NCBI GenBank assembly: GCA_037349105.1
Contig: JAYJMM010000021.1
Span: forward strand, 744,001-808,000
From: Limnomonas spitsbergensis
Lineage: Eukaryota; Chlorophyta; Chlorophyceae; Chlamydomonadales
Reading direction: 5' to 3'
Length of the DNA stretch: 64,000 nucleotides
Shown one piece after another: positions 1 through 64,000 of the stretch. A model generated the notes under the pieces. It saw only the letters and a program-made list of their open reading frames with translations. It made no database searches and was not told the DNA's origin. Each line of letters starts with the position of its first letter. Positions within the stretch are counted from its first letter, which is position 1. Made by a program: the position numbers and the translations under genes.

Positions 1-1353
1 GTATGTATGTATCTAATGTAGTTGTACGAAAATCTTGGATTTTTAGGGTTTATCTGGGACCATTGATTGTGTCTTTACCTGTCCCACCCTGTTGTATCAT
101 TTGTTGTGTATCAATATTCAGCCGCTTCCAGCTACACCTGAAGCTATGTAAAAAAAAAGTACCGGTATACGACTCAAATTTGTTTTGATTGCACCGAAAT
201 GCTTCTCTCCCTTAATGGCCCCGCAGTAGGCGCCAGTGTAAGACTGACCTCTTGCCATGCCTTTTCTTTGGCCGACACTTGGTGTGTCAGTCACGCGCAG
301 CAGGATGAGATACAAGAAGGACCCTCCTGAACATGTTCCACGTTATTTCTCATGAAAACTGGAAGTAAAGCAGTAGGGGGCGGCTTTATGTCATTTTACA
401 GGACGGATAAGTGGGATGTTAATAACTTCACACCTCTGGGCCATGCTGAAAATGAGCTCGGCCACGTCGGCAAACAAAAAGCCAGCTAGGAAAGACGGCA
501 CAAAAGGCAAGAAAGGTACAGAGAGCCAAACAATGAGGATCTCTTAGATTTCACAAAAGCTTATTTTGCGAATAACGTCCCAGCCTCGAGAAAACTACAT
601 AATATGATGTCACTGCATAGGGTAGGGCCAGGGCTTTCCAACGACCCCTGTGCATGGTGAACGTTAAGTACCCGGTCAACGCATGTCAAACTACGAGGGG
701 GGGGTCCAAGGCCCTAAAAAACGTTGGCTTTTTTCCTTGAAAGCCGGGATACCCTCCCAAACATCTTCAGGTGCAACTCCCATGTCAAACGAATGAGTTT
801 TGGAGAATTAGGGGGGATGGGGTCCCTGCTTTTTTTTCTGCCCCCCCCTCGATGTGAACTACCATACTTCCTCAATCCCCCACGCCCCTCCTCATGCGCA
901 CCGTACGTTTATTTTCAACAAAATTGTTTAACACTGAAGTTTCCAGTGACATAGCGATTATGACTGCGCCCACCACCTCCTTTTTAAGCAACTGCAAGCA
1001 TTCTTACTGAGCTAGGGAGCTTGGGTGTAACGTCATTGACTGAGCTTGGGAGCTTACCCTAGGAATGGCATTGCGTTCCTAAAGATCTACCATTCGACAT
1101 CATAAACTGTCGGAGAACACTGAGGAGTCTCTAGTGGTATTACCCTGAGCTATCATGCAGCCCAGTCACTGAGCTGCATTTGTAATGCGGCAACAGAAAC
1201 GCCATCTGCTGAACTCTGTTGCTCACGGTATTCCAGTCAAAATCCACACTTTCCTGCTGCATATTTATTTGTTGCTTGTTTACAAACTCAATGAGATCCA
1301 GAGTCACTAACTCCATGAATCTGCAACACATCAAGGAATTCTTGAACAAAGGA
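1..1353. other. unassigned sequence upstream of CapA-like gene
   Basis: No protein family, RNA gene or mobile element was recognised. The short open frames here have no family-like pattern. The last few hundred bases should hold the promoter and 5' leader of the CapA-like gene at 1354, but no core element stands out. Two imperfect copies of a short phrase (gagctagggagctt and gagcttgggagctt, about 1010-1055) are visible. Confidence 0.5.
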
Positions 1354-3127
1354 ATGTCGACCAAGATAATTTTGACAGGGGACGTGATGACGGGTCGTGG
1401 AATCGACCAGGTGTGATGCTAATCAATGCAGTAGTGGCATTGTTTGATTTAGATAGATCATCACAGCCCTTTTCCATTGCATCATCCACTGACACAGCAG
1501 TCAGCATGTTCCGCGTGTTCCGTAAAACTTTGGCCCGTGAATTTCGTAACCTGTGACCGGAATGTGACTGGAATCCAGGTCATGAAGCAACTCTGTAAGC
1601 CCCACCTGGTTGAATCCTGGGTCAAGGACGCAAGAGAGTACGTGGCTCTAGCTGAGACAGTCAACGGCCGCGTGCCTGCTCCTGTCCCTGCTGACTACAT
1701 CTGGGGCGATGCCCTACCTGCCATAAAACGCCACCAGCCCGTTGCAAGCATCATTAACTTGGAGACCGCTGTCACGACGGCGGAGGACGCATGGCCTGAC
1801 AAGGGCATCAACTATCGCATGCACCCGGCCAACACGGACTGCCTAGTCGCAGCTGGCGTCACGGCATGCGTACTGGCCAACAACCATGTGCTGGACTGGG
1901 GCTATGCTGGCTTTGAGGAAACGTTGCAGGCACTGAGCCATGCTAAGCTGAAGCTTGCCGGTGCGGGCAGCACCGCCGATGAAGCCATGGCCCCGGCAGA
2001 GCTGCCCCTGACGGGACCTACAGGCAGCCAGCTGTTAGTTTTCTCAGTGGCAACCTAGAGCAGCGGCGTTCCCCGGGCGTGGGCAGCTGCTGGGGGTGAG
2101 GGGCAGGCACACAGCCGGCCCGGCATAGCACTGCTCTCGGACCTGTCCAAATCCACAGCTGACAAGCTTGCCGCACACATCTTTGGACGCAGGCAGCCCG
2201 GCGACCGCGTGGTGCTCTCCATTCACTGGGGGAGCAACTGGGTCCTGCAGGTCCCCGCAGCGCACCGTGCCTTCGCCCATCGCCTCATAGACCTGGGGGC
2301 CATCGACATGCTGCACGGCCACTCCTCCCACCATCCACTGCCCGTGGAGGTGTACCGCGGCAAGCTCATCGTGTATGGGTGCGGCGACATGATCAACGCT
2401 TATGAGGGCATCAGGCACTCGCCGGGGCTGCAGGTGCGCGTGCCTGAGGGGAACAGAGCAAAGAAGTCCAACTTGGGTCAGCAGAACCTGAGGGGTGGTT
2501 GATGCTGCATACTTCGATTGCTGGATGTGCGCCCTTTCCCCCCCCCTTGAGAAGGCAGGAGACTAGGATATTTTCCTCAGCGGGACTGCATGTTACCTTG
2601 GGAGTAAAATTTGGAAACTGGACCCATTTCTTAATTTTTAGCTTATAGTGTCTTGTCAGTTTATTCTGGCCTCTCTCCCCCTCTGCTTCTAAGGCGCCCT
2701 CGTTGCTAACATGTCAGGGTCAATTGCGCAAATCAGATGTCTGCACTTCATCTGACGACCAAACCCCTGTTTCCAAGCTGTCAAGTTTTGTGAAGTTTTT
2801 ACAGTCCAGCGGGTAAATCACATTTTGAGCTATTAACGCCTTACCGGTATGTTCTGGCCTCCCTCCGTAATAACTTCAAGACAGGGCAGTATGCACTCGG
2901 ATGTCAGCTGCCTGTACTTTGCAACGCTGGCGGCTGACAGTGGCTGCCTGGAGAGGCTGGATTTGGTACCGCTACAGCTGGTTCGGTTCCGCTTGGAAGA
3001 TGCTGACGAGGACGCACGGAACTACCTGGCTGGCATCTTCAACGGCGTCAGCCTGCCAGGTCTTGGGACCTGCGTGCAGGAAGGTTTCGCCCACGAATTT
3101 TCGTTGGTGTGGGATTGGAGCAAGTAG
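1354..3127 (+). CDS. CapA/PGA_cap-family metallophosphatase-like protein, 3 exons, with an internal TAG
   Basis: Seen: exons 1354-1410, 1579-2433 and 2885-3127; both introns are GT-AG and phase 0. The ATG at 1354 opens MSTKIILTGDVMTGRGIDQ, and the GDVM-GRG motif is the usual N-terminus of this family. Further family motifs follow in order: NLETAV (about 1757), ANNHVLDWG (about 1876), SIHWGSNW (about 2218), HGHSSHHP (about 2314), YGCGDMINAYEG (about 2380) and a C-terminal domain ending DWSK. The spliced length is about 384 codons, a normal family size. Known: CapA/PGA_cap proteins have a calcineurin-like phosphoesterase fold and are linked in bacteria to poly-gamma-glutamate capsule synthesis; many homologues have no assigned reaction. 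Odd: TAG at 2056-2058 interrupts the frame between FSVAT and SSGVPRAW, with homology continuing in the same frame on both sides. Either the gene is inactive, the stop is read through, or the base is wrong. Inference: bacterial-type gene acquired by transfer, later gaining introns. The function in the alga is unknown. Confidence 0.82.
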
Positions 3128-4004
3128 GCTGGGCTGGCATGGTAATGCCTGGCACTGGCAGCTGTACCATTCAATTTATTGTGGGGGGAGAAATCGCTTT
3201 GTGAAGAGGAACAATCTTGCACAGAAAGTCCCTCATTATACTTATATTTCGTGTACATGCAGGAGCAATGCAGTTAGCCAACCTAGAGCAATGCAGTTAG
3301 CCTACCTCTGTTTGATGAGTGTTCTTCAATCTACATAATCTACACTGGTGGCTCCGCTGCATTTCCGCCCCAATATCATGGGTTGCCTGGTTTCTGAGTA
3401 AGTGGCTGCTCCAGCTGCTTTTCGTGGCATATTCTCCACAGCCGATTTTTTTTTCAGATTTCATCATTTTCACAAAGTAACACAGCAATTTTTCTTCCTT
3501 TTTTTACATTAACCAGCTTGGCAAACAAATGCAGACGGACAGATGGTCCCGATGGCCGGGAATTTGCCTGATGGATCACCGAAATTCATCATGAACAGGA
3601 GTTCCAATGGGACACTTGCCCCGGTGCAATAAAAGGCCCTGCCTGATTGAACCCTGCTGCAAACTGGACAGTTTATTGCAGCACTGATTGACACTTGTAA
3701 CAGCCTGAAACTTATTAAGAAATAACCTGCGCACCTTCTACTATACTCATATCCCTGCAACTAACTGTCTGAGCACACACAAACATCTTTCAAAATATAT
3801 GTACAGTTATTAACAAATCATAATCAACAAAGCAAACATTGCAAATCAACAAATCATGATCAACATAGCCGTGCGTGCCAGTCTAGCTACTAATACGGCA
3901 ACAGAGCAACGAAGAACGACCAATGTGTAAATATCTACAAAAATCACCTGACAAGCTGCCTACAATGCAGCCCAATTGGGATGACAAGGGAAAGAAAACA
4001 ATGT
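3128..4004. other. 3' intergenic region between convergent CapA-like and pherophorin genes
   Basis: Both flanking genes end here, so this stretch should contain two 3' untranslated regions. It is AT-richer than the genes. No open frame resembles a protein family. TGTAA, the usual poly(A) motif of volvocine-type algae, occurs on the + strand near 3695 and 3923, but I cannot tell which, if any, is used. Confidence 0.5.
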
Positions 4005-7000
4005 TTACAAAGCGTTGGTGTTGGTCCCACAGCAGAGGCTGTTGTCATTGGGAATGAGGCCGTACCCTGCCCACCACAGCTCCCCGTTATAGAGGAACTG
4101 CTCAGGCGTCGCACAAGCAAGGTTTCCTTCATCCAAGGTAATAGTGACCGAGGTGGATTGGGGGCAGCTGCCAGAGAAGCCGGGGCACAGGCCAACAACC
4201 TGCAGATGCACGAGATTTGCCGTCAGTGAAATTCGTAAATCTGGATTCGTGCTTTCGTTGAAGTTCAGCAAAGCATCAAGTGCATCAGTGGAGGTATCTG
4301 TGGCAACAACTGACTGACTCTGTGGCATGGCAACAACTTACTGACTCTGTGGCATGGCAACAACTAAATGACTCTGTGGCATAGCAACAACTAAATGACT
4401 CAAGTGCATCAGTGGAGGTATCTGTGGCAACAACCAACTGCCGCTTTCAGCGAGCAGGAAGCCAGGCACCCATTGCAGAGACTGGTGCCCCTCCTTGGCA
4501 ATCCTGAATCACAGTTTCCAGTCCAGCCCGTGGCAGATATTGTATAAAGGAAAAGGCGTACCTTGGCAACTAGAACTTGCTCGCCAGATGCAAACCCAGT
4601 GGGAGGCTGCACAGGCCACGTCTGCATTCCGTAGGAGGGCTTCAGGGATGTGCCTGCCACTGACACAATGGCGCCTCGGCAGGCGGCTGCATGCAGGATG
4701 AAGTGGCAGGAGGCAGGAGAGAGGGGTCAGCCTGGCCAATGGAGGAGGAGTTACCACCAACTTGTATATACGAGCTGCAGGCAACCATAATTCTAAGAAG
4801 GCACTGGCATGCAAGAAATGGCGGATGCTTATGATTCTTAAATTCAAGGTCCCTGATTATTAAGATCTTCTCCTTGATAAGATTTAGTGCTGGATCACTG
4901 AGTATACAGCACAGGAAACTTGCAGGACTTCTATCCCCCCCAACCGATTGGTTGGGCGCCCACGCGGCCGAGCCTTTTAAGCAGGGCCCAGACGTGTAAT
5001 GGACAGCGCAGGAAACTCACGATTAATGACGAACTCGATTTTCTGCAGAGATGACGTGCAGCAGTCTAGAGAAGCATTGCATGCACCATTGGAGGAGATG
5101 TCAAACGTGATTGAGGTCTTGTTCGACAGGCCTTCCACAATCCAGGGGAATCCCTGTGGAAGGAGAGTGTGGTACATGCATAATCTGTGAGCCCAGGGAC
5201 AGGTATTCAAACATGCAAGAATAAGAGAGGAGAACAAAGGCCATGTCTGGTTTATAAGAGTATTTTGTATGATGAGCGCCCATGGGTCAAAAATAATTAA
5301 AGCATGCACCGACAGACTTAGACATTTGTGAATATTTGCCTTGTATTCCGGAGAGCTATGACGGCTGCGTTATGATTGGCGCTTTACCTTGTTGGCAGTC
5401 CCTGAGTACACGCCTCCGTTGATAGCTGAGTTTCCGGGGTAGCAAGGGTGAGGGAAGTCACGGAAGGGAGGGGGGGGAGGAGGGGAGGGGGGAGGATAGG
5501 GGGGAGTGGTGGGAGGAGGAGGTGTTGGAGGAGGAGGGGAGGGAGGGGGAGGCATGGGAGGAGGAGGCGAGGGAGGAGGAGGCATGGGAGGGGAGGGAGG
5601 AGGAGGGGAGGGAGGAAGAGGTGGGGGAGGGGAGGGAGGAGGAGGGGAGAGAGGAAGAGGAGGGGGAGGGGAGGGAGGAGGAGGGGGGAGAGGAAGAGGA
5701 GGGGGAGGGGAGGCAGGAAGAGATGGGGGAGAGGAAGGAGGATAGGGGGAGGGAGAAAGAGGGGAAGGGGCGGGAGGAGGAGGGGAGGGAGGAGAAAGGG
5801 AGGGAGGAGGAGGGGAGGGAGGAGAAAGGGAGGGAGGAGGAGGGGAGGGTGAAAGGGAGGGAGAGGGAGGAGGGGGAGATAGAGCGGAAGGGGAAGGAGG
5901 GGGTAGTAGAAGCGGGCTTGGGGGGAGGGGAGGGGAGGCGTCGGCACAAGGTGTGCCATTGTCAGTGAAGTTGCATCCACATGAGGCTACTGCACCCAGA
6001 TTGATACCACATGTGAAACCTCCATAACCGATGTTGGAAGCAATGGCCTGTGGGAGATGGGAGGTTTGATGTCAGGATTCCAGGGACATGCATGCAGTTG
6101 TTCGATCAATCATACCCTTCATGGGCGTGGACATGAGAATGGGCACGTTGTTCTATTTGTTGAGGCAATTTCAGTCCGTGAATCAAAATTGTAGATTGTT
6201 GAATGCGACAGGTGCTCGCAAACTGAAGAAGTAAGTTGGTTATTCTGGTTATTCAGACAGCAGCAGGGACGGAAGAGTGTGAATCAGGCAGAAGGCAGCA
6301 ACAGACAAGCCGTCCCCAAACCTACCGCTAAAGAGGAGCCTGTGGTCAAGGACCGGCATATTGTGGTGGTGTCACTGTATCCGCTTGCGCACGTGGTCAC
6401 GCAGTGCCTCGTGGTAGAGGAGCAGTTGAAGATCAGGCTATCCTGACTCCCGAGGACATAGTATGACCCCATGACGTTGGACAATGCGGTGCATGTGGAC
6501 TGGGTTGGCAGTGTGGGCTGCTGGGGGTTGAGGGGTGCCCTAACAACACAAAAGGTAACGCATAGCTGGCACACGGGAGGGGAAAGTGGAGAGGGAGGAG
6601 TGGGAGGAGATAGCATGGGAGAGGGAGGGGGGGGCGTGGAAGATGGAGGAGTGGGAGAGAGAGATGGAGGGGGAGAAGTGGGAGGAGTGGGGGGAGGAGG
6701 GGGAGTGGGAGGAGGAGTGGAGGCAGGAGGAGGCAAGGATTTTGGTGGAGGTGGAGGAGGAGGGGGAGGGGGGGGAGGCGGCGGAGGGGGGGGAGGTGGG
6801 TACGAAGGAGCATAGGAAGGAGGGTAAGGAGAAGGGGGGTAAGGAGGTGGGTAAGGAGGAGGATAGGAAGGAGGGTAAGGCGCAGGGGGGTAAGGAGGAG
6901 GAGGAGGACGAGGGCTCGGGGGAAGTGGAGGGGAGGAGTCTGCACATGGAGTGCCGTTATCGGCAAACAAGCAGCCACACGTGTCCGCTGCCCCCAGGCT

Positions 7001-8951
7001 TATTCCACACGTGAAGCCGCCGTAGCCGATGTCGGCAGAGATGGCCTGCAGACAATCAGACCTTTGTCAGTATTAAGAGGTGGGCAATATGGATGGGCGG
7101 GGTTAATAAAATAATGCGCCCGCCAAGCCTCAGGTATGTGTGCTAGGTAATCGACTTGTTTTTTGGCACTTTCGGAATTGGTCAACCCCAAGGGACGGGC
7201 ACATTCGCAGAAGCTAGGCATGCAACTGTCAACGCGAGCAAACAAGATGGACACACATAGGCACCGATACACAACTTTATCATTACATGATCCTTCACAT
7301 TGTGGGAGCAGTTTTTAAAAGTTACAGATTCACAAATGCACCAGCGAGTACCCACCACAAGAGTGGTGCCTGTGTTGAAAGACTGGCAGACAGTGGTGGT
7401 GTCACTAGTGCCGGTAGCGCAAGCTGTTACGCAGTTTGTGGTTTGGAAGGAGCAAGCAAAGCTCAGGCCATTCTGATTCCCGAGGATATCGAGGCTGTAC
7501 GAGGCCATGTAGTCGGACAGGGCAGTGCATGTGGAATGTGAGGGCAGTGTGGGTTGCTGGGGGTTGGTGGGTGTCTTAGAGACACAGAAAGTTACACATA
7601 TCTTGCACTCGGGAGGTGGGGGAGGTGGGGGAGGAGAAGGAGAGGGAGGACGGGGGGAAGGAGTGGGAGAGGGGGGAGGAGGCATGGGAGGGAGGGGAGG
7701 GGGGGGAGAGGGAGGAGGAGGGGACGGTGGGGGAGGATAAGGGGGAGGGGAGGAAGGGGGAGGAGAGGGGGGAGGGTGGGAAGGGGGGGGAGGAGAGGGT
7801 GGAGGAGGGGAGGAAGGTGGAGGAGGAGAGAGGGGAGGAGGGGAGGGGGGAGGATTTGAGAGAGGCATAGGCTGGTTCACTGGACAGCATATAGGGTATT
7901 CACTCGTTTCGACAGCATAGTTGATCGGGAAGTAAAAGCTCCCCTGCCATGGCTGAAAGAATGAAGTCATAGTTGGGCATGCGACCGCCTCAGATTTGTA
8001 ACATATCTGAGATCCAGAGATGGAAGGCGTGATGGGGAAGCTGTACGATTTGATTGTCGAGCCGCCATCTGCATACAGATTCCACTGTACGTTGTCGGGG
8101 ACCACCTGACCATCCACGTAGAAGCCTTGCTTGGTGTCGAAGTCGGATTGGCAGGCAGGATCTGAAGGGTTGCGAAAGAGAGGTCACGCAGAAGTCAGAT
8201 TATCCACCATCCGACAGACAATGGTTGTCTCACCGCAGATGCATTGAAAAGGCATGGCATAGTTATGTGTGAACCCTAGTGTGAACAGCCATCAACACAA
8301 AAATTGTCATCATGATGAAATGACATCGATGCTGGATTGCATCCTAGACATGCAGGGAACGGATATGGGAAAGGACAGCCCTGTTTGTTTCTGCAGTTCA
8401 GCTACAATTCAGCTACATCTCGGCCTGCGGCCAAAGAGGCCTAATACACCCTTCAGCTTGAGCCACCCTTGGTCCCCTTTCGCCCAGTGGTGACTATCCA
8501 ATGGTCCCAAAGGACATCTGGCGCACACTAAACATACAGCATAGGGAAGGCACTTACTGACGCCAATGACGAGGCGGCTGCCACCAGAGGTGGACAAGAG
8601 GTTGTAGCAAGTGCTTGGGTTGGTGACAGGGCCGAGGTACGTCATGTTCATGCAGTACATGCCATGAGTGACCTCAATGGGAGCGGTTAGATGGTACGGC
8701 AAGCTGGACGCAGAGTAGTCCGAGCAGCGGTGGTAGGGGAAGTTTGGCTCCGTCCTGTATGAACAGTCAGCACAGGACACATTTAGCTGAAAGTATGAAC
8801 AGGCCAAAATGATGAGGCAGGGTGTTGTTTCATCGGTTGAAGGCTCTGCATTGCCATCTTACCTATGTGCTGCTACACAAGCATTTTTATGAAGGTTCGG
8901 TGTGAAGCCGGAAAGAACGAGGAAGCAGAGGACAGGCAGAGTATTTATCAT
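4005..8951 (-). CDS. secreted multi-domain pherophorin-like extracellular matrix protein, 8 exons
   Basis: Seen: exons (minus strand) 8951-8863, 8754-8558, 8161-7356, 7045-6326, 6047-5388, 5153-5021, 4686-4562 and 4199-4005. All introns are GT-AG, all phases agree, and the total is 2,925 nt (974 aa plus TAA). The start MINTLPVLCFLVLSGF is a signal peptide. Order: signal peptide; pherophorin domain 1 (FPYHRC ... VIGVNPACQ ... ICCPV, 8754-7870); Ser/Pro hinge (7868-7620); Cys-rich module X1 starting CKICVTFC (7617-6955); hinge (6935-6770 and on); module X2 starting CQLCVTFC (6554-5950); hinge (5940-5460); pherophorin domain 2 (FPHPCYPG ... QKIEFVINPACRGA ... CPQSTSVTITL ... LCCG, 5450-4005). 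Known: pherophorins (DUF3707 domain) are Hyp-rich glycoproteins of the volvocine and Chlamydomonas cell wall or matrix; the hinges form polyproline-II rods. X1 and X2 are clear duplicates that share an intron at the same place. Exact splice sites are inferred by eye. Confidence 0.88.
5456..5950 (-). repeat. Ser/Pro-rich hinge-coding tract (purine-rich on + strand)
   Basis: About 490 bp of nearly pure GGA/GGG-type repeats on the + strand encode the hinge between module X2 and pherophorin domain 2. The minus strand has no stop in any frame, so several antisense and out-of-frame open frames here are shadows. The coding frame is fixed by the flanking Cys-rich modules (upstream DNGTPCADA, downstream FRDFPHPCYPG). 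Smaller tracts of the same kind lie at 6560-6935 and 7617-7868. Confidence 0.85.
8393..8530 (+). repeat. short interspersed repeat copy 1 (family A, SINE/MITE-like)
   Basis: Lies in intron 2 of the pherophorin gene. It opens with ttcagctacaattcagctac, then the cggcctgcggcc block, then cccagtggtgac and ccaaaggacatctggcgcac, the order seen in the other copies. I see no pol III boxes. Confidence 0.65.
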
Positions 8952-10479
8952 GCTTTGGGTGTTGGTTGGTGCGTTTGTCTGTGGGCACGCACTTCCTGTT
9001 AGGCATACATGTAAAATAAAATTATCACGAAGACTAGGTCCGACCCCAGATGGTGCTTTCATTGCTCCGCAAACATCCTCACCAAGATCGCCCCGATTTG
9101 CCTGGCACTAGTCTGGATGCACATGGGCTACTGGGCTCATGAGTGATAGCATGCAAGCCCTCACTGTTCAATCATGGACTCATGGCACACCGCCACACCC
9201 TGCCCATCAGTGTTTAGTACTCGAGGGTGCTTCAGCTACACAGAAGCTACATCACAACTTATGACCAGGAAGGCAGGTGCAGCAATCCCTGCTCTTTGGT
9301 TGACTGGTCGTAGGTGGGTCAAGACTTGTACCCCATTGGCCCAGTATTGGCCGCTCAGCGGCCTGCCAAAGGTGGTCTGGTGTGCACTTAAACAAACACT
9401 GCTGCCTATCGAGGTGCGAAACTCTGTTGTACCCCCGGAATCTGCTTCTGGTAGCTTCCGGCAGCTTAGTTCTTACCCTGCAAGTGAGAAAATAAATATC
9501 CAGGTAAGCAGTCTGAGTTTCATGATCCTGGTCAGCTGCAAAGCTTGTGCGTTATGATGAACGATCTGCACTAGTGCCATGTTTACCGACCTCGACTGTG
9601 TGAGACGGTAGACAAGCTGCACAAGACCGTCAGCAGCAGCACGAGTTCAGCACCACCTTTAACCTGCGTTCATGCAGGGTTTCAGATTGCGTTTTCCTAC
9701 GTTTATATGAGTGCAATAAAGCAGACTAGATGGACATCCTAGTTTGGGGTGGCTCCGCACCGACCATGATTGTCTCGGCTGTTCTCGGGCAGTTCGACCG
9801 ACGGCCGGACGTGTGGATCCTCAGGTTTCCCGTTTTAGAGACTCCTCACTGCTCCCGATGGGCTCACGTGATTTTCCTTCCAAGGATTCAACAGCAACGT
9901 TCGAATTGAACTAAACTCTGCAGGTCCAAGCCACTGTGCCGATCTTATGCCTCCCGCCTCAGCTTCGCGGGAAGCTGTCGCGAAATTACGTTTTTTTGAA
10001 TTTTTACCTGCCGAACTGACCGACACCTGCACAACAACTGCTGTGCGCTACTGCAGGGTCTCACCTGTCCTGGCTTACTTACGCAACGAAACACGTGCCA
10101 TTCTCGTTTAAGCTACAGCTGCATTGGTAGCCATTGACGGGCGTCTGTCTTGCGGCGTGTGCTTGGCGTGTGACTCATGGCCGGTAAGTGTTAGTTGGCG
10201 TGTTGCTGCTTCTCTTGGATCCAATGCCACTTTCTACCTCCCTGAAACAAGGGATTTGCAGGTTTCCATCGACGAAGCATGGAGGTGCGGGTATACAATA
10301 TATCTTCGGGCAAAGTACTCTGCAAGGTAGTCCCTGCCAAGATTCATGGGGGTGAGAAGTGTACCTCAACTTGAATCTTGCATAATCTTATTGGGCGGTG
10401 ACTAACGCTGTGGCATTGCTGCCATCAGGGCAACAGGAAGAATATTCAAACCAATAATTTGTTTGCGTGGTCTACTCTG
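8952..10479. other. region upstream of the pherophorin gene; unassigned apart from one repeat copy
   Basis: The first few hundred bases must carry the pherophorin promoter on the minus strand. Apart from the family A repeat at 9225-9405, I recognise no gene. Open frames at 9835-10032 (-) and 10124-10330 (+) show no family pattern. Confidence 0.45.
9225..9405 (+). repeat. short interspersed repeat copy 2 (family A)
   Basis: Begins gggtgcttcagctacacaga and carries the cagcaatccctgctctttgg, ccattggcccagta and ctgccaaaggtggtctggtg blocks in the same order as copies at 28677, 53754 and 58870. It ends in ...cacttaaacaaac. About 180 bp. Confidence 0.75.
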
Positions 10480-10700
10480 ATTGGGTCTCGTGGTGGTTCC
10501 TGACAGCCAGGTCGGCTGTTACCCGGGGCATACATAATACATACAGCACGATTCTAATTGGTGGAGGAACTTGTTCCTCCCCCCTTTCGAAAGTTCCTCC
10601 ACCCAATCTCGTGGAACAGGTGTGGGGGAACGGGTGGAGGAACTTTCGAAAGGGTGGAGGAACGCATTCTTTTCCGCTGAGAGGGGGGGGTCCGCGGAAC
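10480..10700. repeat. fold-back repeat with GGTGGAGGAAC inverted motifs (family B, copy 1)
   Basis: The motif ggtggaggaac and its complement gttcctcc(acc) alternate several times around tttcgaaag, so this stretch can fold into hairpins. It also holds ggctgttacccggggc and cgattctaattggtggagga. The same words occur in opposite orientation near 18355-18475, which marks a dispersed element. No coding capacity. Confidence 0.6.
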
Positions 10701-10766
10701 TATTTAGCTATTGAGCGCATTAGTTGCCAGCGTGGCCGAGATATTTTTTGCGTCCTTTGCTTTCTA

Positions 10767-10845
10767 TATGAAAGAAAGAAAGAAAAAAACTACGCTCCGC
10801 AGGGGCGTGAGGGTTAAGGAAACAGCACGGCATGGGCCTAGTAGG
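10767..10845 (+). repeat. dispersed repeat family C, copy 1
   Basis: Pattern: atgaaagaaag, then actacgc, gcgtgagggttaag, then cacggcatgggcc. Two further copies lie at 34597-34690 and 52688-52780 on the same strand. No coding capacity was seen. Confidence 0.6.
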
Positions 10846-10905
10846 ATGTATGCTGCAGCATCACCTGAAAGAAGAGAACAATGTGTAGCTAGCACAAGCT
10901 CAAGA

Positions 10906-11110
10906 AATAACATTGGTTGTAGTGTCAATGTAACCCCAGTAGGCCTTGAGTGTGGCCCCCTCTGCATCACGTGTGACCGAGGACTCAGGCTCCCATGAAT
11001 TATGCTCAGGGCCAAATGTTTTCCATTGACCAAAAAATCATTGGATCGACGTGATTTGGATTTTTCGATGATTCAAAATCCGTTCAATGACGAAATTGGG
11101 TTCCCCATCA
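10906..11110 (-). pseudogene. chromodomain at the end of the chromovirus polyprotein, frameshifted
   Basis: The minus strand reads EPNFVIERILNHRK, then a frame change near DFLVN, then WKTFGPEHNSWEPESSV and a stop near 10906. The pattern (hydrophobic-V-E-x-I-L-x-H-R ... Y/F-L-V-x-W ... GPEHNSWEP) is a classic chromodomain. Known: in chromoviruses it tethers integrase to histone marks. A one-base deletion breaks it here. Confidence 0.8.
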
Positions 11111-11214
11111 ATCATGACAGGGTCCGGCGGCTGCACCCGCCCGTCAGTTTGAAATGGTTTGAGCTTGGATACATGAAAAACCGGGTGAATACGTAGAGTA
11201 TCTGGTAAATCAAG

Positions 11215-12642
11215 TTAGTATTCCAAGTTCGTGCCTTTGATAGTAGCGGAAATTGGGAAAGGTCCAATCCACTTAGGCAATAGTTTCGGAGTACTGCGCC
11301 GTCCAGCGGCTCTTTTTAAATGTATATGTTTAGTATTCAGGAGGACCATGTCCCCAATATCATACGAAACATCCCTGTGATGTTGGTCATAATAAAGTTT
11401 CTGACGCTGCTGAGCGGCAACGAGAAATTTTCTAGCCTCAGATAAACCTTCAGACATTTTATCTGCAAATGCTGAAGCGGTAGGTACTTTGGTACTTCCA
11501 GGCATAACCGTAAGAGGGAGACGTAGATCTCGTCCATGATTCAATTGAAATGGAGTTGTACCAATAGATTCATGGTAAGAATTGTTGACTGCAAATTCTG
11601 CAGTTGATAAACAACAGTCCCATTCTGTATGTTCGAGATGACCGACATTATGCCTGATCATATCTTCCAATACTCGATTGACTCTTTCAGTTTGACCATC
11701 ACTTTGAGGGTGAAATGCAGTAGATCGGCTGTGACTGGTACCAATGATGCGAAGCAACTCAGTCCAGAATTTACCCGTAAATACAGAGCCTCGATCCGAA
11801 ACCATATCAAGGGGAAGGCCATGATGTTTCCATACTGTATCCACAAAGAGCTGAGCTGTGCCCGCACTGTCAATGGTGGATTTAGTAGGAGCAAAATGAA
11901 CAATTTTGGTAAGTCGACAGACAAACACAATGATGGTATCAAAGCCTTTCCTTGTTTTGGGGAGCTGTTGAATACAGTCCATGCTAACCCCAAGGAGCTG
12001 CGGGTATGACCAGGGGCTGTAATAAGCCTGCTGGTAGCTGGTTTGAACTTTTATTGCGTTGGCAACAAGCACAAGTGGATATATTTTTTAAAATATATAT
12101 TCCTTGATTTGTGGCCACCAAAACATGCGAGTAACAGCTCTGTACGTTTTGGTAAAATCCCCGTGTCCACTGTATGGTGCATGATCGTGCATCTCATATA
12201 GGATTTGTTTACGAATTTCATCGTCATGCGGGACCATCAGTTGATGGTTTTTCCACCACAAGCCATCTTTATGACTGAGTTTGTTTAGATTCTCAGGAAT
12301 TGCAAACCATAGATCATTGTCATAGCCGTGTCGCAATAGTTGAGTGATATCTGTCACTATATCGGTACTAGGCGTGATTTCTCCGCGTGCTAAGACGTCA
12401 GGAATTTCAGCTTTTTCCGTCGGTAGATCTTGATTAATCTCCTCAACAATTGTCTCCAGATCTGGGGACCCCACAGTCTCCCGTCTGCGCTTCTTTTTGG
12501 ATAAAGCTTCTGGTAGGATGAAGGTTTTACCTCTGGACACTATCATGGCCAAGGTACTGTTAAATGATGGGTGGCGGGACAAGGGATCCGCTACATTTGT
12601 AACAGCTTGCCGCCATTCCCATTTGAGTTTGAAGCGCTGCAA
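11215..12642 (-). pseudogene. integrase (zinc-binding region and DDE core), frameshifted
   Basis: The zinc-binding part is HDHAPYSGHGDFTKTYRAV...WWPQIKEYI, followed in another frame by a CACCQRNK segment. The core follows with the first Asp in GVSMDCIQ, the second in VSDRGSVFTGKFW and the Glu in DGQTERVNRVLED; a GPF-like tail (KWIGPFPIS) is also present. Catalytic DDE residues are intact, but stops and a shift separate the zinc region from the core. Confidence 0.85.
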
Positions 12643-13230
12643 ATATTCACTCCACCGACACTCTTCGCGAGTGTCGCTGTGTTTGCAAATGAATGAGAGG
12701 ATTATGATCAGTGATTAATTTAAAATCAATTCCTTCCAAGTAGCAACGCCATGTTAAGAGCGTGGACGACGGCCCATAATTCTTGGTCACCGGTTTTCCA
12801 AGTAAGTCCAGCGGAACTTAATTTACGGCTCTCAAAAGCGATGGGTCGGCCAAATTGAGTAAGGACCGCCCCGATGCCCTGAATAGATGCATCGCAAATT
12901 GCTTCCATTTCCACTGGATTGTTAAAATCTGGCATGGCCAGAACTGGGGCTGCGTTTAAGGCAGCTTTGACTTTTTCAAATGCTTGTTGACAATTTGACG
13001 TCCAGTTCCACTTTATGTCTTTTCTGGTTAAATGTGTCAGTGGTGCGACCATTGCCGCATACTGCGCAATGTGTTTGCGGAAATAATTTGTTAGACCATT
13101 AAAAGAACGAACTTCTTTTACGGTTGTTGGTACTGGCCAATGTTTAACGACATCAACTTCAGATGGGTCGACTTTAATGCCGTCTGTTCCCACGATATGG
13201 CCCAGGAATTTAATCTCTGGCCGCTCGAAG
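12643..13230 (-). pseudogene. C-terminal RT connection and RNase H domain, frameshifted
   Basis: Starts TFERPEIKFLGHIVG after the inserted element, then GLTNYFRKHI, ICDASIQGIGAVL (RNase H catalytic Asp region) and FESRKLSSAGLTW. The frame breaks near 12726-12760; homology continues in another frame (LEGIDFKLITDHNPL) and shifts again at RWSEYLQRFKLKW. At least two indels. Confidence 0.85.
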
Positions 13231-13234
13231 GTAC

Positions 13235-13925
13235 CGTAGAACAGGTTAGACTCCGCTCGTAATTAAATAATTACTGGGGTGCGCGGACATGGGTGCGCGC
13301 TAATATTAATTCCAAAATTGCAGCTGCGCAGAGCGTCAGTCGGGTCCCCAAAAATTATTTTGGGGGTGCGCGGTATGAATTAAAAACAGCACTTGTTACA
13401 AAAATTCGCGCGCTATCGCGCGACTGTTTGATTCGACATCCATTCAGTCATCCTTTATCAAGTGTGCCCAAATAGCCCTGCATGGTAACAGTACCGATGA
13501 CTCAGATGGGCACTACCGGTACTCATAGGTAGCATTACTGCACTGCGGTAAATGAGCATTGACAGGATTCGAACCGCCGACCTCAGGGTCGACTGCTAAT
13601 TTGCGTAGTGCCACTGAGCCCCCAGGGCCACATTAGCCACACATTTCTTGAGGCCAGGAACCGGCGGAGGAGGAGAATGACGACTACGGTATGCTAGCAA
13701 ACGAAGCTTTAACTGACGTTGACAGTACTGGCTGAAAGTGCTGCGCGGACGGCCATTTAAATTATATCAGTGATGCGCGATGTTTAATTAAATTCTGTGC
13801 TGCGCGGCGTTAATTAAAATTAAAATTTCGTCGCTGCGCAACCGTATTTTAAATTCTTTTTGGGGTGCGCGGCCGGAAAAAAAAATCTTTTTTTTTGGGG
13901 TGCGCGGAGTCTAAGCTGTTTTACG
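13235..13925. mobile_element. 691-bp inverted-repeat (MITE-like) element inserted in the retrotransposon RT
   Basis: Terminal inverted repeats are 13235-13258 and 13902-13925, 24 bp with about three mismatches, beginning cgta(g/a)aacag and containing ttagactccgc. A 4-bp target duplication GTAC flanks it at 13231-13234 and 13926-13929. Removing the element and one GTAC restores the RT reading frame exactly (LKKC followed by TFERPEIKFLG). Inside, tggggtgcgcgg-like words recur near both ends, and a tRNA-like stretch lies at 13561-13630. There is no transposase, so it is non-autonomous. The superfamily is not clear. Confidence 0.85.
13561..13630 (-). other. tRNA-like (tRNA-derived) segment inside the MITE-like element
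   Basis: The minus strand contains ggttcgaatcc, a perfect B-box/T-loop, preceded at normal spacing by ggctcagtgg, close to an A-box/D-arm. The T-stem and acceptor pairing are poor and the anticodon loop lacks the usual T33-purine37 pattern. I therefore read it as a decayed tRNA or a tRNA-derived repeat rather than a working tRNA gene. Confidence 0.4.
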
Positions 13926-13929
13926 GTAC

Positions 13930-14830
13930 ACTTCTTCAGTTTGACGTACAATTTATTGGAATCCAGTATTTTCAACACTTCTTCTATGTGTTGAATATGC
14001 TCTTCAGTTGTTTTACTGAAGATGATTATATCATCGAGATAAACTGAAACACAATGGCTTAATGGCCGGAAAATCCGATTCATAAATGATTGGAAGCCGA
14101 TTGGAGCATTTGTTAAGCCCATCGGTAGTGTTTTCCACGCATACGTCCCGAAGGGCGTTATAAATTGTGTTTTTGGTATATCCGTTGCATGTAACGGTAA
14201 CTGCCAGTATCCTGATGTTAAATCACAGGAAGAGAAATATTTATATCCTTGTAACTTATCAAAAAGGTCATCCGCTCTTCGATGATGCCCTTTCATGGGG
14301 ACAGTTTGTCCGTTAAGTAACCGATAGTCTACGGTAAACCGCAAAGTACCATCGGGTTTGGCAGCAAATACGATTGGAATACCCCATGGAGAAGTACTGG
14401 GTTGTATTAGCCCCCTTTTGAGAAGGTCACCGACATGTGATTCGACCTCTAATCGCATAGCTGGGCTGAGGCGATAGCTAGGGCGAAACACGGGTATGCT
14501 GTCCTGCTAAAGTTCAATGAGAACTGGTAAAGTGTTTGTTTGGTCTGGCATGCGTACACTATCCTGGAAAATGTGTTTGTATTTTACCAGTACATTGCGA
14601 ATGCTGGGTGTGAGATCCACGGAGTAATCAACATGTGACGGCCGATCAGTGAGTTCTGGTTCGTGCAAATCAGTACAATCTGTAGCACTGACATACGGGT
14701 GTATAACCGTGTCAACCACATTGACCGCAAACAACTTTGCTCCCTTACGATGAAGTCGTTTCATTTGAACAGAATTTATCATAGGGTTGGGTGGAACTAC
14801 CGGTTTCTCTTGGGGAATCGGAGTAAGCAC
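13930..14830 (-). pseudogene. reverse transcriptase N-terminal part, interrupted by a TAG and by the insertion
   Basis: Linker FAVNVVDTVIHPYVS ... VLIEL runs to a TAG at 14507-14509 and then continues in the same frame: PVFRPSYRLSPAM, IQPSTSPWGIPIVFAAK, FTVDYRLLNGQT, SGYWQLPLH, TLPMGLTNAPIGFQSFMN and the catalytic YLDDIIIFSK. All RT core motifs are present up to KLYVKLKKC, where the 691-bp element sits. Confidence 0.88.
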
Positions 14831-15056
14831 GAGTACTGTACCTTGCTTATTTTGATTGAGCCAAGTAGAGTGTTCGTATGATATTATGGCTTTCTACTGT
14901 AGCAGCCAATCATCCCCAACAATGACATCCAAAGATGGACCTAAGTCCACCACAAATGCATTAATTTTGTGTTTGTTTTAAACCTATTTTCGGAACGAAT
15001 GCAAAGTGTTGCTTGACACCTTGCGGTGGAAGTAGCAAATGAGCCATCTGCTAATT

Positions 15057-15608
15057 CTATGATATGGTGATCTGGTACGGTGACGAGACTAATCGCTTTA
15101 GCTTTTCTGGAGTTGATAAACTATGAGAAGTAGCCCCTGAATCCAGGGTGCACACAGTGAGAGCCCCATTCAGGGTGCATTCAAACTGCATAGTTAAATC
15201 TGACTCTTTTATGTGCTCGGTCAAAGCGACTTTCATTTTTACTTTGTTGTAAGCGGGGTCAAAGTAAACCTCCATAGGCCTTTTGAGCCCGCGTGAACAT
15301 TTAGTTATGCCCTCATTTTTCTGATGGAAAAGAGGATACCCTTCAGGGTACTCAGCAATCGTGCGCAAGCCTTGCAACAGTGGTGTCCATACGGCTCCAG
15401 GCCATTTGGGCACTAAGAAACATGCTGATAGTGATAAGGGATTTTGACCCTTTTGTTTAAAATAATATTCAATAGCCGGCATAAGCATGGGCCATGGAGG
15501 ATTAATCCATAAATGATTATTACATATCGTTTGTTTAATTAAATGACTTGTTAGGCCGGTGAGCAATAAGAAGTGCACAACAGAAGGCATTGTCTCCCTG
15601 ATTGTCAC
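15057..15608 (-). pseudogene. retroviral-type aspartic protease region
   Basis: The active-site motif CTLDSGATSHSLS is clear near 15140. Upstream lies a Trp/Pro-rich stretch (LVPKWPGAVWTPLLQGL) without a named domain. Frames upstream and downstream are not continuous with gag or RT. Confidence 0.75.
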
Positions 15609-15713
15609 TTAAGGCATCCATGGTGAATGGACGACCAGTCAGATCTTGGATCCTACTGAAATCGAGGAGGTTAACAAACCTTTCATCCCCACAAGTCAGT
15701 GGTGGAGGGCGGG

Positions 15714-16755
15714 CTAGCTGTTGCTCCGGTTTGGCCGTTCGACCTGCGTAGGAGGCATCATTTTCTTCCTCTTCTCCGCCGTCTGTTTGAAAGCTTCGTG
15801 CACCGGGCAACCCGTGTTGTGCGAGAAATCTGCGTGCTTGCAGACCATGCAGACGATGTGGAAGTCCTGCCTCTTCTGGCCGGAGTCCTTGTTCACGCCA
15901 ACCTGGTTTTCCAGGGCTCCTTCTTGCCCTTGTTGCCCTGTGGGTGGACATTGGGAATGCCTTTTAGTTTGGGGCGATAAGGTTGGCGTTCATGTTCTTG
16001 CTCATGAACAGGGACCACGCCTTGCAACTGCATGACCACAGTGTGTTTTGCCAGATCTTCCCAATCTGTCCATGCATCACCAGTGCGGGGGTCGACCTTA
16101 GAGGTCTCCCGGGTCTCTTTCTTGAGCCCTTGCCAGTAAATTAATACCAGATCAGGTGCTGATGGTGCTGGTGGGCCAGCCCTGTTGAGAAGTACTTTAA
16201 ATGAGGTTTGGTACTCGGTTGGTGAGCCCTTCTGGTTTATGTGGTGCAGTGTAGCTCGTGCCACACGTTGCCGGTCAGGTTTGCTGAATGCCGCTTGTAG
16301 AGCAGCTTTAACCTGATCCCATGAGATTGTCTCTTGCTTATTCAGGATGGGTTTAGCAAATGCCAGGTAAGCTTCTAGAGCTTTGCCTGCAAGCATGTTC
16401 ATGCCGTGCACTGCCCAATCTTGCATGGGTACCTTGTTGCCTGACAGTTTGCGAATAACATGAGTGAGTCCTCAATTATGTCGTCATCCCCCCCCTTTAA
16501 ATTTTAGAGGCTCAGGCACACGGCATCTGTTGTGCGCGCGGTCAGTGGTAGGGATTTCTACCGTTGGGCTTACCTCAACCGGAGCCGAAGGTCCAGCGAC
16601 TTCAGTGACTGTCGGGGCCGAAGCTCCTGCCTCCTTGAAATTGGGGTGCAGCGCTTTGAAGGCCTCGTTTCAGCCTGTGTGACCCACTTCTCGTCAACTT
16701 TCTTTTGAGCCAGCCGCTGAGCTGAGTTGATTAGGTGGTTGTTTTTGTGGAGGCA
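15714..16755 (-). pseudogene. gag (capsid-like) region with zinc-knuckle-like motif, frameshifted
   Basis: A Met at 16755 opens MPPQKQPPNQLSSAAG, then shifts occur; PEPLKFKGG precedes a long gag-like frame from 16426 (MQDWAVHGMNMLAGKAL ... WDQVKAAL ... KGSPTEYQTSF). After its stop at 15893 a second frame carries CMVCKHADFSHNTGC, a Cys-Cys-His-Cys cluster with non-standard spacing. Confidence 0.7.
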
Positions 16756-17632
16756 TTGCGTATCACTGGTGTGGTGAGACTGCTTGCTTTATAAGTGGCT
16801 TGCCACACATGATGACATCCGATTGAACGAATCCCTTTATCCTCCGTATAGGAAAGACTTTAGTAAATATCGTGTCTGTGAAGACCTCGATCGAAACTGG
16901 GCGGAATCTCTTTTGAGAAATCCTTGGTCAGACGTTTAGTCTGCCGTTGGTCAGACACTGGGTCTGCCGTAGGTCAGACTCGTGGTCTGCCTATAGCTTC
17001 ACCGAAGTGAGCTCTTGGTGCGACTGTGTTTAACAGACGCCCGAGGGAAACGTGTGTTTTCACACGCGCCTTACGAGTGCTTGCACACACGTGAAGGGCT
17101 TTGCTTTTCGATGCCAATTGTTTGACACCCCCCTAGGTCCCTCAATCGATCAGAGGAAAAGGAAAAAGAACGCTGATGTGGCGTGGATTTTGGGAAGTAC
17201 AGGTTGACGAGACGCCCAAGCCCCGGTCTGTATACCCTTTAAGGGAGAAAGGGGCTATGGCGGGTCAGTGAGAACAGGGGGAGATGCTGGACGGCAGTCG
17301 GGTGGACTGTTTTCAAGGTAACGGCGAAGTCGAAGAATGGAATAGGCAGATTGGACAGTGTGAACTGCTAGTTGTTTGAGCAGTGGGGGGACGTTGAAGG
17401 GTGTGATACCAAGGAGGCAAGTCGATACCTGCCCACAACACTGCTCGAGAAATCAATGTAGCAACCTGCACACCTGGTGCAGATGTACTATAATAATTAT
17501 GTTGTAAAGAGCACCGCCTCGCTCTCTACTGTCTGTGCCTCCTTAGGATGCGGTATATCATCCATTGCACAGTCCAGATGTACATCACAGGTACATCAGT
17601 ATTCCATCTCAGACCTAGTAGCTTTAGGAACG

Positions 17633-17860
17633 CTACACCATGGCACACTTTTCGGCCGTCCCCAGGTCGGCCATGACCAAGTGTCCTCCCATGCTACCCT
17701 TGGCTATGGCTCTAAGGAGGATCCTGACTGTTTCATGGTGTCTCTCAATGTACATCTTAAGCATTTCTGGGTGTCTGCAAGATTCAGTGATATGCCCGGA
17801 ACTGTCGTGTTCCACAAGCATCCGTGCCTCCATCTGAGGACTATTTTCTTCTCTGCCATC
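17633..17860 (-). pseudogene. possible C-terminal remnant of a LINE-type reverse transcriptase protein
   Basis: The minus strand reads HITESCRHPEMLKMYIERHH, then ETVRILLRAIAKGSMGG and HLVMADLG. A His/Cys cluster followed by YxxRHxxxV and a short basic helix resembles the post-RT tail of algal LINE proteins. No RT core is found upstream, so it would be a 5'-truncated copy. The call rests on pattern only. Confidence 0.35.
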
Positions 17861-18354
17861 GAGACAGCGGGGTGCGTCATGAAAGCTGTTGCTGATGGCC
17901 CCTTCTGTGGAAGTCTTAAGCCTCTGCCAGCCCTGGAAGTACACACTATCGGTGTTGGATTTTCCTAGACTTTTTCGCCCCTCGTGCATGTGCGATTTCA
18001 GGTCACCAGCCAGATTTCTAGTCCTCGCGGCTTTTCTATATGACGTAAATCGCAATTTCGTTCTTTTACTTTTGATGTCTTTCCGGTGATTTGGCGTGGA
18101 TGGGGGCAGCAATCGACGGCTCTTTTGACGATGGAGCGTGCGATATATAGCCACACACAACAGCGAGCGATCTACAGCTACAAAAGATGTTACGCTACTT
18201 CCGTAGTCGGCCTGCTAGGGAGAGTAACAGAACGATATGCAGAAATAAAAGACACTGCAAGGAAGAATACACGAAAGAAATGAAACAAGCGGCAGGAAAG
18301 AGCGCTGCAAAGATCTCCCGTACATAACTCCAACCTTAGCCATTCTTCCTCCAT

Positions 18355-18475
18355 CTCACGTCTCGTGGAACAAGGGTGGAGGAACGGGTGGGGGACTTTC
18401 GAAAACTTTCGTATTTTTTCTTCACACTTGTTTCCTCCACCAATCAGAATCGGGCTGTTACCCGGGGCTTACGTG
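18355..18475. repeat. fold-back repeat family B, copy 2
   Basis: Contains ctcgtggaac, ggtggaggaacgggtg, tttcgaaa, ttcctccaccaatcagaatcg and ggctgttacccggggc. Relative to 10480-10700 the order is reversed, consistent with an inverted second insertion of the same element. Confidence 0.6.
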
Positions 18476-19476
18476 CAGCAGCAGCGTTGGACCATCATGT
18501 TAATTGGAGTAACCTGATGAAGAACGGCGATGTTGAGCTCGAGCAAAGGACGAAACCAATCCGAATTTCCCACCTGCCACGTTCCCGCGTCGCCGTCGCA
18601 TAATACCTTAGACCCATAGCTTATATTGAACGACTCCATCTCTAAAAACGAAATGCGCGAGAGACGGTGCAAATCGGCCACATATGCCCATATCCTCTGT
18701 CCATCCTCATACTATCGCCACATTTTCGACTACAAGGATATGAGCTCAGACCAGCGCAAATATTCATAATTAATATCATGAAAGCTTTGGAAGGATCACA
18801 GGGACATGACAGCAACTAAACCGAAGTGCACCCCCTTGTGAATGTCTGCACAATGTGGAATCTTTCGGTGCCACCGAATGGGGCATGGGATCACTGACAA
18901 TCCTTTCAATTATGCCGTCCCTGGTACTTGCTTCATCATATCATCCTTAATGTGCAATGCATGGGCGCATGCCCAGCTGTCACAAAAAAATACTAAGGCA
19001 CTAGGGAGGTCGCGCCAGGCGCCAGGTGACCCTTTCATATTATACTCCTCTTTTACTCTTGCTACTCCCTCAACTCTCGTTTCTGGAGCCTCGTGGTCTC
19101 TAGGGAAGATAAGTAGGTTGCTGGCAGGTGGTAGCTAGATGAATGTTTTATTCTTTTGTTTCACCGCTTAATATTTTGTGAACCATCTACATTTATCGAC
19201 ATCATTAGAAACGCACTGATGCGCTGATTGAAATTGACCCCGCTTGTCGCACCATAAAGCAGTAACTGCAATACTATGGTAAATACCGTAAACTCCGGTC
19301 CAGGCGCCTTAGAGAAGCGTCCTCTACTCACAAACATGGTACAACATCGTACACACAGGCTCCTTGTACTGCGTACAAGGGCTGTTAACAGGTCAACTGT
19401 AAGACACAGTCCTAGTGGGAGAGTCTCCCTGTCTATGACCTGTCTGGGTGTCCCTGTCTCGAGGGTACCGCCCCTA

Positions 19477-21039
19477 CTACTTTACTTGTTGTGGGGTTGG
19501 CGCGGCCCTTGCCTGCTGCTGCCACCTTTGGACCTCCCTAAGCTCCTCCGGTCGCTGCACCGCTGTTTCAAATCCCTCCCACGCCTGGTCCTCCTCATCT
19601 TCTGGCTCAGATCCAGGTTCAACCTGATTTCCTATTACTCCGTTGCACCATTCATCTTCGAAGGCCTTAACAGCTAGGGCTGCTTCGCGTCCCGCCCCTC
19701 CCTTGGACGCCTGTCCACGGGCGGCTAACAGCGTCGCCCTGTTCTGCCCTGTATGGGGAATACCCATCATGGCCTTTGTTGCCCATTCCCGCAGATGATG
19801 GGCCTTGAACTCCTCAATGGCTGTTACTCGGTCGAAGTACGAGAACGTCCGGGAGCAAATTTGCTTCCACAGGTTTGTTGCCCACTGCAAAATTCCTGTC
19901 CAACCAATTGGATGCGGCTGCTCCTCTGACTCCTCGATGCCCACCACTTCCATTGCCCTGGAGCGCTCTGACTCTCTAGGGCTGTTCTCCTGCGCCCACG
20001 CTGGATTGTGAAAAAATCCGTACAGGGTTTCCTTGTGGCTGTCGCCTCCCTGCGCTCGGCTGCTAGATCCCTCTTTGGGTTTTTGCACAGGTCTGCCCAC
20101 ACATGGCGGAAACCTGGACAGAGGTGTCTCGTAGACTGCGGATCCTACCCCTCTTCTAACCAGCACTCTGCGCGGTCGCAGTTGCTGCCTTGGACGCAGC
20201 CCTGTCTTTGGCTGCCGCCCCTTCTCTTCTTGAACTGGGTCTGATAGCTCTTCCTCGGATATTAGGTCGGCCCTGGGCTTTCCCACCGGCACAGCTGACT
20301 TTTTGATTGTTTCTTGCTGTTCTTTGCTGACCTGCGAGACCTGCCTGGTCATCACTGGCTGGGCCTCACCCCCCTCGCGTTTGACCACTGCGGGCACACG
20401 CTTGCCCTCCAATTCCTCTGCTGCCATCCGCAGTTCGCCTGGCCAGGTTCTATCACGGCCTGCTACCCCCCCAGGGGCTGCGGCAACTTCTGCTTTGAGA
20501 TCCAGATGGCAGGGCTCTTTGACCCGCTGCGCAACCCTTGCCACCCTGGGCGGATTCTGCTACGGGGCGGCGTCATGACCACAGTCCCGCCTTGTGTCAG
20601 TGCTCTGGGACACTTCAGCTGCCTGATCCAAGATCAGCTCTGGTGCTCCCGCTTGAGTCGGCCACTGCTCAGATTCCAGGCTGGTCCTGGAATCAGCGGG
20701 CAATGGACCCCCTCGACCGATGCCTTTACGTGTCATACACACCGAGCCATCGGCCAGCATCCTTGCCCTTGTGGGTAGGGAGCAGTCAGGCTCTGGCACA
20801 CTGCAGGCTCTTGCGGCCGGATCCACTGGCCCTGCTAGCTTCTCCGCCACCATCAAGGCTTCTGCAATTAGTTCATCACTAGCCTCCATCAGGTCTGCAC
20901 CTGGCTCCAGCCCCCTCACACGCCCACTCCTCCGTTGGGCGTCGGGGTGCTGGTGCCTATCAGGATGCAGATCTACTTCTGTCATTCCTACAAGCAATCT
21001 ACGAACCACACGGTCCTGCAGTTGTGCTGGCAACACCAA
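19477..21039 (-). CDS. unrecognised ~520-codon reading frame with one internal TAG
   Basis: The minus-strand frame runs from 21039 to a stop at 19477 and is broken only by TAG at 20560-20562, which is followed directly by CAG. The product is rich in Glu, Gln, Arg and Pro, with a better-folded middle (GWTGILQWATNLWKQICSRT, FSYFDRVTAIEEF, HHLREWATKAMMG) and an acidic stretch (EPGSEPEDEEDQAWEGFE). No domain was recognised. The context (next to a retrotransposon, no introns, charged composition) suggests a gag-like retroelement protein, but a host gene is not excluded. I do not assign a function. Confidence 0.4.
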
Positions 21040-23451
21040 CTACATGATCTGCTAACGTCAGGCTTCTGTCTCTATTCCTGCTGCGGCCTGGTGAGGGCCT
21101 GCGAGTCAGGTTTAGACAACAGGTACAGCAGATTGCAGGACAGGCCCCGCCTTCCTGCTTTCTTGCTAAACAATCCCAGGTATGGCGGAATTTTCCCTCG
21201 CCTCCAGCACCTCCCACCTATTGCTGGGCAGCTTCTTGTAGTCGCACGCCTTGCGTGGTTGTAGCCTCTTGCGTGGTGTCCGCTCAGCTTCGTAGTCATG
21301 CACAAAGGCTTAGTTGGACCACCAGGTTTTAAACTCGGATCCTTGATCCTTCGTGTTTACTTCTGTCAATGCTTGACGGATTGGATCCACCTCAACCACA
21401 ATCCTCAAGCATACAGGTAATTTATCTGCTGGGTGTATAAATGCACAGCCAAATCTTCAAGCCTCTCCTGGACTCAACACTGAGCAGCCACGCGCAATGA
21501 TTCACATGGTTTAACTTGGCAATCTCTCTCTGGAGATTTCCTCAGCAAGGTGCAGTTCAGGCACTATCCAAGGCTGACTGCTGACAAGCAAAATTTAGAT
21601 TCACTTCGTCCCTTTCTAAAGGACACGCGATGTGCGCTTCGGGACCGTGGCGGACTTCTTTCCTCACGGCAGTGATGGACTCCTACGGGCGGGCTCAGTG
21701 ACTATACACTGGCTGCGAGTGCTCAGCGATTTAAGCTGTGAAACTGACTGTTGTATGTCAAGCAATCTAGACTAGGGAGCACAGGCCTTCTGGCCGTCTG
21801 GGCGCGATCCAGCAGGGCTATGTAAAGGAGCACTTACGGTACCGCGCGACGCGCGGTGAGGAGACGATGACGTAGACTGCGTACTTCTCTTCTACAGGTG
21901 TGTCGTCCCTCGACTGAGGAATCTCTTATCTCCAGCTATAACAGCGGAGGCTGGTATAGACTTGACTTGAGTAAGGGTACTGACTTATGGGAACGCGGAA
22001 GGCCTCATTCACAGATGACGGCCGGTGCTTGCTACAAATAGAGGTCTGTCCTTTAGAAAGGGACGAAGTAACTAGCTTAGGCAATTGCCGGGATACAGGG
22101 ACCCGGCAGGCCCAATTAAGAGTACGGTAGAATCTGCTAATCCCCTTGCGTAAGCGGGTTTCTGGGTTCCAGTTCAAATCAGGAGACTGCGCAGAGAAGC
22201 TGCGGAGACTCCGTGGCCGCTAACAGCGGCCTAAACGGTCCTGTCACGTATACGGTAATATACTGTGACACGCTTCCATCCTTAAATTCTGTTTTTTTGA
22301 TTGAGGAATTGAGGATTTACTATGTTCCGGAGGCGGGGGGGGTGGTAGCCAGGGGTCGTTTGACACAAATTTTAGGATGGGGTGTTTGCCTTTCTTTTTT
22401 TCCCCACCCTCGAACCGGTGCTACATTTTTACGTCTTTTAGAACTGCGGGACCTACCCCCTGTTCAGGTGTTAAGTGTTAACTATGAATCCCTTAATCTA
22501 CAAAACAAAAGACTGTCCCGTCGTGGAGTGCCCGTGTTGGTTTAGAACGCAGGTCTGATGTCCCTGTCTCTCAACAAGTCGGGTCAGGATCTGTTCAAAA
22601 AATGAAATATTGGTCTGATATATGTCGATGCCGATAATTGATTCCAGCAAGAAGATTATTATACGGTAATTAAAACCGAATGAGTATCAGGAGGTCCTTA
22701 ATAGAACCCTTCGTGGTTTATCCTGAAAGTTAATCCGAGACCAAGAAGGAAAAAAACAACATCCGAACAAAATGTCGATAAAACGCTCATCATGCATGCC
22801 CTTCCTCATCCCCTCGAGGTCCATGCGCTCAAAGGACATCAAAAGACACATTAATTGGACACATGCATTAGGTGATCGGCAAGCCTGCATACTAAAATGC
22901 AAACCACCAGGATCAAAGAGAGACAGAAAGACCAAACATCCCCCTGTATGTGTCCATAACTCGATTTGCACACCCAGCCAGTCAGACATCCAGGCGTGAT
23001 CCATCCTTTTTGATGCAGCAGGGATATTAGATGTCCTGCCCACCGGCACAATGCAGGGCAACCACTGTAACAAGACAATTATTACAGGACGTACTTATTT
23101 TGAGCGTGCGCAGCATCGTATTTGCGGTTGGCTCCGCAACCCCTCCACATGGCAAAATAGGGGACAGGCAAGCCCTTAAGGTCAGGAAACATGTGTGTCG
23201 CGGGCACTTCAACTCTTATGTCTAGTTGATTTATATCTTGCCTTTCTTGGAAGCGGCTGAGTGCATGACACAGGGGGGAATCAAAAGGACAAAAACGGAT
23301 CACTCTCCTCGACGTAAGCAGCCCGCTCTCTGAAGGGGTGTCTCTGCGCATGCACGCCTCACGTGCCCCAGGCCCCCCCAGTCCAGCCTCGCCTCTCCTC
23401 CCCACTCGCTCCTCTCGCAGCGGCCGGAGGCAGTAACCAGCAAGCTGCTTG
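21040..23451. other. unassigned region upstream of the unknown ORF and downstream of the importin gene
   Basis: No protein family was recognised. It holds the 467-bp inverted-repeat element (21603-22069). The part next to 23452 should be the importin-alpha-like 3' untranslated region on the minus strand. A short tRNA-arm-like phrase (gttcaaatcagg near 22173) is too weak to call. Confidence 0.4.
21603..22069. mobile_element. 467-bp element bounded by perfect 22-bp inverted repeats
   Basis: acttcgtccctttctaaagg(ac) at 21603-21624 is the exact reverse complement of 22048-22069. Nothing between them codes for a recognisable protein. The termini are perfect, but I see no convincing target-site duplication outside them. 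It may be a non-autonomous DNA transposon, or paired regulatory arms of a larger retroelement. Confidence 0.5.
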
Positions 23452-26400
23452 CTACTCGTCCAGCGAAAGTGCGTTGATCAGGGTGTTCACCATGGACACC
23501 AGGCTCATCTCGCTCGTCCCTGAACTCAGTCCCTCGAGGCGCTTCTGCGTGTCCAGCGAGCGCATGATGACCACGACAGGGTTGTGGTGCGCGTCATCCT
23601 CTGTCGCTGTCGCGAGACCCAGCACCATGCCCTTCTTCACCGCGTCCTTGAGCCCGTCCATGACCACCTGCAACCAGGACGCATTTCGTATTCGAATTTG
23701 AATTTAGTTTGCGGGGATTCACGGCTGTCGCAACATCAGCAACGTGCAGGCACGGTACATCGGTTCTGCAGCCACAAAGACAGTTCTTTCTCTATTTGAC
23801 GTGGCTGGTCACATTGACAAATTACCATGGTAACAGTCGAAGGCGTGACTGTTTAAGGGTAGGGCGTTGACATGATTTTTGTTTGGCAGGTTCAGTAGGG
23901 CGTAATGAGCAGGGGATGAAATGGCATGAAGAGGAAAAGCACCGAGTGATGGAGTTTGCCTAGCTTCATGCGATCCTTCCAACCTAACTCATCCGCCTCT
24001 GTAGTACTTATGTGAGAGTAAGCAGGGCAGATGGCACTTAAAACCAAGTTAACACCTGCTACTGATATTCCGGTATTTAGTCTTGCGGGCCTGTCTCAAG
24101 TGCTCGCACCTTGAGGATCTTCTCTGATGTTGTTGGCATCAGCAGCTCCACAAGCTCGTGAATGACCCCTTGCTCGATGAGCGCCGCCGTGGCCTCGGTG
24201 CCAATGCTGGATGACCAAGGGTTCGCCAGCACATAGGCAGCTTCTCGCAACATGCCCTCGTCACCGTCGGCCTCTTTCATGACGGCGATGACGTCCCTGA
24301 AAGCGCCTGAGAGTGACGTCGGGAGGCAAAGGCAGGGTTAAAGGTTTTCCAGGTTTTGAGCCCCCCTCGGGTTTTAAATATAGGATGTTGGGGCTGAGGG
24401 TCGTGGAGGTGAGGTAGCTGTCTGGTAGCTGTCAGGTAGCTGCCTAGCGTGGACATCAGAGGCTGTCACAGGGGGCGCAATTTAAAGGTATACTTTCGTG
24501 TAGATGGGGTCACAGCCACTGCCAGGAAAACCAGCATTGCAAGGAAATAACTATTATATTTGTTGATGCATGACCAGTCCTCCATCTGCCACTCACCCGC
24601 TTCTGCCAGCTTCTGTACATGTTTACTGCTGCCGACTGCCAGATTCGATAGCGACCAAATGCACTCCTTGCGAACCTGATGGGAGCAGCGGCAGAGGGGG
24701 GGTCATGGGCTACAGGATCTACAGGATCACACACCATTTCCCCCCAAGTGGGGAGCATGGCATCAGTGCGGAAATGCGACCTCTGCAGAAGACCGTCTGC
24801 TCCCTGGTAGATTTCATTATCTCAGGATGCACGACATTCATACAGAAGTGAGGTTTCCAATGGCTGATTAGCTTGCCTTTCCTCAAACGAAGTTAAAGAA
24901 AAAGGGACCATACTTCAGCAAGAAGCAGCGAACCACACACACAAGCGCCACCCCTGAATTTAAATTTGAATTTCGGAAAACAGGCAGCTGCACACCATCG
25001 GCGCGCCCATCGTTCCTTCCTCACCGACAGAAAGGTGCTCTTCTTCATACAGCTCACAATAGCTGCAATGCCCTCTGCATCCGATACGGCCTGGGTGCAG
25101 GCGGCTGAGCCTGAGCAAATGTTTCCGACGGTCCGCAACGACGGCGCTGACATGGCCAAGGTCGGCTCACTGCAGACGGCACGGGTTGTTTGTTTAGGGG
25201 TAGTTCCGAGTTTACGACCCTATACCCTGACCTGGCCAGGGTGGGCTCACTGCAGAAGGCACAGGTTGCAGGTTGGGGGTGAAGGGTCAATACCATATAT
25301 ACCCTGACATGGCCAGGGTAGGCTCAATGGAGATGAGGATTATGGGCTAAGGGTTAAGATCCTGCAGATGAGGATTATGGGCTAAGGGTTAAGATCCTGC
25401 AACCTGACGTGGCCAGGGCTGGCTCAATGCAGATGTCACGGGTGTGGGCATCTATCATGAACCCAATGCTGACCCAGCAGTGGCAAGGAATATGTCTGCA
25501 CCTTTGGTAGCCATCTGGATGGCGACTGATTGGGTTAACCACTTTCAAGTTTTCTGTTAAGGTAACACTTAATGTCATGGACAGGATGTGGCTTCAGCCC
25601 CGAGCTGCGCTGTCCCCTTCACCCGCACGACCCTAGGGGGGTGTAATCTTCTTTTTTCCTCTCTCTGTCATGGGCCTCACTCGGAATGCATCACGCTGCT
25701 GGCTGAGCCCCTACCGCCAGGCTGCTGATTGATACCTGGCGCCTCTGACTCCTTAACTAGGCCATGTGTCGCAGGCCCTCTCACAGGCCTATTGAGGCCC
25801 CATCTCCCTGTTATTTGTATAAATAAATGACAATTTCCCTGTCCACACAAAGTTTGGGCTGCTTCCGGGGAATCTACCCAAGTCCTCCTCCACAGTCCGA
25901 GCTGCTTCCCGAAACCACTCATCTCCTCCCCCACGCTCCCACACTTCCTCTCACCTCATCCACACCGCCAGCTGCTTCATGATGATGGGGCTTGCCGCCA
26001 GCCTGTCCAAACCCTCCTCCGCGCTGGACATGTACGCGAGCGTCCAGCACATGTGTGTGAGCGCCTCTGCGTCCCGGATAGACCCGATGATCGATTCCAA
26101 CACCGGAAGGGCGCCCTGAGGGTGCATTCCAACAGGTGCGGGGGAAGCAGAGGCACACGGGGTTATAGCATTTTCCAACATAATGGGCAACAGGGCAACA
26201 GAAAGCAGGCTGTCACACCAGCAATCAGGCCTTAAGGGAGAAGGAACAGCGATACCCGTTCCCCGCTCCTCAGCCTCTACCATTCCTCTACCCCTCAAAA
26301 ACAGTGATATGGCCCTCAACCACAACGTCCTCTACTAGACCAAAGGGTTGTCATGGTACAGGTGAAATCCCCTTGGCCTTATTAGGGTGTTTTTGTTGCA

Positions 26401-29400
26401 AAGTTAACGCAATCACCTACAGCATTTGTGAAAGAACCAGGCAGGGCGAACCGAAAGGAGACCAACAACCAAAACCGAAAGGACACAAGCCGACCGACAG
26501 AAAAACAAAGCAACGAGAAGACGATAGAAGCACCAGCGACCAACCAGACACAGACAGGCCACAGAGCCAAATACATCCGTGGGGGGAACTAAGGGGATGT
26601 CGCCTCTCTCACAAGTCATCCCCAGGGCCCACAAACCAGGGGACCACACTACAGCTCCACCAGAATTCCATTTTCAGATCGAAATGGCCACCGTTGGCAG
26701 GCCACCGCATGGCCCCCGAAGGTGTGAGTGGGACAAAACCTGAAATCGCCTACGGCCGGAGGCCCAAGTAGCATGGCCGGCGGCCAGAGGCCTCCAGCAT
26801 GCCTCTGGTACACTCCACAAAGGCCGACATGTAGCAGAGACGCAGAGTGAATCGAAAATACACACAAAGCTCCACTCACATACAACAAGTCGTCCTGTGG
26901 GCGCGGCCGGCACATGTTGCTCAACAGCCACGAGGCCTGCCTTATGAGCGCTGCCTGCTGCAGCGGCCCCCCCTTCATCTCGTCGCCCGCGCCTGTTAGG
27001 GAGATGGTCAAGTGTCTCCCCAACATGCAATGCAGCACCGCGTCCAGCACGCCCTCGTCGATCACCGTCTGCTGCATGTCGCTGCTGTCTGCGGCGATGT
27101 TTCCCAGAGCCCAGATGACCTGTGTGGCAAGGGCGGGAGCAAGGGGGGGAGGTAAGGCCTCAGAAAACATCAGAGACCGAAAAACAGCACACTGGCTCAC
27201 GCAAAGATAACATGATATGCGTAGCAGTCCATCCACATGCGCCGCTGCCAAGTTCAGGGTTTAGGGTACAGGGTCTTAACCCTAAGCCCTAACCCTTGCT
27301 AGTCTGTTCCCTGATAGGTCTTCCATACGCAAAGGAAAATAACATAGATGCAGGGTGGAAGGGCCTGCCTCTCCCTCTTTGCCAGCATCAATCTCCCCCC
27401 CCCCCCCTTGTGGCTGCCTGATGTGTCCCTGAGATCTTCACCTGTCACAGCACCTCTGTGTAACTGCCCACGCCCTCTTCACCTACATCACCCCCCTCTC
27501 TCAATGCATCTGCCTGCCGGGCCCCATTCGCCCTCCCCTGCTTCAGCACCTACGCGCCCCTGGCATGTCCTCTTCATGCACCAATCCAGACCCCCCTTCC
27601 TTCAGAAAAACGATATGAGGATGTGTGCGTGCGGCATACATCTACCCCTCACCTGCACGCCCTTAGCGTGTCTTCTTCATGTTTCACTTCCCCCTCTTGA
27701 GAAATTAAGCAATACAAATGTCTGCGTGCGTCTGCCTGCTGCGTTCCTCTGCCCCTCACTTGCTGCAGCACCTGCGTGCCCCTGGCGTGTCCTTTCATGT
27801 ATCGCCCCCCCTCCCCCCTTAATAAATCGATCGAAGAACATGTCCGCCTGCTGCGTTTCTCTGCCTGCTCCTCACCTGCTGCAGCACCTCCGCATCCCTG
27901 CTTGTGGACAGCAACCGCACGAGGGCGGGCACTGCCCCCTGGTCCACCACATCCTGACAGTCCTCATGGTCCGCACTGCAGATGTTGGTCAAGGCCCAAG
28001 CAGCCTCATGCTGAGGGGACAGGGGGACAGCGGGGGTGGGGTCAGCAGGGAAGGGGTGAGTGTGGACAGTGGGGAAGGGATCAGCGTCACAGCGAGGACA
28101 GGGGAGATGGGGTCAGCATAAAGAGCGGGGATGGGGTCGGCATAAACAGCATGGACCGGGGGGATGGGGTCAGTGGGAACGGGTTCAGTGGGAGTGGGGT
28201 TGGACAAGGGCCTCACATTATGATGAAAGGCATGCTGATGATGTGTGCGGCAGGCCTGGTTGGGGCATCAACTCCTCCCTGGGGTTTGAGGCTCGATTGA
28301 GATGCTGTGCTGGTAGAGAGGGTTGGGATGCAGTTAAGAGCAGACATGGCTTATCCCCTGAGGCTCTACCCCCTTCTTCACCTCTTCTATGGCCGCGCCC
28401 AAAATATGTATGACTCTGATCGTCTCCGTGGCACGGCACTCAGTGTCGCCCTGCCCCCAACCCTCCTCCTGTACCCCCCCTCCCTCCCTCCTACCTGTAT
28501 TTGGCAGCTGCTGTCCCTGGCTAGCAGCTGGACCAGTCGCGGCACCACGCCCAGCATTCGTATCTCACCCACTGGCGGATTCGCCACTGCAAGGAGAGGA
28601 GCAGCAGGCCGCCGTCAGTGCCCACCGGGAGATCAGCAGATCGGCAAGGCCGGCCAGCAAGCCAATGAATATTTATGATGCTTCAGCTACAAGTCAGCTA
28701 CATCAGGGCCTACGGCCGTGGGAGCCTGGTTCAGCAAGCCCTGATGCTTTTGCCTCTGGCCTCAGACGGTCACAGTTGTGTGACCATTGGCCAAGCGCTG
28801 GCTGCCCTGCGGCTTGCTGAAGCTAGTCTGATTCATGCAGAAAATAAACAATGCATGGCGCTCCTGGTTTCTGACACCAGGCCTTAGCATGGATCGCCAA
28901 GAAGAGGGGACAGTAATGTGAGGGATTCGCAGCCTGAGCCTTCTATGCTGCTTGAAGCCATTCAACAGACAGTGCCCCTTTTGCTCCGCCGCATGATCCT
29001 GGCATGCCATTGCCGCATGAGGGCAGCAGCACCAAGGTGCTGCCTCAAAGCCTCGCCAGTGGCCTTTTCTTTTATGAAGGGTGGACATCATTTCAGCTTC
29101 CCTGATTATAGGTACCCCCTGGTACCCCTTGTGTGGAAACATATTCTGCTTGGGCCAGTGTCCGCGGTCCGGTTGAGGTTTTGCCCTGTTCGGGTCTTTG
29201 GAAGCTGCTAAGGTCACTAAAGGCAGACTGGTGGCCGAAAAAGCAGAGCCCTCCTCTCACCCGAAAAAACAAGAACCCTCTTCTCACCCCAAAAACAAAA
29301 CCATCCTCTCAACCGGAAAAAAAACCATCCTCTCACCCGAAAAAGCAGAACCCTCCTCTCACCCCAAAAGGAAACCCTCCTCTCACCCGAAAATGCAAAA

Positions 29401-30950
29401 CCCTCCTCTGACCCGAAAATGCAAAACCCTCCTCTCACCCGAAGAAGCAAAACCCTCCTCTCACCCCCAAAAGCAAAACCCTCCTCTGACCCCAAAAGCA
29501 AAATCCTCCTCTCACCTGAAAAAAACAAAGCCTTCCTCTCACCTGAGAGCCGCTCCCTGAAGTACATGGCTGCCTCCATGATCCCCTCGTCCTCATTGCT
29601 GTACAGCTTCTCCTTTAGGAGGGTCACTGCGTCCAGTGCCCGCTGGACCTGAGGGGGCAGGGGGAAGGCGGGGGCAGGGGGCAGGGGGAAGCCTTTGAAT
29701 CTCGCCAGAGGCCCAAGCGCCTTGCGCGGACGTGCGATTGGAGTGCGGTATGCAGGTTTGGAGCTAAGCGGATGATGATAACAACCGAGACGACTTCCCT
29801 CCCCATTTTATTACAGGGCAGGTTATAATTCATTCGTTTTACCTTGGCTGAGAGGCCACCTTTTGAGGGCCGTCCCTCGGCTCTGAGAATCCCCATTGGG
29901 ACCTAACCTGGACCTGCTTGCTTATGGCCAGCGGCCACCGCAACATGACAGGCCATGCATGGAGCTCCGGCCAGATGCCAATAGGTAGCTGAACTGTCGT
30001 TCATGAACCACACAAAAAGGAGCGCTTATTGCATCAGCGCCCCCCACCCTCCAGCAGCAGCATGTCTGGTCTCCAGCATGATTTCTTGAGAGACTGCCCT
30101 TGGACAGTCCCACCTGTAGTTCCTCAGGTTCAGCCGCCTCATCGTTGACCCGCTTGCCTCGGGCCATTTTGAAGGATGGGCCGGACGTCGCTACACCTTG
30201 CATGCCTGGCTCAGATACCAACACGTTCTCCGCCGGGAGGGCAAAGGTCTCTGCATGGGGCGGTGGCATGCGGGAGGGGGGGGGGGTAAGCCTGCTGGGA
30301 GGGCAAACGGCTCTGCATGGGAGCAGTGCATGCAGGGGAGAGGTTTGGCAAGCCTCAATTTTTGTTTGCCTCCGGAACTCAGCTACATATCAGCTACAAC
30401 CAGGCTTCTCGCCAGAGGCCCTAGGTGTTGCCAGCCATGCTGTTTGGGCCGTCCGCCGTAGGCGGGTCCAGGTCTGGCCTCTGACGGCTGCTGGGCAGCC
30501 TGCTGATCCTGGCCTCGAATCCAAAAATGGAAACCCTGGCAAGCTTGCACTGCTAGTCCCAGTGCCGTTCGCCCCTGGAGGAAACGTCTTGTTGCATGCA
30601 TAGGTTGGTGACCAGGCATGGACGGTCAGCTTGAAAGAGCGTGGCCCAGCTACACTCCCATGTTCAGCACCTTTCATGGCCTCCAGGGCTGAAGCTGCAT
30701 CCGTAATCGTCCCTGCATGGTCCCCAAGGTATGACTCCTGCAGCGGGAAGCAAAGGTTGAGCCCCAGAGGAAAGCGCAGCCGCGAGTAAACGAGGTTCTT
30801 TAGGCACGCTCTTACGCGTTTCCGGGCTTTGGCCTTAGCAGACGCCACGACAAAGGAGTTGACGATCTTCTTGCTGCCTAGCTTGGACTCTACTTTCATT
30901 AACTTGCGAGCCTGCTCATTCCTATCCTTTTTCTGCGCGGCCAGAGGCAT
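23452..30950 (-). CDS. importin-alpha-like ARM-repeat karyopherin, 12 exons
   Basis: Exons (minus): 30950-30816, 30737-30671, 30250-30114, 29648-29543, 28586-28495, 28010-27876, 27119-26880, 26115-25955, 25169-25025, 24675-24597, 24307-24110 and 23667-23452 (TAG), about 570 aa. ARM-repeat signatures come in the family's order: NPPVGEIRMLGVVPRLVQLL; HEAAWALTNICSADHEDCQ; VIWALGNIAADSSDMQQ; ALIRQASWLLSNMCR; CWTLAYMSSAEEGLDRLAAS; PSLRTVGNICSGSAACTQAV; VRKECIWSLSNLAVGS; LREAAYVLANPWSSSIGTE. Known: importin alpha binds nuclear localisation signals through Trp/Asn ladders (WxxxN, seen several times) and pairs with importin beta through an N-terminal IBB domain. Odd: the N-terminus is basic but does not read as a standard IBB. 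Exons 10 and 11 disagree in phase by one base next to a run of four A (24300-24303), which is either an assembly error or a frameshift. Exons 1-3 are less certain than the rest. Confidence 0.85.
25146..25440. repeat. four tandem copies of the exon 9 acceptor junction of the importin gene
   Basis: The + strand phrase ctgac(a/c/g)tggccagggt(g/a)ggctca(c/a)tgcag occurs at about 25148, 25229, 25303 and 25403, roughly 75-100 bp apart. The first copy is the real 3' splice site plus the first codons of exon 9 (minus: ctgcag then tgagccgacc). The others lie in the upstream intron. Confidence 0.75.
26685..26790 (-). repeat. short interspersed repeat fragment (family A, inverted)
   Basis: Reverse complement carries cttgggcctccggccgtagg and ggcctgccaacggtggcc, matching the middle and end of family A. 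It lies in importin intron 7 and is truncated. Confidence 0.5.
27433..27890. repeat. tandem copies of the exon 6 donor junction of the importin gene
   Basis: The + strand phrase ctcacctgctgcagcacc at 27872-27889 is the end of exon 6 plus its 5' splice site (minus: ggtgctgcagcag then gtgag). Diverged copies start at about 27755, 27648, 27533 and 27437, each followed by tgcgtgcccctggcgtgtcc-like sequence. The spacing is about 107-117 bp. Confidence 0.7.
28011..28210. repeat. G-rich tandem repeat abutting the exon 6 acceptor of the importin gene
   Basis: Degenerate ~20-35-bp units of the type ggacagtggggatggggtcagc run from the exon 6 3' splice site (28011) into the intron. On the sense (minus) strand this is a repeated pyrimidine-rich tract ending in cag. 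Confidence 0.55.
28677..28855 (+). repeat. short interspersed repeat copy (family A)
   Basis: Starts atgcttcagctacaagtcag, then tacggccgtggga, ttcagcaagccctgatgctt, accattggccaagcg, ggctgccctgcgg and ends in an A-rich aaaataaacaatg. It lies in importin intron 4. Confidence 0.75.
29228..29560. repeat. about twelve tandem copies of a donor-like unit beside importin exon 4
   Basis: Units of about 25-30 bp, consensus (+ strand) aaaaccctcctctcacccga. The last unit (cctctcacctgagagc) is the real 5' splice site of exon 4. On the sense strand nearly every unit carries a potential gtgagagg donor. Confidence 0.8.
30370..30545 (+). repeat. short interspersed repeat copy (family A, diverged)
   Basis: Starts aactcagctacatatcagct, then ggcttctcgccagaggccct, gctgtttgggccgtccgccg and gcagcctgctga. 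It lies in importin intron 2. Confidence 0.55.
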
Positions 30951-31404
30951 CTCGAGGGGTTAGGCAGAAACAGAGAGGTCGAAGTGGTGACGTTCCTCAC
31001 TTACCGAGCCGCTACCTTTCTTCTCTAAGGTTCGGTCGCCTCCGACACTGCTGACCCCGCAGCCCATAGTCGAGGCTGCAGTGCACTAAACTCAATGGCA
31101 CGATTGCTGTCAATAGCAAAACGGAATCCAAGTATCGCAAGTGTCATACATTTCGAGCAGCCATCGTAAGGCAAAGAGTTACAGGAAGGTATGCGGAGGT
31201 GACACGCAGTCCTTGCGATCTGTGTATTGGTCTAAGGGGGTACTGCTTGTTGTCATAGTTGGAGCCTTTGCTTGGAGCCAACCCGACAAGCCGTACAGCA
31301 TTGAGCCGTGCACAACTGAGCTGCAGACAGCATAACAGAGCAGGCTCTTGACAGTAACACTTGCATTACTTAATTAATTTAAGATATGATCCGTCCTCAC
31401 CACC
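30951..31404. promoter_or_regulatory. divergent promoter region between the importin-alpha-like and channel-like genes
   Basis: Only 454 bp separate the start codons of two genes reading outward, so both promoters and 5' leaders must lie here or overlap. No TATA box or shared palindrome is obvious. The channel start at 31405 has a good context (caccatg). Confidence 0.6.
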
Positions 31405-34400
31405 ATGTCTAGCAGCAGCTTACGGCACGATGCAGCGCTGTCCGGCAGCCCTCGCGTCCCAGACGTCGAGGCTCCGCGGCTGCGTACAGACTCCCCTTTA
31501 ATTACCGGAAGTGGAAGCTTTAGAGCCATTGAAACCTCTCCCAATCGCAGCGCTCGTGCCTCAGCTACAGCAGAGCAGAACAGCCACGTGGATGTGCCCA
31601 ACGCTCCGACCCCCTCAGCGATCCCCGCCTTCCCCTTGAAGCCCATGGGGATGCTTGATGAGCAAGTGCAGCAAGGCAGGCGCCATATTCTCCTGGATGT
31701 TCCTGATGCCCCAGACATAGACAGCATTGATGGCTACCCGCCCATTGCCGCTGATAATGAGGGCCTTGTGCGCAATTCTGCTGAAAAATGCCTGGACCTG
31801 CATGTCCATCAGAAGAAATTCATGAAGTTGGTGAGAGGCCTATCCACCAGTGTAATTTTAGTGCATATCAGACTGCCTTTGATAGGCTGTTGCGCAGCTA
31901 CCACTAGACCGATGCGGGCTAGACCTGGATCGGCCTTTGGCCGCAGGCCCAAGTTGCAGGGCTTGCTGCACCAGGTCACTCTGGCCATAGACCGTCATGC
32001 AGCTGAATTTTAGCTGAAGCAATAGCAAATGCACAGGGCTGTGCATCCCGCTTCTTCCTCTTTTGGCTTTACAAACAACGCCATGGCCAGGTTCAGGTTC
32101 GTCTCTGCAGGCATGTCAGGGGTGTATCCTACGCCCAATTCAGTGCAGAGCTGTCTTGATCACAACCCGAGCGTCACTTTGCAGTGCCACTGGCCCCAAA
32201 ACCTCCTGCCTTTTCCCTTGCAGTATTCCGAGGACAAGTTGGTCATGCTTGCCAAAGGCGTACACCTCTATGAGATGCGGCGGGACATGCACAGGACGGA
32301 ATTGCTGCTGGTAGGTGTGGACAGAAGAAAACCCCTTTGATTGCCAGACAGGGGAAGCAGGACCCCCCCCCTCCAGGTGGACCAGACCCCTGGTGGGGAC
32401 AGAAGAAAACCCTTCGATTGCCAGACAGGGGAAGCAGGACCCCCCCCCCTCCAGGGGGACCAGACCCCTGGTGGGGACAGAAGAAAACCCTTTGATTGCC
32501 AGACAGGGGAAGCAGGACCCCCCCCTCCAGGGGGACCAGACCCCTGGTGGGGACAGAAGAAAACCCTTCGATTGCCAGACAGGTGTGTCATCAGGCCATG
32601 ATAAGAAAGGAGCTCTCAAAGCATACAATCCGACAGCTGTCTTACCATAATGAAAAGGGAGCTCCCACATTTGCATGGGGCCAGTGGGCCACAAAGGCCT
32701 GGCCCATGCATAATCGCATGGGATCATGCACAAGCGAGGCTGCGTAAGGCTCCTCATGCTTCCCCGCCCTGAATGTGCTACCTGCCCACTCTGATGCACT
32801 CACACTCTGATGTCTCCTCCCCACCCCCGTTCATGCGCCCCCTGCAGGATCCCCCCTGCAAATCCCTGCAGAACTGCGTCTGGTTCATGCAGGGGGATAT
32901 TGAGAACATTGAGCAGCAGGGTGTGGGAGTCTTCCTGACTGGCAAGCCCAAGGAGGGGTGCTATGTGAGGTGCGGGCACAGCGGGATTTGAGTCGAGAAT
33001 ACATCCTCCGGTTCACGGCCTAGCTCGACCCCCATGGCAAGTTATATTGGGCAAGATAGAAATCTGTGTGGCAGGCGCAGTGAGGTTGAGAGCAGAGTGT
33101 ACTTCCGTGCTCCGAAGCACATCAGGAGGCCACGTAGCACCTCCTAAGGATAGGCGCTATGCAAGGTGAGGGCACTGAGGGTCCAATCAGCACTTGGGGG
33201 AGGGAAGCAACTCCCAGCTCCCTTTCCAGAGTGGATGGTGCTCTGGGGAAAAGCCGGAGGTTTCATAGAGATTTTAGGCTTTGTTGAGTCAGACAGTTCC
33301 CTGACCTCAGGCACTTCACCAAATCATATCTCCCATGAGGTGAAGCCTCTCTACGGCACCCTGTCCAGTCCTTCCTAAATGGTCAATAGGGTATAGAGTT
33401 GCAGTCAGAAGAACAGTGCCCCCCCTCACAGCACACACCTCCATCGATATTTTGCAGGCCTTTGGTCATGGATCAAAAGCAGTGCGCTAGTGCCCCCCCC
33501 ATTGCCTATCTGCCAGCCTCCACTGCTGTCCCCCACTCCAATTTGTATGCGCTGTTATAATGGCATTGCTCCTTCCCGCCTGCAGGCCTATGGTGCTGTT
33601 CCCCAGCCAGATGCGACCGCCTGAGTGGCTACGTATCGCTTACACCGTCCTGGACGAGGAGAACATGTGCCTCAGGTGCCGCTGGGGGAGGAAGTCACAC
33701 ATGGATTACTGGCTCATGATGGCAGCGGGCCTGATCGAGTCATTCAACCGGCAGGTGGGTCGTCAGAACTTCTTTCAACCGGCAGTTGGATTGCTGGTTG
33801 TTCTTTCAAGCGGTAGTTGGCGTGTTGGTCAGCGCATTCAAACAGCAGGTGGGTTGTTGATCGATTCATTCAACCGGCAGGCGGGTTGTGGTATGACCTG
33901 GGTCGATCATCTGAAACAGTCCGGGGCATGCCCTGGAGGTGTGTGATTCACAGCCTGATCATGTTTTTCTGCCGCAAGCCTCCCTGTGGCCTGACCCTGG
34001 CTCAGCTTGTGTCCACTTTTATGTACTGCTGTAGTGCCTCACCATCTGGTCCTGACCCTGACTCAGCATGCGTGCCTGTTTAAGTGTTCTCCCGTTTTTC
34101 TGTCTTTGTGTTGCCTTGGTTTGTCCTGTGTCTCCTTGTTGCGTGTTTTAGGTTCTGTTTTTGTTGCTGGTTGCCCCCCTGTTTGCTCTGCCTGTCCGTT
34201 TGCCAAAGGCTGTGGGTGGATGCGTTAACTTTGCTACATTTCAGCGTGTCAACACTTTTCTGCACTGCCTGTACAGCGCCTCACCATCTGGTACTGCAAT
34301 AAAGTGTTTGGCCCGGGAGAAAGCTTCTCGATGCTAGGCACTGGCGGCAAGGCAGAGGTGAGAGGCTCGTGAGGGGTGCTGCGCTGCTAGGCGGTAGGTA

Positions 34401-37400
34401 GTTGCCTTGGTTATTGGTAGGCTGGTAGGTGTCTTAGTAGGTTGCTAGTTGCCTTGGTGCGTTGGTAGGTGCCTTGGTTGCTTGGTAAGGACAGTGTTGA
34501 GGTTTGGAGAGGTCCAAAGCTCTCTTCTGTCCACTTTGCTGCCCGCCCTATCCTCTGAGCGCTTTAAGAAATCTTATGAGGAACTCCTGGGAAACTTATG
34601 AAAGAAAGGAAACTACGCCTTGCATGGGCTTGAGGGTTAAGTGAGCTGTGCGGCTTGGGCGGAGACTGAGGCTGCTCCGTTACCATCGTCACTGAGGATA
34701 GGAGAGTGGACCGCTGTCATGAGGGAAAAGAGAGGGATGGTAGGATGGCTGAGTTGCCATAGGTTGCTGGCGCACCTTGCTTGTGGAGGAGAATCATCGG
34801 GATTGCTTGGAGCCCTGAGGGAACCCCGGGGTCACTCCACCTTAGGTGTAGGAGACCCCGGGTAACCCTTGGAATAAAATTTGGGTCCCGAGAGCACCGA
34901 CCGCAGAAGTCGGATAGAAACAGTGAATGCAAAGGATGAGATCAGAGAAGGAGTTCCACCTCGCTCGGTACTGGCAAGGTTTCCCTTTCATGCGCCCAAG
35001 GCCTGACGTCCTGTCAGCATCAATGCTCACGAGCATGCAAGCAGCATTTTTATCCGTTGCGTGCAGGGATCCCTGCCTCACTGCCTGCACCCCCCAGAGG
35101 CCCGGACCATACCCATGCCGTTTGAACTCCACATGCCTCCACTGCCAATCAGTGATGGCCTGCCCTCAGCTGGATCCCCATTACGGCCGTCGCGCTGGAG
35201 GCATTGGCATCCTCATGATGCTGGGAGTCGTTCATCCTGCACCTAAGCTGAGATTTTACAGCCTGGCGCTTGCACATTCTATTATTTGAAAATGACAAGG
35301 ATACAGACATTGTTACCACCTGTTTCATATCTGCTGTACTGCCTGCTCCTACAGGTCACCGAGCGGCCTTACATCCCGGCGTTCATCATCTCAACGAGCA
35401 AGAAGAAGCTCGAAGACATGGCGACCAAGTGGTCGGAGAGCCTGGCCAGCGTCGGGACGGAGGATCTGATTCGGAAGCATCTGGAGGTCAAGTCGGCGGC
35501 AGCGCTGCTGGGCACTGTTGAGCCTCGCCGAGCAGAGTGAGTCGATGACTTCACACCTCTGGGCCCTGCTTAGAAGGTTTGGCTCGTGGGCACCCAACTG
35601 ATAAGTTGGGAGGAAGGAAAAACAAATACTAAAACTTGAGTCCCAACAATAATACTTTGCTTAAAAAATAAAGATTTTTAATCAGCGCCCAACACTTCTC
35701 TTAAGGTGATCATACCGGCCAGTGGGCAATGTGAGTACAATCCTGAGTGTGGGAAGTGCCGGTTTTATACCTGAAGGGGCGCGTCAAGAGGAGGCAGCTG
35801 CAAGGCAGGGGGGGGGCGGATATGGCATGGTGCAGGCTTGAGGTGCTGACCTGCCCAGCCAGTTATATCACCTCAAGAGGTTTCTTCTGGTCTGCCTGCC
35901 CCTACTTTTCAGTGTCCATGAGCCGCCCAATGTCAAGGTTCCCAATCTGGCATTGTGTTTCTATGCTGAAATATAGAGCCTATAGAAGCTTAAGATACAA
36001 AAGTATAAACAAAAATGTAGGATCATGTGACACGAAGGTGGTCACTAAATCAGCACTGAAATGAGACGAGCCGAAGTTCATTCCAGGGAAGTTGATTGAA
36101 TGTATCATCCTGCAAGGAACATTTATTACACATTTTTTTGTCAATTTCCCAGGTACAGGATTTGAGAATGACGTTCTGAAAATTGACTCACTCTTCAATG
36201 GTTGCGTAACACCCTATAATGAACATTTCTCCACATTCCCACCAGTTTTTCAGGTGCACGACCTGAGACTGAGATTCTTACAACTGATGCACTTTGTTTT
36301 TACATCAAGCAAGGAAGGATCCTGTGTCAGTTTTTCGTTACTTCTTTAGCTCTGCTGTTAAGAATTGTTTAAGAACCTCTGTTGTCCTTTGCCTTTGCAG
36401 CATGCTCTCTCGAGACGTATCAGGAAGGAGGGACCTGCAGGACGACTTGGATGTAGGGTTTAGGGGTCAGGGTGCAGGGGGTTAAGGTTGCATGGAGGTA
36501 TAGGGTTTGGGTGCATGGAGCTTAGGGTGCATGGAGGTAAAGGGTTTAGGGTGCATGGAGTTAAGGGTGCATGAACTTTAAGGGTTTGGGTGCATGGGGT
36601 CCGGGCGCATGGGGTTTAGAGTGCATAGAGTTCAAGCGTTTCGGGTGCATGGGGTTAAGGGTGCATGAGCTTAAGGGTGCATGGGTTTAAAGGGTTAAGA
36701 GTGCAGGGTGTGGCTGTGCATGTTACCGATGAGAAGGTGGATTGCATGCTCATGATTAGAGAAGCATGTTTCATTATGAATTGATTGATTTCTAGCTCGG
36801 GTGATGTGATATTCCTTGCTGAGGTTACAGCCAATGCATGTACCAGCTTGCTTTGCATGATATTTGCAATGATTTCGTTTGTTACTGCATGGCCTAGCAT
36901 GATATTGAGTCCATCAGTTCAGTGGACAGATTATGTTATACTTGATATTGCATTGTATTGGCTGGAATGATGTGTTGTCCAGACATGAGGGCATTGTGCT
37001 TGCGTTACCTTATGATTGACCTACTGTGGCCTTGCATGACCTTCCATGATCTTACTTGGGCATGGTTGACGTTGATAAGCTTTACCATGCATTGCTTCAC
37101 AAGAAATGTTGCTGAGTACCCTGTGGCGGATTGACCATGCATGAATTGACATGACCTTGCATGAACTGGCATGAACTGGCATGAACTGGCATGAACTGGC
37201 ATGAACTGGCATGAACTGGCATGAACTGGCATGACTTTGCATATGAACTGGCATGAACTGGCATGAACTGGCATGACTTTGCATGAACTGGCATGAACTG
37301 GCATGAACTGGCATGAACTGGCATGAACTGGCATGAACTGGCATGACTTTGCATGAACTGGCATGAACTGGCATGAACTGGCATGAACTGGCATGACTTT

Positions 37401-40400
37401 GCATGAACTGGCATGAACTGACATGACTTTGCATGAACTGGCATGAACTGACATGACTTTGCATGAATTGGCATGAACTGACATGACTTTGCATGAACTG
37501 GCATGAACTGGCATGAACTGACATAACTTTGCATGAACTGGCATGAACTGGCATAAACTGACATGAACTGGCATGAACTGATATGAACTGACATGAACTG
37601 GCATGAACTGGCATGAACTGGCATGAACTGGCATGAACTGGCATGAACTGACATGAACTGGCATGAACTAGCATGAACTGGCATGAACTGGCATGAACTG
37701 GCATGAACTGGCATGAACTGGCATGACTTTGCATGAACTGGCATGAACTGGCATGAACTGGCATGAACTGGCATGAACTGGCATGAACAGGCATGAACTG
37801 GCATGAACTGACATGAACTGGCATGAACTAGCATGAACTGGCATGAACTGGCATGAACTGGCATGAACTGGCATGACTTTGCATGAACTGGCATGAACTG
37901 GCATGAACTGGCATGAACTGGCATGACTTTGCATGAACTGGCATGAACTGGCATGAACTGGCATGACTTTGCATGAACTGGCATGAACTGGCATGAACTG
38001 GCATGAACTGGCATGAACTGGCATGAACTGGCATGAACTGGCATGAACTGGCATGAACTGGCATGAACTGGCATGAACTGGCATGAACTGGCATGAACTG
38101 GCATGACTTTGCATGAACTGGCATGAACTGGCATGAACTGGCATGAACTGGCATGACTTTGCATGACTTTGCATGAACTGGCATGAACTGACATAACTTT
38201 GCATGAACTGGCATGAACTGACATGACTTTGCATGAATTGGCATGAACTGACATGACTTTGCATGAACTGGCATGAACTGGCATGAACTGACATGACTTT
38301 GCACGAACTGGCATGAACTGGCATAAACTGACATGAACTGGCATGAACTGATATGAACTGACATGAACTGGCATGAACTGGCATGAACTGGCATGAACTG
38401 GCATGAACTGACATGAACTGGCATGAACTAGCATGAACTGGCATGAACTGGCATAAACTGGCATGACTTTGCATGAACTGGCATGAACTGGCATGACTTT
38501 GCATGAACTGGCATGAACTGGCATGAACTGGCATGAACTGGCATGAACTGGCATGAACTGGCATGAACTGACATGACTTTGCATGAACTGGCATGAACTG
38601 ACATGACTTTGCATGAATTGGCATGAACTGACATGACTTTGCATGAACTGGCATGAACTGGCATGAACTGGCATGAACTGGCATGAACTGGCATGAACTG
38701 GCATGAACTGGCATGAACTGGCATGACTTTGCATGAACTGACATGAACTGGCATGAACTGGCATGACTTTGCATGAACTGGCATGAACTGACATGACTTT
38801 GCATGAACTGGCATGAACTGGCATGAACTGGCATGAACTGACATGACTTTGCATGAACTGGCATAAACTGACATGACTTTGCATGAATTGGCATGAACTG
38901 ACATGACTTTGCATGAACTGGCATGAACTGGCATGAACTGGCATGAACTGGCATGAACTGGCATGAACTGACATGAACTGGCATGAACTGGCATGAACTG
39001 GCATGAACTGGCATGAACTGGCATGAACTGGCATGACTTTGCATGAACTGGCATGAACTGGCATGAACTGGCATGAACATGCATGAACTGGCATGAACTG
39101 GCATGAACTGACATGACTTTGCATAAACTGGCATGAACTGACATGACTTTGCATGAACTGGCATGAACTGACATGACTTTGCATGAACTGGCATGAACTG
39201 ACATGACTTTGCATGACTTTGCATGAACTGGCATGAACTGACATGACTTTGCATGAACTGGCATGAACTGGCATGAACTGACATGAACTGGCATGAACTG
39301 ACATGAACTGACATGAACTGGCATGAACTGGCATGAACTGACATGAACTGACATGAACTGACATGAACTGGCATGAACTGGCATGAACTGACATGACTTT
39401 GCATGAACTGGCATGAACTGGCTTGAACTGACATGACTTTGCATGAAGTGGCATGAACTGGCATGACTTTGCATGAACTGGCATGAACTGGCATGACTTT
39501 GCATGAACTGGCATGAACTGGCATGAACTGGCATGACTTTGCATGAACTGGCATGAACTGACATGACTTTGCATGAACTGGCATGAACTGGCATGAACTG
39601 ACATGACTTTGCATGAACTGGCATGAACTGGCATGAACTGACATGACTTTGCATGAACTGGCATGAACTGACATGACTTTGCATGAACTGGCATGAACTG
39701 GCATGACTTTGCATGAACTGGCATGAACTGGCATGACTTTGCATGCACTGGCATGAACTGGCATGACTTTGCATGAACTGGCATGAACTGACATGACTTT
39801 GCATGAACTGGCATGAACTGGCATGAACTGACATGACTTTGCATGAACTGGCATGAACTGGCATGAACTGACATGACTGTGCATGAACTGGCATGAACTG
39901 ACATGACTTTGCATGAACTGGCATGAACTGGCATGACTTTGCATGAACTGGCATGAACTGGCATGACTTTGCATGCACTGGCATGAACTGGCATGAACTG
40001 ACATGACTTTGCATGAACTGGCATGAACTGGCATGAACTGACATGACTTTGCATGAACTGGCATGAACTGACATGACTTTGCATGAACTGGCATGAACTG
40101 GCATGACTTTGCATGAACTGGCATGAACTGGCATGACTTTGCATGCACTGGCATGAACTGGCATGACTTTGCATGAAATGGCATTAACTGACATGACTTT
40201 GCATGAACTGGCATGACTTTGCATGAACTGGCATGAAATGGCATGACTTTGCATGAACTGGCATGAACTGACATGACTTTGCATGAACTGGCATGAACTG
40301 GCATGAACTGACATGACTTTGCATGAACTGGCATGAACTGGCATGAACTGACATGACTTTGCATGAACTGGCATGAACTGACATGACTTTGCATGAACTG

Positions 40401-43400
40401 GCATGAACTGGCATGACTTTGCATGAACTGGCATGAACTGGCATGACTTTGCATGCACTGGCATGAACTGGCATGACTTTGCATGAAATGGCATTAACTG
40501 ACATGACTTTGCATGAACTGGCATGAACTGGCATGAACTGGCATGAACTGGCATGAACTGGCATGAACTGGCATGACTTTGCATGAACTGGCATGAACTG
40601 ACATGACTTTGCATGAACTGGCATGAACTGGCATGACTTTGCATGAACTGGCATGAAGTGACATGAATTTGCATGAACTGGCATGAACTGGCATGAACTG
40701 GCATGACTTTGCATGAACTGGCATGAACTGGCATGAACTGGCAAGAACTGGCATGAACTGACATGAACTGGCATGAACTATCATGAACTGGCATGAACTG
40801 ACATGAACTGGCATGAACTGGCATGAACTGGCATGAACTGGCATGAACTGGCATGAACTAGCATGACTTTGCATGAACTGGCATGAACTGGCATGAACTG
40901 GCATGAAATGGCATGAAATGGCATGAACTGACATGAACTGACATGACTTTGCATGAACTGGCATGAACTGGCATGACTTTGCATGAACTGGCATGAACTG
41001 GCATGAACTGGCATGACTTTGCATGAACTGGCATGAACTGGCATGAACTGGCATGAACTGGCATGACTTTGCATGAACTCACATGAACTGGCATGAACTG
41101 GCATGAACTGGCATGAACTGGCATGAACTGGCATGACTTTGCATGAACTGGCATGAACTGGCATGACTTTGCATGAACTGGCATGAACTGGCATGAACTG
41201 GCATGACTTTGCATGAACTGGCATGAACTGGCATGAACTGGCATGAACTGGCATGAACTGGCATGAACTGGCATGAACTGGCATGAACTGGCATGAACTG
41301 GCATGAACTGGCATGACTTTGCATGAACTGGCATGACTTTGCATGAACTGGCATGAACTGGCATGAACTGGCATGAACTGGCATGAACTGGCATGAACTG
41401 GCATGACTTTGCATGAACTGGCATGAACTGGCATGAACTGGCATGACTTTGCATGAACTGGCATGAACTGGCATGACTTTGCATGAACTGGCATGAACTG
41501 GCATGAACTGGCATGAACTGGCATGAACTGGCATGACTTTGCATGAACTGGCATGAACTGGCATGACTTTGCATGAACTGGCATGAACTGACATGAACTG
41601 GCATGAACTGGCATGAACTGGCATGAACGGACATGAACTGGCATGAACTGACATGAACTGGCATGAACTGACATGAACTGGCATGAACTGGCATGAACTG
41701 GCATGAACTGGCATGAACTGGCATGACTTTGCATGAACTGGCATGAACTGGCATGAACTGGCATGAACAGGCATGAACTGGCATGAACTGGCATGAACTG
41801 GCATGAACTGACATGACTTTGCATAAACTGGCATGAACTGACATGACTTTGCATGAACTGGCATGAACTGACATGACTTTGCATGAACTGGCATGAACTG
41901 ACATGACTTTGCATGACTTTGCATGAACTGGCATGAACTGACATGACTTTGCATGAACTGGCATGAACTGGCATGAACTGACATGAACTGGCATGAACTG
42001 GCATGAACTGGCATGAACTGGCATGAACTGGCATGAACTGGCATGAACTGGCATGAACTGGCATGAACTGGCATGAACTGGCATGAACTGGCATGAACTG
42101 GCATGAACTGGCATGAACTGACATGACTTTGCATGAACTGGCATGAACTGACATGACTTTGCATGAACTGGCATGAACTGACATGACTTTGCATGAACTG
42201 GCATGAACTGACATGACTTTGCATGACTTTGCATGAACTGGCATGAACTGACATGACTTTGCATGAACTGGCATGAACTGGCATGAACTGACATGAACTG
42301 GCATGAACTGACATGAACTGACATGAACTGGCATGAACTGGCATGAACTGACATGAACTGACATGAACTGACATGAACTGGCATGAACTGGCATGAACTG
42401 ACATGACTTTGCATGAACTGGCATGAACTGGCTTGAACTGACATGACTTTGCATGAAGTGGCATGAACTGGCATGACTTTGCATGAACTGGCATGAACTG
42501 GCATGACTTTGCATGAACTGGCATGAACTGGCATGAACTGGCATGACTTTGCATGAACTGGCATGAACTGACATGACTTTGCATGAACTGGCATGAACTG
42601 GCATGAACTGACATGACTTTGCATGAACTGGCATGAACTGGCATGAACTGACATGACTTTGCATGAACTGGCATGAACTGACATGACTTTGCATGAACTG
42701 GCATGAACTGGCATGACTTTGCATGAACTGGCATGAACTGGCATGACTTTGCATGCACTGGCATGAACTGGCATGACTTTGCATGAACTGGCATGAACTG
42801 ACATGACTTTGCATGAACTGGCATGAACTGGCATGAACTGACATGAATTTGCATGAACTGGCATGAACTGGCATGAACTGACATGACTTTGCATGAACTG
42901 GCATGAACTGACATGACTTTGCATGAACTGGCATGAACTGGCATGACTTTGCATGAACTGGCATGAACTGGCATGACTTTGCATGCACTGGCATGAACTG
43001 GCATGAACTGACATGACTTTGCATGAACTGGCATGAACTGGCATGAACTGACATGACTTTGCATGAACTGGCATGAACTGACATGACTTTGCATGAACTG
43101 GCATGAACTGGCATGACTTTGCATGAACTGGCATGAACTGGCATGACTTTGCATGCACTGGCATGAACTGGCATGACTTTGCATGAAATGGCATTAACTG
43201 ACATGACTTTGCATGAACTGGCATGAACTGGCATGAACTGGCATGAACTGGCATGAACTGGCATGAACTGGCATGAAATGGCATGAAATGGCATGAACTG
43301 GCATGAACTGGCATGACTTTGCATGAACTGGCATGAACTGGCATGACTTTGCATGAACTGGCATGAACTGACATGACTTTGCATGAACTGGCATGAACTG

Positions 43401-46400
43401 GCATGAACTGACATGACTTTGCATGAACTGGCATGAACTGGCATGAACTGGCATGAACTGGCATGAACTGGCATGAACTGGCATGACTTTGCATGAACTG
43501 GCATGAACTGGCATGAACTGGCATGAACTGGCATGACTTTGCATGAACTGGCATGAACTGACATAACTTTGCATGAACTGGCATGAACTGACATGACTTT
43601 GCATGAATTGGCATGAACTGACATGACTTTGCATGAACTGGCATGAACTGGCATGAACTGACATAACTTTGCATGAACTGGCATGAACTGGCATAAACTG
43701 ACATGAACTGGCATGAACTGATATGAACTGACATGAACTGGCATGAACTGGCATGAACTGGCATGAACTGGCATGAACTGGCATGAACTGACATGAACTG
43801 GCATGAACTAGCATGAACTGGCATGAACTGGCATAAACTGGCATGAACTGGCATGAACTGGCATGACTTTGCATGAACTGGCATGAACTGGCATGAACTG
43901 GCATGAACTGGCATGAACTGGCATGAACAGGCATGAACTGGCATGAACTGACATGAACTGGCATGAACTAGCATGAACTGGCATGAACTGGCATGAACTG
44001 GCATGAACTGGCATGACTTTGCATGAACTGGCATGAACTGGCATGAACTGGCATGAACTGGCATGACTTTGCATGAACTGGCATGAACTGGCATGAACTG
44101 GCATGACTTTGCATGAACTGGCATGAACTGGCATGAACTGGCATGAACTGGCATGAACTGGCATGAACTGGCATGAACTGGCATGAACTGGCATGAACTG
44201 GCATGAACTGGCATGAACTGGCATGACTTTGCATGAACTGGCATGAACTGGCATGAACTGGCATGACTTTGCATGACTTTGCATGAACTGGCATGAACTG
44301 ACATAACTTTGCATGAACTGGCATGAACTGACATGACTTTGCATGAATTGGCATGAACTGACATGACTTTGCATGAACTGGCATGAACTGGCATGAACTG
44401 ACATGACTTTGCACGAACTGGCATGAACTGGCATAAACTGACATGAACTGGCATGAACTGATATGAACTGACATGAACTGGCATGAACTGGCATGAACTG
44501 GCATGAACTGGCATGAACTGACATGAACTGGCATGAACTAGCATGAACTGGCATGAACTGGCATGAACTGGCATGACTTTGCATGAACTGGCATGAACTG
44601 GCATGACTTTGCATGAACTGGCATGAACTGGCATGAACTGGCATGAACTGGCATGAACTGGCATGAACTGGCATGAACTGACATGACTTTGCATGAACTG
44701 GCATGAACTGACATGACTTTGCATGAACTGGCATGAACTGACATGACTTTGCATGAACTGGCATGAACTGGCATGAACTGGCATGAACTGGCATGAACTG
44801 GCATGAACTGGCATGAACTGGCATGAACTGGCATGAACTGACATGAACTGGCATGAACTGGCATGAACTGGCATGACTTTGCATGAACTGGCATGAACTG
44901 ACATGACTTTGCATGAACTGGCATGAACTGGCATGAACTGGCATGAACTGACATGACTTTGCATGAACTGGCATGAACTGACATGACTTTGCATGAATTG
45001 GCATGAACTGACATGACTTTGCATGAACTGGCATGAACTGGCATGAACTGGCATGAACTGGCATGAACTGGCATGAACTGGCATGAACTGGCATGAACTG
45101 GCATGAACTGGCATGAACTGGCATGAACTGGCATGAACTGGCATGAACTGGCATGAACTGGCATGAACTGGCATGAACTGGCATGAACTGGCATGAACTG
45201 GCATGAACTGGCATGAACTGACATGACTTTGCATGAACTGGCATGAACTGACATGACTTTGCATGAACTGGCATGAACTGACATGACTTTGCATGAACTG
45301 GCATGAACTGACATGACTTTGCATGACTTTGCATGAACTGGCATGAACTGACATGACTTTGCATGAACTGGCATGAACTGGCATGAACTGACATGAACTG
45401 GCATGAACTGACATGAACTGACATGAACTGGCATGAACTGGCATGAACTGACATGAACTGACATGAACTGATATGAACTGGCATGAACTGGCATGAACTG
45501 ACATGACTTTGCATGAACTGGCATGAACTGGCTTGAACTGACATGACTTTGCATGAAGTGGCATGAACTGGCATGACTTTGCATGAACTGGCATGAACTG
45601 GCATGACTTTGCATGAACTGGCATGAACTGGCATGAACTGGCATGACTTTGCATGAACTGGCATGAACTGACATGACTTTGCATGAACTGGCATGAACTG
45701 GCATGAACTGACATGACTTTGCATGAACTGGCATGAACTGGCATGAACTGACATGACTTTGCATGAACTGGCATGAACTGACATGACTTTGCATGAACTG
45801 GCATGAACTGGCATGACTTTGCATGAACTGGCATGAACTGGCATGACTTTGCATGCACTGGCATGAACTGGCATGACTTTGCATGAACTGGCATGAACTG
45901 ACATGACTTTGCATGAACTGGCATGAACTGGCATGAACTGACATGACTTTGCATGAACTGGCATGAACTGGCATGAACTGACATGACTTTGCATGAACTG
46001 GCATGAACTGACATGACTTTGCATGAACTGGCATGAACTGGCATGACTTTGCATGAACTGGCATGAACTGGCATGACTTTGCATGCACTGGCATGAACTG
46101 GCATGAACTGACATGACTTTGCATGAACTGGCATGAACTGGCATGAACTGACATGACTTTGCATGAACTGGCATGAACTGACATGACTTTGCATGAACTG
46201 GCATGAACTGGCATGACTTTGCATGAACTGGCATGAACTGGCATGACTTTGCATGCACTGGCATGAACTGGCATGACTTTGCATGAAATGGCATTAACTG
46301 ACATGACTTTGCATGAACTGGCATGAACTGGCATGAACTGGCATGAAATGGCATGAAATGGCATGAAATGGCATGAACTGGCATGAACTGGCATGACTTT

Positions 46401-49400
46401 GCATGAACTGGCATGAACTGGCATGACTTTGCATGAACTGGCATGAACTGACATGACTTTGCATGAACTGGCATGAACTGGCATGAACTGACATGACTTT
46501 GCATGAACTGGCATGAACTGACATGACTTTGCATGAACTGGCATGAACTGGCATGACTTTGCATGAACTGGCATGAACTGGCATGACTTTGCATGCACTG
46601 GCATGAACTGGCATGACTTTGCATGAAATGGCATTAACTGACATGACTTTGCATGAACTGGCATGAACTGGCATGAACTGGCATGAACTGGCATGAACTG
46701 GCATGAACTGGCATGACTTTGCATGAACTGGCATGAACTGACATGACTTTGCATGAACTGGCATGAACTGGCATGACTTTGCATGAACTGGCATGAACTG
46801 ACATGAATTTGCATGAACTGGCATGAACTGGCATGAACTGGCATGAACTGGCAAGAACTGGCATGAACTGACATGAACTGGCATGAACTATCATGAACTG
46901 GCATGAACTGACATGAACTGGCATGAACTGGCATGAACTGGCATGAACTGGCATGAACCGGCATGAACTAGCATGACTTTGCATGAACTGGCATGAACTG
47001 GCATGAACTGGCATGAAATGGCATGAAATGGCATGAACTGACATGAACTGACATGACTTTGCATGAACTGGCATGAACTGGCATGACTTTGCATGAACTG
47101 GCATGAACTGGCATGAACTGGCATGACTTTGCATGAACTGGCATGAACTGGCATGAACTGGCATGAACTGGCATGACTTTGCATGAACTCACATGAACTG
47201 GCATGAACTGGCATGAACTGGCATGAACTGGCATGAACTGGCATGACTTTGCATGAACTGGCATGAACTGGCATGACTTTGCATGAACTGGCATGAACTG
47301 GCATGAACTGGCATGACTTTGCATGAACTGGCATGAACTGGCATGAACTGGCATGAACTGGCATGAACTGGCATGAACTGGCATGAACTGGCATGAACTG
47401 GCATGAACTGGCATGACTTTGCATGAACTGGCATGACTTTGCATGAACTGGCATGAACTGGCATGAACTGGCATGAACTGGCATGAACTGGCATGAACTG
47501 GCATGAACTGGCATGACTTTGCATGAACTGGCATGAACTGGCATGAACTGGCATGACTTTGCATGAACTGGCATGAACTGGCATGACTTTGCATGAACTG
47601 GCATGAACTGGCATGAACTGGCATGAACTGGCATGAACTGGCATGACTTTGCATGAACTGGCATGAACTGGCATGACTTTGCATGAACTGGCATGAACTG
47701 ACATGAACTGGCATGAACTGGCATGAACTGGCATGAACTGGCATGAACTGGCATGAACTGGCATGAACTGGCATGAACTGGCATGAACTGGCATGAACTG
47801 GCATGAACTGGCATGAACTGGCATGAACTGGCATGAACTGGCATGAACTGGCATGAACTGGCATGAACTGGCATGAACTGGCATGAACTGGCATGAACTG
47901 GCATGAACTGGCATGAACTGACATGACTTTGCATGAACTGGCATGAACTGACATGACTTTGCATGAACTGGCATGAACTGACATGACTTTGCATGAACTG
48001 GCATGAACTGACATGACTTTGCATGACTTTGCATGAACTGGCATGAACTGACATGACTTTGCATGAACTGGCATGAACTGGCATGAACTGACATGAACTG
48101 GCATGAACTGACATGAACTGACATGAACTGGCATGAACTGGCATGAACTGACATGAACTGACATGAACTGACATGAACTGGCATGAACTGGCATGAACTG
48201 ACATGACTTTGCATGAACTGGCATGAACTGGCTTGAACTGACATGACTTTGCATGAAGTGGCATGAACTGGCATGACTTTGCATGAACTGGCATGAACTG
48301 GCATGACTTTGCATGAACTGGCATGAACTGGCATGAACTGGCATGACTTTGCATGAACTGGCATGAACTGACATGACTTTGCATGAACTGGCATGAACTG
48401 GCATGAACTGACATGACTTTGCATGAACTGGCATGAACTGGCATGAACTGACATGACTTTGCATGAACTGGCATGAACTGACATGACTTTGCATGAACTG
48501 GCATGAACTGGCATGACTTTGCATGAACTGGCATGAACTGGCATGACTTTGCATGCACTGGCATGAACTGGCATGACTTTGCATGAACTGGCATGAACTG
48601 ACATGACTTTGCATGAACTGGCATGAACTGGCATGAACTGACATGACTTTGCATGAACTGGCATGAACTGGCATGAACTGACATGACTTTGCATGAACTG
48701 GCATGAACTGACATGACTTTGCATGAACTGGCATGAACTGGCATGACTTTGCATGAACTGGCATGAACTGGCATGACTTTGCATGCACTGGCATGAACTG
48801 GCATGAACTGACATGACTTTGCATGAACTGGCATGAACTGGCATGAACTGACATGACTTTGCATGAACTGGCATGAACTGACATGACTTTGCATGAACTG
48901 GCATGAACTGGCATGACTTTGCATGAACTGGCATGAACTGGCATGACTTTGCATGCACTGGCATGAACTGGCATGACTTTGCATGAAATGGCATTAACTG
49001 ACATGACTTTGCATGAACTGGCATGAACTGGCATGAACTGGCATGAACTGGCATGAACTGGCATGAAATGGCATGAAATGGCATGAACTGGCATGAACTG
49101 GCATGACTTTGCATGAACTGGCATGAACTGGCATGACTTTGCATGAACTGGCATGAACTGACATGACTTTGCATGAACTGGCATGAACTGGCATGAACTG
49201 ACATGACTTTGCATGAACTGGCATGAACTGGCATGAACTGACATGACTTTGCATGAACTGGCATGAACTGACATGACTTTGCATGAACTGGCATGAACTG
49301 GCATGACTTTGCATGAACTGGCATGAACTGGCATGACTTTGCATGCACTGGCATGAACTGGCATGACTTTGCATGAAATGGCATTAACTGACATGACTTT

Positions 49401-52400
49401 GCATGAACTGGCATGAACTGGCATGAACTGGCATGAACTGGCATGAACTGGCATGAACTGGCATGACTTTGCATGAACTGGCATGAACTGACATGACTTT
49501 GCATGAACTGGCATGAGCTGGCATGACTTTGCATGAACTGGCATGAACTGACATGAATTTGCATGAACTGGCATGAACTGGCATGAACTGGCATGAACTG
49601 GCATGAACTGGCATGAACTGGCATGAACTGGCATGAACTGGCATGACTTTGCATGAACTGGCATGAACTGGCATGACTTTGCATGAACTGGCATGAACTG
49701 ACATGACTTTGCATGAACTGGCATGAACTGGCATGACTTTGCATGAACTGGCATGAACTGGCATGACTTTGCATGCACTGGCATGAACTGGCATGACTTT
49801 GCATGAACTGGCATGAACTGACATGACTTTGCATGAACTGGCATGAACTGGCATGAACTGACATGACTTTGCATGAACTGGCATGAACTGGCATGAACTG
49901 ACATGACTTTGCATGAACTGGCATGAACTGACATGACTTTGCATGAACTGGCATGAACTGGCATGACTTTGCATGAACTGGCATGAACTGGCATGACTTT
50001 GCATGCACTGGCATGAACTGGCATGAACTGACATGACTTTGCATGAACTGGCATGAACTGGCATGAACTGACATGACTTTGCATGAACTGGCATGAACTG
50101 ACATGACTTTGCATGAACTGGCATGAACTGGCATGACTTTGCATGAACTGGCATGAACTGGCATGACTTTGCATGCACTGGCATGAACTGGCATGACTTT
50201 GCATGAAATGGCATTAACTGACATGACTTTGCATGAACTGGCATGAACTGGCATGAACTGGCATGAACTGGCATGAACTGGCATGAAATGGCATGAAATG
50301 GCATGAACTGGCATGAAATGGCATGACTTTGCATGAACTGGCATGAACTGGCATGACTTTGCATGAACTGGCATGAACTGACATGACTTTGCATGAACTG
50401 GCATGAACTGGCATGAACTGACATGACTTTGCATGAACTGGCATGAACTGGCATGAACTGACATGACTTTGCATGAACTGGCATGAACTGACATGACTTT
50501 GCATGAACTGGCATGAACTGGCATGACTTTGCATGAACTGGCATGAACTGGCATGACTTTGCATGCACTGGCATGAACTGGCATGACTTTGCATGAAATG
50601 GCATTAACTGACATGACTTTGCATGAACTGGCATGAACTGGCATGAACTGGCATGAACTGGCATGAACTGGCATGAACTGGCATGACTTTGCATGAACTG
50701 GCATGAACTGACATGACTTTGCATGAACTGGCATGAACTGGCATGACTTTGCATGAACTGGCATGAACTGACATGAATTTGCATGAACTGGCATGAACTG
50801 GCATGAACTGGCATGAACTGGCATGAACTGGCATGACTTTGCATGAACTGGCATGAACTGGCAAGAACTGGCATGAACTGACATGAACTGGCATGAACTA
50901 TCATGAACTGGCATGAACTGACATGAACTGGCATGAACTGGCATGAACTGACATGAACTGGCATGAACTGGCATGACTTTGCATGAACTGGCATGAACTG
51001 GCATGAACTGGCATGAACTGGCATGAACTGGCATGAACTGGCATGAAATGGCATGAAATGGCATGAACTGACATGAACTGACATGACTTTGCATGAACTG
51101 GCATGAACTGGCATGACTTTGCATGAACTCACATGAACTGGCATGAACTGGCATGAACTGGCATGAACTGGCATGAACTGGCATGACTTTGCATGAACTG
51201 GCATGAACTGGCATGACTTTGCATGAACTGGCATGAACTGGCATGAACTGGCATGACTTTGCATGAACTGGCATGAACTGGCATGAACTGGCATGAACTG
51301 GCATGAACTGGCATGAACTGGCATGACTTTGCATGAACTGGCATGACTTTGCATGAACTGGCATGAACTGGCATGAACTGGCATGAACTGGCATGAACTG
51401 GCATGAACTGGCATGACTTTGCATGAACTGGCATGAACTGGCATGAACTGGCATGACTTTGCATGAACTGGCATGAACTGGCATGACTTTGCATGAACTG
51501 GCATGAACTGGCATGAACTGGCATGAACTGGCATGACTTTGCATGAACTGGCATGAACTGGCATGACTTTGCATGAACTGGCATGAACTGACATGAACTG
51601 GCATGAACTGGCATGAACTGGCATGAACTGACATGAACTGGCATGAACTGACATGAACTGGCATGACTTTGCATGAACTGGCATGAACTGGCATGAACTG
51701 GCATGAACTGGCATGAACTGGCATGACTTTGCATGAACTGGCATGAACTGGCATGAACTGACATGACTTTGCATGAACTGGCATGACCTTCCCCTGCATC
51801 CCTCGCTTTATCCTGCTCCCCCAGGATGAGGACCCCGTGGCAGATTTCATCCTCAAGACCTGTCAGGACCGCAATCCATCCAGCTCAGCCATCATCAGAA
51901 ACCTGCTCGAGACAAACGAGTAGGTGTCCATGATTATGTCAGTGTGCACCAGAACACATTTGTGGGTACTGCGGCCACGGCTGGGCAAGTGGGGACTAGA
52001 ACCTTGGGTCTGGGCAGCAGGCACCTTGATACATCATGCCACCACGGTCGTAGGCCCTGATGTAACTGAATTGTAACTTAAAGGCTTGCAAATTAACTGT
52101 GACACAGGCTGAATCGTACCTGAAGTATGCCAAAATAAGAAGTGGTGGGTGTCACACTGACACTTACTGGAGATGGCGCTCTTGTGCGGCTTCTGGGCGG
52201 ATCTGTTTGCTGGAAAGGCATTAGGGAGTGGCCTGCGAGAGGTAGTGTGTGTGCAATAAGGGCATCAGCAAGCTGTGCGGAAGACTTTGCCGTTCTGTTA
52301 TAGTGTAGGAGTTGAGACAGACAGGTACCAATTCTACCTGTCACCCAGGGATGATGCCTTGGGAAGGGGCATCGAGGGACTAGTCCGACCCCCCATGTCA

Positions 52401-55400
52401 GGGGACTAGTCCGACCCCCCTAGTGACAGGCCCCTTGCCTTGGGCCATGAGGCGCTGCATGTCAGTGATTTGTTTGCTGCAGCCGCATCCCTGTGGGACA
52501 CTGCATGCAGATGTGACCCGCTGTGCTGTTGCCCTCAGTATGGGAGTGAGGCTGTACATCAGGGATTGCAGTGTAGCTTTGCAGCCTTTGGGTGGGCATC
52601 CATGGCTTGCAGCCTTTGGGTGGGCATACCGGGAATTATGGTGAGACTGCCAGCCTGGTCAAGTGCCTCTGCCTCAGGAGTGGTTCAGAAAGGAATACAG
52701 AAAATTACGAGCCACCGGGGTGTGAGGGTTGAGAAACCAGTAAGGCATGGGCCGAGGCTGCGTCCGTGCCGTTACCATGGGGGTAGCTTAATCATTACAA
52801 CAAGTCAGCTGGTCACTTGACCCTCCTGCAATATGTCCCGTCAGGCTAGCAAACGCACTCCACCGCGCTGATCGTCTGACCCACACTTTACATTTCAGAG
52901 CAATGAGCGAGCCTTGCCTTCAGCCCTGCCCCTGCATGCCCTTACGACTTCAGCCCCTTCATGTCCCTACTTGTTCAGTCCTGCCCCTGGTCTGCATGTC
53001 CTGCGGCGCACTGCACCATTTCAAGCAGGCACACACATGCAACTCACCAGATTGTATTGGATTGGACAGGCACACCGAGTCTTTTGAGCTTCCGGCCATC
53101 GCCTTGGCCGTTGAGAGATTGGCAGTCAACTGCAACGATGACGAGCTGCTGATGGCACTGATCACCGCTACCTCGCATGACATGTCTTTCAAGGCCTTGT
53201 CGGTGCGTGCTTGGGCTTGGGATCTTTGAGGCCTTCTTGGTACGAGCTTGGGCTGTTCTTAACTAAAATAGCTGTTTGAGGCCTTGTCGGTGTGAGCTTG
53301 GGCTGTTCTTAACCATAATAGCTGTTTGAGGCCTTGTTGGTGTGAGCTTGAGCTGTTCTTACAAGGCCGAGTTGGAACGTGTTGCTTGGGCTGTTTGAGC
53401 GTTTGGTCTGTCCTGAAGTTGCCCAGTGTTGGTGAACCTGACCAAGGCAACCTCATGAGACAAGCCTGTCGAGGCCCTCTCGGTGTGTGTTGCTTGGGCT
53501 GTCCGTGGAGCTCCTCCAGGTGAAGGGTGGCTTGCAACTGTTGCAACTGTTGCAACTGTTGCAACTGTTGCAACTGTCGCAAGGACCTATCGGTATGTGT
53601 TGCCAGGGCTGTTTGGTCTATCCATGGAGCTTAGGGGTGACGAGCCTCGGGTCACTCACAAGGTCCATTTGACGACTCGTACCCTCGGGAGATCGGGAGC
53701 TGCTGGTTCAAATCACGAGGTTAACAGCGCAAGCTTCAAAGCGCTGAGTTTTCTAGGGTGCTTCAGATACAATGCTGCTACTTCATGGCTGATACATTGG
53801 GGGGCCTGGCGCAGTAAGCCCTGCTGCTTGGCCACCGGCCATTGGCCCAGTGGTGGCTGATCAGCAGCCTGCCAAAGGTGGCCTGGTGCCCCAACAATAA
53901 ACAAGCCACGTTTCTTTGCTTGTGTGGTCTGTCCGTCCTGGCTGGCAAGGATCCCTGCCGCTGCCTGCATGTTTCAGGGCATTCCCAACTGCAGTGTCAG
54001 ATGAGTACAGGATACGAACAAATTGTTTACGTTTGGGACCCAGCATGATCCTGCAGGCCTGTTACTGGCCACCTTCCTCACACCGAAAGTTTCGGTTCCG
54101 CATGTGCGCGCCATGCGCTCGCCACGAAGCCGCTGCACGCAGCCGTGTTTGCCAGCCTGTGCACTTTGAGAGGCAGGATGTCGAATGACAAGGGTATATG
54201 AGGGTTTTGAAAGCTTGGGGTCAGGGCAGAGGCCCGAGACATGGTGGCTGTGTGAAGAGGAGTGGTACAATTAGTCTGAGAAGTGTGAAAAGAGTGGCTG
54301 AATGAATGATGCGGCCCATGCTGGCAGTTCCTGATGCATGCGTGGAGTATGAAGCTGCTCAAGAGAGGGGACGAAGAGACTGTTGGAAACTCCGGCCGCA
54401 CCTATGGGAAGGAGGACATCGAGAAGTTCCTGGTAGATTACATTCAGGAGAAGCGGAACCCGATGTCCGTGGCCTCAGCTATCCTGAGGTAAGGGGGAGG
54501 GGAGGGGACGCATGACACAACCTCTTTCCCTTCGGATTGGGAGGCATGATTTGCATTTTACATTGGTTGGCATGATTTGCATTTATGGATGTTTTGGAGT
54601 CCTGTGGAGCAGCAGATTTCATGCATGGAACAGGTGTCCGCAAACCGGTTTGAGCCCTCACAAGCTAAGACAGAGAGCGATGTATCAGGCAGTGCCCCCC
54701 CTGGGCTTCCGACCTGCAAACAGCCACGATTGCGTACCTGCAGAATTTGCTGCTTCCGATGATGGCCTGGCAGGCCTCCCGGTTGCCACGCTGCGACGTA
54801 GGTATGATACATGCTCTTTGCAGTGGGAAGGGGAGTCAGGAACATCCTTTCCACTGCACCCAGATGGGACAATATGGGATGCAGTGGAAATGGTTTCAAG
54901 TGAGCTTAATGGGCCGGTACTGGAACGCCAAAACAAGTAGTTCAAATACAGAAGCGCAACGTCAGGCAGGCTGAAGACGTGGGCATGTGAATCAGAGTGT
55001 CTTTTACTTTGTGACTTTGGGGGGACTGCTGTGCCGCAGGATCCTCAGTCTGAATGGTTGAGGGGTGGGGGCTCATGCATCCAAATGGCGGGTGGCCTTC
55101 ATCGTGGTCCTAAAGCTTGGCTAAGGCTCTGACCCATGTCCTATGCTGACCCTTCAGACCTTGTGCCTCCAATCATATGAAACACACATCCAAATCACCG
55201 TAATCAAGAAAACGAATTCAGAGTGTGTCATAGCTCTGCGCTCGTGAACCCTAAGAACTGTTAACCATAAACCCCATACCCTAAAAACTGTCACCCCCAA
55301 GCCCTTAACCCTGTACCCTAAGCACCCTGAAACCTGCGCCTTCAGGGCGATCGACGAGGAGATCTTGGTCCACGACGACGCCGCGCGGCCGCTGCGTGCC

Positions 55401-58400
55401 TGCCAGGAGCGCTTCCATTCCTTCATTCAGCATATGCTGGACCAGCTTCTGGAGCTGTGGACCCGGAGCAAGCTGCAGCTCACGGGGCTGCACATGATCC
55501 TGACGCCGACGGAGCACCCGAGCACGGTCAACGAAGTCAGCCCGATAGCGGTGGGGATCAGTTCAGGGGCGCCCGTGGGTGCGCACTGTGCAGCAGTGCG
55601 ACAGTGTCGCTTTATTGTCGCTTCTGGTACACTTCAGCTACAGCACACTTTATGGCTCTCGGCACAGCTACACTTTTATAACTTTCAGCACAGCTACATT
55701 TTTACAGCTTCAGTACAGTGGATGGCTCTCAGGGCTTAGCACAGCAAGAGAGCTCTCCGGGGTGCTTTGCTTGCATGCGCTTCTGCCCGTGTGAGGCCTT
55801 GAGATCCAACACTTGCAAAGCACAGGTCTAAGCTCCTGACAAGGGCTGAAGCAGCTGACAAGCCATGCACAATTTTTGTGCCCAATCAGAGACCCTGCCG
55901 AAGCTTGTTTCCTCCCTCACATGGAATTGGCCTTCTGCTGTTCCTGTACTTGGTGATGAAATGAACCGCCTTCTTATTACGCTCGGCCACCCTCCCAATG
56001 AGCAGATCGCGTTCAAGAGCTACGACCTCGTCTTCATGAACCATGAGCTGCTTCTGATGTTCACTAACAGGAGCTGGTTGGGTCGCCACTACCTGGCGCT
56101 CACGAGCTGCGAGGATGAGCGGTCTATCAGCATGCGCAACCCGCTCTTCTTCTACAGGTCTATAAAATCTCATGAAAATGTTTTGAATTAAGAGCAACCA
56201 AACGAACAAAATGATATTTGACTTCTTTGTATAAGTTTTTCAGACACGAAATTTCTAGGTTTTCACAGCCGGGTTGATCACTCTGTGGCCCAGGCAAGTG
56301 GGGCTGCTTGTAATTATATCACAACCCTGCACCCTTGACTCTTGAATCTTGACCTTCAGAGAGAGTGAACAGGGTACTTATGATCTTGGGCTTTGAAGAT
56401 GGTCCTGAACCTGCATACGTCCACCCTCATTTTGTCATATAATCATATTATCATGAGATATGCTTGTGTCCACCCTCATATCATCAATAATAATCATATT
56501 ATCATACTACCCGTTTGTGCCCAGGGTCCTCAAGATCATGGGCTTTGAAGGTGGCCCGCTGTTCATGGTCATGAAGTATGGCATGGGCGTGTGGCACTGC
56601 TACACGCTGTGCTCCAGCGCGTTCCACAACTCGCCCAGGGGGAGGTGAGGCAGCAGGGGTGCAATCAGGCTCTGGACAAATGCCAGGGGACCTCTAGTTG
56701 CGCTCTGAGATTCTGTGGCATTGCTGTACCCGGTGCTGCTTTGCATTCCACAACTCAACCAGGGGGAGGTGAGTTAGCAGGGTTGCAATCAGGCTCTGCG
56801 CACATCCACACGCCTACTAAACCGCGTGTGTCCTCCTTACTTGCCCCACTTCATCCCCGTGAGCAACCTGTGTCCTCCTTCCTTCCCCTTCCCCCCGGCT
56901 GAGCAGCCTGTACGCCTCTTGTTTGCCATTCACCCCATCACCCTGATCAGTCCGTGGCCCCTTACTCCCCCCCTTCCTCCTCCCCCCCTGAGCAGCCCAT
57001 GGCCCTCTTGTATGCCCTCCAGCCCCTCCACCCCATCTGACACAGGAGCTGCCCTGTTACACTATCACGGATCAGCCTGGTGCCCCCTTCCACCCTCCCC
57101 CCTGAGCAGGTGGCTGATGCAGTTCCTGTGTGAGGGGGGCTTCCTCGCGGTCTACCAACTCATGGTAGGCAGCAGGTCACAAATGCAACTAGCATGCCAC
57201 AAATGCATCGATCATGTCCCTCATACAACAAGCATGTCACAACTTCAACAAGCATGCCACAAATGCATAGAGCATGTCCTTCATACATCAAGCATGTCAC
57301 AAATGCAACAAGCATGTTAAGAATGCTACAAGCAGGTCACAGATGCATGACCTAAGTACATGGAGCACGTCTTAAATGCAACACCGCCACATCTGTTTAT
57401 GCGTTTAAGTCCTCCCGCTCACCTCTTATGGACCAGGGTGATGCAATGGTGATGGTGGAGATTGTAGAGATAGTGGTTTGTCTTTTGTCCCTGACATTAT
57501 GCAGACCTGAATTGAAGGTCTTCTCAACAGTCTGGATTTCCTCTGCCATACTGAATAGAGTATATATGGTTCTGTATGCTGTCCTGACTTTCTCCGTGGT
57601 CCTTATGGATCATTTCCACGGCCATTTCACGGCCATTTCTGATTTCCTTAGCAATCCTGAATGGACAGGTTGCCATGCAGTTCGAATTTCCGCTGCAACA
57701 CTGAATTGATTACCCTCCTATGCCTCAATTATTTTCTCGCACGGCTCAAGCTGCAATGACTATTTATCCCGCGCATTTTGCAGCCCTGGATTTATTCTAC
57801 TGTTGCTTTCCCCACATCAGTGCTACACGCCTGATATTTCCCTGCAGTCCTTATCAGTGATATTCCTGTCCTTCATGCATGGTTGTGTGAACCCTGTCTC
57901 AACCACAGCGGCAGCTTGCTTGAATGCCATGCAGCCTAAACGTTTGTGTCCCTCTGCGGTACAGATCTTGTACCTTTTAAACTCTTCAGAAAGTGTATCA
58001 TCCTTGTTTTCTAGCCTTCCAGCTGTAGCTTGCTTGAATGCCACTCAACGCCCCTCCGTGGTACAGATCCTGTACCCTTTCGAGTCCTACAGCAAGGCCA
58101 ACATTCTGATCTTCCTTGCCTTCAACGTGGGGAACTTTGCCGACATGGTGAGAGGAGAAGGGTGCTTAATGTTTAGGTTCCAGGGCTTAGGGTGAAGGGT
58201 TCAGCTACATTCAAACGGGTGGCTTCCTTTATCCGCGCCCCAGTGCATGCTATATTTCAATTTTTGTAATCGCTTGTGACCTTTGTGATAGGAAGACACC
58301 CCCAGTTTCTCGCCTTCAACGTTGGAATGTTTGCATGGCGAGATGGGATGGCCACACTTTGAGGTGGCATATGCATGCCCATTGAGCCTGCCTTCCACAT

Positions 58401-60060
58401 ATTTTGATTAAATCGCACGCGCCCATGTGGGCCGAAGCATCCCACCTCTCGGCCTCACCTGCCTCTTGGAGGCCATATCCGTTGCATTTTACAGGTATTT
58501 GCAAATCCGTTGAATTTTACTTTCATATCTGTTGCACATTATTTGCAGACATGATCATGGCCTGTTAGACAGCCTGTAAGAGATCTCCACACGCTGGATT
58601 TGTCGTTCGTAGGGCCTGTATTGCCATACCACTGATCTCACTATTGCTGGCCGGAGAGAGCAGGAAATTTTGAAATGTGGAGGCATGCAGTGGTGTCTCA
58701 CCTTGTGAGACCGGAAACAGCCCCTCATGGGTAGATAAAAAATCTGGTTGTCAGTTGCGCATTAAGGAGACAAGGTGGAGAGGTCTGAACCCCAAGCTGG
58801 CGCAAGCATGCTGACTGGACCTGCCTTTCGTTAGTGTACAGTCTCCGTTTATTTGTGGGTGCTCCAGCAACAATTCGGCTATTCCTTGCTGATCTAGGCA
58901 CCCTAAAGCATGTGGCTGTGGGGACCTGGAGCAGCAAGCGCTGTTGCTTGGGCCGCTGTGCGTAGCTCAGCCAAGGTTTGGTCCCCATTGGATAAGTGGT
59001 GACTGCGAATTGGACTGCCAAAGATAGTCTTTTGCCCTCCAAAATAAACGCAGGCTCCTGCAAGCTCCCCCCCTGCGCATCCTTGCCATCACGCGTGTCT
59101 TCTTCCCCCTGCAGGCTCGCTTTATCTACCACAAGTATGGGAGCCTGTCGCACATTGTCGAGTAAGCACAGCATGGACTTGGGGTTGAGAGTTTATGTCC
59201 TGGGATTTTTGGGGTCTGGGTTGGGGTCTGGGTTTTGAGGGCCACCGTTGCATCGTCCGCGGGTCAGGGAACCTGTCGTACATTTTAGAATAAGCACAGT
59301 ATGGACTTTGGGCTAAAATTGTGGAGGTTAATGGTGTAAGGACTTTAGGGCCACCATTCATCGTCGTTCGTACATTGTCGCAATGTCGAGTGAGCATAGC
59401 ATGGACTTGAGGCCCAAGTTTCAGGTCCTGGGTTTGTAGGGTCACAGTTCATCATCCACAAGTAGCGGTTCCGGTCACAGTCGTCTACTCGTTACTGGAA
59501 GAGCTGCTACCTCAAGGGGAAATCCCCTGCATCAATATAATTTAGCCTTAATCTCATTGGAAGATGTCTTCCCTCAATGGAGGAGCCCCCGCCACAAAAA
59601 CAGATAGCTTTTCCCAGGCCATTTCTCAATGGAAATGTCTCCTCTCTATGGAAAAGCTCCTCCCTTTTATGCATCTGTTGATGTGCCCTTAAGCGCGCTC
59701 CCCTTGTGTTCCTCAGGTACGCTGCAAGTGACTCCTGGTACACCATCAACCTCATCACCAACATGTACCTGCTGGTGCTGTCACTGCTCAACGCAGTCAA
59801 CGCCTGGAGCCCGGTAAGTGCCTGCCTACCTACCTACCTACCTACCTACCTACCTACCTACCTACCTACCTACCTACCTACCTACCTACCTACCTACCTA
59901 CCTACCTACCTGCCTACTTACCTTCCTACCTGCCTGCCTACTTGCCTACCTCCCTGCCTACCTGCCTATCTGCCTGCCAGCCTGCCTACCTACCTGCCTA
60001 CCTACCTACCTGCCTACCTACCTACCTACCTACCTACCTACCTACCTGCCTGCCTACCTA

Positions 60061-60091
<31 letters not shown>

Positions 60092-60108
60092 ACGTACCCA
60101 CCTGCCTA

Positions 60109-60146
<38 letters not shown>

Positions 60147-60700
60147 TACCTGCCTACCTGCCTACCTGCCTACCTACCTACCTACCTACTTGCCTACCTA
60201 CCTGCCTGCCTGCCTACCTACCTACCTGCCTGCCTGCCTACCTGCCTACCTACCTACCTGCCTACCTACCTGCCTACCTGCCTACCTGCCTGCCTACCTG
60301 CCTACCTACCTGCCTACCTGCCTGCCTACCTACCTACCCACCTGCCTACCTCCCTGCCTGCCTGCCTACCTACCTGCCTGCCTGCCTACCTGCCTACCTA
60401 CCTACCTACCTGCCTACCTACCTGCCTACCTGCCTACCTACCTGCCTGCCTACCTGTCTGCCTACCTGCCTACCTGCCTACCTGCCTACCTACCTGCCTA
60501 CCTACCTACCTACCTACCTACCTACCTACCTACCTGCCTGCCTACCTGCCTGCCTACCTACCTACCTACCTACCTACCTACCTACCTACCTGCCTGCCTG
60601 CCTGCCTGCCTTCCTGCCTGCCTGCCTACCTACCTGCCTACCTGCCTGTCTGCCTGTCTGCCTACCTGCCTGCCTGCCTGCCTACCTGCCTACCTGCCTA

Positions 60701-60743
<43 letters not shown>

Positions 60744-61068
60744 ACCTGCCTGTCTACCTGCCTACCTACCTGCCTACCTACCTCCCTGCCTGCCTGCCTG
60801 CCTGCCTGCTTACCTGCATGCATGCCTGCCTACCTGCCTGCCTACCTGTCTACCTGCCTACCTACCTACCTACCTACCTACCTGCCTACTTACCTTCCTA
60901 CCTGCCTGCCTACTTGCCTACCTGCCTGCCTACCTGCCTATCTGCCTGCCAGCCTGCCTACCTACCTGCCTACCTACCTGCCTACCTACCTACCTACCTA
61001 CCTACCTACCTGCCTGCCTACCTACCTGCCTGCCTGCCTGCCTGCCTGCCTACGTACCCACCTGCCTA

Positions 61069-61106
<38 letters not shown>

Positions 61107-61636
61107 TACCTGCCTACCTGCCTACCTGCCTACCTACCTACCTACCTACTTGCCTACCTGCCTGCCTGCCTACCTACCCGCCTGCCTGCCTACCTGCCTA
61201 CCTACCCGCCTGCCTACCTACCTGCCTACCTGCCTACCTGCCTACCTGCCTGCCTACCTGCCTACCTACCTGCCTACCTGCCTACCTACCTACCCACCTG
61301 CCTACCTCCCTGCCTGCCTGCCTACCTGCCTGCCTGCCTACCTGCCTACCTACCTACCTACCTGCCTACCTACCTGCCTACCTGCCTACCTGCCTGCCTG
61401 CCTGCCTACCTACCTGCCTACCTGCCTACCTACCTGCCTACCTATCTACCTACCTACCTACCTACCTACCTACCTATCTTCCTACCTGCCTGCCTGCCTA
61501 CCTGCCTACCTGCCTACCTACCTGCCTACCTACCTGCCTACCTACCTGCCTACCTGCCTACCTGTCTGCCTACCTGCTTACCTACCTACCTACCTACCTA
61601 CCTGCCTGCCTGCCTACCTGTCTGCCTACCTACCTA

Positions 61637-61667
<31 letters not shown>

Positions 61668-63293
61668 ACCTGCCTACCTACCTACCTGCGTACCTACGTT
61701 CCTGCCTGCCTGCCGGCCTACCTACCTACCTGCCTACCAACCTACCTACCTACTTGCCTACCTACCTACCTGCCTACCTGCCTACCTGCCTACCTGCCTA
61801 CCTGCCTACCTGCCTACCTGCCTACCTACCTACCTACCTACCTACCTACCTACCTACCTACCTACCTACCTGCCTACCTGCCTACCTGCCTGCCTGCCTG
61901 CCTATCTGCCTGCCTGCCTGCCTGCCTGCCTACCTGCCTGCCTACCTACCTGCCTACCTACCTACCTGCCTACCTACCTACCTACCTACCTACCTACCTG
62001 CCTGCCTACTTGCCTACCTGCCTGCCTACCTGCCTACCTACCTACCTGCCTACCTGCCTGTCTACCTGCCTACCTGCCTACCTACCTGCCTACCTGCCTG
62101 TAGATTGTTGCCCCGCTTGCTCTAACCCTGCCTGCCAGACTTTGATCCCTGGACCTCTGTGATCCATGTCTGCATGCAGTCGCCGTACATGAACGCAAAG
62201 CGGAATGACTGGCTGCACTACTGCTTGTGCTCAGCAGCCCCGTTTGTCTGGGTGAGGTCCTCCTGGTTGGGTGGGGGGGGAGTTTGGCTTTTTGCTGGGG
62301 GCCCTCATCTATGGCCTATGGGTCTCTGCAACCCGGAGAGCAGCCAAGAGTTCCATCGGCCTTCAGCAACATAGCCATGAGTTCCTGGAGCCTTGATAGC
62401 AGCCATAGGTTTCTGCAGAGCCTTTCGAGCAACATAGCCATGAGTTCCAATCCCATACAATTGTTCTGTGTGCTAGTTTGTTTCAGGTTGGGAGCCTGAT
62501 TGTTTGTTTAGGGTTTAGGGTTCAGAGTTTATACAGCTCACCTGGAATGGTGGACCCATTTCATTGGATCCTCCATTCAAAGGAAATGTGGGACATCAGC
62601 TTAGGAGGATCATGCTTGGATCCTCGAATGGGTACCACTCCACCGCCTCGCTACACCATAAAACTTTCTGGTCCGCACTGCTCAGCCCATTCAAATATAC
62701 CACACATTGAGTGGATGTGTAGCTCGGGCTGTGACAGCACCCCAGCAGAAGTGCTTAACAGGCTTTTGGGCGGGTACGTAGCTGTCCCTGTGACAGTGGC
62801 CTAGGCTGACGGGTGCCTGCCTCTACCCCTGCCCCTACCCACGCCCACGCCCACGCCCACGCCCACGCCCACGCCCACGCCCACGCCCACGCCCACGCCC
62901 ACGCCCACGCCCACGCTCACGCCCACGCCCACGCCCACGCCCACGCCCACGCCCACGCCCACGCCCACGCCCACGCCCACGCCCACGCCCACGCCCACGC
63001 CCACGCCCACGCCTATGCCCACGCCCATGCCTATGCCCATGCCCACGCCCATGCCCACGCCCATGCTTTAAGCCCTGCAGGTCCGATTTCTATCCATTAT
63101 AAGACCCTGTGAAGAGAGGCTGAAGATGCGTTCCTGCCCCTACCCCTGCAGATCAGAGCTCTATTCATCATCATGCCGGTTTACCCGACACTGGGCTCCC
63201 TCCTCACGACCGTGTCCAGGATGGTGGCCGCTGTGCTTGCCTTCGCCCTACCCATTGTCGTGGTCATGGGAGGCTTTGCCACCACGCTCTCCG
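31405..63293 (+). CDS. large polytopic membrane protein, TRP-type ion-channel-like, 18 exons seen, 3' end outside window
   Basis: Exons: 31405-31830, 32224-32310, 32848-32969, 33586-33754, 35355-35536, 36401-36452, 51825-51919, 52899-53202, 54328-54488, 55346-55550, 56006-56157, 56525-56644, 57110-57164, 58067-58147, 59115-59161, 59717-59813, 62180-62251 and 63152-63293, about 856 codons. All 17 introns are GT-AG and every phase agrees, ending in phase 1, so more exons lie downstream. The first ~340 residues are soluble and contain [17 protein letters not shown] and [17 protein letters not shown]. Hydrophobic segments cluster at the end: [52 protein letters not shown] and [36 protein letters not shown] before the last one resembles the S4-S5 linker of TRP/polycystin channels. 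Also typical is [13 protein letters not shown]...[10 protein letters not shown] ahead of the membrane part. The pore and S6 are not in view, so the channel call is inference. Exon 8's start and exon 10's end are the least certain sites. Confidence 0.68.
31862..32028 (-). repeat. short interspersed repeat copy (family A, inverted)
   Basis: Reverse complement reads ttgcttcagctaaaattcag, then ctggtgcagcaagccctgca, cttgggcctgcggccaaagg, tctagtggtagctgcgcaac and ccaaggcagtctgatatgca-like sequence, in family order. It lies in channel intron 1. Confidence 0.75.
32311..32590 (+). repeat. ~77-bp minisatellite starting at the exon 2 donor of the channel gene
   Basis: About 3.7 units of gtggggacagaagaaaaccc + ttcgattgccagacagggg + aagcaggacccccccctcca + gggggaccagacccctg. 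The intron begins gtaggtgtggacagaag, so the first unit coincides with the 5' splice site. Confidence 0.85.
33741..33893 (+). repeat. five ~30-bp copies of the exon 4 end plus donor in the channel gene
   Basis: cattcaaccggcag|gtgggt is the real end of exon 4 (33754) and its splice site. Copies follow with their gt at about 33785, 33815, 33848 and 33881: tttcaaccggcagttgg, tttcaagcggtagttgg, cattcaaacagcaggtgggt and cattcaaccggcaggcgggt. Confidence 0.85.
34597..34690 (+). repeat. dispersed repeat family C, copy 2
   Basis: atgaaagaaaggaaactacg, gggcttgagggttaag, gcggcttgggcggagactga and ggctgctccgttaccat. The last block is shared with the copy at 52688. Confidence 0.6.
36453..36720 (+). repeat. 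degenerate gggtgcatgg-agtttaggg tandem repeat at the start of the giant intron
   Basis: Begins directly at the exon 6 donor (gat|gtagggtttagggg). Units of roughly 17-22 bp vary on gggtgcatggagtt(t/a)agggt. One unit reads gggtgcatgaactttaaggg, which contains both gcatgaact and gacttt-like words, close to the two main units of the 10-bp array that follows. Confidence 0.75.
37137..51789 (+). repeat. 14.65-kb minisatellite of a 10-bp unit inside one intron of the channel gene
   Basis: About 1,460 units of gcatgaactg with a small set of variants: gcatgacttt, acatgaactg, acatgacttt, gcatgcactg, gcatgaattg, gcatgaaatg, gcataaactg, gcatgaacta and a few rarer ones. After one 2-base insertion near 37241, every unit up to 51780 stays in strict 10-bp register. 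Rare variants recur at fixed distances: gcttgaactg at 39421, 42431, 45531 and 48231; gcacgaactg at 38301 and 44411; gcaagaactg at 40741, 46851 and 50861; gcatgaactc at 41071, 47181 and 51121. These show ~3.0-kb and ~6.1-kb higher-order copies. The minus strand has no stop in any frame over kilobases; the + strand meets TGA every 30 bases in each frame. It lies wholly within the intron 36453-51824. Confidence 0.97.
51945..52090 (-). repeat. short interspersed repeat copy (family A, inverted)
   Basis: Reverse complement reads caattcagttacatcagggc, tacgaccgtggtggcatgat, ggtgcctgctgcccaga, ttgcccagccgtggccgcag and ttctggtgcacactgac. It lies in the intron after exon 7. Confidence 0.65.
52688..52780 (+). 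repeat. dispersed repeat family C, copy 3
   Basis: agaaaggaatacagaaaatt, ggtgtgagggttgagaaacc, aaggcatgggccgaggctg and ccgtgccgttaccatgg, in the same order as copies at 10767 and 34597. Confidence 0.6.
53187..53520 (+). repeat. tandem copies of the exon 8 end plus donor in the channel gene
   Basis: The exon 8 end and splice site, caaggccttgtcg|gtgcgtgcttggg (53202), recurs as gaggccttcttg|gtacgagcttggg, gaggccttgtcg|gtgtgagcttggg, gaggccttgttg|gtgtgagcttgag and gaggccctctcg|gtgtgtgttgctt. The first intronic units are 55-60 bp long and each keeps a GT at the equivalent place. Confidence 0.8.
53531..53580 (+). repeat. 9-bp microsatellite (ttgcaactg)n
   Basis: About five and a half units of ttgcaactg in the intron between exons 8 and 9. 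Confidence 0.9.
53754..53905 (+). repeat. short interspersed repeat copy (family A)
   Basis: gggtgcttcagatacaatgc, gcgcagtaagccctgctgct, ccattggcccagtggtggct, gcagcctgccaaaggtggcc, tggtgccccaacaataaaca. It lies in the intron between exons 8 and 9. Confidence 0.75.
56589..56800 (+). repeat. duplicated exon 12 end plus donor in the channel gene
   Basis: The exon end cgttccacaactcgcccagg ggag|gtgaggcagcag (donor at 56645) is copied 124 bp downstream as cattccacaactcaaccagg ggag|gtgagttagcag (56769), followed in both by ggttgcaatcaggctctg-like sequence. Confidence 0.8.
57170..57345 (+). repeat. degenerate caacaagcatgtcacaaatg tandem repeat just after exon 13
   Basis: About nine imperfect units of 16-20 bp begin five bases after the exon 13 donor (57165). 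Units alternate caa(c)aagcatg(t/c)cacaa and atgcatcgatcatgtccctc-like words. Confidence 0.75.
57858..58090 (+). repeat. duplicated acceptor and start of exon 14 in the channel gene
   Basis: agcttgcttgaatgccatgc ... cctctgcggtacag|atcttgtacc (57965) and agcttgcttgaatgccactc ... cctccgtggtacag|atcctgtaccc (58067) are 102 bp apart. The downstream copy fits the protein ([12 protein letters not shown]); the upstream one would read ILYLLNSSE. Confidence 0.75.
58870..59050 (+). repeat. short interspersed repeat copy (family A, diverged 5' end)
   Basis: ggcaccctaaagcatgtggc, gagcagcaagcgctgttgct, tgggccgctgtgcgtagc, ccccattggataagtggtga and ggactgccaaagatagtctt, then aaaataaacgc. It lies in the intron between exons 14 and 15. 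Confidence 0.65.
59120..59480 (+). repeat. exon 15 and its donor repeated about three times
   Basis: gagcctgtcgcacattgtcga|gtaagcacagcatgg (59162) recurs as gaacctgtcgtacattttaga|ataagcacagtatgg (about 59290) and as tacattgtcgcaatgtcga|gtgagcatagcatgg (59390). Only the first copy keeps the full coding sense. Confidence 0.7.
59817..62100 (+). repeat. 2.28-kb (CCTA/CCTG)n tetranucleotide array in an intron of the channel gene
   Basis: Starts at about the fourth base after the exon 16 donor (ccg|gtaagtgcctgcctac) and runs almost unbroken to 62100. Units are cctA or cctG with few others. Several hundred-base blocks recur, for example the ttaccttcctacctgcctgc stretch near 59920 and 60890 and the gcctgcctacgtacccacct stretch near 60085 and 61045, showing ~0.97-kb block duplication. 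The + strand has no stops, which gives long shadow frames of Leu-Pro-Thr/Ala-Cys/Tyr. Confidence 0.95.
62823..63064 (+). repeat. hexanucleotide (CCCACG)n microsatellite
   Basis: About 40 units of cccacg, with c-to-t changes (cccatg) gathered near the 3' end. It lies in the intron between exons 17 and 18, about 90 bp before the exon 18 acceptor. Reading frames across it are Ala-His or Gly-Val repeats and are not genes. Confidence 0.95.
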
Positions 63294-64000
63294 GTAGGTT
63301 TGTCTGAAACTGTGGGTCCGCGGTTGTTTTCCCAGCGTGCCAGGCTGGTATCTCACGCTGGGCGCTGAGGTTCCACGGCTGAATACTGTGGGACCAAAAC
63401 TTGGCCGATTAGTTGCTGGTGGCCCAAGCTGCAGGCACCAGGTAAACCCGGCTGCAGGCGGTGATGTAGTTAAGTGCTCTCTAATTCACGGTTTGCGCTA
63501 AATGAGCTCCCAGGACTGATGGTGAAGCTGCTGTTCCTACTGATGCAAAGCCAGGTGTGTGCCCCATTGACAGACAATCAGCTCGTGCTACCCGTACCAT
63601 AGTCGTCACAATAAAGTGATTTATGTCCTTTATTCAATTACCGGAGCTCCCCTGGGACATTGGATCTTCGCAATTTGACTTAAAAAGAAAGGCGGTTTCG
63701 TGTGTGTCAAGTTTGCTCCTGTTGTATTCTGCTGGCCACTATGTTTTGTTGAGGCCTGCCCCGCCCGGATCAGCGAAATGGAGAGATAAAGCCTCATGGC
63801 AAGGCCCGGGGTGGACCATGCACTCCGAGATCCATGTCAAGAGCTGGAAAATGACTGTTGTACTGTATCTCATGTATTCCAAAAGCCATACCGGACTTAA
63901 TGTATTCATTCAAAACAAGGCTGAAGAGGGACTGTGCATATGAAGCATTCCTGTGATATGTATTCTCCTGCTCCTATCTCACGAGCTTCATCCCCATGTT
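63294..64000. other. intron of the channel gene running off the window
   Basis: Exon 18 ends in phase 1 at a good donor (gtaggt), so this is expected to be intron. No continuing membrane-protein segment was found. A frame at 63623-63943 has no family pattern. An aataaa-like word (acaataaagtg, 63609) resembles the ends of interspersed repeats. Confidence 0.45.

Follow-up and report, generated by a model that had tools for sequence, protein, structure and literature searches.

What accounts for the many tandem repeats that lie at the exon-intron junctions of two neighbouring genes in this stretch of DNA? The window considered here is the whole stretch of 64,000 nucleotides (G000:C21:744001-808000), which belongs to a genome of 260 Mb in 124 contigs and is eukaryotic, as judged by its spliced genes. 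A preliminary description listed 13 junctions, in an importin gene on the minus strand and a channel gene on the plus strand, at which an intronic repeat either copies exon bases together with the splice site or begins within a few bases of the donor. Two explanations were offered, namely a duplication process acting on the DNA of splice junctions, or retention of repeats only where additional splice sites are harmless.

Both explanations presuppose correct exon ends. We placed junctions by reading frame and intron phase, with the earlier list being known at the time, and the resulting models agree with the exon ends used in that list: its four importin junctions are confirmed and its channel junctions are consistent. 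Residues 113-489 of the importin protein form a single alignment to rice importin-alpha 1a (E = 4.5e-58). A second, diverged importin-alpha gene on another contig (L011, G000:C109:2838829-2842388) has the same intron positions from exon 5 onward, with exons that are 72-81% identical and introns without a match. The first three importin exons, junction 30250 included, are without homology support. The channel gene has no significant homolog, its sole structural match being yeast YVC1 (E = 0.11), and therefore its exon ends were set by phase and frame. The 28 introns used from the window are all of the GT-AG type, one donor having been moved by 4 bp after that check; donor 55535 (GTCAGC) is uncertain, yet was retained in the sample. 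Use of the exon-proximal splice site is likewise deduced from frame, with added homology for part of the genes.

The full sample comprises 58 introns from a handful of genes. Thirty-one of these lie outside the window, in the importin paralog, two chaperonin genes (L012 and L013), an RRM gene, an arginine-deiminase-like gene, a dehydrogenase and the later channel exons. Gene-finder models supply 25 of the 58 introns (later channel, U2AF-like, ADI-like, SDR, the last importin intron, L012 and L013). The gene finder regained 23 of 26 exons of its own training set, a recovery that gives no independent accuracy because those exons were the ones it was trained on. Pfam backs the ADI, SDR and RRM proteins, and chaperonin profile matches back L012 and L013; the searches made give no support for the later channel exons. 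For the protein here called ‘U2AF-like’, Pfam gives RRM_1 only. We excluded on grounds of length a 78-bp importin intron, a 136-bp L013 intron and a 15-kb intron with a giant array, and as poorly modelled the first introns of L012 and L013, those introns of the U2AF-like and ADI-like genes that lie upstream, and the channel introns between 63294 and 64460 and between 67544 and 68371.

Several further features were noted in passing. The RRM gene (L010, two RRM domains, E = 4.9e-24), which we take to resemble the U2AF splicing factor, lies about 36 kb past the window at window coordinates 99988-103561, and one of its introns carries an acceptor-straddling array. Look-alike chaperonin genes of similar span occur in pairs on separate contigs (C39:6055491-6062468 with C99:3126192-3134088, C36:4468834-4475930 with C119:2694606-2701732, and C84:960233-966491 with C114:964124-969250), and these pairs represent either an old genome duplication or two haplotypes. 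Within the window, an open frame at 1453-2058 encodes a PGA_cap domain (E = 1.1e-30), and a reverse transcriptase at 13820-14506 (RVT_1, E = 5.4e-31) lies in a retroelement region at 11215-16471 on the minus strand; further retroelement-like open frames were recognized by eye in 11215-16471 and at L003-L006. Proline-rich proteins tentatively suggested a green alga, but a Pfam scan of one of them returned no family.

Twelve of the 13 listed junctions bear repeats as described, in that the repeat either takes in the splice site together with exon bases or has its start no more than 17 bp from the donor. The claim fails at junction 28010, where the nearest family (28040..28173, minus strand) stops 29 bp short of the acceptor and is without exon bases. 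Three further clear cases, at 30250, 34276 and 56524, were absent from the list. Among the importin introns, all read on the minus strand, copies on the acceptor side of junction 25169/25170 (25147..25443) include the acceptor and 23 exon bases, with 81% identity across 53 bp at an offset of about 80 bp. Diverged donor-side copies at junction 27876 (27505..27900) carry 25 exon bases and the donor at an offset of 116 bp. A 26-bp array at donor 29543 (29232..29546) begins at -4, inside the exon, and repeats a donor-like GGTGAGA in several of its units. At exon start 30250, whose exon end is set by frame only, there is a 62-bp two-copy duplication on the acceptor side (30232..30355) that takes in 19 exon bases and has a gap of 0 between its copies.

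The channel gene, on the plus strand, shows the same range of arrangements. On the donor side, copies at 33754 (33732..33889) include some 15 to 23 exon bases, two of the three having an altered splice GT, and copies with a 50-bp period at 53202 (53147..53489) include the donor and 11 to 16 or more exon bases, or 56 in a weak alignment. A two-copy duplication at donor 56644 (56590..56805; 80% identity) takes in 20 to 55 exon bases, and its duplicate donor scores equal to the real one. Two diverged copies at donor 59161 (59124..59441) carry 16 to 38 exon bases, one of them having lost its GT. On the acceptor side, copies include 20 exon bases about 240 bp away at 34276 (34002..34296), 20 to 33 exon bases in a diverged copy at 56524 (56365..56557), and 14 to 57 exon bases at 58066, listed earlier as 58067 (57950..58123). 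Other repeats begin just inside the intron: a 78-bp array with 95% identity at +3 of donor 32310 (32314..32583), a 20/60-bp array at +6 of donor 57164 (57171..57348), and an array of GGGTGCATGGAG-type repeats from +17 of donor 36452 (36470..36695), for which one alignment begins at -6, inside the exon. A weaker case absent from the list occurs at donor 32969 (20 exon bases, score 20, below the family cut of 22), and junction 63151 is weak as well (20 bases, score 16).

The two largest arrays are also in channel introns. The preliminary description had proposed that they are extreme outcomes of a process acting at junctions, a proposal that their positions do little to sustain: the giant 10-bp array (GCATGAACTG; 37139..51790, plus strand) starts 686 bp into the intron of donor 36452 and ends 34 bp before the acceptor, and the CCTA/CCTG array at donor 59813 (59815..62141, plus strand), which starts between +1 and +7 with about 7 bp as its distance after the donor, is one case. 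The 10-bp array might have grown from the donor-side repeats of its intron. By eye only, the repeats at 36470-36695 and the array at 37139-51790 have GCATGAACTT/GCATGGAGTT-like pieces in common. Another channel intron contains a CCCACG hexamer array of 37.7 copies (62838-63063) that ends 88 bp before the acceptor, and two dispersed intronic repeat families (34789-34889 and 30377-30540) each have matches on many contigs, with identities mainly of 92-96% and 77-81%.

Across the sample, the 22 best junction pairs have copies 68-95% identical to the junction, spaced 27 to 280 bp apart (median 98) and 41 to 388 bp long, with one array longer. The copies are contiguous or overlapping in 13 of these 22 best pairs, which is the head-to-tail adjacency of tandem duplications and minisatellites; the remaining nine have spacers of 32 to 217 bp. 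Intronic minisatellites resemble the present repeats in forming tandem arrays within introns, and to our knowledge they do not favour splice junctions.

How far do the copies extend into exons? The fraction of probes with a copy is 0.18-0.29 across the intron, 0.21 at the junction and 0.15 wholly in the exon edge, and deeper in the exon it is 0.02 at -40, 0.01 at -60 and 0 of 149 at -80 and -100. Over an equal range, intron pseudo-junctions exhibit a slow fall from 0.14 to 0.09. The deepest confident exon share in any copy is 62 bp. This exon cut-off likely results from selection, as a longer exon piece would make the decoy site too good.

GT or AG is retained in 28 of 37 junction copies, and the exon-proximal site keeps the frame, findings that bear out the earlier suggestion that the extra splice sites are harmless, at least seemingly. 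One could imagine that spare sites are useful, either for alternative splicing or as insurance, and that selection keeps them. Ten of the 37 copies (5/19 donor, 5/18 acceptor) score at least as high as the real site, and the splice dinucleotide is kept in 18 of 24 strong copies compared with 14.8 predicted from identity. This surplus is small, however, and thus the decoys show neither purging nor clear retention. Splicing at a copy would lengthen the product by 31 to 498 bases, and by hand count 13 of 37 such offsets are divisible by three, as chance would give. The best-pair offsets likewise lack a preference for multiples of three (6/22), so protein-level use is not suggested. We consider usefulness of the spare sites a very improbable reason for their presence.

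The preliminary description proposed measuring, genome-wide, the distance from junctions to repeats against shuffled positions; we examined the placement of repeat families in the 58 introns. A family was defined as clustered self-alignments of an intron plus up to 100 exon bases, at a score cut of 22, and was counted as junction-anchored when its outer edge fell from 65 bp inside the exon to 10 bp inside the intron. For the null distribution, each family was re-placed randomly from 60 bp inside one exon to 60 bp inside the other; the giant 10-bp array was omitted because its intron exceeds 10 kb. Families touch or cross junctions in 24 of 34 cases against 10.3 expected (p below 2e-4), with 13 at donors and 11 at acceptors. 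The two window genes contribute 14 of 20 (6.1 expected). Outside the window the count is 10 of 14 (4.2 expected, p = 0.0008), and thus the earlier assertion that repeats lie nearer to junctions than uniform placement predicts holds up in both sets. By successive distance bins from the junction, the outer edges number 24, 6, 4 and 2. Furthermore, when exon flanks were swapped 20 times, crossings averaged 0.75 at donors and 0.65 at acceptors, compared with 8 and 10 for the real flanks; because swapping nearly abolishes crossings (18 versus 1.4), the junction-crossing copies are real.

These counts depend on choices that deserve scrutiny. The edge limit was raised from 60 to 65 bp after an edge at 62 had been seen; with 60 bp, in a first run on 54 introns, 23 of 34 families were anchored in all and 9 of 14 outside the window (p = 0.0047). 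At 40 bp, 18 families are anchored where 8.3 are expected, and outside the window 7 where 3.4 are (p = 0.028); with a limit of 20 bp there is no significant excess (9 against 5.9, p = 0.105). Restricting the analysis to families that score at least 28 leaves 17 of 22 anchored in all and 6 of 9 outside the window (2.8 expected, p = 0.024). The family test itself was devised after a position-by-position count had given a null result: junction 40-mers have copies in 15 of 110 cases, against an interior mean of 14%, which is no enrichment. That count is blunt because an interior probe may find its partner on either side and because the interiors are filled by a small number of giant arrays. With one-sided matched probes the ratio is about 1.5-fold for all introns, with an interval that includes zero. 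It is about 2-fold when array-filled introns are dropped, a figure on which we do not rely because this exclusion biases it.

Array edges taken from a repeat finder were judged against a circular-shift null. At a score of 50, edges within 10 bp of a junction number 7 for all introns (3.4 expected, p = 0.04) and 2 with the two window genes set aside (1.4 expected, p = 0.41). At a lax score of 30 there are 16 for all introns (8.0 expected, p = 0.005); with the two window genes set aside, 7 edges lie within 10 bp (3.7 expected, p = 0.07) and 6 within 5 bp (1.9 expected, p = 0.0095). On the acceptor side, polypyrimidine tracts may contribute to these edges.

A further comparison used matched pseudo-junctions at score 22. 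The count is 24 of 116 for real junctions, 25 of 290 for intron interiors and 16 of 500 for intergenic DNA, which puts the excess at about 2-fold relative to interiors and 6-fold relative to intergenic DNA. Outside the window the count is 10 of 62, which differs clearly from intergenic DNA (p = 0.0002) and is borderline against intron interiors (p = 0.065, ranging from 0.04 to 0.33 over five score cuts). With 0.95 families per kb in introns, compared with 0.36 in intergenic DNA, a reader would find many repeats near junctions from which to choose, and the null 40-mer count (with both directions allowed) and the result at 20 bp speak for such chance and choice. Against this stand the family placement outside the window at either edge limit, the excess at score 28 and the flank-swap control. 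We therefore judge chance and choice to be an improbable account, and conclude that the excess at junctions is moderately above chance.

Must a special process be invoked for this excess? The preliminary description’s proposal of one that duplicates DNA at junctions outruns the evidence, in that the excess is about 2-fold over interiors and longer survival might alone give up to about 2-fold. Indeed, ordinary tandem duplication combined with tolerance and survival probably, if by no means surely, explains the 2-fold excess over interiors, and these three together could explain most of the excess. Local tandem duplication would strike gene DNA regardless of splice sites. A unit crossing an exon end would be tolerated as long as its exon part stays below about 60 bp, since splicing would still use the exon-proximal site, and duplications reaching further into the exon would be purged. 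Copies tied to constrained exon sequence would then outlive purely intronic pairs, because selection holds one of the two copies; the size of this advantage, up to about 2-fold, is our estimate. Consistent with such an account, copies are about equally frequent throughout the intron as far as the junction and become rare within the exon, donors and acceptors are alike, pairs are often contiguous, GT and AG are retained, and crossings are lost upon flank swapping.

Duplication with tolerance and survival also meets difficulties. In a simulation of substitution decay with the exon frozen, the expected anchored share rises from 0.29 to 0.33, compared with the 24 of 34 seen. Substitution decay is therefore too weak, and the account leans on protection from deletion, the strength of which is estimated. 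By simple arithmetic, 2-fold protection would bring the expected share up to about 0.46, whereas 0.71 is seen (10 of 14 outside the window). The anchored share is 4 of 7 for families with at least 0.86 identity, 11 of 11 between 0.78 and 0.86, and 8 of 16 under 0.78, and hence does not grow with age. Moreover, the outer edges are concentrated in the junction bin instead of trailing off through the intron. Finally, five donor families start within -5 to +10 of the junction, against 0.54 expected (acceptors have one), and an exon-held copy leaves these donor-abutting families unexplained because they include at most 4 exon bases.

The same observations keep alive a different explanation, in which splice junctions are hot spots for local duplication that is tied to transcription or splicing, for example through offset nicks on both strands that are filled in at repair. 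Because part of the anchored share remains beyond about 0.46, the edges are peaked and there is no growth with age, we regard hot spots as a possibility to be entertained, although a rather unlikely one. The family counts within and outside the window, the comparison with intergenic pseudo-junctions and the donor-abutting families all agree with it. However, four of the five donor-abutting families belong to genes of the original observation, the excess over interiors is only about 2-fold and borderline outside the window in the matched test, the youngest families are anchored in only 4 of 7 cases (p = 0.07), and the evidence consists of standing copies. Edges also lack a fixed place relative to the splice site, being scattered over about 60 bp of exon without a set position at GT or AG; neither this scatter nor the donor-acceptor parity (13 and 11) suggests that splicing intermediates serve as templates. 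Somewhat more doubtful still is the specific proposal of a transcription- or splicing-linked process that copies about 30 to 280 bp spanning the borders and feeds the growth of introns and arrays. Such a process would act at donors and acceptors alike.

Exon-edge copies sitting within introns could also be traces of intron origin, whether by tandem duplication of an exon or by insertion of an intron-like element. We find this extremely unlikely. Exon ends do not resemble the far ends of their introns, with a 30-mer identity of 0.289 for the intron’s own far end and 0.284 for other introns, and on this basis intron gain by tandem genomic duplication was rejected. Direct repeats from border to border are no longer than chance: when 56 introns were compared over 60 bp around their borders, the longest exact match averages 6.66 bases for an intron’s own borders and 6.80 for other introns, and exact matches of at least 12 are found in neither set, where Rogers and Bendich (PMC11782384) allow imperfect ones. 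Recent intron gain was set aside for the one gene examined, as the importin paralog shares its intron positions; among the seven paralogous introns tested at the same positions, no junction probe exceeds 13. In one L011 intron a family extends to 3 bp beyond the acceptor. Introners were likewise rejected. Although 10 of the 58 introns have a piece in common with some other intron at an E cut of 1e-6, all 28 matches are partial, at 34 to 190 bp.

Several published studies describe systems with partial likenesses. In Daphnia pulex, intronic direct repeats are attributed to staggered double-strand breaks, with internal repeats in 55 of 90 new introns compared with 16.2% of old ones (PMC4202315). 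Those repeats resemble the present ones in being local, direct, within introns and proposed to lengthen them. They differ in sharing 4 to 12 bp with the exon, as opposed to copies of 41 to 388 bp that include the junction, and in marking new introns, whereas the introns here are old in at least one gene. The repeats of Rogers and Bendich (2025, PMC11782384) also lie at intron/exon borders, but as described there they pair the 5' with the 3' border (4 to 30 bp), whereas here a border pairs with a copy in the same intron. Intron gain by tandem duplication in Drosophila (PMC2891723) and potato (PMC4974935) similarly involves a duplication that carries splice motifs; there the duplication creates the intron, whereas here the introns pre-existed. 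Amoebophrya introners have repeats at exon/intron boundaries, but they are families of similar whole introns with inverted repeats (PMC7789003), and the introns here are not mutual copies. The Haematococcus genome is described as highly repetitive (PMC7617258), in a paper whose main text does not use the term ‘tandem repeat’. Among open-licence papers, seen in part, we found no report of a local-duplication excess straddling splice junctions, which is no proof of absence.

If exon borders are mutation hot spots, then splicing or transcription would shape the DNA adjacent to exons, and introns would grow in a directed way. If the repeats reflect survival only, then these genes present a natural case of many duplicated and often intact splice sites that are seemingly harmless to splicing. 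The duplicated sites make the choice between equal splice sites testable, as to whether position or strength decides. On either account they call for caution in the use of gene finders, because junctions often have near-copies tens to a few hundred bases away.
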